Below the pieces are notes generated by a model that had not been told where the DNA came from, searched no databases, and saw only the letters and a program-made list of their open reading frames with translations. This document shows positions 1 through 44,268 of a stretch of DNA of 44,268 nt, in pieces (position 1 is the stretch's first letter; the number at the start of each line of letters is the position of its first letter). This DNA is from an uncultured Bacteroidales bacterium (lineage in GTDB: Bacteria > Bacteroidota > Bacteroidia > Bacteroidales > Muribaculaceae). The position numbers were made by a program, and so were the translations under genes. The DNA is taken from contig CADBNR010000066.1 in the NCBI GenBank assembly GCA_902796035.1, positions 1-44,268 of the forward strand, written 5' to 3'.

Positions 1-1
1 C

Positions 2-754
2 GGCGGTACGGAATTCATCATAGCCTCCTCGATTTCGGCAGCTTCGATGCCCAAGGCCATTTACGGACTTAACTCCGACTGGAGCTGTATGCACGCCCGC
101 GAGCAATTCGCTGACAAGTTCGGCTTCATGGCAGGATCTTCGCATGACGGCCGTACATATCTGTGGTGCACCGAGGTTCAGGGCTTCAAGAAGGCCAACG
201 ACGACTTCCAGACATTCACCGACGGTTATGCAGCCATCAAGTTCACGAACTGCAAGGCTAAAGACGACGGCACGATGCCGCGCAACACGTATACGCATAA
301 CGGATTCGTCTACAACTGGGCCGGTATAGGTCAGGATGAAGCCGGACTGCCCAACTCGGGCAATAACTACCCCGACACCGATTTTCCGATTATCCGTCTG
401 GCCGACGTATACCTGATGGCGGCCGAGTGCTCGCTGCGCGGTGCCGGCAATCAGAACGAAGGTCTGGTTTATGCCAACTATGTACGTCAGCGTGCCGGTG
501 TGAACGCATGGACCACAGGCGAATTCACGCTTGAGAATATGATTGACGAGCGTGCCCGCGAGCTTTACTGGGAGAATGTGCGCCGCACGGACCTGATACG
601 CTTCGGCCTGTTCACCGGCGATGCCTATACATGGTCGTGGAAGGCCAACGTGCGTAACGGTGGTTCGATTCCGGAGTATATGAAGCTGTTCCCGCTTCCC
701 TCCGACATCGTGGCCACTTACGGCGACGCCATGAAGCAGAATCCCGGATACTAA
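2..754 (+). CDS. RagB/SusD-family outer-membrane glycan-binding lipoprotein (C-terminal part)
   Basis: The gene runs in from outside the window; the frame is open from base 2, so the true start and lipobox are not visible. SusD proteins sit on the cell surface as lids over SusC TonB-dependent transporters and bind oligosaccharides for import. The visible 250 residues match the family's C-terminal half: the segment FPIIRLADVYLMAAE, then YVRQRAGV, then IDERARELYWENVRRTDLIRFG, and a terminal LFPLPSDIVATYGDAMKQNPGY-like ending, which is where SusD proteins normally stop. Two lipoprotein genes of the SusE/SusF type follow 26 bases later on the same strand, so this is the distal part of a polysaccharide utilisation locus whose SusC gene should lie just upstream. 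The neighbours favour a starch or other alpha-glucan substrate, but that is inference. Confidence 0.93.
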   Translation, partial: GGTEFIIASSISAASMPKAIYGLNSDWSCMHAREQFADKFGFMAGSSHDGRTYLWCTEVQGFKKANDDFQTFTDGYAAIKFTNCKAKDDGTMPRNTYTHNGFVYNWAGIGQDEAGLPNSGNNYPDTDFPIIRLADVYLMAAECSLRGAGNQNEGLVYANYVRQRAGVNAWTTGEFTLENMIDERARELYWENVRRTDLIRFGLFTGDAYTWSWKANVRNGGSIPEYMKLFPLPSDIVATYGDAMKQNPGY

Positions 755-780
755 TTACCAAATCCTGAAAATCGAAGCAA

Positions 781-1659
781 ATGAAAAAGACAATATTTTT
801 TATGGCTTTGGCTCTGGTGGCCGGAATGTCGCTCACAGGGTGTAAGGACGACACAGAGCCTCGTCTGCAGAAACCCACGGAGTTCTCGCTCAACACTCCT
901 CCGATGGCCAACCAGACATACGTGCTGACCGACAAGGACGGCATAGACCTGTCCGTATCGCAGCCTAACTATGGCCTGGGCGTGACCCCGCAGTATCAGA
1001 CACAGATTTCCTATACGGAGGATTTCGCCAAGTACGAGAACATACAGAGCACCACGCAGCAGGCTCAGATCCAGCTGTCGGGTACGGAGGTGGCTCAGGC
1101 CATGTGCCGTCTGATGGGTTATGTCAGCCCCGAGACCGAGGACAAGTATGTGCCCGGTGTGCGCAAGGTGTATTTCCGCGTGCGTTCTTTCTTTCAGTAT
1201 TGTGACTACAGCTCCATCACCACCAAGAATGTGGTGGCTCTGTCCGTAGTGCCGTTCCCCTCGGTCCGTATGCCCGGACGTCTGTACGTCATCGGTGACG
1301 TGAACGGATGGGACATCAACAACGGAGAATTCTTCGTGCAGGAGAAGGCGGACGAGATCGGTTCCGGCAAATATTACGGCGACATCGAGATGACAGCCGC
1401 CCAGGCTGCCTCCGGCTTCCGTTTCTATGCCGAGCTTGGCAAATGGGGCGACAATGGAGCCCTTCCTTCGGTGGGATCCAATCCCAATGACGGCGACAAT
1501 GCCACGGTAGTGCTGGAAGACGGTAAATATTCCGGACCCTGCGTCAAGGGTAAGGGTAACTGGAACATCACCAACTGGCCCGGCGGCAAAATGCACATCG
1601 AGGTCGACATGAGCAATGTGAATTCCATGACGGTGACATTCAGCGAGCCTAAGAAGTAA
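781..1659 (+). CDS. SusE-domain surface lipoprotein
   Basis: A 292-residue lipoprotein. The N-terminus has a basic start, a hydrophobic stretch and a lipobox LTGC with the acylated Cys at residue 21. Cys is followed by KDD, which fits the K-(D/E)2 export signal reported for surface-exposed Bacteroidetes lipoproteins. Residues about 30-150 (EFSLNTPP..., TYVLTDKDGIDLSVSQPNYG, QYQTQISYTEDFAKY) resemble the N-terminal immunoglobulin-like domain of SusE. The second half contains LYVIGDVNGWDINN, the start of the beta-sandwich glycan-binding module shared by SusE and SusF. At 292 residues it is shorter than Bacteroides SusE (about 390), consistent with one binding module rather than two. It lies 26 bases after the SusD-like gene and is likely co-transcribed. 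The role is to retain alpha-glucan at the surface; the substrate is inferred from family. Confidence 0.88.
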   Translation: MKKTIFFMALALVAGMSLTGCKDDTEPRLQKPTEFSLNTPPMANQTYVLTDKDGIDLSVSQPNYGLGVTPQYQTQISYTEDFAKYENIQSTTQQAQIQLSGTEVAQAMCRLMGYVSPETEDKYVPGVRKVYFRVRSFFQYCDYSSITTKNVVALSVVPFPSVRMPGRLYVIGDVNGWDINNGEFFVQEKADEIGSGKYYGDIEMTAAQAASGFRFYAELGKWGDNGALPSVGSNPNDGDNATVVLEDGKYSGPCVKGKGNWNITNWPGGKMHIEVDMSNVNSMTVTFSEPKK

Positions 1660-1726
1660 CATAAGACAAATTTCAACTTCCGCGGGGTTTCTACGGAAAG
1701 CCCGCGGAACAACAAAGCACAGACAA

Positions 1727-3133
1727 ATGAAAAAATCACTTATATTTGGCGCGGCTCTTCTGGCGTTGGGATTTGTTTCCTGCAGCGAGGACAATACGAT
1801 GGGTATTCCGCAGGTGAATCCCCAGGGTCCCGTGCTGGACGGTACCGGCATCGAAGTAAAGGCCGAGGCTGCCCTGGAAGGCAACTCCGTGGACCTGAAC
1901 CAATACGAAAGCACGGGCCTGGTGCCCGTGGCTGTCCTGACGTCTCAGAATGAGGCGTACGACAACACGGCCTATCTGGTTATGGAACTCTCGTCCAAGG
2001 AGGACTTCTCTAACATGACCGAACTCAAGGTGACGGACGGAAACGTGTCCGTAACCGAATGGAACACATATTTCCGCAAGGTGCTCGGCGCAAGCCCCAA
2101 ACCCAAGACCATGTATGCGCGCATCGCTGCATACGCCAGCGTGGACGGTCAGAAGATCCGTATCGGATCGGTCGACAACTATTATCTGGCCAAGACGCTT
2201 ACGGTCACTCCGCTTCCCGCCGAGTTCGAGATAGAGGAGAACTATTACATCACGGGCACGGTCAACAACTGGGCTCTGGATACTGCGAACCCGATGGTTC
2301 ACACCGATGTGGACATCTTCGTGGATCCCGTGTTCACATACACGGTATATCTTAACGATGCGCAGGCTGCCGCTGGCTGGAGCTGAAAGGCCGTTCCTCA
2401 GACCGCACTGGAGGAAGGCGGCGACGGCTCGAACGGTGTAATCGGTGCTGCCGGCGGGGATACTTCCGAACTGAACGGCAAGCTTGTGGCCGGCGCCGAA
2501 AGCGGAGCTATCACTCTTACCGAGGCCGGTGCTTACCTGATCTCCATCAATCTGAAGACCATGACCTACTCCATCTTCAAGGTGGTTAGCACTCCGGGTG
2601 CGTCCAACGGATGGTCGCAGAGTGCATCGTCGCTGTTGGTATGCTATGACAAGGAGAAGAAACTGTACAGAGGTTTCGCGCATCTGTCGGGTGAGTTCAA
2701 GATTTCGGAAGCCTTCAACTGGGATGCCACTAACTATGGCGACGGCGGCGATGGCAAACTCAGCACCGATGGTGGCGCCGGCAACCTCAAGGTCGCTGCC
2801 GACGGATTGTATTGGGTTACGGCCGACCTGCTGAACCTGACATATACCGTCACGCCCATTTCGTCGCTCGGAGCCATCGGCGATATGAACGGTTGGGGCT
2901 CGCAGACCGCCATGACTCCCTCGCTCGATTACCTGTCCTGGACCGGCGACGTATCGTTCACCACAGGCATCAGCTGGAAGTTCCGCATGAACGACAACTG
3001 GGACATCAACCTTGGTGGCGCGCAGTACGATCTGTCTGTCGGTGGAGACAATCTGTCTGCTCCCGGCAACGGCGACTATGAGGTGACGCTTTACCTCGGT
3101 CTGCCTTACCGCTACTTCACGCAGCTTAAGTAA
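1727..3133 (+). pseudogene. SusF/SusE-like glycan-binding lipoprotein gene interrupted by an in-frame TGA
   Basis: One frame encodes a lipoprotein (lipobox FVSC, Cys 19, followed by SEDN) of 468 codons if a single TGA at 2384-2386 is ignored. Upstream of the stop lie the Ig-like domain and a glycan-binding module start (YYITGTVNNWALDTANP). The same frame continues without any further stop to 3133 and encodes the rest of that module (KAVPQTALEEGG...) and a second module (LGAIGDMNGWGSQTAM ... ISWKFRMNDNWDINLGG). In this family an aromatic residue is expected near the break, and TGG to TGA at 2386 would explain it by one base change. Other genes here, such as recF and parA, end in TGA, so reassignment of UGA is unlikely. 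As written, only a 219-residue fragment would be made. A sequencing or assembly error is the alternative. Confidence 0.8.
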
Positions 3134-3178
3134 GACATAACACCGATACGAATAAGACACGACACCGATACGAAAAGG

Positions 3179-3211
3179 AAGGTCCGGGACTCCGAGTCTC
3201 GGACCTTTTTT
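3179..3211 (+). terminator. Intrinsic terminator after the glycan-uptake genes
   Basis: Arms 3179-3191 and 3195-3207 form a 13-pair stem with one G-T pair and a 3-base loop (CCG), followed by a run of T. It ends the SusD/E/F transcription unit. Just before it, the word ACACCGATACGAA occurs twice. Confidence 0.88.
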
Positions 3212-3217
3212 GCAGTT

Positions 3218-3249
3218 TTTGCGTTTTTAAAGAAAATTCGTTATCTTTG
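3218..3249 (+). promoter_or_regulatory. Bacteroidetes-type promoter for the ATPase-family gene
   Basis: TTTG at 3218-3221, a 20-base spacer, and TATCTTTG at 3242-3249 match the -33/-7 pattern (TTTG ... TAnnTTTG) of the main Bacteroidetes sigma factor. The predicted start of transcription is about 35 bases before the ATG at 3289. The promoter survives although the gene behind it is broken. Confidence 0.7.
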
Positions 3250-3288
3250 AAAGTTGAATTAAGGAACAGACCCTAAATAGACATCGTC

Positions 3289-4505
3289 ATGATTAAGTAT
3301 CCGGTAGGCCAGTCGAGTTTTCGCGAAATCAGAAAAGGAGGATTCCTGTACGTTGACAAGACTATGTATATTCATGAGCTCGCGTCGACGGGCAATATTT
3401 CTTTTTGAGCCGTCCGCGTAGGTTCGGCAAGAGTATGCTCATCTCCACCATGGATTCATATTTCCGTGGGGAACGTGAACTGTTCGACGGCCTGGCCATA
3501 GACCGTCTGGAGCCGGGAGAGTGGACCCGGCATCCGGTGTTGCGCCTGGACTTTATGCGGGGAGGATACAGGGCTCCGGGAGAACTGCAGGGGGTGCTGT
3601 CGGATGTGTTGTCGGAGTGGGAGGAACAATATGGCGAGTTGTCGTCGGAGGAGGCTCCGGCACGCCGCTTCACCAATGTAATCCGGGAGGCGTACAAACG
3701 GACCGGCCAACAGGTGGTGATACTTATTGATGAATACGACAAGCCGATAATAGACGTGGCGGACAATAAGGAACTTGAAGCCGAGCACCGCAGAATCCTG
3801 CATGATTTCTACGGAGTGATGAAGGCCAGCGAGGACTGCCTAAAGTTCGTGTTCCTGACCGGTGTGGGCAAACTGGGACAGATCAACGTGTTCAGCGGAC
3901 TCAACAACCTGACCGATATTTCGCTGGATCCGAGGTATTCCGCTATATGCGGAATCACGACCGGGGAATTGCACGACAACTTTCAGGAAGGAATAGAGGA
4001 CCTGGGAAAGGGAATGGGCATGTCTGCCGATGAAGCGCTGTCTAAACTTAAAAAAAGATATGACGGCTACCATTTCTCGAAGGACATGGTAGACATATAT
4101 AATCCGTTCAGCGTCGTCAAGGCGATCTATTCACGTGACATACGCGATTTCTGGTTCCAGTCAGGCACCCCCACCCGTCTGATCAATCAGTTCCTCAGTA
4201 ATGACTGGGGTACCCCCGACCTCGAAGGAACGGTGGTGTCTACATCCGACCTTGACAGCGGCGACGTGCTGGGCAGCAATCTGGCGTTGGCGTGCTACTA
4301 CACCGGCTATCTGACCATCAAAGGATATGATGTGGAGTATGGGGAATACACATTGGGATATCCCAATCAGGAAGTGCGTAACGGGTTCTTTAAGAATTTG
4401 ATGCAGGCGATTCAAGGTGGAAACTCAATGGAGTCTCAGAATTTTGTGCGTTCGCTCAGACGGTTTGTCCGGAAGGATGACATCGACAGCTGGGTGATAG
4501 GTTAA
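3289..4505 (+). pseudogene. Decayed AAA-ATPase-like / DUF1703 nuclease-family gene (frameshift plus missing C-terminus)
   Basis: The ATG at 3289 begins a typical family N-terminus (MIKYPVGQSSFREIRKGG, then LYVDKT). The frame hits TGA at 3406-3408 inside a run of five T (3402-3406). The conserved continuation LSRPRRFGKS, the Walker A region, is in the -1 frame starting at TTG 3405, so one lost T explains the break. The shifted frame has the Walker B region VVILIDEYDKPI, the segment FVFLTGVGKLGQINVFSGLNN and the LGYPNQEVR region, then ends at 4505 soon after LRRFVRKDD. Intact members run to roughly 500-570 residues and finish with a PD-(D/E)XK nuclease domain (DUF1703); this one stops near 400 and lacks it. 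Its stop overlaps that of the convergent gene at 4502, suggesting a deletion or rearrangement joint. The biological role of this abundant Bacteroidales family is not established. Confidence 0.82.
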
Positions 4506-5368
4506 TCAGCCAGTCGGGACAGTTTGTCGAGGGTGGTGCGGGGAAAGGCGTCGATGAACGAGCCGGGGGTGGCGTTCAGCACCTGTACGCCACGACTCTG
4601 CGCGTAGGCCTGCACGGCGAAATAGGAACGGAAGGCCACGGCAAACGATTCGTAGAGCTGATAGATATGGATGTCCTTGTACAGCTCTTCGATGCGCTGC
4701 AGTTCTTCGTCGTCGTCTTCGTAGTAGTGGGGCTGCACGGTCACCACGCGGTTGCGGTCGGTGACCCACAGCGTCTGGCTCCAGTTGTGGTCGGCGCCGG
4801 TGAGGACAATGCGCCTGAATCCCTCGCGTATCATGCACATTATGGCCGGTATCAGCACGTTGCGCGGGCGCGGCATGGCCAGCCCCAGGCGGAACAGCCA
4901 ATGGGTCACGCTCGTCCAGCCTTCGGCCGGGGTGAGGTTGAAATATTTTACCGTGATGTTCTTGGGCAGCGTTTTCAGTCCCGGATATTTGCGGAATCTG
5001 GCAGGCACGAACATGGTCAGCGGCCAGTCAATTCGGTTCACGATGTCCCACAGTTTGGGCACATTGTCCGAGGCCGCCGGGTTGAAGAACACACCGTCGG
5101 CCAGCAGGTAGTATTCGGGCTTCAGCACTAAGAAATCGGGCGTCATGGCCGACCAGTTGACAGCTAACTTCGGCGTTGAGTCCAGCACATCGCAGTGTAT
5201 GGTCAGGGCTTCCTTCAGACTGGGGCCGTTGCCCATGATTATGACCATATCGCGGGGCTTGGACGCGGCAGGCGACGGTCGTCCCGACATCAGGGGCACT
5301 TTAAGGAGTGAGGCCGCTGTTTTCACGGCCTCGCTCATGAATTTCTGTATCTTTTCGATGGTTTTCAT
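4502..5368 (-). CDS. MptE/DUF115-like protein, possibly glycan or sugar related
   Basis: A 288-residue soluble protein. After a 40-residue leader comes MVIIMGNGPSLKEAL (GNGPSL at about residues 46-51), the nucleotide-binding signature of the 6-hydroxymethylpterin pyrophosphokinase MptE-like/DUF115 family, also reminiscent of GT42-type sialyltransferases. Later motifs are YYLLADGVFF, an EGW...THW segment, and IVLTGADHNWSQ followed by an acidic stretch (YYEDDDEE). Family members in Bacteroidetes often sit in surface-polysaccharide loci, but here the neighbour is pfkA, 37 bases upstream on the same strand, so the context does not name a substrate. That 37-base spacer holds two near copies of a GATACGCTTC-containing word. 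The family assignment is moderate; the reaction is unknown. Confidence 0.6.
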   Translation of the reverse strand: MKTIEKIQKFMSEAVKTAASLLKVPLMSGRPSPAASKPRDMVIIMGNGPSLKEALTIHCDVLDSTPKLAVNWSAMTPDFLVLKPEYYLLADGVFFNPAASDNVPKLWDIVNRIDWPLTMFVPARFRKYPGLKTLPKNITVKYFNLTPAEGWTSVTHWLFRLGLAMPRPRNVLIPAIMCMIREGFRRIVLTGADHNWSQTLWVTDRNRVVTVQPHYYEDDDEELQRIEELYKDIHIYQLYESFAVAFRSYFAVQAYAQSRGVQVLNATPGSFIDAFPRTTLDKLSRLAD

Positions 5369-5405
5369 CAGGCGATACGCTTCGTCAGTCAGAGGATACG
5401 CTTCA

Positions 5406-6386
5406 TCAGATGGAGAGTCGGCGCAGCGTGGAGAGCAGATCCTGATTGATCGGCTTGTCGTTCTTGATGGCCTTGGTGAAGGGTATGTATACGATTTCGT
5501 CGTTCTTGATACCGATCATCACGTTGCGCTGGTCGTCAAGGAGTGCGTCGACGGCAGCGGCTCCCATGCGGGATGCCAAGATGCGGTCGTTGGCCGTAGG
5601 CGAGCCGCCGCGCTGCAGGTGGCCTAAGATGGTGACGCGCACGTCATAACCGGGATATTCCTCCTTCACGCGCTGAGCCAGGCCCATTGCGCCACCGGTG
5701 ATGGGGCTTTCGGCCACAAGGACTATCGACGAGTTCTTCGACTTGCGGAAACCGTTCTTGATAAGTTCCGACAGCTGGTCGACCTGCGTGGAGATCTCGG
5801 GAATGATGGCGGCCTCGGCGCCGCTGGCGATGGCGCCGTTCAGGGCGAGGAAGCCGGCGTCGCGGCCCATGACCTCGATGAAGAACAGGCGCTCGTGGCT
5901 GGTGGCAGTGTCGCGTATCTTGTCCACGCAGTCCATGATGGTGTTCAGGGCCGTGTCATAGCCGATGGTGGTGTCTGTGCCGTACAGGTCGTTGTCGATG
6001 GTGCCGGGCAGACCCACGATGGGGAACTGGAATTCATTGCCGAAGATGCGTGCGCCGGTCAGCGAGCCGTCGCCGCCGATGACGCACAGCGAGTCGATGC
6101 CGCGGCGCTTCAGCACGTCGTAGGCGCACTGGCGACCCTCCGGCGTCTGGAATTCCTTGCAGCGCGCCGTCTTCAGAATGGTGCCGCCGCGCTGTATGAT
6201 GTTCGACACGTTTTGGGTGGAGAACTCCTCGATCTCGTCGTAGATGAGGCCGCGATAGCCGCGGTAGATGCCGTAGACTTTAAATCCGGCGTAGATGGCT
6301 GCACGCGTCACCGCGCGGATGGCCGCATTCATGCCGGGGGCATCGCCGCCCGACGTCAGAATGCCTACTGAATTGATATTATTCAT
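5406..6386 (-). CDS. pfkA: 6-phosphofructokinase, ATP-type
   Basis: 326 residues, the usual length of bacterial PfkA. It phosphorylates fructose 6-phosphate to fructose 1,6-bisphosphate in glycolysis. The nucleotide loop [17 protein letters not shown] is at residues 8-24, GGDGS is at 104-108, and the active-site segment GTIDND has catalytic Asp at residue 131. Gly after GGD and the G in GTIDND, where pyrophosphate enzymes carry D and K, point to ATP as the donor. Later the conserved [16 protein letters not shown] and GGSPTANDR segments are present. The ATG at 6386 is preceded by a -7 box on the same strand. The gene is divergent from ribF and probably co-transcribed with the MptE-like gene downstream. 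Confidence 0.97.
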
Positions 6387-6415
6387 AATTTTTCAGGCAT
6401 TTTACATTCTAAGTA

Positions 6416-6448
6416 CAAAAATAACAAAAAAACGGCATAGTTGGGCAA
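6416..6448 (-). promoter_or_regulatory. Promoter of pfkA
   Basis: On the minus strand TATTTTTG (6416-6423) matches TAnnTTTG, and a TTG lies 22 bases further upstream (6446-6448). The transcript would start about 25 bases before the pfkA ATG. Confidence 0.5.
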
Positions 6449-6467
6449 TAATGCCACAAAAAAGCAT

Positions 6468-6475
6468 TATATTTG
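6468..6475 (+). promoter_or_regulatory. -7 box of the ribF-upp transcription unit
   Basis: TATATTTG matches TAnnTTTG. The nearest upstream TTG (6441-6443) is 24 bases away, longer than ideal. It lies 65 bases before the ribF ATG and is back to back with the pfkA promoter. Confidence 0.5.
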
Positions 6476-6540
6476 CAAATTAAGAGCGCGCAGGCGCATT
6501 TTTGTCAACCCAAAACGGATATCAAAGTTTAGGAAAAGGA

Positions 6541-7425
6541 ATGGACAGGATAGTGACGACAGGCACCTTCGACGGATTGCATCGCGGGCACCGTCTGTTG
6601 TTGGATAGTCTCCGCCAGGAGGGGGAGCGACGTGGATGGCAGCCGGTTGTGGTGACGTTTGACCGTCATCCGCTGGCTATGATCAATCCTGCGCGCGCGC
6701 CTCACATCCTGATGCTTCCGGGTGAGCGTGACGCGCGTCTGCGCGACCTGGGTTTTGATGTGGCCGAGGTGCATTTCGACGAGCGGATGCGCCGCCTCAC
6801 GGCCGAGGCGTGGATGCGCCGGCTGCGCGACGAATATGACGCCAAAGGGGTGATGTTGGGTTATGACAACACGTTCGGCAGCGATGGCGCGGACCTGGGC
6901 ATCCGCGACTATGAGGAGCTGGGACGCGGCATGGGCGTGGAGGTGCTGAGCTGCGGGGTGGAGCCGGGCGTCAGCTCGAGCGACATACGCCGTGCGCTTG
7001 CGGCCGGTGACATAGCCGGCGCCAACGCCATGTTAGGCTACGACTGGACGCTGCGCGGCAACGTGGTGCATGGCCGCGAGATGGGGCGCGACATAGGTTT
7101 CCGTACGGCAAACCTCAGCGTCGACTCGCGACTGCAGCTGCCCGGCAGGGGAGTTTACGCCACAATGGTGACGATGCCCGACGGCACGGAGCTGCCGGCC
7201 GTCACCAACATAGGGATGCGCCCCACATTCGGCGAACAGGGTCCCGTGTCGGTCGAAACGCACATTCCCGGTTTCGCGGGAGACCTGTACGGGGCCATGC
7301 TCGCAATCCGCCCCGTAACCAAAATACGCGACGAGGAGCGTTTCAAGACCATCGGCGACCTGCGCCTCGGCATCGAGCGCGACGTGGCCCGCAGCCTCGA
7401 GATATTGAACTCATGCACCGCCTGA
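6541..7425 (+). CDS. ribF: Bifunctional riboflavin kinase / FAD synthetase
   Basis: 294 residues. RibF makes FMN from riboflavin and then FAD, using ATP at both steps. The N-terminal nucleotidyltransferase half opens with VTTGTFDGLHRGH, including the HxGH-type signature, and carries PVVVTFDRHP and GYDNTFG. The SSSDIRRAL segment ends that half. The C-terminal riboflavin kinase half shows GNVVHGREMGRDIGFRTANL, then YATMVTMPDG, TNIGMRPTF and the VETHIPGF segment. I chose ATG 6541 over the in-frame TTG at 6502 because the family begins just before the VTTGTFDG strand and a purine-rich AGGAAAAGGA precedes the ATG. upp follows 35 bases later on the same strand. Confidence 0.95.
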   Translation: MDRIVTTGTFDGLHRGHRLLLDSLRQEGERRGWQPVVVTFDRHPLAMINPARAPHILMLPGERDARLRDLGFDVAEVHFDERMRRLTAEAWMRRLRDEYDAKGVMLGYDNTFGSDGADLGIRDYEELGRGMGVEVLSCGVEPGVSSSDIRRALAAGDIAGANAMLGYDWTLRGNVVHGREMGRDIGFRTANLSVDSRLQLPGRGVYATMVTMPDGTELPAVTNIGMRPTFGEQGPVSVETHIPGFAGDLYGAMLAIRPVTKIRDEERFKTIGDLRLGIERDVARSLEILNSCTA

Positions 7426-7460
7426 GTTGTAAAGACAGAACCATAAAAAGACACGAAATA

Positions 7461-8117
7461 ATGGAAGTTATAAATTTTGACGAGCATCCGAGTCTGGTGA
7501 GCCGCTACATGGAGGAGCTGCGCGATGTCACCGTCCAGAACGACCCGATGCGTTTCCGCATGAATCTGGAGCGCATAGGCCAGATTATGGCGTACGAGAT
7601 CTCCAAGCGTCTGGACTATAAGACCGTCACGGTGACCACGCCGTTAGGCGAGGCCGAGTGTCACGAACCGGCCGATCAGGTTGTGCTGGCTACCATACTG
7701 CGCGCCGGACTGCCGTTCCATCACGGATTCCTGTCATACTTCGACCATGCCGAGAACGCCTTCGTCAGCGCCTACCGCCGCTATCGCGAGAAGGGCGACT
7801 CGTTCGACATCGTGGTGGAATACCTTGCATCGCCATCGATCGAAGGCAAGACGCTGATCATCGTGGACCCGATGCTGGCCACCGGCTCGTCGATGGAATT
7901 AGCCTACAAGGCACTGTTGCAGAAAGGCACACCCGCCAAGATACACATAGCGTCCGTCATAGCCTCGGAGCACAGCGTGGAATATGTGCGCACGCATTTC
8001 CCGCAGGAGAAGTCGACGCTGTGGTGCGGAGCCATCGACAAGGAAATAAACGCCCATTCATACATAGTGCCCGGTCTGGGCGATGCCGGCGACCTGGCCT
8101 ACGGACAGAAGGACTGA
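7461..8117 (+). CDS. upp: Uracil phosphoribosyltransferase
   Basis: 218 residues. It salvages uracil by joining it to PRPP to give UMP. The PRPP-binding loop IIVDPMLATGSSM and the uracil-site region PGLGDAGDLAYG near the C-terminus are both present, as is LATILRAGLPFHHGF. The ATG at 7461 (MEVINFDEHPSLV) is preferred to an upstream in-frame ATG at 7413, which lies inside the end of ribF. An intrinsic-terminator-like hairpin follows the stop. Confidence 0.95.
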   Translation: MEVINFDEHPSLVSRYMEELRDVTVQNDPMRFRMNLERIGQIMAYEISKRLDYKTVTVTTPLGEAECHEPADQVVLATILRAGLPFHHGFLSYFDHAENAFVSAYRRYREKGDSFDIVVEYLASPSIEGKTLIIVDPMLATGSSMELAYKALLQKGTPAKIHIASVIASEHSVEYVRTHFPQEKSTLWCGAIDKEINAHSYIVPGLGDAGDLAYGQKD

Positions 8118-8132
8118 CCGGGCTTAACTGTT

Positions 8133-8154
8133 GTAAAAGCCCGCGGCTTTTTAC
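8133..8154 (+). terminator. Hairpin with T-run after upp
   Basis: AAAAGCC and GGCTTTT pair around a CGC loop, with further T residues. It separates upp from recF, 15 bases before the recF ATG, so it may act as a partial terminator. A second hairpin with the same CGC loop and GTAA/TTAC ends lies at 9563-9583. Confidence 0.65.
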
Positions 8155-8169
8155 TTAAACTGATTCATC

Positions 8170-9264
8170 ATGCTCATAACGACGCTCGAGGCAATGAACT
8201 TCAAGAACATCGGGGAGGCCCGTCTGGACTTCTCCGAGGGGGTGAACTGCTTCGTGGGGCGCAACGGCATGGGCAAGAGCAACCTGCTTGAGGCGATACA
8301 TTTCCTGAGCATGGCGCGTCCCATGCAGTCCATGCCCGAGAGCGGACTGATCCGCCACGGCGAGGACATGCTTTTGGTCAAGGGCCATTATCTGACCGAC
8401 GCGGGCGGCGACGAGGATGTGTCCATCGGCATCAAGCGCGGCAAGGGGAAGACCCTGCTGCGCAACGGCAAGGAATACGGCAAGTTGTCGGAGCATATCG
8501 GACGCTTCCCGATTGTGGCCGTGACGCCGGCGGATTCGATGCTGGTGACGGGCAGCGGCGAGATGCGCCGCAAGCTGCTGGACATGGTCATCTCGCAGAC
8601 CGACCGCCGCTACTTAGCTGAGCTGATACGCTACAACCGCGGGCTGGAGAGCCGCAACCGTATGCTGCGCGCCGGCGTGCGCGACAAGCTGCTGTACGAA
8701 AGCGTGGAGGCCGGCATGTGTTCGGCCGCAGCCACGGTGTACGAGGCGCGCAAGGCATGGACCGAGTCGATCAAGCCGATATTCCGCCGCTACTACGAGG
8801 AAGTGGCCGGCGAGAATGAAAAGGTGTCGCTCACCTATACGTCGGTGCTCGACGGCAAGCCGCTGCAGGCCATACTGGACGAGGGACGCGCCAAGGACGG
8901 CGTGTTGGGCTTCACGCATCAGGGCGTGCACCGCGACGACCTGTGCATGGAGCTGCGCGGACACTCCATGCGCCGCGTAGGCAGTCAGGGCCAGCTCAAA
9001 AGCTATGTGATAGCCCTGCGGCTGGCCATCTACGAGCACCTGTGCGACGTGACGGGCGTGAAACCGATACTGCTTCTGGACGACATATTCGACAAGCTGG
9101 ATTCCGAGCGCGTGGGCCGCATCATGCGCACGGTGAGCAGCGGAAACTTCGGCCAGATCTTCATCACCGACACCAACCGCGAGCATCTTGACGAGACGGT
9201 GTCGACCCTGGTGGGACCAAGCCGGATGTATGAGGTGGAGGAGGGCCGCTTCACGGTGTTATGA
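8170..9264 (+). CDS. recF: DNA replication/repair protein RecF
   Basis: 364 residues, normal for RecF, an SMC-like ATPase that helps load RecA at gaps with RecO and RecR. Walker A is GRNGMGKS at residues 30-37, the ABC signature is SQGQLKSYVIALRLA, and Walker B is PILLLDDIFDKLD, followed by the D-loop region and GQIFITDTNREH. The N-terminus LEAMNFKNIGEARLDF is typical. The stop overlaps the next gene by 4 bases (ATGA), so the two are translationally coupled. As is usual in Bacteroidetes, recF is not next to dnaA here. Confidence 0.97.
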   Translation: MLITTLEAMNFKNIGEARLDFSEGVNCFVGRNGMGKSNLLEAIHFLSMARPMQSMPESGLIRHGEDMLLVKGHYLTDAGGDEDVSIGIKRGKGKTLLRNGKEYGKLSEHIGRFPIVAVTPADSMLVTGSGEMRRKLLDMVISQTDRRYLAELIRYNRGLESRNRMLRAGVRDKLLYESVEAGMCSAAATVYEARKAWTESIKPIFRRYYEEVAGENEKVSLTYTSVLDGKPLQAILDEGRAKDGVLGFTHQGVHRDDLCMELRGHSMRRVGSQGQLKSYVIALRLAIYEHLCDVTGVKPILLLDDIFDKLDSERVGRIMRTVSSGNFGQIFITDTNREHLDETVSTLVGPSRMYEVEEGRFTVL

Positions 9265-9554
9265 AGCGAGTGGAGGCCGAGGCACTCGGCGACGTGCTGA
9301 GGCGCGCCATCGAGGAGCAGAACATGACGCAGAAGCTGCTGGAGACACGCGCCTGCGCCATCTTCCCCGAAACGCTTGGCCGCGACCTGGCGTCGCTGTG
9401 CGGACAGCCCACGGTCAACGCCGGCGTCATGACGGTGCCCGTGGCCAACGCCTCGCTGAGACAGGACCTGGCCATGTGCCGCTCCCGCCTCATGGAGGCC
9501 ATAAACAGAAAATTAGGTCAGGACGTGATCAGCGGCATACGCTTCACATCCTGA
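9261..9554 (+). CDS. DciA/DUF721-family protein
   Basis: A 97-residue protein starting inside the recF stop codon (ATGA overlap). The N-terminal helix (EALGDVLRRAIEEQNM) and the following segments around SLRQDLAMCRSRLMEAINRKLG fit the DUF721 fold, whose best studied members (DciA) load the replicative helicase DnaB in bacteria that lack DnaC. A recF-DUF721 pair is a common arrangement in Bacteroidetes and actinobacteria. The family call is good; the loader role here is carried over from that family. Confidence 0.85.
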   Translation: MKRVEAEALGDVLRRAIEEQNMTQKLLETRACAIFPETLGRDLASLCGQPTVNAGVMTVPVANASLRQDLAMCRSRLMEAINRKLGQDVISGIRFTS

Positions 9555-9562
9555 CACAGTGG

Positions 9563-9583
9563 TAAGACCCCGCGGGTCTTACT
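9563..9583 (+). other. Perfect hairpin with CGC loop
   Basis: Arms 9563-9571 and 9575-9583 pair over 9 bases with a 3-base CGC loop. There is no T-run, so it is more likely an RNA-processing or stability hairpin, or a weak terminator, between the DUF721 and thioesterase genes. It shares its loop and terminal GTAA/TTAC pairs with the hairpin after upp, with different inner pairs. Confidence 0.55.
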
Positions 9584-9611
9584 ATAACCCGATATAAAGA
9601 GAAAGAAAGTA

Positions 9612-10079
9612 ATGATAGACATAGACACGTTGCCGCCGTTGTCGGCGTTTCCGCACCGCATACCGGTGGAGATACGGTTCAACGACATAGACATCTTGGG
9701 ACATGTGAACAATACGGTGTATTTTTCGTTCTACGACACGGGCAAGGCGTGGTATTTCAAGGATATAGTCGACTGGGAGATAGACTGGCGCCAGGTGGAG
9801 ACGGTCATAGCCAACGTGGAGTGCACATACATGGAGCCGCTGATGTTCGGCGAGGACCTGGTGGTGGGCACACGCTGCGAGGCGATACACGACCGCAGCT
9901 TCCACATCCTTCAGGTCATAGCCGACGCGCGCACGGGCCGCATCAAGTCGGCGTGCCGTACGGTGATGGTGAGCTTCGACCCGGCCACGCAGAAGTCGGC
10001 GCCGATGCCCGACAGATGGCGCCGCGCCCTGGAACGCTCCATCGCCCTGAATCCGATTAACCCCGATGAATCCCGATAA
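9612..10079 (+). CDS. Acyl-CoA thioesterase, hotdog fold (4HBT family)
   Basis: 155 residues. The motif RFNDIDILGHVNNTVYFSFYD holds the Asp and the GHVNN helix start that define YbgC/FadM-type 4HBT thioesterases, which hydrolyse acyl-CoA thioesters. Later strands (VECTYMEPLMFGEDLVVGT, SFHILQVI, SACRTVMVSFDP) complete the fold. The last codons run into a 10-base tandem array: NPINPDESR is encoded by its first units, and the stop TAA lies inside it. The substrate is unknown. Confidence 0.88.
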   Translation: MIDIDTLPPLSAFPHRIPVEIRFNDIDILGHVNNTVYFSFYDTGKAWYFKDIVDWEIDWRQVETVIANVECTYMEPLMFGEDLVVGTRCEAIHDRSFHILQVIADARTGRIKSACRTVMVSFDPATQKSAPMPDRWRRALERSIALNPINPDESR

Positions 10080-10110
10080 ATCCCGATAAATCCCGATTAA
10101 TCCCGATAAA
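10051..10110 (+). repeat. Six-unit tandem array, period 10 (TCCCGATAAA)
   Basis: Six consecutive decamers, the last four being TCCCGATAAA, TCCCGATAAA, TCCCGATTAA and TCCCGATAAA. The array covers the last nine codons and stop of the thioesterase gene and continues into the spacer. Confidence 0.92.
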
Positions 10111-10125
10111 ATTGAATTAACCCTG

Positions 10126-10752
10126 ATGAATAGCATAAACGACATAATGCGCTCCATTCTGGAGCGGGAATCGCAGGCCATACTGAACATCCCCGTCACG
10201 GACGATTATGGCCGGGCGGTGGACCTTATAGTGGAGCATGTGAACCGCCGAGGCGGCAAGCTGATAAGCTCCGGCATGGGCAAAGCCGGCCAGATAGCGA
10301 TGAACATCGCCACCACTTTCTGCAGCACCGGCACTCCGGCCGTGTTCCTGCATCCCAGCGAGGCGCAGCACGGCGACCTCGGCATCATACAGCGCAACGA
10401 CCTGCTGCTGTTGCTGTCCAACTCCGGCAAGACCCGCGAGATAGTGGAACTCGTGCAGCTGGCGCGGGTGCTGAACCCCGAAATTCCGATAATTGTTATA
10501 ACTGGAAACCCCGAGTCGCAGCTCGGCACGCACGGCGACGTCACGCTGAGCACGGGCAACAGCCCCGAAGTATGCCCGTTAGGCCTGACACCCACCACTT
10601 CCACCACCATGATGACCGTGATGGGCGACGTGCTTGTGGTGGCTACAATGCAAAAGATAGGATTCACCAAGGAGGAATACGCCAAGCGTCATCACGGCGG
10701 TTATCTCGGCCACAAGTCCTCGGGTCAGTCCGGTAACCCTGAAATATGTTGA
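10126..10752 (+). CDS. SIS-domain sugar-phosphate isomerase, arabinose-5-phosphate isomerase-like
   Basis: 208 residues consisting of one SIS domain. The motifs are those of the KdsD/KpsF/GutQ family, which convert ribulose 5-phosphate to arabinose 5-phosphate for Kdo synthesis: SSGMGKAG, LHPSEAQHGDLGII, LLLLSNSGKTREI, and near the end GDVLVVATMQ followed by KRHHGGYLG. The usual C-terminal pair of CBS domains (giving about 320 residues) is absent. Single-domain enzymes of this sort are known from Bacteroides, so this is probably the natural short form and not a truncation. It would feed lipopolysaccharide core assembly. The next gene starts 4 bases after the stop. Confidence 0.88.
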   Translation: MNSINDIMRSILERESQAILNIPVTDDYGRAVDLIVEHVNRRGGKLISSGMGKAGQIAMNIATTFCSTGTPAVFLHPSEAQHGDLGIIQRNDLLLLLSNSGKTREIVELVQLARVLNPEIPIIVITGNPESQLGTHGDVTLSTGNSPEVCPLGLTPTTSTTMMTVMGDVLVVATMQKIGFTKEEYAKRHHGGYLGHKSSGQSGNPEIC

Positions 10753-10756
10753 GAAA

Positions 10757-11635
10757 ATGAGTCTTATGAAATACGCACCCCATTTCAAGGGGATGAAGAT
10801 GGATTCGGACGACGCCCGTATCCTGGAGACTGTGGTGAATCAGCGCAAGGAGGCTCTTGAACTGTTCGAGGCCGAGGAATACAACAAGGTTCTCGAGAAG
10901 ACAGTAGAGTCGCTAAAGGCCATGCGTGAATTTTCCGACTACGGCAGTATGGAATTCCGCGAGGCCGTGGTGGTGTTGCTGTTCGACCTGTCGGAGATAC
11001 ACTATGCCCTGAAGGACTACAAGCAGTCGAAGAAGGAACTGGAGCAGATCTTCAAGTTCCTGGAGCCGCTGCTTAAGCTCGACGCCGACCGCTTCGGCAA
11101 GTATCACGTCATGGCCATGGAGCTGTCCACACGCATACTGCGCAGCCGCAAGAAGATGCTTGACATGCTGGCCAAGCAGCAGATCCACACCGGTCTGCTC
11201 TACGACAAGGTGCACAACGGCGTGGCCACGGCCACCGACAAGCTTGTGGAGTCGCTGTGCAAGGATGCCGAGATGATGGCCTCTACGGGAGACTACAAGG
11301 GTGCCGTGAAGTTCTATATGGAAGCCATCAAGCTGTCGAAGAAGCGTGCCGGCCGTGTCACGCGCCGCGAGGTGGCCATGACCATCGAGGTGGCGCGTCT
11401 GTTGATGCGCAGCCGTGCGCAGACAGAGCGTGCCCGCCGTCTGCTCAACGCCGTGCTGCCGCATGCCGTGGCCCTTGAGATTGTGGAACTGGAGCAGGAG
11501 ATACTCGGCCTTCTTGACAATATCGAGATCAACGTGATCCACGACTCTGCATGGCGTCAGTTCATGGTCAAAATGCAGGCGGCCACCCGATTCCTGAAGA
11601 AGAATAGGGAGACCGCAGAGGAAGAGGGAGAATAG
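10757..11635 (+). CDS. Uncharacterised helical-repeat (TPR-like) protein
   Basis: 292 residues, no signal peptide or membrane segment. It is almost wholly helical, with repeats that look like TPR hairpins, for example EALELFEAEEYNKVLEKTVE, EIHYALKDYKQSKKELEQI and MASTGDYKGAVKFYMEAIKL. The C-terminal third is rich in basic and acidic residues and ends in ETAEEEGE. I do not recognise a named family. It starts 4 bases after the isomerase gene and is likely in the same transcript; its stop TAG is the first part of a nonamer repeat array. A scaffold role is plausible from the fold only. Confidence 0.75.
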   Translation: MSLMKYAPHFKGMKMDSDDARILETVVNQRKEALELFEAEEYNKVLEKTVESLKAMREFSDYGSMEFREAVVVLLFDLSEIHYALKDYKQSKKELEQIFKFLEPLLKLDADRFGKYHVMAMELSTRILRSRKKMLDMLAKQQIHTGLLYDKVHNGVATATDKLVESLCKDAEMMASTGDYKGAVKFYMEAIKLSKKRAGRVTRREVAMTIEVARLLMRSRAQTERARRLLNAVLPHAVALEIVELEQEILGLLDNIEINVIHDSAWRQFMVKMQAATRFLKKNRETAEEEGE

Positions 11636-11706
11636 TGGGAGAAGTGGGAGAAGTGGGAAGATTTCCCAATTATCCCAACCTTCCCAACCTTCCCAATACC
11701 CCCAAT
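11635..11706 (+). repeat. Nonamer arrays in inverted orientation (3 purine units, 5 pyrimidine units)
   Basis: Three 9-base units GTGGGAGAA, GTGGGAGAA, GTGGGAAGA (11635-11661) are followed without a gap by five 9-base units of the complementary type (CTTCCCAAC and variants, 11662-11706). The two halves can pair into a long imperfect hairpin directly after the stop of the helical-repeat gene. The same NTGGGANNA unit recurs at 28718-28762. Confidence 0.9.
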
Positions 11707-11729
11707 AATCAAATTAATAAAATTTAATT

Positions 11730-12311
11730 ATGACTGATACAGTATCACCGGGCAAATATGTAGAGTACTCATACACGCTTACCGACTCGTCGACGGGCCG
11801 CAAGCTGTTCGAGGCTACGAAAAACCGGCCGGACCAGATGGTATATGGCGTTAGCCAGGAGGTAGTCCCGGGCCTCGTTGGCGCCATGGAGGGTCTGAAG
11901 GCCGGCGACAGGTTCGAGGTGACGCTGCCCCCTGCAGCGGCATTCGGCGAACGTAACGAAGAGGATGTGGTGGAACTTGACCGCGCCATATTCGAGCGTG
12001 ACGGCAAGCTTGCCGAAGAAGTGAAGGTAGGCGCCGCACTCCCTATGATGACGGCCGAGGGATATCGTGTGATAGGCACCGTCGTGTCGATAGGACCTAA
12101 GGTGGTGATGGACTTCAATCATCCGTTCGCCGGGCTGACTGTCACGTTTGCCGGCGAGATAGAGACAGTGCGCGATGCCACCGAGGAAGAGATACACCCG
12201 GCCTCCGGTTGCGGGGGTTGCTGTCACGGCGGTGGCTGTGGCGGCGACGAAGGCTGCGGCAAGGAAGACGGGGGCTGTTGCGGCGGCAACGGCGGATGTG
12301 GAGGTTGCTGA
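11730..12311 (+). CDS. slyD: FKBP-type peptidyl-prolyl isomerase, SlyD type, with metal-binding tail
   Basis: 193 residues. SlyD speeds prolyl bond isomerisation in the cytoplasm and also binds nickel. The FKBP part shows VEYSYTLTDSSTG, the MVYGVSQEVVPGLVGAMEGLKAGD segment and TLPPAAAFGER, followed by the inserted chaperone (IF) region at about residues 75-120 and the closing strand DFNHPFAGLTVTF. After residue 155 the protein ends in a Gly/Cys tail with nine Cys and one His, the counterpart of the E. coli SlyD nickel-binding tail. Its stop abuts that of convergent ribH with no spacer. Confidence 0.93.
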   Translation: MTDTVSPGKYVEYSYTLTDSSTGRKLFEATKNRPDQMVYGVSQEVVPGLVGAMEGLKAGDRFEVTLPPAAAFGERNEEDVVELDRAIFERDGKLAEEVKVGAALPMMTAEGYRVIGTVVSIGPKVVMDFNHPFAGLTVTFAGEIETVRDATEEEIHPASGCGGCCHGGGCGGDEGCGKEDGGCCGGNGGCGGC

Positions 12312-12836
12312 TTACTGCCTGAACGAGGCGTAACGCAAGGCGCCGGAGTGGATGTGGAGATTGGCCATCTTGATGGCTGCCACAGCCGCTTCGGCGCCCT
12401 TGTTGCCTAAGCGGCCGCCTGCGCGGTCCAGAGCCTGCTGCATGTCGTTGACGGTCAGCACGCCGAATATCACCGGAGCCTCTCCGCGCGCGTTAAGCTC
12501 GGCGACGCCCTGGCTCACTACCTGACATACGTAGTCGAAATGCGGCGTGTCACCGCGCACCACGCAGCCCAGGATGATGATGGCGCTCAGGTCCTGCATG
12601 TGACGCAGAGCCATGCCGGCGGCGTTCACCAGCTCGACGGTGCCCGGCACAGGCTGGGAGAAGATGTTGTCGGGGTTGACGCCTGCCTTATGCAGAGTGT
12701 CCGTCACGCCTTTCAGCAACGCGTCCGTGACCTCGGGGTTCCATTCGGCGGTGAAGACCGCGCACTTGAAATTGGCGGCGTCCAGAAGTTGCGGCACTTC
12801 CAGTTCGGTGCCGTTCGTATTCAGGATAGTTGACAT
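12312..12836 (-). CDS. ribH: 6,7-dimethyl-8-ribityllumazine synthase
   Basis: 174 residues. RibH condenses the pyrimidine dione with 3,4-dihydroxy-2-butanone 4-phosphate to form lumazine, the step before riboflavin. Family segments are AEWNPEVTDALLKG, VPGTVELVNAA, GCVVRGDTPHFDYVC with the active-site His, FGVLTVNDMQQALDRAG and GNKGAEAA. The gene lies directly behind the DUF4919 gene, one base after its stop, so it is probably the last gene of the minus-strand unit that begins at rel. Confidence 0.96.
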   Translation of the reverse strand: MSTILNTNGTELEVPQLLDAANFKCAVFTAEWNPEVTDALLKGVTDTLHKAGVNPDNIFSQPVPGTVELVNAAGMALRHMQDLSAIIILGCVVRGDTPHFDYVCQVVSQGVAELNARGEAPVIFGVLTVNDMQQALDRAGGRLGNKGAEAAVAAIKMANLHIHSGALRYASFRQ

Positions 12837-12837
12837 A

Positions 12838-13572
12838 TTATTCCGGATGTTTCAGTTCATACTGGTTTTGGGGAATCTGTACGTCGAAGTAGAATCCCCG
12901 GGCCGATTTGTCGCGTTTGCGCTTGTCGGAGGGGTCGGGACGCACGGACAGATAGTCGTAGCCCGGTTCGATGAAGTCGGCGTTGGTGGCCTCGTAGCCC
13001 AACAGCTGCACCATGTCGTATTCGTGCATGGGGTATATCACATACCAGGCGTTCTCTATGTCCTCGCCCGTTCCGGTGCTCTTGATGGCGCCTAACAGAT
13101 GCTCCAGGCGGTATTCCCATATCTTGGCGCGCATGTCCTTGCGGCGTTCCTTCAGCACATGCACCAGGAACGACATCTGGCGCAGATCGAATGGATTGTC
13201 GGCCAGTGCCAGTTGCGCGTATTTGGTGATGGTGTCTATCTCGGCGCGGGTGTGCGTGGGCTTGCTGCGCAGGCTGTCCGTGCGGTCGGAGTAGGGCGAC
13301 ATGCGGTATGGGTCGTAGTCCTCCTGAAACATATATCCTAAGTAGAGGTGCCGGAACTCGTCGTTGGTCATCGTGGTGTCGTTCACCTCGTATTTGGACA
13401 TGAGTTTCGGGAAGTAATATTTGCTCTCGGGGTCGAGGGTCGACGTACGTATCTCCTCGAGGTCCGGTTTCTCCACCACTATCTTACGTGATTTGGCGGC
13501 GTTCTGGGCGGTGACGCCGACAGCGCCTGCGGCCATTATGGAGAGTATGAGTATGTTTCTGAATATTTTCAT
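12838..13572 (-). CDS. Exported DUF4919-family protein
   Basis: 244 residues. The start is the ATG at 13572, giving a clean signal peptide (MKIFRNILILSIMAAGAVGV, cleavage near TAQ). No lipobox Cys is present, so it should be periplasmic. The body (PESKYYFPKLMSKYEV, MTNDEFRHLYLGYMFQEDYDPY, NPFDLRQMSFLVHVL, ENAWYVIYPMHEYDMVQLLG and FYFDVQIPQNQYELK) fits the Bacteroidales family DUF4919, of unknown function. An upstream extension of the same frame to 13932 is only the shadow of the membrane-protein gene. Confidence 0.85.
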   Translation of the reverse strand: MKIFRNILILSIMAAGAVGVTAQNAAKSRKIVVEKPDLEEIRTSTLDPESKYYFPKLMSKYEVNDTTMTNDEFRHLYLGYMFQEDYDPYRMSPYSDRTDSLRSKPTHTRAEIDTITKYAQLALADNPFDLRQMSFLVHVLKERRKDMRAKIWEYRLEHLLGAIKSTGTGEDIENAWYVIYPMHEYDMVQLLGYEATNADFIEPGYDYLSVRPDPSDKRKRDKSARGFYFDVQIPQNQYELKHPE

Positions 13573-13577
13573 GTATT

Positions 13578-14105
13578 TCAATATACTGCGATGGTCAGCA
13601 CGGCGGCGACGCCGATCTGCATCATGGTTATGGCGACAGGGAATCCCTTTGCCAGCAGATATCTGAAGAAGTTCTGCGATCCGACTGCGAGAGGGCGTCC
13701 GTCGGGAGTGCGTGAATAGAGCAGGAGCCCGAAGAAGATTCCGGCTATCACGGCCAGAATCATGAACGAATACAGCATCGTGAGGTTTTGCGAAGCGGAG
13801 AAAGCGAGCAGGCCGATGGCCAGGCCGGTGACGGCGCCTACAATCATGTATCTCATGCCGCGTGTCTGCCGGCGCACAGGTTCGGGCTGCAGCATGATGA
13901 TGACGGACACTACCAATGTCATGCAGAACCATCCGGTCAGGATGGTGCCGTTAATGGGTAGCAGAGGGTAGCCGTTGCGTGTGGCGACGCTGAGCAGCGC
14001 CAGGCCGACGTACGACAGCACCGGGCCCAGCATGATGCGCGTGGCCAGCGCCCAGACGGAAGCCGCGTAACACAGGCAGGCTGTTATGATCAGGAATATC
14101 GTCAT
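13578..14105 (-). CDS. Uncharacterised five-helix membrane protein
   Basis: 175 residues, mostly hydrophobic, with about five membrane helices: near residues 3-25, 28-45, 57-73, 85-103 and 107-130, and possibly a sixth at the C-terminus (ITMMQIGVAAVLTIAVY). A polar loop QPEPVRRQTRG lies between the third and fourth. I do not recognise a family. It starts 61 bases after the PgpH-like gene, across a nonamer array, and its end is 5 bases from the DUF4919 start. Confidence 0.75.
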   Translation of the reverse strand: MTIFLIITACLCYAASVWALATRIMLGPVLSYVGLALLSVATRNGYPLLPINGTILTGWFCMTLVVSVIIMLQPEPVRRQTRGMRYMIVGAVTGLAIGLLAFSASQNLTMLYSFMILAVIAGIFFGLLLYSRTPDGRPLAVGSQNFFRYLLAKGFPVAITMMQIGVAAVLTIAVY

Positions 14106-14128
14106 TTTCGGGTTATCTGGGTTATTAT

Positions 14129-14171
14129 AGCTAAGATAGCTAAGATAGCTAAGATAGCTAAGGCAGCTATA
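14129..14171 (-). repeat. Nonamer array TAGCTAAGA-type
   Basis: Three exact copies of AGCTAAGAT and one of AGCTAAGGC (14129-14164), then AGCTATA, period 9. The array lies just downstream of the PgpH-like stop on that gene's strand. The same TAGCTANNN unit makes up the array after mfd at 37290-37361. Confidence 0.92.
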
Positions 14172-16290
14172 CTGTTATAACGTAGTTTCGGCGGTTTTTA
14201 GTTCGCGGCGGCTGATTTTGTGCCGGCTCTCCCTGTTGTTTGATTTCAGGGTAAGCCACGCGGCCGTGGTACATGGTCTGCAGTCGCTTCTTGAACGCGG
14301 CCTTGATGTCCTCCACGTCCTTGAACGAGATGGGGGAGTCGCGGAACATTCCGTCGCGCACCTGGCCGTCTATTATCTTGTCCACCAGACCGTCGATGGC
14401 CTCGGTGGAATAATCCGTCAGGCTTCGCGAGGCCGCCTCCACAGAGTCCGCCATCATAAGTATGGCCGTCTCCTTGCTGCGCGGATTCGGACCGGGATAC
14501 ATGAATGGCTTCCTGTCTATCGGATGGTCGGGGTCGGGATTGTTGTTCACGGCGGTGTTATAGAAATATTTGGTCAGGCTCTTGCCGTGGTGTTCGGGTA
14601 TGAACTGACGCACCATTTCGGGTAGTTTCTCCTTCTGGGCCAGTTCAAGGCCCTTGGTGACGTGCGAGATTATCTTCTGCGCGCTCACCTCGGGGTCGAG
14701 TCCGTCGTGCGGGTTGACGTTATGCTGGTTTTCGGTGAAGAACAGGGGGTTGTAGAGCTTGCCGATGTCGTGATACAGCGCACCGGTACGCACCAGCTGT
14801 GTGTTGGCCCCGATGGCCCGCGCCCCCTCGGCGGCGAGCATGGACACCTGCATGGAATGTTGGAAAGTGCCCGGAGCCTCCTGGGCAAGGCGCCGCAACA
14901 GCGGACTGTTGATGTCCGACAGCTCCACGAGCGTGACGGTGGAGGTGAAGCCGAACAGTTTCTCGATCACGAGCACCAGGATATACACGAAGCTGAGCAC
15001 CACGGCGTTGATGGCGAATATTCCAATAAGTCTCCATTCGTAGCCGACGAGCGTGCCGTTGTCGAGCAGCAGCAGTGTGGTGTAGGCCAGCACGTAAGCC
15101 ACGAACGAAAGGGCCGCTGTATTCAGCAGCTGTCCGCGGCGGCTCAGGGTGCGCATGGATAAGGCAGCCGTCAGGCCTGCCGCGAGTTCAAGGAAGATGA
15201 ACTGCAAGGGCTCGATGGCCACGATGCTCGAGATCATCACCGTAACCAGCAGCGAGAAAATGGCCGTGCGCGAGTCGAAGAACACTAAGATCACCACCGG
15301 CACGGCGGCGAAGGGCACCAGATAGATGCCGTTGCGGAAATACTCGAACATCAGGATGGCGAACACCACGAACAACGTGATGAACGTCATGAGGAACAGC
15401 ATCTTGCGCAACGACGAGAAGAACCTCTCGCGGTATTCGGCCAGGAAGATGTACAGGCCTGCGAAGCATATCAGTATGAACAGCGCCTGACCCACATAAA
15501 AGTATGTGTCGGTATTGTCCTCGCCATGGTTCTCGGCCACCTTCTGCAGATATGTGTTGAGGTTGGTGAATATCTGCGGGGTCACGATCTCGCCCCGGTC
15601 CACGATGCGCTGGCCCTTCTTGATCACACCAATCGACGCGTCGGCGGTAAGGTACTCCTGTTTGCGGAATTTCTGGTCGGCGGCGGTGTCGAGCACCACG
15701 TTGGGCACAAGGATTGCATTGAGCGATGAAGCGATCTCGTCGTTGTGCTGCTCAATGACCGGTGCGCCCGACACGCGGTAGGCCGAGTCGATGAACTCGA
15801 ATGCCATGACCGGCGACATCATCTCGTTGCAGTCAATGGTTATCAGTGCGTCGGCGCCGTTGATCTTGCTGGCGATGCGGGCCTCGTGTCCGGGAGCCGC
15901 CTGTATGCGGTCGTACACCTTGGAATCGAGCACGCCGCGTGCGTATATCTCGTTCAGCAACTTGCCGAGCACAAGGCGCGACACGTCGGGCGTCTTGCCG
16001 GTGATGGCCTTGTTGAACATCTGTATGCGCCGGTCGGCCCGGTCGTCCTGGCGCTTGATGATGGGCAGGAAATTACGGTCGATGCTGTCGCGCATACGCT
16101 GGGCGGACTCCGCGTCGCGCTTCACCTCCATGTCGAAGTCCGCCATGAGCAGCGGGTACCGCCATGGCTGGTTCTCTTCGTATACATAGTCCTGCACGTC
16201 GTTGTGGGGCAGCAACAGCATTATCACGGCCGTGGCCCCGACAAGCATGAGCAGTTTCAGGAAAAAGTCTCTTTTCTTTCTGTTCATCAC
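14167..16290 (-). CDS. PgpH-like 7TM-HD phosphodiesterase (probable c-di-AMP hydrolase)
   Basis: 707 residues in the classic layout: one N-terminal membrane helix (about 11-28), a large extracytoplasmic 7TMR-HDED domain (about 30-270), seven membrane helices (about 275-460), and a cytoplasmic HD domain. The HD domain carries GTFQHSMQV, YHDIGK (H507, D508), FIPEHHG and the MMADSVEAASRS helix. Listeria PgpH with this layout cleaves the second messenger c-di-AMP. The Gly/Gln-rich tail after residue 680 is likely disordered. The gene starts 47 bases after rel and is likely co-transcribed with it. I give no symbol because the activity is not proven for this protein. Confidence 0.9.
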   Translation of the reverse strand: MMNRKKRDFFLKLLMLVGATAVIMLLLPHNDVQDYVYEENQPWRYPLLMADFDMEVKRDAESAQRMRDSIDRNFLPIIKRQDDRADRRIQMFNKAITGKTPDVSRLVLGKLLNEIYARGVLDSKVYDRIQAAPGHEARIASKINGADALITIDCNEMMSPVMAFEFIDSAYRVSGAPVIEQHNDEIASSLNAILVPNVVLDTAADQKFRKQEYLTADASIGVIKKGQRIVDRGEIVTPQIFTNLNTYLQKVAENHGEDNTDTYFYVGQALFILICFAGLYIFLAEYRERFFSSLRKMLFLMTFITLFVVFAILMFEYFRNGIYLVPFAAVPVVILVFFDSRTAIFSLLVTVMISSIVAIEPLQFIFLELAAGLTAALSMRTLSRRGQLLNTAALSFVAYVLAYTTLLLLDNGTLVGYEWRLIGIFAINAVVLSFVYILVLVIEKLFGFTSTVTLVELSDINSPLLRRLAQEAPGTFQHSMQVSMLAAEGARAIGANTQLVRTGALYHDIGKLYNPLFFTENQHNVNPHDGLDPEVSAQKIISHVTKGLELAQKEKLPEMVRQFIPEHHGKSLTKYFYNTAVNNNPDPDHPIDRKPFMYPGPNPRSKETAILMMADSVEAASRSLTDYSTEAIDGLVDKIIDGQVRDGMFRDSPISFKDVEDIKAAFKKRLQTMYHGRVAYPEIKQQGEPAQNQPPRTKNRRNYVITV

Positions 16291-16337
16291 TGAACTTTTT
16301 AGTCTATTAAAACATAGTCAGCCGGCCCGGGTGGGGG

Positions 16338-18623
16338 TCAGCTGATGCGGGCTGCCTTCTGCACGCCCTTGATGTTCTTCAGGGCGTTGCAGATGGACTC
16401 GACGGTGTCGGTATTGTCCACCAGCACGGTCAGTTCGGCCTGGAACACCTCCTGCGGGGCCGAGATGTTGAGGCCGCGTATGTTGATACCGAGCTTCTGC
16501 GACACGGTGCTGGTGATCTCCTCCAGTATTCCGTGGCGGTCGATCCCCTCCACGGTTATCCTGGCAATGAACTTCTCGGCCGTGCCGCCCCATCGTGTGG
16601 CCACCAGGCGCGGGCCGTAGCTGGTCTTGAGTCGCATTGCCACGGGGCACGACTGCTTGTGCAGCACCACCTCCTCGTCGTCGTTGACGAATCCCAGCAC
16701 GTCGTCGCCCGGGATGGGGGTGCAGCACACGTCGAGCAGATAGTTCGGCTTTTCGGCGTCGGGATGCAGGATGTACACCTCCTTGCGGTTGATGGGGTCC
16801 TTGGGCGGATCCTGGCTGTTCAGTTTCTTGCGCGAGGCGAAGGGGTTGCGCAGTATCTTGCGTATCAGCGAGGTGCGCTTCTTGAACAGGGCCTTGAGCT
16901 GGTCGGCCGTCAGGTCTATCTCCTCCTTGGCGATGCGCACGTACAGGTCGTCGGGCGAGATTGCGCCGAGGTTGCGGCACAGGTTCTGCACCAGTTCGTC
17001 GGTGATGTCGAGACCTTCCTGTTCGGCCACCTGCACCAGGAGGTCGCGGCCGCGCGAGATGAGGTGCGGGCGGCTGCGGCGCATGAAGTCGCGTATGCAG
17101 TTCTGGGCCTTGGCCGTCTTGCAGTATTCCAGCCACTGCGTCACGGGCTTCTGCGACTTGGAGGTGATGATCTCCACCTGGTCGCCGCTGTCCAGCTCGT
17201 AGCTGAGGGGCACGAGACGATGGTTGATCTTGCCTGCCAGACAGTGCAGTCCCAGCTCGGTGTGGATGGCGAAGGCCATGTCCAGCACCGTAGCCTTGGC
17301 CGGCAGCGTGATCAGGTCGCCGCGCGGTGTGAACACGTATATCTCGCGGGCAAAGAGGTTGAGCTTGATGGTGTCCAGGAAGTCGATGGCATTCGGCTCC
17401 GGGTTGGCTAAGATGTCCTTGATGGTGTTCATCCATTTGTCCAGTTCCGAATCGTCCTCGTATTCGCCGGTCTTGTATTTCCAGTGGGCGGCATATCCGA
17501 GTTCGGCTATCTCGTCCATCTTGCGGCTGCGTATCTGCACCTCGATCCATTTCCCTTCCGGGCCCATGGCCGTGAGGTGCAGGGCGCGGTATCCGTTGGC
17601 CTTGGGCACCGACGTCCAGTCGCGCAGACGGTCGGGATGCACCTTGTGGCCGTCGCTGAAGAAGGTGTATATCTGCCAGCAGCGCAGACGCTCCTGTGAG
17701 TCGTCGTCGTTCTCGAATATGACGCGCACCGCGTATACGTCGTATATCTCGCTGAACGGTATCTTCTTGGTCTCCATCTTGTTGTAGATGGAGTATGCGC
17801 TCTTGATGCGGGCCTTGATTTCGTATTTGAATCCGGCGGCGTCCAGCTTCTTGCGTATCGGAGCCACGAACTCTTCCACCACTTTCTCGCGGTGTGCGGC
17901 CGACTGGTTGACCAGGGCCATTATCTCCTCGTACTTCTGCGGATGCTCGTATTTGAAAGCCAGGTCCTCGAGTTCCTGCTTTATCTTGTAGAGTCCGAGT
18001 CGGTGAGCCAGCGGGGCGTAGACGTACAGGGTCTCGCCGGCTATCTTATACTGCTTTTCGGGCCTCATGGAGGCCAGGGTGCGCATGTTGTGCAGGCGGT
18101 CGGCCATCTTGATGAGCACTACGCGGATGTCGGTGCTCATGGACAGCAGCAGTTTGCGGAAGTTCTCGGCCTGCAGCGATGCCTGCGAACCGAAGATGCC
18201 GCCCGAAATCTTGGTCAGGCCCTCGACGATGGAGGCTATCTTGTCGCCGAAATTGTTCTCGATGTCCTCGCGGGTGTATTCTGTGTCCTCCACCACGTCG
18301 TGGAGCAGGGCCGCGCAGATGGATGTGGAACCGAGGCCCAGTTCGGAAATCACGATCTTGGCCACGGCTATGGGATGGAGGATGTAGGGCTCGCCACTGC
18401 GACGCCGCACGCCCTTGTGGGCCTCGCGGGCGAAACGGTAGGCGCGCTCTATTTTTTCTACTTTCTTGCGATGGTTGCTCTGAAGGTACGCACGTAGCAG
18501 CTCCTGATATGAATTCTCGATCATCAGGTCTTCCTCCTCCGGGCTCATCGGCTTATATTCCGGAGCCGGAATGTGGTGCGGAACAGGTACATACTCCGCA
18601 TGTTTGGGCACATTCTCCATCAT
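16338..18623 (-). CDS. Bifunctional (p)ppGpp synthetase/hydrolase of the RelA/SpoT family
   Basis: 761 residues from ATG 18623. The hydrolase HD domain is intact: H69 and H83, then ALLHDVVEDT with H108/D109 and E112/D113. The synthetase domain has YSIYNKMETKKIPF, DVYAVRVIF, DWTSVPKANGYRALHL and EVQIRS. TGS (IYVFTPRGDLITLPAKATVL) and a C-terminal ACT domain follow. Intact catalytic parts in both domains indicate a Rel/SpoT enzyme able to make and degrade the stringent-response alarmone. I chose 18623 because a near-perfect promoter sits 5 bases upstream; the in-frame extension to 18782 lies beyond that promoter. The gene heads a minus-strand unit with the PgpH-like gene. Confidence 0.95.
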   Translation of the reverse strand: MMENVPKHAEYVPVPHHIPAPEYKPMSPEEEDLMIENSYQELLRAYLQSNHRKKVEKIERAYRFAREAHKGVRRRSGEPYILHPIAVAKIVISELGLGSTSICAALLHDVVEDTEYTREDIENNFGDKIASIVEGLTKISGGIFGSQASLQAENFRKLLLSMSTDIRVVLIKMADRLHNMRTLASMRPEKQYKIAGETLYVYAPLAHRLGLYKIKQELEDLAFKYEHPQKYEEIMALVNQSAAHREKVVEEFVAPIRKKLDAAGFKYEIKARIKSAYSIYNKMETKKIPFSEIYDVYAVRVIFENDDDSQERLRCWQIYTFFSDGHKVHPDRLRDWTSVPKANGYRALHLTAMGPEGKWIEVQIRSRKMDEIAELGYAAHWKYKTGEYEDDSELDKWMNTIKDILANPEPNAIDFLDTIKLNLFAREIYVFTPRGDLITLPAKATVLDMAFAIHTELGLHCLAGKINHRLVPLSYELDSGDQVEIITSKSQKPVTQWLEYCKTAKAQNCIRDFMRRSRPHLISRGRDLLVQVAEQEGLDITDELVQNLCRNLGAISPDDLYVRIAKEEIDLTADQLKALFKKRTSLIRKILRNPFASRKKLNSQDPPKDPINRKEVYILHPDAEKPNYLLDVCCTPIPGDDVLGFVNDDEEVVLHKQSCPVAMRLKTSYGPRLVATRWGGTAEKFIARITVEGIDRHGILEEITSTVSQKLGINIRGLNISAPQEVFQAELTVLVDNTDTVESICNALKNIKGVQKAARIS

Positions 18624-18628
18624 AATCA

Positions 18629-18660
18629 CAAAATTAATCAACAATTCCTCAACTTCCAAA
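18629..18660 (-). promoter_or_regulatory. Promoter of rel, probably giving a leaderless mRNA
   Basis: On the minus strand TTTG (18657-18660), a 20-base spacer and TAATTTTG (18629-18636) match the Bacteroidetes consensus. Only 5 bases separate the -7 box from the ATG ATG at 18623, so the mRNA would have almost no leader. Confidence 0.7.
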
Positions 18661-18822
18661 TAAAAATGCATGCGAAGACAATCGAACTTTATGGCCGCCA
18701 AAGGGGTTCTAACTGTAGAAAAGACACTAAACAAGATACAGGGCCACGGTATGATGGTGGCGGCCGAAGGTTTCATTGCCACGGCGTTAACATTATAGGC
18801 CGCAAATCTTTAACATTATTTT

Positions 18823-18854
18823 GCACCCCGGAATAAAATATTGTTCCGGGGTGC
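18823..18854. repeat. Perfect 11-base inverted repeat
   Basis: GCACCCCGGAA (18823-18833) and TTCCGGGGTGC (18844-18854) pair perfectly around a 10-base A/T-rich loop. There is no T-run on either side, so it does not look like an intrinsic terminator. A protein-binding site or RNA hairpin is possible. Confidence 0.75.
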
Positions 18855-18964
18855 GGCGTTATTAATCCACTAAAGAACGATAAAGTGTCAAAACGGAGAG
18901 AAAGACTAATGTAGCAGTAATTCCCCGGACATCAAGTTTACGAAAGACATTTAGCGTTGAGCAC

Positions 18965-19028
18965 CGCGCATTATGCATGATATGCATAGCGAATAGCATC
19001 GCGCATTATGCATTGTGCATTAATTATG
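18965..19028. repeat. Heptamer array, GCGCATT/ATGCATT type
   Basis: Nine 7-base units from 18966: GCGCATT, ATGCATG, ATATGCA, TAGCGAA, TAGCATC, GCGCATT, ATGCATT, GTGCATT, AATTATG. The 14-base word CGCGCATTATGCAT occurs exactly twice, 35 bases (five heptads) apart. The complementary unit type (AATGCGC, AATGCGT) forms the array after mltD at 23749-23797. Confidence 0.85.
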
Positions 19029-19104
19029 GATATTGTCTAAATTTTGGGTTATATACATTAGTAATTTCTATCGTCTGCGCGGCGGCAAGCCAAGCAGGAA
19101 TTGG

Positions 19105-19139
19105 GTCAGTCCTCGTGAGAAGACTGACTCTAATTTTTT
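19105..19139 (+). terminator. Terminator-like hairpin in the rel-parA spacer
   Basis: GTCAGTC (19105-19111) and GACTGAC (19122-19128) pair around a 10-base loop, followed by six T at 19134-19139. No gene lies upstream on this strand before the divergent rel start, so it would end either a small RNA or antisense transcription. Confidence 0.5.
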
Positions 19140-19194
19140 ATAAATGTCAACAATGGATAGAACTGCGGTATATGGCTGTATATGCTGTGTATGG

Positions 19195-19286
19195 TCGGAG
19201 ACCATGTTTCTCGTTAACCCCACGAAGGCTTCCGGACGCTTCGCGCCCTCCGCCATCGTGGGGTTAATGAGAAACAGCCTCTCCGA
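19195..19286. repeat. 92-base inverted-repeat element with 31-base arms
   Basis: Arm 19195-19225 and arm 19256-19286 are reverse complements apart from four positions, around a 30-base centre. The outer ends are also small hairpins with a GGA/TCC loop: TGGTC-GGA-GACCA (19192-19204) on the left and CCTC-TCC-GAGG (19278-19288) on the right. Confidence 0.88.
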
Positions 19287-19292
19287 GGTGTT

Positions 19293-19369
19293 TCGGATTG
19301 GGGTATTCGGGTTAGTGTATTCGGATTGGGGTTTTGGGATTGGGGTTTCGGGGTAGCGTTACGGGTTTA
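19293..19369 (+). repeat. G-rich heptamer array upstream of parA, containing a G-quadruplex motif
   Basis: Read in sevens from 19293 the spacer is TCGGATT, GGGGTAT, TCGGGTT, AGTGTAT, TCGGATT, GGGGTTT, TGGGATT, GGGGTTT, CGGGGTA and two weaker units. Within it 19328-19353 has four G tracts (4, 3, 4, 4) with loops of 4, 3 and 4 bases, a canonical intramolecular G-quadruplex motif on the plus strand. Confidence 0.8.
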
Positions 19370-19448
19370 TGTTTTCAGATTGGTGCTGAAAAATGTGAAA
19401 TAAGGAAATTTTGCAGTAATCGGTATGGGAATGTGGGAATAAATTCGT

Positions 19449-19456
19449 ATCTTTGC
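19449..19456 (+). promoter_or_regulatory. -7 box of the parA operon
   Basis: TATCTTTG matches TAnnTTTG. I see no well-spaced TTTG upstream. The leader to parA would be about 100 bases and contains GCTTGAG or near copies three times. Confidence 0.5.
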
Positions 19457-19562
19457 ATATTTAAACAGGTATAGCTTGAGTTTGGCAAGTATTTCAGCTT
19501 GTCCGACAGTAGATGAATATCGGCTTGAGCTTGCGAAAGTTGAATAGAAGAGCAGAACGTCT

Positions 19563-20345
19563 ATGGGAAAAATCATAGCGATAGCGAACCAGAAGGGAGG
19601 CGTGGGGAAGACCACCACGTCGTTTAATCTGGGTGCATGTCTTGCAGCGGGAGGCCGCAAGGTATTGCTTGTGGACGCCGATCCGCAGGCCAACGCCACG
19701 TCCGGTTTAGGTATGGAGCCTGAGGATTCCGACGCCACGGTGTACGAATGTCTGATCGAGGGCTATCCCGCGAAGGAGGCCATCATGCACACCCAGGTCA
19801 AGGGCCTGGACATAATCTGTTCGCGCATCGGACTTGTGGGTGCCGAGGTGGAGCTGATGAGCCGTGCCGACCGCGAGCGCACGCTTTCCGGAGTGCTCGA
19901 GCCGGTCAAGGACAACTACGACTACATCCTGATCGACTGCTCGCCGTCGCTTGGCATCATCACCGTCAACGCGCTGACCGCCGCCGACTCGGTGCTGATA
20001 CCGGTCCAGGCCGAATACTTCGCCCTTGAGGGTATCGCACAGTTGCTCAATACAATACGTATCATCAAGTCGCGCCTGAAGCCCACGCTCGAGATCGAAG
20101 GCTTCCTGCTGACCATGTACGATGCGCGCCTGCGTCTGGCCAACCAGATATTCGAGGAACTGAAAGGTCATTTCGGCGACATGGTGTTCACCACGGTGAT
20201 ACCGCGCAACATCAAGCTGAGCGAGAGCCCGAGCCATGGTCTGCCCGTGATGCTGTACGATCCCGACAGCCGTGGCGCCATAGCCTACGGCCAGCTGGCC
20301 CGCGAGCTGCAGTCACGCGAGCGTAAACGTAAGAAGAAAGCATGA
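19563..20345 (+). CDS. parA: Chromosome-partitioning ATPase ParA (Soj)
   Basis: 260 residues, without the N-terminal DNA-binding extension of plasmid ParA proteins, so the chromosomal Soj type. The deviant Walker A is KGGVGKTT at residues 11-18 with the signature Lys 11; DADPQAN follows near residue 40, and Walker B is YDYILIDCSPSLG. ParA dimerises on ATP, coats the nucleoid and moves ParB-bound origins apart. The stop overlaps the parB start by 4 bases (ATGA). Confidence 0.97.
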   Translation: MGKIIAIANQKGGVGKTTTSFNLGACLAAGGRKVLLVDADPQANATSGLGMEPEDSDATVYECLIEGYPAKEAIMHTQVKGLDIICSRIGLVGAEVELMSRADRERTLSGVLEPVKDNYDYILIDCSPSLGIITVNALTAADSVLIPVQAEYFALEGIAQLLNTIRIIKSRLKPTLEIEGFLLTMYDARLRLANQIFEELKGHFGDMVFTTVIPRNIKLSESPSHGLPVMLYDPDSRGAIAYGQLARELQSRERKRKKKA

Positions 20346-21241
20346 CCATGACAATGGATCAGAATAAGAAGACAGCCGGAACGAAGCGTGCGTTGGGTCG
20401 CGGACTCGACGCGCTGTTCGCGTCGGCGCCGGTGCCCGAGGTTCAGACCGGAGGCGCATCGGCCATATCCGAAATAGAACTGAACCTGATAGAGCCCAAT
20501 CCCGAACAGCCGCGCCGCACGTTCGACCCCGAGGCCCTCGAGGAACTTGCGGCCAGCATCCGTGAATTAGGCATAGTGCAGCCTCTGACGCTGCGTTCGG
20601 TGGCCGGAGGCCGCTATCAGATCATAGCCGGCGAACGCCGCTGGCGCGCCGCCACCAGGGCCGGACTCGTAACCGTGCCCGCATACGTGCGCACAGCCTC
20701 CGATTCCGAAATGACCGAGATGGCGCTGATCGAGAACATACAGCGTCAGGACCTGAACGCGATAGAGGTGGCATTGGGATTCAAGAAACTGATAGACAGC
20801 TATTCGCTGACTCAGGAACGGCTGTCGGAGCGCCTGGGCAAGAAACGCGCCACCATAGCCAACCATCTGCGCCTGCTGCGCCTGCCGGCCGAGATTCAGC
20901 TCGGCCTGCGCGACCACAACATAGAGATGGGCCATGCACGCGCCCTGCTTGGCCTGGACAACACCAAGATGCAGCTCAAGCTGTACAAGCGCATCGTGAA
21001 GGAGGGACTCTCCGTGCGCGCCGTCGAGGCTTTGGTCAAGAAACTGAACGAGCCGCAGGCTCCGCAGGAAAAGAACAGTGACAACGAGGTATACGACGAG
21101 CTGGTGAAGAGCCTCAGCACGCGCTTCTCGGCACCGGTGAAATTCAGCCGCAACGCCAAGGGCAACGGCACCATTACGTTCAAATTCGGCAACGACGACG
21201 ATCTGCACCGGCTGATCAAGGCGTTCGACAGTGTGAAGTGA
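20342..21241 (+). CDS. parB: Chromosome-partitioning protein ParB (Spo0J)
   Basis: 299 residues. The N-terminus has ALGRGLDALF, the usual ParA-contact segment. The CTP-binding domain follows with PNPEQPRRTFDPEALEELA, IVQPL, IAGERRWRA and ENIQRQDLN. A helix-turn-helix region (SLTQERLSERLGKKRATIANHLRLLRLP) would bind parS, and the C-terminal dimerisation part ends in FGNDDDLHRLIKAFDS. I found no convincing parS site in the window. The gene overlaps parA by 4 bases and is followed by the DUF5683 gene. Confidence 0.97.
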   Translation: MTMTMDQNKKTAGTKRALGRGLDALFASAPVPEVQTGGASAISEIELNLIEPNPEQPRRTFDPEALEELAASIRELGIVQPLTLRSVAGGRYQIIAGERRWRAATRAGLVTVPAYVRTASDSEMTEMALIENIQRQDLNAIEVALGFKKLIDSYSLTQERLSERLGKKRATIANHLRLLRLPAEIQLGLRDHNIEMGHARALLGLDNTKMQLKLYKRIVKEGLSVRAVEALVKKLNEPQAPQEKNSDNEVYDELVKSLSTRFSAPVKFSRNAKGNGTITFKFGNDDDLHRLIKAFDSVK

Positions 21242-21246
21242 CAGGA

Positions 21247-22071
21247 ATGGGCATACGACTCACACGGATGGAGAAAGCACTGACAGTGGCCCTGGCGATA
21301 TTGTTCGTGATACCGCCGGGCTTCGCGCAGACCGTGCTGCATGACCGCCAGCCGGGGACTGTGGCCCGTGACCGCAAGCCTGTGATACGTGACCGCGAGC
21401 CGCTTGGCTCCGACTCTATGGTGAATGTGGACGTGGATCTTGATCTGCGCGTATTGCCCGACGACAGGGAGACACTCACTACGGACTCGCTGAATACGGC
21501 AGAGGCCGACAGCATACCGCCCACGGTGGTTACGGAAGACGGGTACTCTTTCGACGAGAAGGGACGCCGTCCCTTCAATCCCAATCCCACGCGCGCCGTG
21601 TGGATGTCGGCGCTGTTTCCGGGCTTGGGACAGATATACAACCGCCGTTACTGGAAGCTTCCCATCGTGGTGGGCGGCTTCATGGGACTGGGCTACGCCA
21701 CCAGCTGGAACGGCAACCAATACAACGACTATATGCAGGGTTACAGGGACCTGATGGATTCCGACCCTAACACGAAAAGCTATATGAACTTCTTTCCGCC
21801 CACGGTCAACGAGTCCGACCTGGACAAGGCATGGCTGGAAAGGACCTTCAAATACCGCAAGGACCAGTACCGGCGCTACCGCGACCTGTGCATCATCTGT
21901 CTGGTGGCATTGTACCTGGTATGTATGGTCGACGCCTACGTTGACGCGCAGATGGCACACTTCGACGTGTCGCCCGACCTGAGTCTCGACCTGGCTCCGG
22001 CCATAATCACCCCGCAGAACCAGAGCTGGAAACGTACCAGCCTCGGACTGCAGTGGACGTTAACCTTTTAA
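21247..22071 (+). CDS. DUF5683-family exported or membrane protein
   Basis: About 275 residues. Several starts are possible: GTG 21238 (overlapping the parB stop), ATG 21247 and ATG 21268. All give a signal-like segment (KALTVALAILFVIPPGFAQ). The conserved core is NPNPTRAVWMSALFPGLGQIYNRRYWKLP, followed by two membrane helices (VVGGFMGLGYATSW and LCIICLVALYLVCMVDAYVDA), which is typical of DUF5683. The role is unknown. Its regular place between parB and an MltD-like enzyme in Bacteroidetes suggests an envelope function tied to growth or division. Confidence 0.9.
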   Translation: MGIRLTRMEKALTVALAILFVIPPGFAQTVLHDRQPGTVARDRKPVIRDREPLGSDSMVNVDVDLDLRVLPDDRETLTTDSLNTAEADSIPPTVVTEDGYSFDEKGRRPFNPNPTRAVWMSALFPGLGQIYNRRYWKLPIVVGGFMGLGYATSWNGNQYNDYMQGYRDLMDSDPNTKSYMNFFPPTVNESDLDKAWLERTFKYRKDQYRRYRDLCIICLVALYLVCMVDAYVDAQMAHFDVSPDLSLDLAPAIITPQNQSWKRTSLGLQWTLTF

Positions 22072-22086
22072 GCATTAACAACGAAC

Positions 22087-23745
22087 ATGAGCAGAAAGTC
22101 AATCATACTTATGGCCGCGTTGCTGGGCGTCATGCCGTCGATGGCGCAGAAGAACCGCAACGTCAACAGCCTTCGCACCGAGATAACCGACTCGCATATA
22201 GTGTATCCCAAGAGCTACGAGGCCGACACGCAGCGTATGCTGGAGGGCTGGTACATGCAGAATTACACCGCCACCGACGACAGCTATCGCCGCAAGGGGG
22301 ACGTGGAGGTGAGCGACGCCGTGTTGCGCGACCGCCTGTCGAAGCTGCCCACGGTAATCGATATGCCATATAACTCGATAGTGCGCAGCTATATAGAACG
22401 TTACACCCGCCGCGGACGCGACCAGGTGGCCGCTCTGTTGGGTCTGTCATTATATTATATGCCCATCTTCGAGCAGGCACTTGAGGCCGAGGGACTGCCC
22501 CTTGAGCTGAAATACCTGCCCGTGATAGAGTCCGCGCTGGACCCTAACGCCACCAGCAAGCACGGCGCCGCCGGCCTGTGGCAGTTCATGGTCGGTACCG
22601 GCAAAGGCCTCGGTCTGGAGGTGAACAGCATGGTGGACGAACGCCGCGACCCCTACAAGTCGTCGGAAAAGGCCGCCAGATACCTCAAGGATCTGTACAA
22701 CAGCTACGGCGACTGGTCGCTGGCCATCGCCGCCTACAACTGCGGTCCCGGTGCCGTAAACAAGGCGCTGCGCCGCGCCGGGGGTACGCCCGACACCCAT
22801 GATTACTGGTCCATTTACTATTATCTCAGCCCCGAGACGCGCGGATACGTACCCATGTTCATCGCCGCGAACTATGTGATGAATTATTACGACAAGCACA
22901 ACATCGGCCCGGTGTTGCCCACCAAGCCCTTGGTGATGGACACCGTGCATGTGGCCGAGCGCATACATTTCGACCAGATCTCGCACGTGCTCGACATCCC
23001 GGTGGAGGAGCTGCGTGTGCTGAACCCTCAGTTCCGCGCCGACATCATTCCGGGCAACAACGAGCGCAGCTACACGCTGATACTTCCGTCGCGCCAGGTG
23101 CAGGCATACCTGATGAGCGAGGAGGAGATACGCAATTATAACGCCGACACGTACGCCCGTCGCGTCGTGGCCGAACCCGGTTCGGAGCCCGACGCCCAGC
23201 TTGCCGCCATCATAGCGCAGGAGGATGCCGAGGAACTGGCCAACGAGGAGCATGACCAGGCCAAGGACCTGCCGGCACCGCGCAAGACCGAGGAGGTGGC
23301 CGTGACACGCGACCGTCGCGGATCGCAGCAACAGCATCTCGACACCGGCGACACCGATGCGCAGGCCGATGCCGCAAGCGACTACCGTGCCGCACGCCAG
23401 TCGGCACGCCGTCAGTCCAGGAGCACCTACGAGGCTCCGGCCACGCAGAGCAGGCAGACCGCGGCCAAGAGTGGCAAGACAACCGCCAAAAAGAAGAAAA
23501 CGCAGCCTGCGGCTCCCCAATCGCATACCGTCAAGAGCGGCGACAATCTGTCAAACATAGCCAAGAAGTACGGCACCACCGTGGCGGCCCTGAAGAAGGC
23601 CAACGGCATAACCGGCAGCGGCGACGCACTGCAACCCGGCGACAAGCTGAAACTGCCGGGCAAGAGCACTGTCTCCAAATCCGAGAGCAAAAACAAATCA
23701 AAAGGTACGTCCTCAAAATCAAGGAAAAAGAAGAGACGGCGTTGA
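22087..23745 (+). CDS. MltD-like lytic transglycosylase with one LysM domain
   Basis: 552 residues. A signal peptide (to about SMAQ, residue 21) is followed by the SLT catalytic domain: ELKYLPVIESALDPNATSKHGAAGLWQFM, with catalytic Glu in VIES, and later LAIAAYNCGPGAVNKALRR. These enzymes cleave the glycan strands of peptidoglycan to leave 1,6-anhydro ends. A long low-complexity linker rich in Ala, Gln, Arg and Lys (about 370-490) leads to one LysM module (HTVKSGDNLSNIAKKYGTT ... LQPGDKLKLP). The protein ends in a Lys/Ser/Arg tail. It is the last gene of the parA unit, and a heptamer array begins one base after its stop. Confidence 0.93.
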   Translation: MSRKSIILMAALLGVMPSMAQKNRNVNSLRTEITDSHIVYPKSYEADTQRMLEGWYMQNYTATDDSYRRKGDVEVSDAVLRDRLSKLPTVIDMPYNSIVRSYIERYTRRGRDQVAALLGLSLYYMPIFEQALEAEGLPLELKYLPVIESALDPNATSKHGAAGLWQFMVGTGKGLGLEVNSMVDERRDPYKSSEKAARYLKDLYNSYGDWSLAIAAYNCGPGAVNKALRRAGGTPDTHDYWSIYYYLSPETRGYVPMFIAANYVMNYYDKHNIGPVLPTKPLVMDTVHVAERIHFDQISHVLDIPVEELRVLNPQFRADIIPGNNERSYTLILPSRQVQAYLMSEEEIRNYNADTYARRVVAEPGSEPDAQLAAIIAQEDAEELANEEHDQAKDLPAPRKTEEVAVTRDRRGSQQQHLDTGDTDAQADAASDYRAARQSARRQSRSTYEAPATQSRQTAAKSGKTTAKKKKTQPAAPQSHTVKSGDNLSNIAKKYGTTVAALKKANGITGSGDALQPGDKLKLPGKSTVSKSESKNKSKGTSSKSRKKKRRR

Positions 23746-23746
23746 G

Positions 23747-23813
23747 ATAATGCGCAATGCGTAATGCGAAACGCATAATGCGTAATGTCGCGATGCAATT
23801 CAATGCGGAATGG
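23747..23813. repeat. Heptamer array, AATGCGT type, after mltD
   Basis: Seven-base units from 23749: AATGCGC, AATGCGT, AATGCGA, AACGCAT, AATGCGT, AATGTCG, CGATGCA, then decaying copies. The unit is the reverse complement of the array at 18966-19028 (for example GCATAATGCG here, CGCATTATGC there). The two arrays therefore flank the parA-mltD block in opposite orientation. Confidence 0.88.
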
Positions 23814-23847
23814 AGTAATTTATAAAAATCCCCATATCTAATCATCC

Positions 23848-25248
23848 ATGATCACCACGTTAATAGTAATGTTTTTCGTAGGCTATCTCGCGATAGCCCT
23901 GGAGCATCCGCTGCGCGTCGACAAGACGGCAATCGCGCTGGTGATGGGAATGCTGCTGTGGGTCATCTACGCGCTTTGCGCCGACCAGATAGTGCCGCAG
24001 GTCGAACCCGAGAAACTTGCGGCCTACATAGCCGAGACACCGAGCCTTCAGGGCGAGACGCCTCACTATCAGGCGTTGAGTTATGTGCTGGACGTCAAGA
24101 TTGTAGAGGCCCTGGGCGACATCACCCAGACCCTGTTCTTCCTGATCGGTGCCATGACCATCGTGGAGCTGGTGGACGTGCACGGAGGCTTCTCCATCAT
24201 CACCGACCATATCAAGACCCGCAGCAAGGGGAAGCTGATGTGGATACTTCTGGTCACGGCCTTCCTGTTCAGTGCCGTTCTGGACAATATGACCACTACC
24301 ATCGTGATGGTCATGCTGCTGCGCAAGCTCGTGGACAAGCGGAGCGACCAGCTGCTGTACGCCGGCCTGATAGTGATAGCGGCCAACTGCGGCGGCGCAT
24401 GGTCGCCCATCGGCGACGTCACCACCATCATGCTGTGGGTGAAGGGTAATGTCACGGCCGGTGCGCTGGTGGCCTACGTCACGCTCCCCTCCATCGTGGC
24501 CTGCGTGGTGCCCGCACTGTGGGTGAGGCGCTCGCTGCGCGGTCAGCTCGGCACGGTGCACGTCACCGAGACGCAGGATCACGAGGAATTCACTCACCGC
24601 GAGAAACTGACCATGCTTATTCTCGGTGTCACCGGCCTTGTGATGGTGCCGGTGTTCAAGACGGCCACACACATGCCGCCGTTCGTGGGTATGTTGTTAG
24701 TGCTGGGTATCCTGTGGATTTATACCGAAATATTCTACAACCGCCGCCCGCACTACAAGGGCGAGCGCCAGCACCGTCTGCAGATGGTCATCAAGAGGAT
24801 AGACTTCCCCTCGATACTGTTCTTCCTCGGAATCCTGATGGCCGTCGACGTGCTGGATGCATCGAGTATCTTAGCGGCTACCGCCGCATGGCTCGACAAG
24901 ACCATTCACAACATATATATCATCAACGTGGTGTTGGGCATCATGAGTTCGGTGTTCGACAACGTCCCCCTCGTGGCCGGCGTGATGGGTATGTATCCCG
25001 TCACCGATGCCTCGTCGGTGGGATATGCCGCGCAGTTCGTGCAGGACGGCGTGTTCTGGGAGTTCCTGAGCTATTGCGCCGGAGTTGGCGGCTCGATGCT
25101 GATTATCGGCTCGGCCGCCGGCGTGATCGCGATGGGTCTGGAGAAGATCAGCTTCGGATGGTATCTCAAGAAGTTCTCGATTCCCGCATTGCTCGGCTAT
25201 CTGTGCGGTGCAGGCGTGTATATACTTGAGGTGATCCTGTTCAAATAA
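23848..25248 (+). CDS. nhaD: NhaD-type sodium:proton antiporter
   Basis: 466 residues with about 11-13 membrane helices. Characteristic stretches are LFFLIGAMTIVELVDVHGGF, LFSAVLDNMTTTIVMVMLL, AANCGGAWSPIGDVTTIMLW and VFDNVPLVAGVMGMYP. The acidic and polar residues in the half-membrane segments (LDNMTTT and FDNVPLVAG) are those expected of the ion-transporter superfamily. It expels Na+ or Li+ in exchange for H+ and would matter for a gut bacterium with sodium-based energetics. tsaE follows after 3 bases. Confidence 0.93.
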   Translation: MITTLIVMFFVGYLAIALEHPLRVDKTAIALVMGMLLWVIYALCADQIVPQVEPEKLAAYIAETPSLQGETPHYQALSYVLDVKIVEALGDITQTLFFLIGAMTIVELVDVHGGFSIITDHIKTRSKGKLMWILLVTAFLFSAVLDNMTTTIVMVMLLRKLVDKRSDQLLYAGLIVIAANCGGAWSPIGDVTTIMLWVKGNVTAGALVAYVTLPSIVACVVPALWVRRSLRGQLGTVHVTETQDHEEFTHREKLTMLILGVTGLVMVPVFKTATHMPPFVGMLLVLGILWIYTEIFYNRRPHYKGERQHRLQMVIKRIDFPSILFFLGILMAVDVLDASSILAATAAWLDKTIHNIYIINVVLGIMSSVFDNVPLVAGVMGMYPVTDASSVGYAAQFVQDGVFWEFLSYCAGVGGSMLIIGSAAGVIAMGLEKISFGWYLKKFSIPALLGYLCGAGVYILEVILFK

Positions 25249-25251
25249 CCG

Positions 25252-25674
25252 ATGAGTAACAATCAGTATATAATAAGGAGTAAGGCGGAACTCGGCGCTG
25301 CGGCCGCATGGCTTATCAAGCAGGCCGGCGACCGGCGTGTCGTGGCCTTCGACGCTCCTATGGGGGCGGGCAAGACCACGCTGATATCGGAGATGACGCG
25401 CCTGCTGGGCAGCGAAGACGCCGCCAATTCGCCTACGTTCAGCATCGTGAACCATTACGATGTGCCGGGCGGAAAGCCCATATATCATTTCGACTTCTAC
25501 CGCATCGACGATTCGCGCGGCGTGGCCGACATCGGCATCTACGATTATCTCGACTCCGGGTCGTGGTGCTTCCTGGAGTGGCCGCAGGTAGCCGTGGACT
25601 TCCTGCCCGCCGACACCGTGGTGGTGCGTATCGAAGTGCATCCGGACGGAGAGAGGGTGTTGACAGTAGTTTAA
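25252..25674 (+). CDS. tsaE: tRNA threonylcarbamoyladenosine biosynthesis ATPase TsaE
   Basis: 140 residues. TsaE is the small ATPase that, with TsaB and TsaD, completes the t6A37 modification of ANN-decoding tRNAs. Walker A is APMGAGKTT at about residues 35-43, and SPTFSIVNHY and YHFDFYRI are the family's switch and Walker B neighbourhoods; WCFLEWPQ follows. It sits between nhaD (3 bases) and birA (10 bases). Confidence 0.95.
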   Translation: MSNNQYIIRSKAELGAAAAWLIKQAGDRRVVAFDAPMGAGKTTLISEMTRLLGSEDAANSPTFSIVNHYDVPGGKPIYHFDFYRIDDSRGVADIGIYDYLDSGSWCFLEWPQVAVDFLPADTVVVRIEVHPDGERVLTVV

Positions 25675-25684
25675 TAAGGATATC

Positions 25685-26422
25685 ATGGATTACGTATTCT
25701 TGGACATAGCGGACTCCACTATGAACTATGCCGCCGCGCATCAGCACGAGCTGGGCGACCGGACCATGATAGTGGCCCACAATCAGGAGTCGGGCCGCGG
25801 GCAGCGCGGCAACAGCTGGGAGTCGGAGCCGGGCAGGAACCTGACGGTCACGATGCTGTACAGGCCCAAGGCCGACATGGACCCGCGCCCTCTTGACGAG
25901 CAGCAGTTCCGCCTCAGCGAGGCCGCCGCCCTCGGCGTGGCCGATACTCTGGAGGCATACGGCCTGAAGGCCATGGTGAAATGGTCGAACGACGTATATG
26001 TAGGCGACCGCAAGATCGCCGGCATCCTGATAGAACATACCATAATAGGCGACCGTCTGGACAACAGTCGCATAGGCATCGGCCTGAACGTGAACCAGCG
26101 TGAATTCGTCAGCGACGCGCCCAATCCTGTAAGTATGTATCAGCTGTCGGGCCGGGATATTCCGTTGGCCCGGGTGCTCGACACGCTGTCTGAGAAGCTG
26201 GAGCGGCGCCTGGAACAGAACGCCGATAAGCTTCACGCCGACTATATGAGCAGACTGTGGCGCAGAGACGGTGAATGCCATGGCTTTCGCCTGCGCGAAG
26301 GTGAACGCACGGAATTTCAGGCCATTATCAAGGATGTGAGGAGAAACGGACCGCTTGTGCTCCGGATCGAGGATGGATCCGAAACCGCATTTTATTTCAA
26401 GGAAGTGGAGTTTATTCTCTGA
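25685..26422 (+). CDS. birA: Biotin--[acetyl-CoA-carboxylase] ligase
   Basis: 245 residues, the catalytic and C-terminal domains only. There is no N-terminal helix-turn-helix, so it is a ligase and not a repressor of biotin genes. The biotinyl-AMP loop is SGRGQRGNSW (GRGQRG at 37-42), and KWSNDVYVGDRKIAGILIE contains the catalytic Lys region. Target proteins would be biotin carboxyl carrier subunits. It is close behind tsaE. Confidence 0.95.
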   Translation: MDYVFLDIADSTMNYAAAHQHELGDRTMIVAHNQESGRGQRGNSWESEPGRNLTVTMLYRPKADMDPRPLDEQQFRLSEAAALGVADTLEAYGLKAMVKWSNDVYVGDRKIAGILIEHTIIGDRLDNSRIGIGLNVNQREFVSDAPNPVSMYQLSGRDIPLARVLDTLSEKLERRLEQNADKLHADYMSRLWRRDGECHGFRLREGERTEFQAIIKDVRRNGPLVLRIEDGSETAFYFKEVEFIL

Positions 26423-26429
26423 AATTTAC

Positions 26430-26437
26430 TAATTTTG
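26430..26437 (+). promoter_or_regulatory. -7 box directly before the flippase-like gene
   Basis: TAATTTTG matches TAnnTTTG and lies only 4 bases before the ATG at 26442, which would give a leaderless mRNA. No good TTTG is seen at the expected distance upstream, so support is weaker than at rel. Confidence 0.4.
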
Positions 26438-26441
26438 CGCT

Positions 26442-27476
26442 ATGGACCGGCGAAAGATATTCGGATATGTGGTGAGGTGGCTGTTGCCGCTGACGCTGAC
26501 GGTGCTGTTGGTGGCCTATATGTTCCGGAAGGTGAACTTCGCGGACATGATGGAGTTGCTGCGCCACGGCGTTGACTACAAATGGATACTCCTCGCCATG
26601 TTTATGAGCGTGTTCAGTCATGTGTTCCGGGCCGCGCGCTGGCGCATACAGTTGCGGGCCCTTGGCATAAGGCCGCCGTTCATGGCGCTGTGCTGCAGCA
26701 TATTCGGCACCTACGCGCTGAACCTGCTGTTCCCGCGTTTAGGCGAGGTATGGCGCTGCACCTATATCGCTCGATGCGAGCAAGCACCCTTTACCGAGGT
26801 TGTGGGTTCGATGGTGGGCGACCGTGTGGCCGACATGATTATGGTGCTCGCGCTTACGGTCATCACGTTCCTGATAGCCACGCCCGCTATAGAGGCGTTT
26901 ATGGTGAAATATCCCGTAGGCCAGGGAGTTGTGGGGCTGGCCCGCAATCCGTGGTTCTGGACCGGAGTGGCAGGAGGTTGCGTCATAGTGTGGGCGGTGC
27001 TTCACTTCGGCCGCGATTACAGTGTTGTGCGTAAGACGCGCCGGTGGACGGGGGAGATGTGGAAAGGCTTTGCCGTAGTGGGCAGGATGAAGGGGAAGTG
27101 GATGTTCCTGTTCTGGACGCTGGCCATCTGGGCCTGCTATTATTTCCAGCTGTATGTGGCGCTGTTCTCGTTCAGCTTCATGCGCGACCTGTGTACGCCC
27201 GAAATGGCATGGGGCCTGGTGCCCTGTCTGGTGGCGTTCGTGCTCAGTTCGTTAGGAATGGCAGTACCCAGCAACGGCGGCCTCGGCCCATGGAACCTAG
27301 GTATTATATTCGGCCTTGCCGTTTACGGCGTGTCGGAAGACGCCGCCACGGCCTTCTCCATGCTGCAGTGGTCCGGTCAGACCGTGATGCTCATCACTTT
27401 GGGTATACTTACAATGATATATATTTCCGTCACCAAAAGCGGAAGGGACTCCTGCCTGCCGGAGGCAGGAGTCTAA
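26442..27476 (+). CDS. Flippase-like integral membrane protein (UPF0104 / LPG-synthase TM family)
   Basis: 344 residues with about eight membrane helices. Typical segments are LAMFMSVFSHVFRAARWRIQL near residue 55, LNLLFPRLGEVWRC near 95, VGSMVGDRVADMIMVL and, near the end, AVPSNGGLGPWNLGIIFGLA, which is the conserved C-terminal motif of the MprF/AglD-like transmembrane family (UPF0104). Members move or modify lipid-linked molecules, but the substrate here is unknown. The last codons form a perfect palindrome, so the terminal RDSCLPEAGV may be a non-conserved addition. Confidence 0.88.
   Translation: MDRRKIFGYVVRWLLPLTLTVLLVAYMFRKVNFADMMELLRHGVDYKWILLAMFMSVFSHVFRAARWRIQLRALGIRPPFMALCCSIFGTYALNLLFPRLGEVWRCTYIARCEQAPFTEVVGSMVGDRVADMIMVLALTVITFLIATPAIEAFMVKYPVGQGVVGLARNPWFWTGVAGGCVIVWAVLHFGRDYSVVRKTRRWTGEMWKGFAVVGRMKGKWMFLFWTLAIWACYYFQLYVALFSFSFMRDLCTPEMAWGLVPCLVAFVLSSLGMAVPSNGGLGPWNLGIIFGLAVYGVSEDAATAFSMLQWSGQTVMLITLGILTMIYISVTKSGRDSCLPEAGV
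27447..27473 (+). repeat. Perfect palindrome inside the last codons of the flippase-like gene
   Basis: GACTCCTGCCT (27447-27457) and AGGCAGGAGTC (27463-27473) pair over 11 bases around a 5-base loop, and the stop TAA follows at once. There is no T-run. It may be a hairpin that stops or stabilises the upstream mRNA, or a small inserted palindrome. Confidence 0.75.
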
Positions 27477-27488
27477 ACTAATAAAGAC

Positions 27489-28067
27489 ATGAATTTCAAC
27501 GAAGACGATAATAACGATTATTTCGACCAGGAATACGTTCCGGAGGAACCGAAGCCTGTGAAGGAGCCGAAGCGTCCGGCCCTGAAGCCGGAGGATCCGG
27601 CCTATTGGGACGAGCCGGAGTCAGAGTTCGACCACCTGAAGCAGACATCCCGCTCATGGAAGGTGTGGATGTGGGTGGCCGTCGCCGGTGTGGTGATGGG
27701 TCTGGTCATTGCCGGATGGCTTGTCTATTTCAATCCGTATGTCGAGAATGCCGTGACTTACGGATATGTGGAGAGTATAGAGAAACGAGGCACCGCCATC
27801 AAGACATACGAGGGCGTGTTGCTGCCGTATAAGAATCTGATGGACACCACGCGGGTGTACGACAAGGACTTCGTTTTCTCTACGGTCAACGATACGGTCG
27901 CCGTCACATTGCGCCGCATGCAGTACAAAAACCGGCCTGTGCGAGTGGAATACGAGGTTTATCATGCAGCCGTGCCCTGGCGAGGCGACACCAGGTATAT
28001 AGTGGTGCGGGTTGATTCGGTCGATCCGCGGACAATCCTGCCGCCCGACCGCCAACCTGAGCTATGA
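27489..28067 (+). CDS. Uncharacterised single-pass membrane protein
   Basis: 192 residues. The cytoplasmic N-terminus (about 1-55) is very acidic and Pro-rich (NEDDNNDYFDQEYVPEEPKP). One membrane helix follows (VWMWVAVAGVVMGLVIAGWL, about 57-78). The remaining 110 residues should be periplasmic and contain YGYVESIEKRGTAIKTYEGVLLPYK and FSTVNDTVAVTLRRMQ, which look like a small beta domain. I do not recognise a named family. It overlaps the LRR gene by 4 bases (ATGA), so the pair is translationally coupled. Confidence 0.78.
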   Translation: MNFNEDDNNDYFDQEYVPEEPKPVKEPKRPALKPEDPAYWDEPESEFDHLKQTSRSWKVWMWVAVAGVVMGLVIAGWLVYFNPYVENAVTYGYVESIEKRGTAIKTYEGVLLPYKNLMDTTRVYDKDFVFSTVNDTVAVTLRRMQYKNRPVRVEYEVYHAAVPWRGDTRYIVVRVDSVDPRTILPPDRQPEL

Positions 28068-28717
28068 GAAGATTGTTGATACTTATGGCCGCGGTTGTGT
28101 CCGCGGTGCAGGTCTGGGCCGACACTGTGCGCGACTCGGTGCTGACGGTCACGGATCCGTTGGCCGAGCTGAAATATGCCGAACGCGCTGACTTCCATAC
28201 GGTGGTGTTCAAGTCGCGCCCGACCGTGATACCGGCATACGCCTTCCGCGAATGTCCTAATCTGCGCGAGGTGCGTCTGCCCGAAAGCGTGAGCGACATC
28301 AAGTCGCAGGCATTCGTGTATTGCCGCTCGCTGCGGAGCATCAATCTGCCGGAGGGTATGACGCACATCGGCGCGAACGTGTTCTCGTTCTGCACGTCGC
28401 TTCGCGAGGTGAAGCTGCCGGCGCGCTTGAAGGAGCTGGAAAGCTATGCTTTCAGCGAATGCACGTCGTTGCGTCGCGTCACGATGCCGGCCAACGCCAA
28501 TCTGTTGGGCGAGATGCTGTTTGCCGGCTGCTACGCGCTGACCGAGCTGATAGAGCCGTCGCCTGTGCCTCCGCCGTTCGACTGCAACTCGCAGCCCTTC
28601 GACCCCGAGGAACGCGGCTTGTTGCGCACGTGTACGCTGCGGGTACCGGCCGAGGCGTTGCCGGCTTACAGGCAGGCCCGCGCCTGGGGGGAGTTTGACA
28701 GGATTGAGCCGATGTGA
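28064..28717 (+). CDS. Exported BspA-type leucine-rich repeat protein
   Basis: 217 residues with a signal peptide (MRRLLILMAAVVSAVQVWA). Residues about 50-150 are four LRR_5 (BspA/Treponema type) repeats of about 23 residues: IPAYAFRECPNLREVRLPES, KSQAFVYCRSLRSINLPEGM, GANVFSFCTSLREVKLPARL and ESYAFSECTSLRRVTMPANA. The C-terminus ends with a CTLRVPAEALPAYRQARAW segment common in this family. Such proteins are often surface or periplasmic binding proteins; no anchor is visible. A purine-rich nonamer array begins directly after the stop. Confidence 0.9.
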   Translation: MRRLLILMAAVVSAVQVWADTVRDSVLTVTDPLAELKYAERADFHTVVFKSRPTVIPAYAFRECPNLREVRLPESVSDIKSQAFVYCRSLRSINLPEGMTHIGANVFSFCTSLREVKLPARLKELESYAFSECTSLRRVTMPANANLLGEMLFAGCYALTELIEPSPVPPPFDCNSQPFDPEERGLLRTCTLRVPAEALPAYRQARAWGEFDRIEPM

Positions 28718-28762
28718 GTGGGAGGACTGGGAGAAGTGGGAAGAATGGGAAGAGTGGGAGAG
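28718..28762 (+). repeat. Purine-rich nonamer array NTGGGANNA
   Basis: Five 9-base units, GTGGGAGGA, CTGGGAGAA, GTGGGAAGA, ATGGGAAGA, GTGGGAGAG, start at the base after the LRR gene's stop codon. The plus strand is nearly all purine. The unit is the same as at 11635-11661. Confidence 0.92.
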
Positions 28763-28793
28763 ATACAGGAACTGAAATAAAAACAAGATAGGA

Positions 28794-29999
28794 ATGAAAG
28801 TATTGATCATAGGTGCCGGAGGAGTCGGCACGGTAGTGGCGCACAAGTGCGCGGAACATCCCGATGTGTTCAGCGAGATAGTGCTGGCATCGCGCACCAA
28901 GCGAAAATGCGACGTGATAGCCGAGAATATCAAGGCCCGTCACGGCGTGGAGATAGTCACTGACTGCGTGGACGCCGACTACGTGCCGCAGCTTGTGGAG
29001 CTGTTCAGGAAGCACAAGCCTGTCATCTGCATCAATGTGGCGCTGCCCTATCAGGACCTGACCATCATGGAGGCCTGTCTGCAGGCCGGCGTCAACTACC
29101 TTGACACGGCCAACTACGAACCCAAGGACGAGGCTCACTTCGAGTATTCGTGGCAGTGGGCGTTCCGCGAGCGGTTCGAGAAGGCCGGCCTGACAGCTAT
29201 CCTGGGCTGCGGCTTCGACCCGGGAGTCAGCGCGGTGTTCACCGCTTACGCCGCCAAGCATCATTTCAGCGAGATGCGCACCCTCGACATCGTGGACTGC
29301 AACGGCGGTAACCACGGCAAGGCGTTTGCCACGAACTTCAATCCGGAGATCAACATCCGCGAAATCACGCAGAAGGGCCGTTACTGGCAGGACGGCAAGT
29401 GGGTGGAGACCGAGAACTTAGAGATTCACAAGCCGCTGACATATCCCAACATCGGCGTGCGCGAGAGCTACCTGCTCTATCACGAGGAGCTGGAGAGTCT
29501 GGTGCAGAACTTCCCGACCATCCGCCGCGCCCGCTTCTGGATGACCTTCGGCCAGGAATACCTGACGCATCTGCGCGTCATCCAGGACATAGGCATGGCC
29601 CGCATCGACCCCGTGATGTACAACGGTCAGGAGATCATCCCCATCCAGTTCCTGAAGGCTGTGCTGCCCGATCCCGGAACGCTCGGCGAGAACTACACCG
29701 GCGAGACCTCTATTGGCTGCCGCATCTCCGGTCTGGACAAGGAGGGCAATCCGAGCACATATTACATCTACAACAATTGCCCGCACCAGCAGGCCTACGC
29801 CGAGACCGGCACGCAGGCCGTGAGCTACACCACCGGCGTGCCCGCCATGGTGGGCGCCATGATGTTCCTGACCGGTAAATGGGTGATGCCCGGCGTACAC
29901 AACGTGGAGGAGTTCGATCCCGATCCGTTCCTGGAGAAGGTGGCCGAATGCGGCCTTCCCTGGACCGAAATCGTGAACGCCGACATCGAAATGGACTGA
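28794..29999 (+). CDS. Saccharopine dehydrogenase-family protein, probable carboxynorspermidine synthase
   Basis: 401 residues. The Rossmann start VLIIGAGGVGTVVAHKCAEH, then ICINVALPYQDLTIMEACLQAGVNYLDTANYE and LGCGFDPGVSAVF, are typical of the carboxy(nor)spermidine dehydrogenase (CASDH) branch. CASDH joins aspartate semialdehyde and putrescine (or diaminopropane) reductively in the alternative spermidine pathway used by gut Bacteroidetes. The central NHGKAFATNFNPEINIRE and the C-terminal YTTGVPAMVGAMMFLTGKW are also conserved. The decarboxylase partner is not in the window. Assignment to CASDH and not lysine metabolism follows family knowledge. Confidence 0.87.
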   Translation: MKVLIIGAGGVGTVVAHKCAEHPDVFSEIVLASRTKRKCDVIAENIKARHGVEIVTDCVDADYVPQLVELFRKHKPVICINVALPYQDLTIMEACLQAGVNYLDTANYEPKDEAHFEYSWQWAFRERFEKAGLTAILGCGFDPGVSAVFTAYAAKHHFSEMRTLDIVDCNGGNHGKAFATNFNPEINIREITQKGRYWQDGKWVETENLEIHKPLTYPNIGVRESYLLYHEELESLVQNFPTIRRARFWMTFGQEYLTHLRVIQDIGMARIDPVMYNGQEIIPIQFLKAVLPDPGTLGENYTGETSIGCRISGLDKEGNPSTYYIYNNCPHQQAYAETGTQAVSYTTGVPAMVGAMMFLTGKWVMPGVHNVEEFDPDPFLEKVAECGLPWTEIVNADIEMD

Positions 30000-30088
30000 A
30001 ATAAGGAGGCTGTCAACATAAAAATGGCATAAAACAGACTGAAAATAGCCTGAAAATAGATTAAAATTGCAGAGTTTGTGAAATCTTT

Positions 30089-30119
30089 TTTGCAGAATAA
30101 GAAATTTTTAGTAACTTTG
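30089..30119 (+). promoter_or_regulatory. Promoter of tRNA-Glu and rpsT
   Basis: TTTG (30089-30092), a 19-base spacer and TAACTTTG (30112-30119) match the Bacteroidetes consensus exactly. The start of transcription falls about 40 bases before the tRNA. Confidence 0.8.
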
Positions 30120-30160
30120 CAGTCGCAAAGCGCGAAATGAGTTCGTCACTGGCAAATCGG

Positions 30161-30232
30161 GGCCCATTCGTCTATCGGTTAGGACGAGAGATTTTCATTC
30201 TCTAAAGAGCAGTTCGACTCTGCTATGGGCTA
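30161..30232 (+). tRNA. tRNA-Glu (anticodon UUC)
   Basis: The acceptor stem pairs GGCCCAT with ATGGGCT; the D arm is GTCT...GGAC; the anticodon stem AGAGA/TCTCT encloses TTTTCAT, giving anticodon TTC. The T arm AGCAG/CTGCT encloses TTCGACT. Discriminator A is at 30232; CCA is not encoded. Confidence 0.96.
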
Positions 30233-30278
30233 CAAATCAAACACAAGGTTAACAACCAACACAGACTAAAACAGAAAG

Positions 30279-30533
30279 ATGGCAAATCATAAATCGTCAT
30301 TGAAGAGAATTCGTCAGGCAGAAAGCCGTCGCCTGGAGAATCGTTATTGGGCCAAGACCGCCCGCAACGCCGTGCGTCGCGTACGCAAAATGACCGACAA
30401 AGCCGAAGCACAGGCCGCATACAACAAGGTATCGCAGCTGCTTCAGCGTCTGGGTCGCAAGAACATCATCTCCAAGAACAAGGCAGCGAATCTGTGCAGC
30501 AGCTTGCAGAAGCACGTCAACAAGCTGGGCTAA
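30279..30533 (+). CDS. rpsT: 30S ribosomal protein S20
   Basis: 84 residues, highly basic. The sequence MANHKSSLKRIRQAESRR and the segment YNKVSQLLQRLGRKNIISKNKAANLCSSL are typical of bS20, which binds 16S rRNA early in assembly of the small subunit. It follows tRNA-Glu by 46 bases with no new promoter, so the two probably share a transcript, and a strong terminator follows. Confidence 0.97.
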   Translation: MANHKSSLKRIRQAESRRLENRYWAKTARNAVRRVRKMTDKAEAQAAYNKVSQLLQRLGRKNIISKNKAANLCSSLQKHVNKLG

Positions 30534-30552
30534 ATTCACCGTTAAGATAACA

Positions 30553-30598
30553 GAGCCGGGCCGGCCGTCAGTTACGCTGACCGCCGGCTCGATTTTTT
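30553..30598 (+). terminator. Intrinsic terminator after rpsT
   Basis: GAGCCGG ... GTCAG pairs with CTGAC ... CCGGCTC to form a long GC-rich hairpin with a small internal bulge, followed by six T (30593-30598). Confidence 0.85.
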
Positions 30599-30607
30599 AA
30601 TATGACC

Positions 30608-30626
30608 TATGCCGTGTCAAGGCATA
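30608..30626 (+). promoter_or_regulatory. Dyad upstream of nadB
   Basis: TATGCC (30608-30613) and GGCATA (30621-30626) form a perfect 6-base inverted repeat with a 7-base centre, 26 bases before the nadB start. Size and place fit an operator, but no regulator is identified. Confidence 0.35.
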
Positions 30627-30652
30627 AAGTCTGATACCATAGCGATATAGTT

Positions 30653-32218
30653 ATGAAACGTTACGATTATTTGGTGATAGGCAGCGGCATCGCCGGCATG
30701 TCGTTCGCGCTGAAGGTGGCCCGCACGGGCGCCAGCGTGGCTATTATATGCAAGACCGACCTCGAGGAGGCCAACACATTCTACGCCCAGGGCGGCGTGG
30801 CCTCGGTGACGAACCTTGAGGTGGACGATTTCGACAAGCACATCCACGACACGATGGTGGCCGGCGACTGGATTTCCGATCCCAAGGCAGTGGAGCAGGT
30901 GGTGCGCAACGCACCCGCCCAGATTCAGGAGCTGCTGTCGTGGGGCGTCGACTTCGACCGCAAGGAGGACGGCACCTTCGACCTGCACCGCGAGGGCGGA
31001 CACTCCGAATTCCGCATCCTGCACCACGCCGACAACACCGGCGCCGCAATCCAGCAGGCCCTGGTGCGCCGCATACAGAACACCGATAACATCGACGTCT
31101 ACGACCATCACTGCGCCGTGGAGATCATCACCCAGCACCATCTCGGCAAGGTGGTGACCCGCCGCACCCCCGACATACAGTGCTACGGCGCCTACATCCT
31201 GAACGAAGCCACCGGCAATGTCGATACGTTCCTGGCAAAAGTGACCGTTATGGCCACGGGCGGCGTCGGAGCCGTGTACACCACAACCACCAACCCGCTG
31301 GTGGCCACCGGCGACGGCATCGCGATGGTGTACCGTGCCAAGGGAACCGTCAAGGACATGGAATTCATACAGTTCCATCCCACGGCCCTGTACCATCCCG
31401 GCGACCGTCCCAGCTTCCTCATCACCGAGGCAATGCGTGGCTACGGCGCTATCCTGAAGAATATAGACGGCTCGGAATTCATGCACAAATATGACAAGCG
31501 TCTTTCGCTGGCTCCGCGCGACATCGTGGCCCGTGCCATCGACTCGGAGATGAAGCTGAACGGCACGGACCACGTCATGCTCGACGTGACGCATAAGGAT
31601 CCGGAGGAAACAAAGAAGCATTTCCCCAACATCTACGAGAAGTGTCTGTCGCTCGGCATCGACATCACCAAGGACATGATACCCGTGGCTCCGGCCGCCC
31701 ACTATCTGTGCGGCGGCATCGCCGTGAACCTGAACGGCGAGTCGAGCATCAACCGCCTGTACGCCCTCGGCGAATGCTCGTGCACCGGCCTGCACGGCGG
31801 CAACCGCCTGGCCAGCAACTCGCTGATAGAGGCCGTGGTATATGCCGACGCAGCCGCCCGTCATGCCATCGAGGCCATCAAGGGTTATGACTGGCGCGAC
31901 GATGTGCCCGAATGGAACGACGAGGGTACCATCCCGCACGAGGAAATGGTGCTCATCACCCAGTCGGAGAAGGAAGTGAGCCAGATCATGGCCTACTATG
32001 TGGGCATAGTGCGCAGCGACCTGCGCCTGAAACGCGCCTGGAACCGCCTCGACATCCTGTATCAGGAGACCGAGGACCTGTTCCGCCGCAGCAAGCCCAC
32101 GCGCCAGCTGTGCGAGCTGCGCAACATCATAAACGTGGCATATCTCGTCACGCGCCAGGCCATGGACCGCAAGGAGAGCCGCGGTCTGCACTACACCATC
32201 GACTATCCACACAAATAA
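30653..32218 (+). CDS. nadB: L-aspartate oxidase
   Basis: 521 residues. NadB is an FAD enzyme that oxidises aspartate to iminoaspartate, the first step of de novo NAD synthesis. The FAD loop is GSGIAGMSFA at about residues 9-18. TFYAQGGVASV and the substrate/FAD region FIQFHPTALYHPG ... RPSFLITEAMRGYGAIL follow; GLHGGNRLASNSLIEAVVYA is the second FAD contact. The C-terminal helical domain ends in MDRKESRGLHYTIDYP, as usual. nadA and nadC are not next to it. Confidence 0.96.
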   Translation: MKRYDYLVIGSGIAGMSFALKVARTGASVAIICKTDLEEANTFYAQGGVASVTNLEVDDFDKHIHDTMVAGDWISDPKAVEQVVRNAPAQIQELLSWGVDFDRKEDGTFDLHREGGHSEFRILHHADNTGAAIQQALVRRIQNTDNIDVYDHHCAVEIITQHHLGKVVTRRTPDIQCYGAYILNEATGNVDTFLAKVTVMATGGVGAVYTTTTNPLVATGDGIAMVYRAKGTVKDMEFIQFHPTALYHPGDRPSFLITEAMRGYGAILKNIDGSEFMHKYDKRLSLAPRDIVARAIDSEMKLNGTDHVMLDVTHKDPEETKKHFPNIYEKCLSLGIDITKDMIPVAPAAHYLCGGIAVNLNGESSINRLYALGECSCTGLHGGNRLASNSLIEAVVYADAAARHAIEAIKGYDWRDDVPEWNDEGTIPHEEMVLITQSEKEVSQIMAYYVGIVRSDLRLKRAWNRLDILYQETEDLFRRSKPTRQLCELRNIINVAYLVTRQAMDRKESRGLHYTIDYPHK

Positions 32219-32265
32219 CCCCGATTCAGGATAATACATAAGGACCACCGATTGTTATATAAAAT

Positions 32266-33924
32266 ATGAAAAGGATTATCAGAGGCGCATTGTTGTGTGC
32301 CGCCATCGTGACGGCCGGAATAGTGAGTGCGCAGAAAAGTAAGGACATGTCGGTGGCCCGCGGCCTGAACACGTTCAGCTCCATAGTCAAGGAGCTGGAA
32401 ATGAACTATGTGGACACTATCAATTCGGAGACGGCGTTCAAGGACGCCATCGACGCGATGCTGCAGACGGTGGACCCGTATACCGTGTATTATCCCAAGG
32501 AGGACCGCGAGGACATAAGCCAGATGACCACCGGCGAATATGCCGGCATCGGCGCCCTGCTGCTGTATAAGGACGGCGGCACATACGTGTCCGAGCCGTT
32601 CGAGAACAGCCCGGCGTACAAGGGAGGCCTCCGCGCCGGCGACCGATTGCTGAAGGTGGACACCGTCGATGTGTCGAAGTTCACCGTCGACAAGGTCAGC
32701 AAGCTGCTGCGCGGCCGCCCCGACACGCAGGTACGCATCCGCGTGCAGCGCCCATACGTCAAGGATTCCATACTAAACTTTACCGTCACCCGCGCCAAGA
32801 TACGCAATTCGTCGGTGCCTTACGCCGGCGTGCTGCCCGACAGCATCGGCTATATACGCATCACGCAGTTTATCGAGGACACCGGCAAGGATGTCCGCTC
32901 AGCCCTCGACTCGTTCCATGCCGAGGCTCCCGGCCTTAAAGGAGTGATAATCGACCTGCGCGGCAACGGCGGCGGTCTGCTGGAGCAGGCCGTGGACGTG
33001 GCCTCCAACTTCGTGCCAAAGGGCACCGAGATAGTGCGAACCATCGGCCGGGACAAGGACGCCACCAAAATCTACAAGACCATGCGCAAGCCCCTGTATC
33101 CCGATATGCCCGTGGCCGTGCTGACCGATGGCGGCACCGCATCGGCCTCCGAGATATTGGCCGGCGCCATGCAGGATCTGGACCGCGGCGTCTTAGTTGG
33201 TACGCGCAGCTTCGGCAAGGGACTGGTGCAGACCACGCGTCCCCTCCCTTACGGCGGTGTGCTGAAGGTGACGGTAGCCAAATACTACACCCCTTCGGGC
33301 CGGTTGATACAGAGCCTGGACTATAAGCACCGCAATCCCGACGGATCGGCGGCACGCGTGCCCGACTCTCTGACCCACGCCTACAAGACGCTGCACGGCC
33401 GCACCATACGCGACGGCGGCGGTCTGCAGCCCGATTCCACGGTGAACTGGAAGAAGGTGAACCGCCTGGTCTACAATGTGGTGAGCGACAACTGGTCGTG
33501 GGACTTCGCCAATAAGTTCAAGGCCACGCATCCCACCATCCCGGGCGCCGACAAGTTCGTGATCACCGACTCGTTGTACAACGAATTCAAGGCATTCATC
33601 GACCCGAAGAAGTTCAAATACGACTCCGCGATGGAGGAGGCCACCGAGGCGCTGCGCAAGGTGGCCGACGAGGAGGGATATATCAACGACGAGACCACGG
33701 CAGCCTTCGACAGCCTCAAGAAACTGCTGACGCACAACCTTGACCGCGACCTCGACACCCACCGCAAGCACATAGAGGAATACCTCGGCGGCGAGATAGT
33801 GAGCCGCTACTACTTCGACCGCGGGCGAACGCAGTACGGCATCCGCGACGACGAGGGCGTGGACGCCGCACGCGGCATCATCAAGGACAAGACGCTGTAT
33901 AAACGAATACTTTCGGGCAAATGA
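32266..33924 (+). CDS. C-terminal processing peptidase, S41 family
   Basis: 552 residues with a signal peptide (to about VSAQ, residue 22), so periplasmic. A PDZ domain (about 85-170, with GLRAGDRLLKVDTVDV) precedes the peptidase core: GYIRITQF, GVIIDLRGNGGG, VLTDGGTASASEI and GTRSFGKGLVQ. Ser293 and Lys318 are 25 residues apart, the spacing of the catalytic dyad in E. coli Prc. A C-terminal helical extension follows about residue 370. These enzymes trim the C-termini of exported proteins. The stop overlaps mfd by 4 bases (ATGA), an unexpected pairing of a protease with a repair factor. Confidence 0.94.
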   Translation: MKRIIRGALLCAAIVTAGIVSAQKSKDMSVARGLNTFSSIVKELEMNYVDTINSETAFKDAIDAMLQTVDPYTVYYPKEDREDISQMTTGEYAGIGALLLYKDGGTYVSEPFENSPAYKGGLRAGDRLLKVDTVDVSKFTVDKVSKLLRGRPDTQVRIRVQRPYVKDSILNFTVTRAKIRNSSVPYAGVLPDSIGYIRITQFIEDTGKDVRSALDSFHAEAPGLKGVIIDLRGNGGGLLEQAVDVASNFVPKGTEIVRTIGRDKDATKIYKTMRKPLYPDMPVAVLTDGGTASASEILAGAMQDLDRGVLVGTRSFGKGLVQTTRPLPYGGVLKVTVAKYYTPSGRLIQSLDYKHRNPDGSAARVPDSLTHAYKTLHGRTIRDGGGLQPDSTVNWKKVNRLVYNVVSDNWSWDFANKFKATHPTIPGADKFVITDSLYNEFKAFIDPKKFKYDSAMEEATEALRKVADEEGYINDETTAAFDSLKKLLTHNLDRDLDTHRKHIEEYLGGEIVSRYYFDRGRTQYGIRDDEGVDAARGIIKDKTLYKRILSGK

Positions 33925-36900
33925 CGCTGACGGAATGCGCGTCACTGTTCGTGACTGACTCCAAGCGTCGTGGCACCGCGCGGATGCTGAAGGACCGTGG
34001 CCTGAGACGTCTGATGTTCGCGGGGCTGACGGGGAGCGCACCGGCGGTGTTCCTCAGCACCCTCGATGTGCCGCTGGGCGTGGTGGTATGCAACGACCTG
34101 ACAGGCGCCGGCTATATGTTCAGCGACCTGACCGCCATACTCGGCCCCGACGCCGTGGCCATATTCCCCAGCGGCTACAAGCGCGACATCAAGTACGGCC
34201 AGCCCGACGGCCCGCAGCAGATACTCCGCACCGAGACGCTGGACCGCCTGCATGCCCCCAAAAGCAGTCTGACGTGGATCGTTACCTATCCCGAGGCTCT
34301 GGCAGAACGGGTGGCCGCTCCCGAGGCCATGGCGCGCGACACGCTCCGCTTCCATCCCGGCGACACGGTCAGGATCTCCGAACTTCTGCAACGTCTGCTC
34401 GACATGGGCTTCCACAAGGTGGACTATGTCTACGAACCGGGGCAATTCGCCGTCCGGGGCTCCATTTTCGACATATTCAGCTACAGCCGCGACATGCCCT
34501 ATCGCTTCGATTTCTTCGACGAGGACATTGACACCATACGCACGTTCAACATCGAGACGCAGCTGTCGGAGGGGAAGGAGGACGAGGCCGTGATACTGTC
34601 CGCCCGCGCTTCGGACGCCACAGGCGGCGTGTCGCTGCTCGACACGCTCGACGATGACACATTGCTGTTCTGTGCTGATCCCGACTTCATCACTGCGCGC
34701 GTGGCGTCAGTAGCCTCGCAGACCTATTCCGATTCAGCCGTCATAGCAGGCGAGGGAGACCCCGACTCGATGCAGAAGGTGGTGGATCCCGATGAGTTCC
34801 GCGCCCGCTTCGAGACGATGCGCGTGGCGCAGTTCACCCCCAACCGCGAGGCAGGCGAGAACATCGCCGGACTGGCGCGGATGGTGTTCGACACCGCGCC
34901 GCAGACGCTATATCATAAGAATTTCGATCTCATAGCCGATTCATTCGCCGACTTCCTGGCCAAGGGATACCGCATAATGGTGCTGAGCGACTCGGCGCGT
35001 CAGACCGACCGCCTGAAGGAGATATTCGAGGACCGTGGCGACGACATCGTCTTCACTCCCGTGGAACCGACGCTGCACGAGGGCTTCATCGACCGCGGGT
35101 CGAAAAGCTGTTTCTTCACCGACCATCAGATATTCGACCGGTTCCACAACTACACGCTGAAGGCCGACCGCGCCCGCAGCGGCCGCGTGGCGCTCAGCCT
35201 CAAGGAACTGAACCAGATAGAGCCGGGCGACTACATAGTGCACATAGACCACGGCATCGGCATATTCGGCGGCCTGGTCAAGACGGCGACAAACGGCCAT
35301 CCGCAGGAGATGATAAAGGTGTTCTTCCAGAACAACGACTTGGTGCTTGTATCAATCCACGCCCTGCACAAGCTGTCGAAATACCGTGGTCAGGAGGGCG
35401 CCGCGCCCAAGGTGAGCAAACTCGGCTCCGGGGCATGGCAGCGGCTTAAGGAGCGCACCAAGTCCAAGATGAAGGACATGGCGCGCGACCTGATACGCCT
35501 GTACGCCCGGCGCCGCCACGAAAAAGGTCACGCATTCCCCGCCGACAACTATCTGCAGCATGAATTGGAGGCATCGTTCGCATACGAGGACACGCCCGAC
35601 CAGCAGAAGGCCACGGCGGCCGTCAAGGCCGACATGGAGTCGCCGCGTCCCATGGACCGACTGGTGTGCGGCGACGTTGGTTTCGGCAAGACGGAGATAG
35701 CCGTGCGCGCCGCATTCAAGGCCGCCTGCGACAACAAGCAGACCGCGCTGTTGGTGCCCACCACCGTGCTGGCCATGCAGCATTACCACACGTTCCGCGA
35801 CCGTCTCAAGGATTTCCCGGTGCGCGTAGAGTTCCTGAGCCGCGCCAAGAAAGCGGCCGAGACCCGACAGATACTCGCCGACCTCAAGGCCGGCAAAATC
35901 GACATACTGATAGGCACGCACAAGATTATCGGCAAGCAGGTGGAGTTCAAGGACCTGGGTCTGCTGGTGATAGACGAGGAGCAGAAGTTCGGCGTGGCGG
36001 TCAAGGAAAAGCTGAAGCAGCTCAAGACCAACGTCGACACGCTGACCATGTCGGCCACGCCGATACCGCGTACGCTGCAGTTCTCGCTGATGGGGGCGCG
36101 CGACCTGTCGAACCTCAATACGCCACCGGCCAACCGACAGCCCATCAACACGACGGTGTCCGTGCTGGACGACGATACCCTCAAGGAAGCCGTCAGCTTC
36201 GAGCTGAGCCGCGGCGGACAGGTGTTCTTTGTCACCAATCGGATTCAGAATCTTTTCGAGCTACAGACCAAATTAGAGCGCCTGGTGCCGGGCGTACGCG
36301 TGGTGATAGCCCACGGCCAGATGCCGCCCGAGCAGATGGAGAAGGCCATCATAGACTTCTCCAACCGTGACTACGATGTGCTTCTGTCCACCACCATCAT
36401 CGAGAACGGCGTGGACATGCCCAACGTCAACACCATCCTTGTCAACAACGCGCACCGTTTCGGCCTTAGCGAGCTGCACCAGCTTCGCGGCCGCGTGGGG
36501 CGTTCGTCGCGCAAGGCGTTCTGCTATCTGTTCGTGCCTCCGGGCGACGCCATGACCCCTGTGGCGCGTCGCAGGCTGCAGGCCATCGAGTCATTCTCCG
36601 AGCTTGGCAGCGGCATACACATAGCCATGCAGGACCTGGACATACGCGGCGCGGGCAACCTGCTCGGAGCCGAACAGTCGGGCTTCATAGCCGACCTGGG
36701 ATACGAGGCGTATCAGCAGATACTGCGCGAGTCGGTGACGGAGCTGAAGACGGAGGAATTCGGCGACGAGTTCCAGGATGTGTCCGATGCCGCGACGGGT
36801 CAGGAGGAGTATGTGAACGAGGTGACGATAGAGAGCGACCTGGAATTGCGTCTGCCGCCTGAGTATGTGCCGCAGGAGAACGAGCGCATCACGCTGTACA

Positions 36901-37274
36901 GGCAGCTTGACAACATGGAACGGCCTGAGCAGGTCGAGGAATTCCGCGCAGAGCTGCGCGACCGTTTCGGCGCGATACCGGATGTTAGCGAGGAGCTGAT
37001 CAAGGTGGTGCCGCTTCGGTTCGAGGCAAAGAAGGCGGGCATAGAGCGTCTGGTGCTGAAGAACGGCCAGATGCGCGCATACTTCGTCGGAGCGGAGAAC
37101 AAGGCGTATTATCAGAGCCGGGCATTCGGCCGGATTCTGGAGTGGTTGGCCAGCAATCCGCGTGATGTCAATTTCCGCAAGGCCGGCGAGCGCAACCTGC
37201 TGGTGTTCTCGGGCATAGCGACCGTTTCGGACGCCCTGGGCGTCCTCGCTGCAATCACCGCCCCGCTGCAATAG
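33921..37274 (+). CDS. mfd: Transcription-repair coupling factor Mfd
   Basis: 1117 residues, full length. Mfd removes stalled RNA polymerase from DNA damage and recruits UvrA. The N-terminal UvrB-like part contains DKVDYVYEPGQFAVRG-like sequence near residue 170. The polymerase-interacting domain includes DYIVHIDHGIGIFGGL (about 437-452). The RecG-like motor carries CGDVGFGKTE (Walker A, about 581-590), LLVIDEEQKFGV (about 683) and TMSATPIPRTLQFSLMGARD. The C-terminal TRCF domain starts near 960. The ATG lies inside the stop of the S41 protease gene. Confidence 0.97.
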   Translation: MTLTECASLFVTDSKRRGTARMLKDRGLRRLMFAGLTGSAPAVFLSTLDVPLGVVVCNDLTGAGYMFSDLTAILGPDAVAIFPSGYKRDIKYGQPDGPQQILRTETLDRLHAPKSSLTWIVTYPEALAERVAAPEAMARDTLRFHPGDTVRISELLQRLLDMGFHKVDYVYEPGQFAVRGSIFDIFSYSRDMPYRFDFFDEDIDTIRTFNIETQLSEGKEDEAVILSARASDATGGVSLLDTLDDDTLLFCADPDFITARVASVASQTYSDSAVIAGEGDPDSMQKVVDPDEFRARFETMRVAQFTPNREAGENIAGLARMVFDTAPQTLYHKNFDLIADSFADFLAKGYRIMVLSDSARQTDRLKEIFEDRGDDIVFTPVEPTLHEGFIDRGSKSCFFTDHQIFDRFHNYTLKADRARSGRVALSLKELNQIEPGDYIVHIDHGIGIFGGLVKTATNGHPQEMIKVFFQNNDLVLVSIHALHKLSKYRGQEGAAPKVSKLGSGAWQRLKERTKSKMKDMARDLIRLYARRRHEKGHAFPADNYLQHELEASFAYEDTPDQQKATAAVKADMESPRPMDRLVCGDVGFGKTEIAVRAAFKAACDNKQTALLVPTTVLAMQHYHTFRDRLKDFPVRVEFLSRAKKAAETRQILADLKAGKIDILIGTHKIIGKQVEFKDLGLLVIDEEQKFGVAVKEKLKQLKTNVDTLTMSATPIPRTLQFSLMGARDLSNLNTPPANRQPINTTVSVLDDDTLKEAVSFELSRGGQVFFVTNRIQNLFELQTKLERLVPGVRVVIAHGQMPPEQMEKAIIDFSNRDYDVLLSTTIIENGVDMPNVNTILVNNAHRFGLSELHQLRGRVGRSSRKAFCYLFVPPGDAMTPVARRRLQAIESFSELGSGIHIAMQDLDIRGAGNLLGAEQSGFIADLGYEAYQQILRESVTELKTEEFGDEFQDVSDAATGQEEYVNEVTIESDLELRLPPEYVPQENERITLYRQLDNMERPEQVEEFRAELRDRFGAIPDVSEELIKVVPLRFEAKKAGIERLVLKNGQMRAYFVGAENKAYYQSRAFGRILEWLASNPRDVNFRKAGERNLLVFSGIATVSDALGVLAAITAPLQ

Positions 37275-37289
37275 CAGCGTCGGATATTA

Positions 37290-37361
37290 TAGCTACTATA
37301 GCTAAGGTAGCTATTTTAGCTATTATAGCTATTATAGCTACGATAGCGATCTTAGCTAAAA
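37290..37361. repeat. Eight-unit nonamer array TAGCTANNN after mfd
   Basis: Eight consecutive 9-base units: TAGCTACTA, TAGCTAAGG, TAGCTATTT, TAGCTATTA, TAGCTATTA, TAGCTACGA, TAGCGATCT, TAGCTAAAA. The first six bases are fixed and palindromic while the last three vary. The array starts 15 bases after the mfd stop and runs into the terminator. Confidence 0.95.
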
Positions 37362-37364
37362 CAA

Positions 37365-37394
37365 AAAAGGCTTCGCCGGACGGCGAAGCCTTTT
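37365..37394. terminator. Bidirectional terminator between mfd and gap
   Basis: AAAAGGCTTCGCC and GGCGAAGCCTTTT form a perfect 13-pair stem with a 4-base loop, with an A-run on the left and a T-run on the right, so it can stop both convergent genes. Confidence 0.92.
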
Positions 37395-37413
37395 GTTACG
37401 GTGGGAACGGGGA

Positions 37414-38433
<1,020 letters not shown>

Positions 38434-38574
38434 TTAAAATTTGGGTTGATTTGTATTTGGTTTATCTTGGGTTTTAATCCTTAATCTTGTTTTATCAGAG
38501 TCATCACAGTTATCTGAGCGGCTTCTGCTACTAATAAAAATGCTATCAATACTGATAGGTTGTCTTTTAGATTG

Positions 38575-38582
38575 CAAAATTA
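38575..38582 (-). promoter_or_regulatory. -7 box of gap
   Basis: On the minus strand TAATTTTG matches TAnnTTTG. No TTTG at the usual 19-21 bases is seen. The leader to the ATG would be about 150 bases. Confidence 0.5.
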
Positions 38583-38706
38583 AGAAATTTTTCGCAAATT
38601 TGCTGTATGTTTAGACAATTAATTGCAGCCTTGATTAAAATTAACAATCTCGGCCTTCAATCGTTATAACTTAGGTAGATGTTTTTATATTCATTTATGA
38701 ATGATT

Positions 38707-38853
38707 GATAGTAGCGCAGGCTGTCCCCAGCCGCGGAGATAGTAGCGCAGGCTGTCCCCAGCCGCGCACAGAAAATGACCAAAAGCCTTATGGAATTTTC
38801 CATATAGTCTTTTAACCCGGTTTTATGCGCGGCTCGGAGAGCCCACGCCACTA
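38707..38853. repeat. REP/BIME-like element: two direct copies and one inverted copy of a hairpin unit
   Basis: A 29-base word at 38707-38735 is repeated exactly at 38738-38766. A diverged inverted copy lies at 38826-38853, opposite 38740-38768. Each unit folds into a bulged hairpin (inner stem GGCTG-TCCC-CAGCC in the direct copies, GGCTC-GGA-GAGCC in the inverted one) preceded by GTAG or GTGG. The 114 bases 38740-38853 form one large imperfect palindrome with ATGGAATTTTCCAT (38790-38803) at the exact centre. The element ends 33 bases before mscL. Confidence 0.88.
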
Positions 38854-38886
38854 AAATTAGACATATTCACTAATAACTATATAAAA

Positions 38887-39327
38887 ATGGGAAAATTCAT
38901 CCAGGATTTCAAAGCGTTCGCCTTGAAGGGTAATGTAATCGACATGGCTGTCGGCGTAATCGTCGGCGGGGCATTCGGCAAGATAGTCAGTTCGCTGGTG
39001 GACGACATCATCATGCCTGTAATCACCATCTGCACGGGCAATACGGGCTTCGAGAACATGAAGTATGTGATACATCATGCGGAGCCGGCCGACGCGGCCT
39101 TGGGCAAGGCTGCCGTGGAGGAAGTGGCAATCAACTATGGTATGTTCATCCAGAACATCGTCGACTTCCTGATTATCGCGCTCTCCATCTTCATCGCGCT
39201 GCGCGTCACCATGAAGTTTATGAAGAAGGAGAAAGAGGAAGAGGCTGCTCCGGCACCCGCACCCGAGCCTACGGCCGAGGAGAAGCTGCTTACGGAAATC
39301 CGCGACCTGCTGAAAGAGCAGAAATAA
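38887..39327 (+). CDS. mscL: Large-conductance mechanosensitive channel MscL
   Basis: 146 residues. MscL forms a pentameric inner-membrane pore that opens under tension and saves the cell from osmotic downshock. The N-terminal amphipathic helix FIQDFKAFALKGNVIDMAVGV runs into the first, pore-lining helix (VIVGGAFGKIVSSLVDDIIMP). The periplasmic loop carries a small insertion (residues about 55-80). The second helix (IQNIVDFLIIALSIFIALR) and a charged C-terminal helix after a Pro/Ala linker follow. Confidence 0.96.
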   Translation: MGKFIQDFKAFALKGNVIDMAVGVIVGGAFGKIVSSLVDDIIMPVITICTGNTGFENMKYVIHHAEPADAALGKAAVEEVAINYGMFIQNIVDFLIIALSIFIALRVTMKFMKKEKEEEAAPAPAPEPTAEEKLLTEIRDLLKEQK

Positions 39328-39360
39328 ATAGCGTCGGCTCAAACGCCACACCCCATAAAT

Positions 39361-39390
39361 AAAGGCCCCGCCGGAATCGGCGGGGCCTTT
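39361..39390. terminator. Bidirectional terminator between mscL and the large secreted protein gene
   Basis: AAAGGCCCCGCCG and CGGCGGGGCCTTT pair perfectly over 13 bases around a GAAT loop, midway between the two convergent stops. Confidence 0.9.
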
Positions 39391-39412
39391 CGTATAGGGG
39401 TTAGAGGATTGC

Positions 39413-42400
39413 TTACTTAACAACCACCTTCACGCTCTTGTTGCCTGCGGTTACTACGTAAACGCCTGCCGGAACGGAGATGCTGCTGATTTCGGAAGCC
39501 TCGCCGTTGGCGATAACCTTACCGTCTGCAGAGCTTACCACAACCTTCTCGCCTGCGAAGCCGCGGACGATGATGGTGTTCTTGGCTGTTGCGATAGTCT
39601 TGGCTGCGCCGAGCTCATCGAGACCGGACTGTTCCTTCTCGAACTTGATCGTAGCGGTGTTCGATACGCGGCCTGCGCCCTCATCGAACAGTGCGACTAC
39701 CACATAGTCGTAAGTAGTGCCCTCTACAACGTTAGCGTCAGCGTAGTCGGTCTTCTCAACCGGAGCGTCGTTCAGTTTCACGCCGTCACGATATACATCG
39801 TAGCCCTTCAGCGAGATTTCGCCGGAGAATGCGGCTGCCGGAGTGTAGGTCACGTCGTCAACCATCAGCATGAAGCTTCCGGCTGCATAGCTGCGGATAG
39901 CGAAGCGTGTTGCGCCCTCGGGAAGGTCGATCTGATACTCGGTCCATTCAGCGGGAACTACGTCAACCTCTGAGCCTTCAACCAGGACGAAGTCATTGGG
40001 ATCGGTGCTGCCTGTGCTGTAGTAAACAGCAATCTTCTCGGGATAATCACCGGAGTAGCTGCGTGCCCAGAACGAAACGGTCTGTTCGCCACCGTAGAGC
40101 TGGGGCGAGATAGCCCAGTCATTAACCTCATTGTCCTCATAGCTGAACAGCGAGAACAGATATTTTGTACCGCTGTGGGCATCGAAGGTCTGGTTGCCGA
40201 TACCGGTGGACTGATCCCATACCCAGAAGCTGCCCTTGGTCTCGCCGGGAGTGATGCCGGGCAGATCCATGTTCTGGAAGCCACCTACACCTTCTTCGTC
40301 AACGTCAACGAATACCCAGTCGCCATATTCGGCTGCGAATGCATCGGCATCCTCGAAGTCGTCAGTCTTGGGATCGGGAGTAACAGCTGTCAGGTCGGGC
40401 TCGTTCCATGTCAGAGCCACGGAGTTCTCGCTGTTGGCTGCTGTCAGTTCGGTTGCACCGGGCAGTGTGGACTGCTTGGGTGTAACGGTTACAACGGCAG
40501 TCTCGTTGTTGGCCATGTTAGCGTCACCGGCCTGTACCACTGCACCGTAGTATTCGATGGGCTCGGTAGCGATGGGCGACATAGACTGTGCGAATACAAC
40601 CTGACCGTCGGCGAACGATGCCAGTTCGGCACCGGCCTTCTCTGCAACCTTCTCGCCGTTAGCATAGAGCTCGACGGTGTAAGCGGTGGCTGCGTTCAGA
40701 CCATAGTTGGCAATGTCAACTGTCACATCATAGTCAGCGCCGGTGGCAACCTTCTTGGGTGCTGCAGTCTTGATTGCTGCCATATCCTTCTGTACCAGGT
40801 TGATCAGACGATAGCCGTTCCATACAAAGTACTGCTTGTCTGCCGAGAAGTCGCAACGTATAGAGATCTTAACCCAATCCTTGTCCTGGAACTTGGCGGG
40901 AAGCTCGATGGGAAGCGTCTGGAATCCCTCGGGATAACCCATCAGGTAGGATTCGTTGAAGATTACCTCCTCAGGAACACCGTAAGCTTCGGCGTATACA
41001 ACAACGTTCTTGCAAGCGCCTACATAATACTGGAGTTCGAAAGTAGCCTTATTGGCACCCTTGGTCGAAATCATGGGCGGATACCAGAAACCGTACTGGT
41101 TGTCGGTGCCTTGTGCCACGATTGCGGCTCCCTTGGTAGCGAAGGCAGGATTGATTTGCTCAATGCCTGCGGCAGACAGATACTTATAAGTCATGCCACC
41201 CTGCGTGTTGAGCATCATGGGCTGGAGGTCGATTTGTGTATCGGCGAAATCCTCGATGGCGGGCATATCGTAAGGCTTGCCAAGGATTACGCCTAACAGA
41301 GATATATCACTTGTTCCTGCTGCGTTTGTCGCTGCGACGCCAAGCACGTACTGAGCCTGCTCAGTGCCTTCAGGAATCATGTCTGTCGTAGTGAACTCTG
41401 AGTTCTTTCCGAGGTCGAGAATCACCGGATAGTCATAGATGGGAATTCCAAAGAACTCACCGATCTGTACTCTCTGATGAACGGTGTAGGTAAGGTCGGC
41501 CTTATTGATGTAGCCGCCGTCAGCACCCGTTTCGGGAGCCGTAAACTTGCCATAGAGGCTGTAGGGAGTATTGCCGGGAGTCATCACGAGGTCGGAAACT
41601 GCATCGGGCACCTCGACGCCGGTGTATGCGCTTACGGTAACGGGGAAGCCGAGTACATCGCCCTGCATGGTCTGGATCGTGATGTCGTTGTCACCCTGGA
41701 GGGTCATAACCTCTACGGACTGTGCGGAACCGGCTGCTCCGGTTACGGTCTTGTAGTCAACTTCGGTCTCTACGGTTGCGGAAACCTGGCCGGACAGTGC
41801 GTTGCCGAGATTGTCCTTGGTAGGCAGGTTGAACTTGACGGTAGCATTCAGGGCACCCTGTGCGCCGGGAACAACGGTAACGTTCTCGACTTCGGCCGGA
41901 CCCTTGGCTGCCACGTCACTTACACTGATGTTGAAGTTGTTGACGCAGAGACGAAGCTTGTCCTTGTCGGAAACAGCCTTGACTGCGACATACCATTTGC
42001 CGGTGGCGGGAACCTGGAAGTAGCACTTCATTTCCTTGGCTTCACGCCACGTGATGTCGGTGGTGTCAAGGATCTTGGTCGTCATGCCGGCTGCGGTGTT
42101 CTCCTGGCCGATCCAGACTTCAAGTTTCTCTACGTATGAAGTGCTGCCGGCCCATGCGTTGAACGTGAACTCACACAGATTCTTCGTGTCGTTGATGATG
42201 ACGGGAGGAAGAATCAGGTAGTCGTCCGAAGCCAGACGGCTGTTATAAGCGATTCGGAATTCGGGAGCGCCCTGAGACGGAGTGTAGTATGTCCAAGCCT
42301 TGTTGTCGTTGTTGACGTCGAGGATGGTGAACAGACTTGCCTGCTGAGCGTCGGGCTCGAAGCTTGCGGGCAGATTGAAGGGCTGGCCGAACAGGACATC

Positions 42401-43957
42401 GTTGGACGAGCCTTCGGGACCCGTGATGCCGTTGCAGGTAGCCGTGACAGTAGCCACATAGTTCTGAATCTCGGCGGTTACGGGAAGGTTGGTCGGACAG
42501 GAAGTGGCGGTCTGACCTTCGGCAACCACGTTGCCGTTGATCTTGACGGTGTAGGTAATCTTGGCTGCATCGATGTAACCGTTGTGAACGCCTGTGGTGA
42601 CAGGATCCCAGGATACAGTTGCCGGAGTCAGCTTGACATTGGCGGGAGCTGCAGGGGTGTCATTACCGATATAGATGACCTGAGAAGCCGGCTTGCCGAC
42701 GTGTGTGCCCTGAGAAGCCGTGCACGAGAATGTCACTTCGCCGGAAGCGGAAGCCTGATAGTTGGCGGAAACCTCGGCGCCGGGAGCTGCGCTGCCCGAT
42801 GCGATTTCCGTGTCGTTAGCCTTGATGGTGTAGGACACCATGCCGGTCAGGTCTTCGTTGCCATTGTTCTGGGTAGGCAGGGTGAAAGTCAGCGTACCGG
42901 AGAACGAACCGTTGGGGAATGTAGCGCGTGCGAATTCGGGAGCCTGGGGAGCCAGAGGATCGGCAGGCTTAACCTCGTCGACGTAGATACATGCGGTCTC
43001 GGGAGCACCGGCAAGTGTGCACAGTGAGGTCACCGCGTATGTGCTGGCGTCGATGGACACGATTTCGGAAGTAGAGTCATCGTTGGGGTTATACAGATAG
43101 CTGTTGCTGCTGTAGTCATAACCGAAACCTCCGATGTATTGGCTCGTTACGTTTATGTCCGCCAGCTTGACGGCCGCACCGGTAAGCTTGTTGACCGTAT
43201 ATAGCTCGCTGCTGCCAGATGTGGAGAACTTGCCTGCAACGATGGTCTGGGTATTGCTGTTGAAGGTATAGTTCGAGAAAATAATGTTGGACAGGGAGCT
43301 ATTGTCGTATGCCTGCAGCAGAGACGACTCAAGAGTGGAGCAATCCAGCTTGGCCCAGCCATTGTTGCAGAAACCGTAGAATGCATTGTCCTCGGGCACG
43401 TATGCGCCGCGCTGGATTAATACATCGAAGTCTTCCTGCGATGCGATGGAGCGTGATCTCTTGACAGCTCCGGTCGTCAGGTCGTAGGCACCTACGGAAA
43501 TGCTGCTGACACCGGTTGTAGACTGATTGTAGGAAATCAGGTACAACTCGTTTGCCGCGGGATTCACACCGATGCTGTGTGCTCCTGCGGATGCCTTTAC
43601 AATAGGGGTGTAGGTGGATGCAGACACATTGATTTTGCCACCGCCGAGGAGTGCCTCGGGGTAAATCATACCGGCATATATCTTGTCGGTTGTTACCGCT
43701 GATTTGGCCCTTGATGAGCCTTTCTTGGGAGTGAGAGCTTTAGAAGTGCCCACAACCTGCTCTACAAATCCTGCTGTGCCGGACGATGCGGAGCGTGTGC
43801 GTACGTTGGTTGAGTACTTCGACTTCAGAGAAACGGTCTGCTCTGTTTTCTCAGTCGCAGCACTTGACTTCTGCGCCTTTGCCTGTTGCAAATGCGCTTG
43901 GGCGTATGCTCCTACACTGAGTAGCAGAGATAAACCTAACATAGTCAGTTTTCTCAT
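39413..43957 (-). CDS. Giant secreted multidomain protein with a type IX-secretion-like C-terminal domain
   Basis: 1514 residues. Signal peptide at 1-20 (ending AYAQ). Residues about 90-330 resemble a beta-propeller (ANELYLISYN, VGAYDLTTGAV, YTVNKLTGAAVKLADI). Two blocks follow, each made of two fibronectin-III-like domains and a beta-sandwich: about 335-680 and about 685-1057. The second block repeats the plan of the first (NGYIDAAKITYTV against GGYINKADLTYTV; GQPFNLPASFEP against GKPYDMPAIEDF). A CARDB-like domain is at about 1065-1158 and a cleaved-adhesin/choice-of-anchor J domain at about 1197-1372 (DDFEDADAF ... MLMVDDVTYTP). The last 70 residues (GFAGEKVVVSSADGKVIANG ... SVPAGVYVVTAGNKSVKVVVK-like) resemble type IX sorting or DUF6383 domains. 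Probably surface-attached or released; the ligand is unknown. Confidence 0.88.
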   Translation of the reverse strand: MRKLTMLGLSLLLSVGAYAQAHLQQAKAQKSSAATEKTEQTVSLKSKYSTNVRTRSASSGTAGFVEQVVGTSKALTPKKGSSRAKSAVTTDKIYAGMIYPEALLGGGKINVSASTYTPIVKASAGAHSIGVNPAANELYLISYNQSTTGVSSISVGAYDLTTGAVKRSRSIASQEDFDVLIQRGAYVPEDNAFYGFCNNGWAKLDCSTLESSLLQAYDNSSLSNIIFSNYTFNSNTQTIVAGKFSTSGSSELYTVNKLTGAAVKLADINVTSQYIGGFGYDYSSNSYLYNPNDDSTSEIVSIDASTYAVTSLCTLAGAPETACIYVDEVKPADPLAPQAPEFARATFPNGSFSGTLTFTLPTQNNGNEDLTGMVSYTIKANDTEIASGSAAPGAEVSANYQASASGEVTFSCTASQGTHVGKPASQVIYIGNDTPAAPANVKLTPATVSWDPVTTGVHNGYIDAAKITYTVKINGNVVAEGQTATSCPTNLPVTAEIQNYVATVTATCNGITGPEGSSNDVLFGQPFNLPASFEPDAQQASLFTILDVNNDNKAWTYYTPSQGAPEFRIAYNSRLASDDYLILPPVIINDTKNLCEFTFNAWAGSTSYVEKLEVWIGQENTAAGMTTKILDTTDITWREAKEMKCYFQVPATGKWYVAVKAVSDKDKLRLCVNNFNISVSDVAAKGPAEVENVTVVPGAQGALNATVKFNLPTKDNLGNALSGQVSATVETEVDYKTVTGAAGSAQSVEVMTLQGDNDITIQTMQGDVLGFPVTVSAYTGVEVPDAVSDLVMTPGNTPYSLYGKFTAPETGADGGYINKADLTYTVHQRVQIGEFFGIPIYDYPVILDLGKNSEFTTTDMIPEGTEQAQYVLGVAATNAAGTSDISLLGVILGKPYDMPAIEDFADTQIDLQPMMLNTQGGMTYKYLSAAGIEQINPAFATKGAAIVAQGTDNQYGFWYPPMISTKGANKATFELQYYVGACKNVVVYAEAYGVPEEVIFNESYLMGYPEGFQTLPIELPAKFQDKDWVKISIRCDFSADKQYFVWNGYRLINLVQKDMAAIKTAAPKKVATGADYDVTVDIANYGLNAATAYTVELYANGEKVAEKAGAELASFADGQVVFAQSMSPIATEPIEYYGAVVQAGDANMANNETAVVTVTPKQSTLPGATELTAANSENSVALTWNEPDLTAVTPDPKTDDFEDADAFAAEYGDWVFVDVDEEGVGGFQNMDLPGITPGETKGSFWVWDQSTGIGNQTFDAHSGTKYLFSLFSYEDNEVNDWAISPQLYGGEQTVSFWARSYSGDYPEKIAVYYSTGSTDPNDFVLVEGSEVDVVPAEWTEYQIDLPEGATRFAIRSYAAGSFMLMVDDVTYTPAAAFSGEISLKGYDVYRDGVKLNDAPVEKTDYADANVVEGTTYDYVVVALFDEGAGRVSNTATIKFEKEQSGLDELGAAKTIATAKNTIIVRGFAGEKVVVSSADGKVIANGEASEISSISVPAGVYVVTAGNKSVKVVVK

Positions 43958-44099
43958 ACTTACGTTAGTTTAGTTAAACATTATTATTAATTACTTTCTT
44001 GCTGTTAAAGTGTACAGACGGCTGATGACTTGGCTGCCTGCGGGTCTAACCTTTACCGCCTTGTGGACGTGTAGTTCACTATGTGTGTCATTTAGTTTG

Positions 44100-44134
44100 C
44101 AAAATTACAATATTTTTTCAATTAATCTAACAAA
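44100..44134 (-). promoter_or_regulatory. Promoter of the large secreted protein gene
   Basis: On the minus strand TAATTTTG (44100-44107) matches TAnnTTTG, and TTTG (44131-44134) lies 23 bases upstream, slightly longer than the usual spacer. Confidence 0.5.
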
Positions 44135-44215
44135 AATTTAAAAAAATTCTCATTTTGCCGACAATTATTATCTGTTATCTAAATTAGGGATATTCAGAAA
44201 ATGACCAACTGATTG

Positions 44216-44247
44216 TTTGGCAATGTGATAGAAATTTTGTAACTTTA
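44216..44247 (+). promoter_or_regulatory. Probable promoter leading out of the window
   Basis: TTTG (44216-44219), a 20-base spacer and TAACTTTA (44240-44247), one base off TAnnTTTG. The gene it serves is not in the window. Confidence 0.45.
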
Positions 44248-44268
44248 CAAAGAACCCCCGATGGACCC

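Follow-up and report, generated by a model that had tools for sequence, protein, structure and literature searches.

Among the closest described counterparts of the arrays reported here is the REP/RAYT system. In the excerpts of PMC3733652 drawn on here, REP repeats, like the present arrays, are extragenic and dispersed, are often palindromic, lie mostly 3' of genes between co-directional or convergent open reading frames (ORFs), form several families in some genomes, and flank a partner gene. Partner genes flanked by a paired repeat were found here too, as were dispersed copies of TAGCTANNN and GATTAATCNN. However, the REP repeat of that account is a palindrome of 20 to 40 bases with a GTAG tag, whereas the present units are tandem words of 8 to 10 bases, not 20- to 40-base palindromes tagged by GTAG or CGTC. 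The RAYT partner is a tyrosine (Y1) transposase, whereas the partner here is a four-helix-bundle protein in which no transposase domain was found.

Short tandem arrays have also been described in other bacteria. As excerpted, Rehm et al. 2015 (PMC4692102) report heptamer arrays (GGGAATC and GGGGA(C/T)T) in Xanthomonas and Nostoc that overlap or adjoin stop codons and, like the arrays here, are intergenic, variable among close relatives, and rare between divergent genes. The link between arrays and stop codons, which a sequence-only reading of the present DNA had not recognized as described, was therefore already in print. The excerpted text concerns a single G-rich heptamer type with no partner gene, whereas several words of 8 to 10 bases have partners here; the new element is this pairing of words with helix-bundle genes. 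The TAACTGA repeats of Beggiatoaceae, some cyanobacteria, and Bacteroidetes (PMC4679880, in excerpt) are likewise intergenic, tandem, and patchy across species, but they comprise one word and, in the main species, lie mostly just upstream of start codons; terms for a four-helix bundle are absent from that text. The BrickBuilt MITE of Porphyromonas gingivalis (PMC4596501), with its inverted ends, resembles the present arrays as a many-copy intergenic tandem repeat of the Bacteroidales, but its unit is 23 bases and the excerpted text mentions no partner gene. Among the matches listed, judged by open-access titles and the openings of abstracts, a four-helix-bundle gene with tandem arrays was not described; PMC5524665 contains the words in the portion retrieved but is unrelated and was set aside.

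The window analyzed here is a stretch of 44,268 nucleotides from an uncultured member of the Muribaculaceae (the source genome), a family placement drawn from named relatives, and eight strict-period arrays had been claimed in it at gene ends. TRF and a self-match scan each recovered the period-10 array, every period-9 array, and, among those of period 7, the one at 23749 at the sites first given (Table 1), while the two other period-7 arrays proved weak: within 18966-19028, TRF reports only 19003-19022 (score, 33) and the stretch falls below the scan cut-off, and 19293-19369 is best described by a 14-base unit that comprises two 7-mers (TRF score, 74; scan score, 11 at period 7). The array first read as 11635-11706 is real but consists of two inverted half-arrays, TGGGA units followed by TCCCA units. 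As had been stated, six of the eight arrays begin in a stop codon or within about 15 bases of one. At 14129, the PgpH stop codon used lies within the first unit of the array in the source genome, whereas in the sister species the frame ends 43 bases before the array. A sister species can bear a different word at the same gene end.

Table 1. Tandem arrays of the window, with the scan score and the state of the corresponding site in a sister species
Feature	Positions	Strand	Units	Setting	Scan score	Sister species
Period-10 array	10053-10110	+	GATTAATCNN word family	Spans end of ORF 9612-10079 (thioesterase of the sequence-only reading); precedes next gene	38 (TRF and scan)	Period-9 TCCCA-type array
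Period-9 array	11621-11724	+	TGGGANNNN, then inverted TCCCANNNN	Starts at stop of ORF 10757-11635	39 (TRF and scan)	Same family, longer, assembly gap within
Period-9 array	14110-14169	-	TAGCTANNN	3' end of PgpH-like HD gene (14167-16290, minus)	33	GATTACTCT in place of TAGCTANNN
Weak period-7 stretch	18966-19028	.	GCGCATT/ATGCATT	No protein partner found		GGATATT/AATATCC
Period-7/14 array	19291-19369	.	T+G-rich	Adjoins dispersed inverted-repeat element; no partner protein found		
Period-7 array	23749-23787	+	AATGCGN	3 bases 3' of stop of mltD-like gene (22087-23745); no partner protein found	18	AATNNGN heptamers
Period-9 array	28716-28759	+	TGGGANNNN	Begins in stop codon of LRR gene (28064-28717)	21	Same family, more units
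Period-9 array	37285-37356	+	TAGCTANNN	Between mfd stop and terminator-like hairpin	35	AACAGGAGA hairpin array between mfd stop and same terminator-like hairpin

Intergenic arrays of periods 7, 9, and 10 in the source genome lie far above shuffled-spacer controls. The first 365 kb contain 24 intergenic arrays of period 7 to 11 with a score of at least 14, against 0.3 per shuffled set, and the arrays belong among long simple sequence repeats (tandem units of 5 to 11 bases, intergenic, and above chance). The recurrence of unit families at distant loci held for period 9 (37 similar pairs versus at most 19 under the null) and period 10 (10 versus at most 4), with TAGCTANNN, GATTAATCNN, and TGGGANNNN as recurring words, but not for period 7, since its 18 similar pairs did not exceed the null maximum of 19. 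Recurrence beyond chance argues for an active process, and this part of the sequence-only reading is supported, the process now being tied to a protein family. The claimed enrichment at stop codons was confined largely to the source genome, where 23 of the 32 period-7, -9, and -10 arrays in tandem spacers lay at stops (12.2 under random placement), as did 8/13 in spacers of at least 120 bp (1.5 expected). It was weak in the sister species (11/24 versus 7.6, P = 0.07; in long spacers, 7/16 versus 3.0, P = 0.02) and absent from four other sets (20 genus loci, 2/9; mfd loci of other Muribaculaceae, 6/13 versus 5.0; G123, 1/5; G212, 1/17). Periods 10 and 11 dominate the stretches of G212, which were picked for GATTAATC, versus 9 and 10 in the sister species; this difference rules out one fixed period set for the whole family, and the period thus follows the words present.

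Several other readings of the arrays were tried and rejected. An RNA hairpin common to all arrays was ruled out, as many of them, such as TGGGANNNN and AGTGAAT, hardly fold; 20 of 74 arrays were more self-complementary than their column permutations at the 0.1 level, with about 7 expected. Context-dependent folding, in which arrays are unfolded within operons and folded at transcription ends, was suggestive but not significant (P = 0.08). A role as fail-safe tandem stop codons was not adopted, as many stop-anchored arrays include the native stop; stop density on the sense strand of 33 such arrays was 0.122 versus 0.056 per base. In the search for known Rfam RNAs, tRNA alone matched in the four sources scanned. 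Block copying of arrays together with their flanks was also dropped: for TGGGA, the 12 listed of 26 matches were one locus seen on both strands or source-sister pairs, and the TAGCTA flank matches led instead to a partner gene.

In three members of the genus (the source genome, locus L003; G023, L129; and G001, L133), a TAGCTANNN array is found immediately 5' of the same gene. The TAGCTA-type gene of the source genome occupies G000:C26:3451-4014. The protein at these loci is a four-helix-bundle protein matching TIGR02436 and TIGR04258 (suffix domain). Against curated cut-offs of 24 and 40 bits, respectively, the three TAGCTA-type proteins scored 28 to 31 and 70 to 73 bits; the GATTAATC-type protein of L192 scored above both (24.8 and 40.9), and that of L182 scored 22.4, just below the first, and 49.8. 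Partner proteins beyond these five were assigned by an in-house profile (A1) only, and matches to PF05635 were below the gathering score. Two of the five also match Zn_ribbon_Top1, and one partner subtype has a C-terminal zinc ribbon of the topoisomerase type. The proteins scanned yielded no catalytic domain, and no transposase model matched any of the five, in which TIGR02436, TIGR04258, PF05635, and Zn_ribbon_Top1 were the models matched. A search by sequence for a related solved structure found none at an E value of 0.01 (two chance-level matches at E values up to 10), and the source-genome protein had no match on phages.

S23, the 23S rRNA intervening-sequence protein, and Avd, the accessory protein of diversity-generating retroelements (DGRs), are four-helix-bundle relatives. 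Genes for S23 sit within inverted-repeat inserts. These inserts lie in the 23S rRNA gene, whereas no RNA gene (tRNA or Rfam match) was found at L003, L129, or L133. Avd is accompanied by an adjacent reverse transcriptase and a variable repeat; among the seven neighbor proteins scanned at three loci, no reverse transcriptase was found.

The partner protein was present in 89 of 149 genomes by profile search. Six related genes in the first loci each adjoin an array, most of those loci having been chosen for their arrays. From the 149-genome search, 69 distinct matches were examined, and 66 were retained after L206, L219, and L264 were dropped for short flanks. An array was found at an end of 57 of the 66 partner genes (54/63 without the three seed loci) and at both ends of 24, versus 53 and 1 of 453 control genes, which were taken from the mfd loci of other genomes and the 20 genus loci and called with a simple ORF finder. 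Start positions were set differently in control and partner genes, so the cleaner comparison is that of downstream ends only (40/66 versus 32/453). Nine of the 66 had no array at the cut-off used. The words on the two sides of a partner gene resemble each other, with a mean similarity of 0.68 compared to 0.47 for swapped pairs, and were unlike in 3 of 23 pairs.

The period of these arrays corresponds to the protein subtype. The best array per gene had period 9 in 41/41 genes without the zinc ribbon and period 8 or 10 in 16/16 genes with it; two of the genes without the ribbon carry, in addition, a weaker array with a period of 8 or 7. Among period-9 arrays, word similarity rises with protein identity (rho = 0.37; 0/2000 permutations), unevenly across identity classes, with P = 0.055 for period 8 and no link for period 10 (rho = 0.03; 10 genes), and because the partner genes are related by descent, the P values overstate independence. 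With subfamilies cut by the author at 270 bits (TAGCTA) and 250 bits (GATTAATC) and seeds excluded, the word was present in 5/5 genomes of the first (background, 18/148) and in 6/9 of the second (background, 16/147). Three of the latter nine also bear TAGCTA arrays, and three (G004, G228, and G237) lack GATTAATC. Two of these three had been counted as carrying a stop, but it precedes the open frame, so damage offers no clear explanation for the missing word. Conversely, GATTAATC occurs as an orphan in G007, with 62 matches and no partner match.

Only two partner matches were found in the source genome, neither adjoining TGGGA, GATTAATC, or CCTTAAGG. Of its period-9 and -10 arrays, 28 were tested, and 13 resembled the word of some partner gene at the 0.05 level, where 1.4 would be expected; in the sister species the count was 8 of 26. 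In the window, the arrays at 14110-14169 and 37285-37356 carry the word of the source genome's own four-helix-bundle gene and match L212 (3/100 column permutations as good) and L210 (0/100), respectively; 10053-10110 best matches the word beside such a gene in L207 (0/100), and 11621-11724 matches that of L248 (2/100). By eye, four-helix-bundle loci L243, L248, and L249 have the TGGGA core of 28716-28759 as their word, but the profile test of this array was not significant (20/100). The pattern recurs in Prevotella nigrescens, from another family: a CCTAGGNNN array lies about 40 bases 3' of the gene, and in the 300 kb covered of a 568-kb replicon, two convergent gene ends bear the same word; the 23 palindromes used as controls yielded 1 array altogether. 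No protein partner was found for the period-7 arrays or the RAGTTNANA repeats.

The word arrays and their matched helix-bundle genes point to an undescribed repeat-plus-protein system. The period-9 and -10 arrays of the window are probably dispersed copies of words that have four-helix-bundle partner genes, spreading in a largely selfish, REP/RAYT-like manner. On balance, we favor the broader view of a class of selfish element in the Bacteroidales, undescribed in the searchable literature, that consists of a suffix protein and its own word arrays; the subtype would fix the period, the protein would read the word, and both would diverge together, so that one genome may hold several rival pairs competing for gene ends. 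We infer that the partner protein recognizes its word and, in a REP/RAYT-like manner, spreads or maintains the arrays. It would bind the word along the array, its oligomer dictating a spacing of 8, 9, or 10 bases, and binding would help the word to be copied to other spacers, where it would grow. Copies would survive mainly where they are harmless, in the stretch from a stop codon to the promoter or terminator that follows, and the element is expected to be largely selfish and to work like REP repeats with their RAYT transposases, although the protein showed no transposase domain. Old copies would drift, expand by slippage, or be overwritten by another word, and a given gene end could therefore look different in sister species. 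This explanation does not extend to the period-7 arrays and RAGTTNANA repeats. The RAGTTNANA inverted elements may be closer to the BrickBuilt kind; in one that is present in the sister genome (G077) and absent from the source genome, inspection by eye shows inverted ends and perhaps a TATA duplication.

It is possible, although we consider it unlikely, that the helix-bundle protein is instead a nucleic-acid-binding regulator, with the 3'-spacer arrays as its targets, the arrays at its own gene serving autoregulation, and selection driving their spread. Several arrays sit between a stop codon and a terminator-like hairpin and so are probably in transcribed DNA; TAGCTANNN cores are kept while the spacers vary (within-array identity, 0.78 to 1.00 versus 0.40 to 0.51, where three units per array had to have perfect cores); and, within convergent spacers, arrays reach better folding (mean z of -5.5 for 11) than do other spacers of that kind (-2.2 for 68; P = 0.002). 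However, arrays in tandem spacers fold no better than others (P = 0.52), words are quickly turned over and replaced between sister species, and orphan words occur without the protein. Plain polymerase slippage, producing repeats of 7 to 10 bases in spacers while selection bars them from genes and promoters, is an improbable account of the whole. Copy number does vary at conserved loci (28718), but slippage does not explain words common to separate loci and genera, matching words on both sides of one gene family, or the match of subtype and period, and it is disfavored for periods 9 and 10. It is the best account of the period-7 arrays, which have no significant vocabulary and fit the known heptamer excess (Mrazek 2007, as cited in the excerpts of PMC4679880). 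That the association is only a by-product of location, with partner genes placed in islands that are rich in repeats and poorly conserved, is very hard to credit, for although the source genome is array-rich (76/518 genes with an array at an end), arrays occupy 81/132 ends of partner genes and only 3/31 far ends of neighbor genes at the same loci, the words usually match on both sides, and the period tracks the protein subtype.

Short tandem arrays have been known from bacterial spacers for a long time, and the literature cited here leaves their role open. A pairing of word, period, and subtype makes that role testable, as it names both a protein and the sequence to offer it. Such a pairing would also assign a function to a protein family that is annotated but lacks an explanation, and its natural protein-word pairs would be material for studying possible recognition of DNA or RNA by a helical bundle.

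The period-9 and period-10 arrays described in the window by the sequence-only reading were detected both by TRF and by a self-match scan; among its three period-7 arrays, the one at 23749 was found by both methods and the two others were weak. When the window and 40 further stretches (708,720 bases) were scanned for self-matches at score 12, 64 intergenic array rows were recovered, mostly of period 9 (23 rows), 7 (18) and 10 (11), with only a few of period 8 (3). Shuffled spacers, taken from the first 365 kb of this sample, yielded about no arrays. An assembly gap lies within the TGGGANNNN array of the sister genome, G077; draft assemblies may understate how long arrays are.

The same reading held that unit families recur at distant loci, and this was borne out for periods 9 and 10, where words were shared beyond column-permuted controls, but not for period 7. 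Three units of TAGCTANNN with one mismatch occurred in 19 of 149 family genomes and 8 of 30 genera, and the backward control gave five matches in two genomes; three units of GATTAATCNN with up to three mismatches occurred in 18 of the 149 genomes (7 of 30 genera), with no match to the backward control. Exact TAGCTANNN triplets were present in 5/25 genomes of the genus and in none of 16 genomes of other families.

Comparison of the flanks of TAGCTANNN loci showed that in three members of the genus the array precedes the same gene, which encodes a four-helix-bundle suffix protein. A profile search of the loci collected to that point found six such partner genes, each adjoining a word array (TAGCTANNN in three, GATTAATCNN in two and a period-8 TGACAAAT-like word in one, the last beside a short, weaker profile match). 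Most of these loci had been chosen for their arrays, and a wider family search was therefore made, in which 89 of 149 genomes had a match to the protein. Among the matches listed, 69 distinct ones (more exist) were examined, comprising 30 search loci and 39 additional loci; the latter were taken in list order from rows in which no stop was counted and include a weak remnant in the source genome. After three were omitted for short flanks, an array of period 7 to 10 lay at an end of 57 of 66 partner genes (54/63 without the three seed loci) and at both ends of 24, compared with 53 and 1 of 453 control genes. The Fisher P value of 5e-36 includes a gene counted double and takes no account of shared descent; it is the size of the gap that matters. 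At the same loci, arrays occupied 81 of 132 partner-gene ends versus 3 of 31 far ends of neighboring genes.

The arrays also match the protein in period and word. The 57 array-flanked genes divide by zinc ribbon: the best array was of period 9 for each of the 41 genes that lack one and of period 8 or 10 for each of the 16 that carry one. The ribbon was called from a cysteine pattern and confirmed as Zn_ribbon_Top1 in two proteins. Two ribbon-less genes had an additional, weaker array, whose period was 8 or 7. Words flanking one gene were more similar (0.68) than those of different genes (0.47), and 3 of 23 two-sided pairs were unlike. Protein identity correlated with word similarity at period 9, gave a P value of 0.055 at period 8 and showed no link at period 10. 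The TAGCTA subfamily co-occurred with its own word in 5/5 genomes and the GATTAATC subfamily in 6/9; in the three GATTAATC-subfamily genomes without the word, the genes were not clearly broken. A TTGACAAN-like period-8 word, seen at an mfd end (L054) and beside partner genes (L120, L218, L220 and L231), likely forms another word-protein pair. Outside the family, a plasmid collection gave one match, a gene on a 568-kb Prevotella nigrescens replicon annotated "four helix bundle suffix domain-containing protein," with a CCTAGGNNN array about 40 bases past its stop. In 300 kb of that replicon, further CCTAGGNNN arrays lay where genes converge, at two gene ends, and there was one degenerate copy. 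As a control, 23 other palindromes containing four G or C were scanned, and together they yielded a single array.

The window is contig C66 of a 76-contig, 2.2-Mb genome (92% complete). Its family appears to be Muribaculaceae because of the identity of its mfd product to those of named relatives (96% to "Porphyromonadaceae bacterium UBA3318" and 62 to 73% to many genomes labelled Muribaculaceae, Porphyromonadaceae or Bacteroidales). In this genome, 13 of 28 period-9 and -10 arrays reached the 0.05 level for a match to a partner-gene word, where 1.4 would be expected; they include those at 10053, 11621, 14110 and 37285 in the window; the array at 28716 fell short of that level. In the sister, 8 of 26 matched. 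The TAGCTANNN partner gene of the source genome is flanked by arrays on both sides, with another following the next gene, and a chimeric partner remnant adjoins a TTATAACTC array that ends 8 bases before its frame. A family-wide protein search found no partner in this genome for its remaining words. The window's period-7 arrays (three of eight) fit best as ordinary slippage repeats.

The proposed link to stop codons proved narrower. In tandem spacers of the source genome, 23 of 32 arrays of period 7, 9 or 10 start at −20 to +12 of a stop (12.2 expected at random) and 6 lie near starts; the first count is partly raised by arrays that contain the stop itself. Position counts omit 8 of the 64 rows, which do not lie in a spacer flanked by called genes on each side. 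The sister had 11/24 near stops against 7.6 expected, and the link was absent from 20 genus loci (2/9), the mfd loci of other genomes (6/13), and the stretches of G123 (1/5) and G212 (1/17) picked for GATTAATC. Because of its absence from these four sets, it looks like a trait of the lineage and not of the words. Heptamer arrays that overlap a stop codon or lie close to one had already been reported by Rehm et al. 2015 (PMC4692102). The PgpH frame stops inside its array in the source genome and 43 bases before the array in the sister; its end seems shifted, by a real change or a sequencing error.

Coordinates of features (bare numbers are window positions)
Feature	Position	Strand	Observation
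Chimeric frame	L269:612-1142	-	Four-helix-bundle start joined to apparent helix-turn-helix region (by eye)
PgpH end	14167-14220	-	Apparently shifted one base near end versus sister; terminates at first TAG of array (by eye)
Inverted-repeat element	19165-19290		Dispersed
Part of this element	19217-19288		More than 25 matching places in G077, over ten in G106; often inverted pairs
RAGTTNANA copy	L162:8933-9041		In G077, missing from source genome; possible TATA duplication
Tandem sequence	38707-38766		Perfect 31-base sequence, nearly two copies
Minisatellite-like array	L019:3213-3387		Long; within convergent spacer
G+C-rich array	L035:4186-4322		137 bases, units GGCAGGC-like
TGGGANNNN array	L156:7760-8410		Sister; N assembly gap inside

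Inverted-repeat elements were also seen. The dispersed element may be invertible or MITE-like; next to it, the window has about three units of a GTATATGGCT-like array, whose sister counterpart has period 10, spans about 120 to 130 bases and lies at the ends of two contigs. The RAGTTNANA period-9 elements (L013, L025, L038, L041, L044, L162, L164, L167, L169, L170, L171 and L179) look like a MITE family: by eye, four units are often separated by some 40 bases from an inverted AACTT half, and the elements have an inner AAGATAAATGT-like stretch in common. No partner protein was found for them.

Arrays turn over between close relatives. G077 matches the window mostly at 89 to 96%, with some weaker stretches, and 17 of 56 arrays of the source genome had both flanks in the sister stretches compared (15 of period 7, 9 or 10 and two of periods 11 and 12). 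By our reading, the array family is unchanged in place for eight of the 15, with a different copy number in some. At four others (10053, 14129, 23749 and 37290) the sister has a different array, though the one at 23749 shares an AAT phase. The array at L042:11291 is contracted, and those at L017:5482 and L038:3599 are absent or degenerate. A further case, at 18966, was detected from the sister side. The outgroup, G106, had no array of period 7 to 10 at the seven places compared.

The results show an association of partner genes with arrays, agreement in words and in periods, and co-occurrence across genomes; we infer that the partner protein recognizes its word and that the arrays spread. They might constitute a regulon or be selfish, neither of which is proven; because of the orphan words and the fast turnover, the selfish model fits better.
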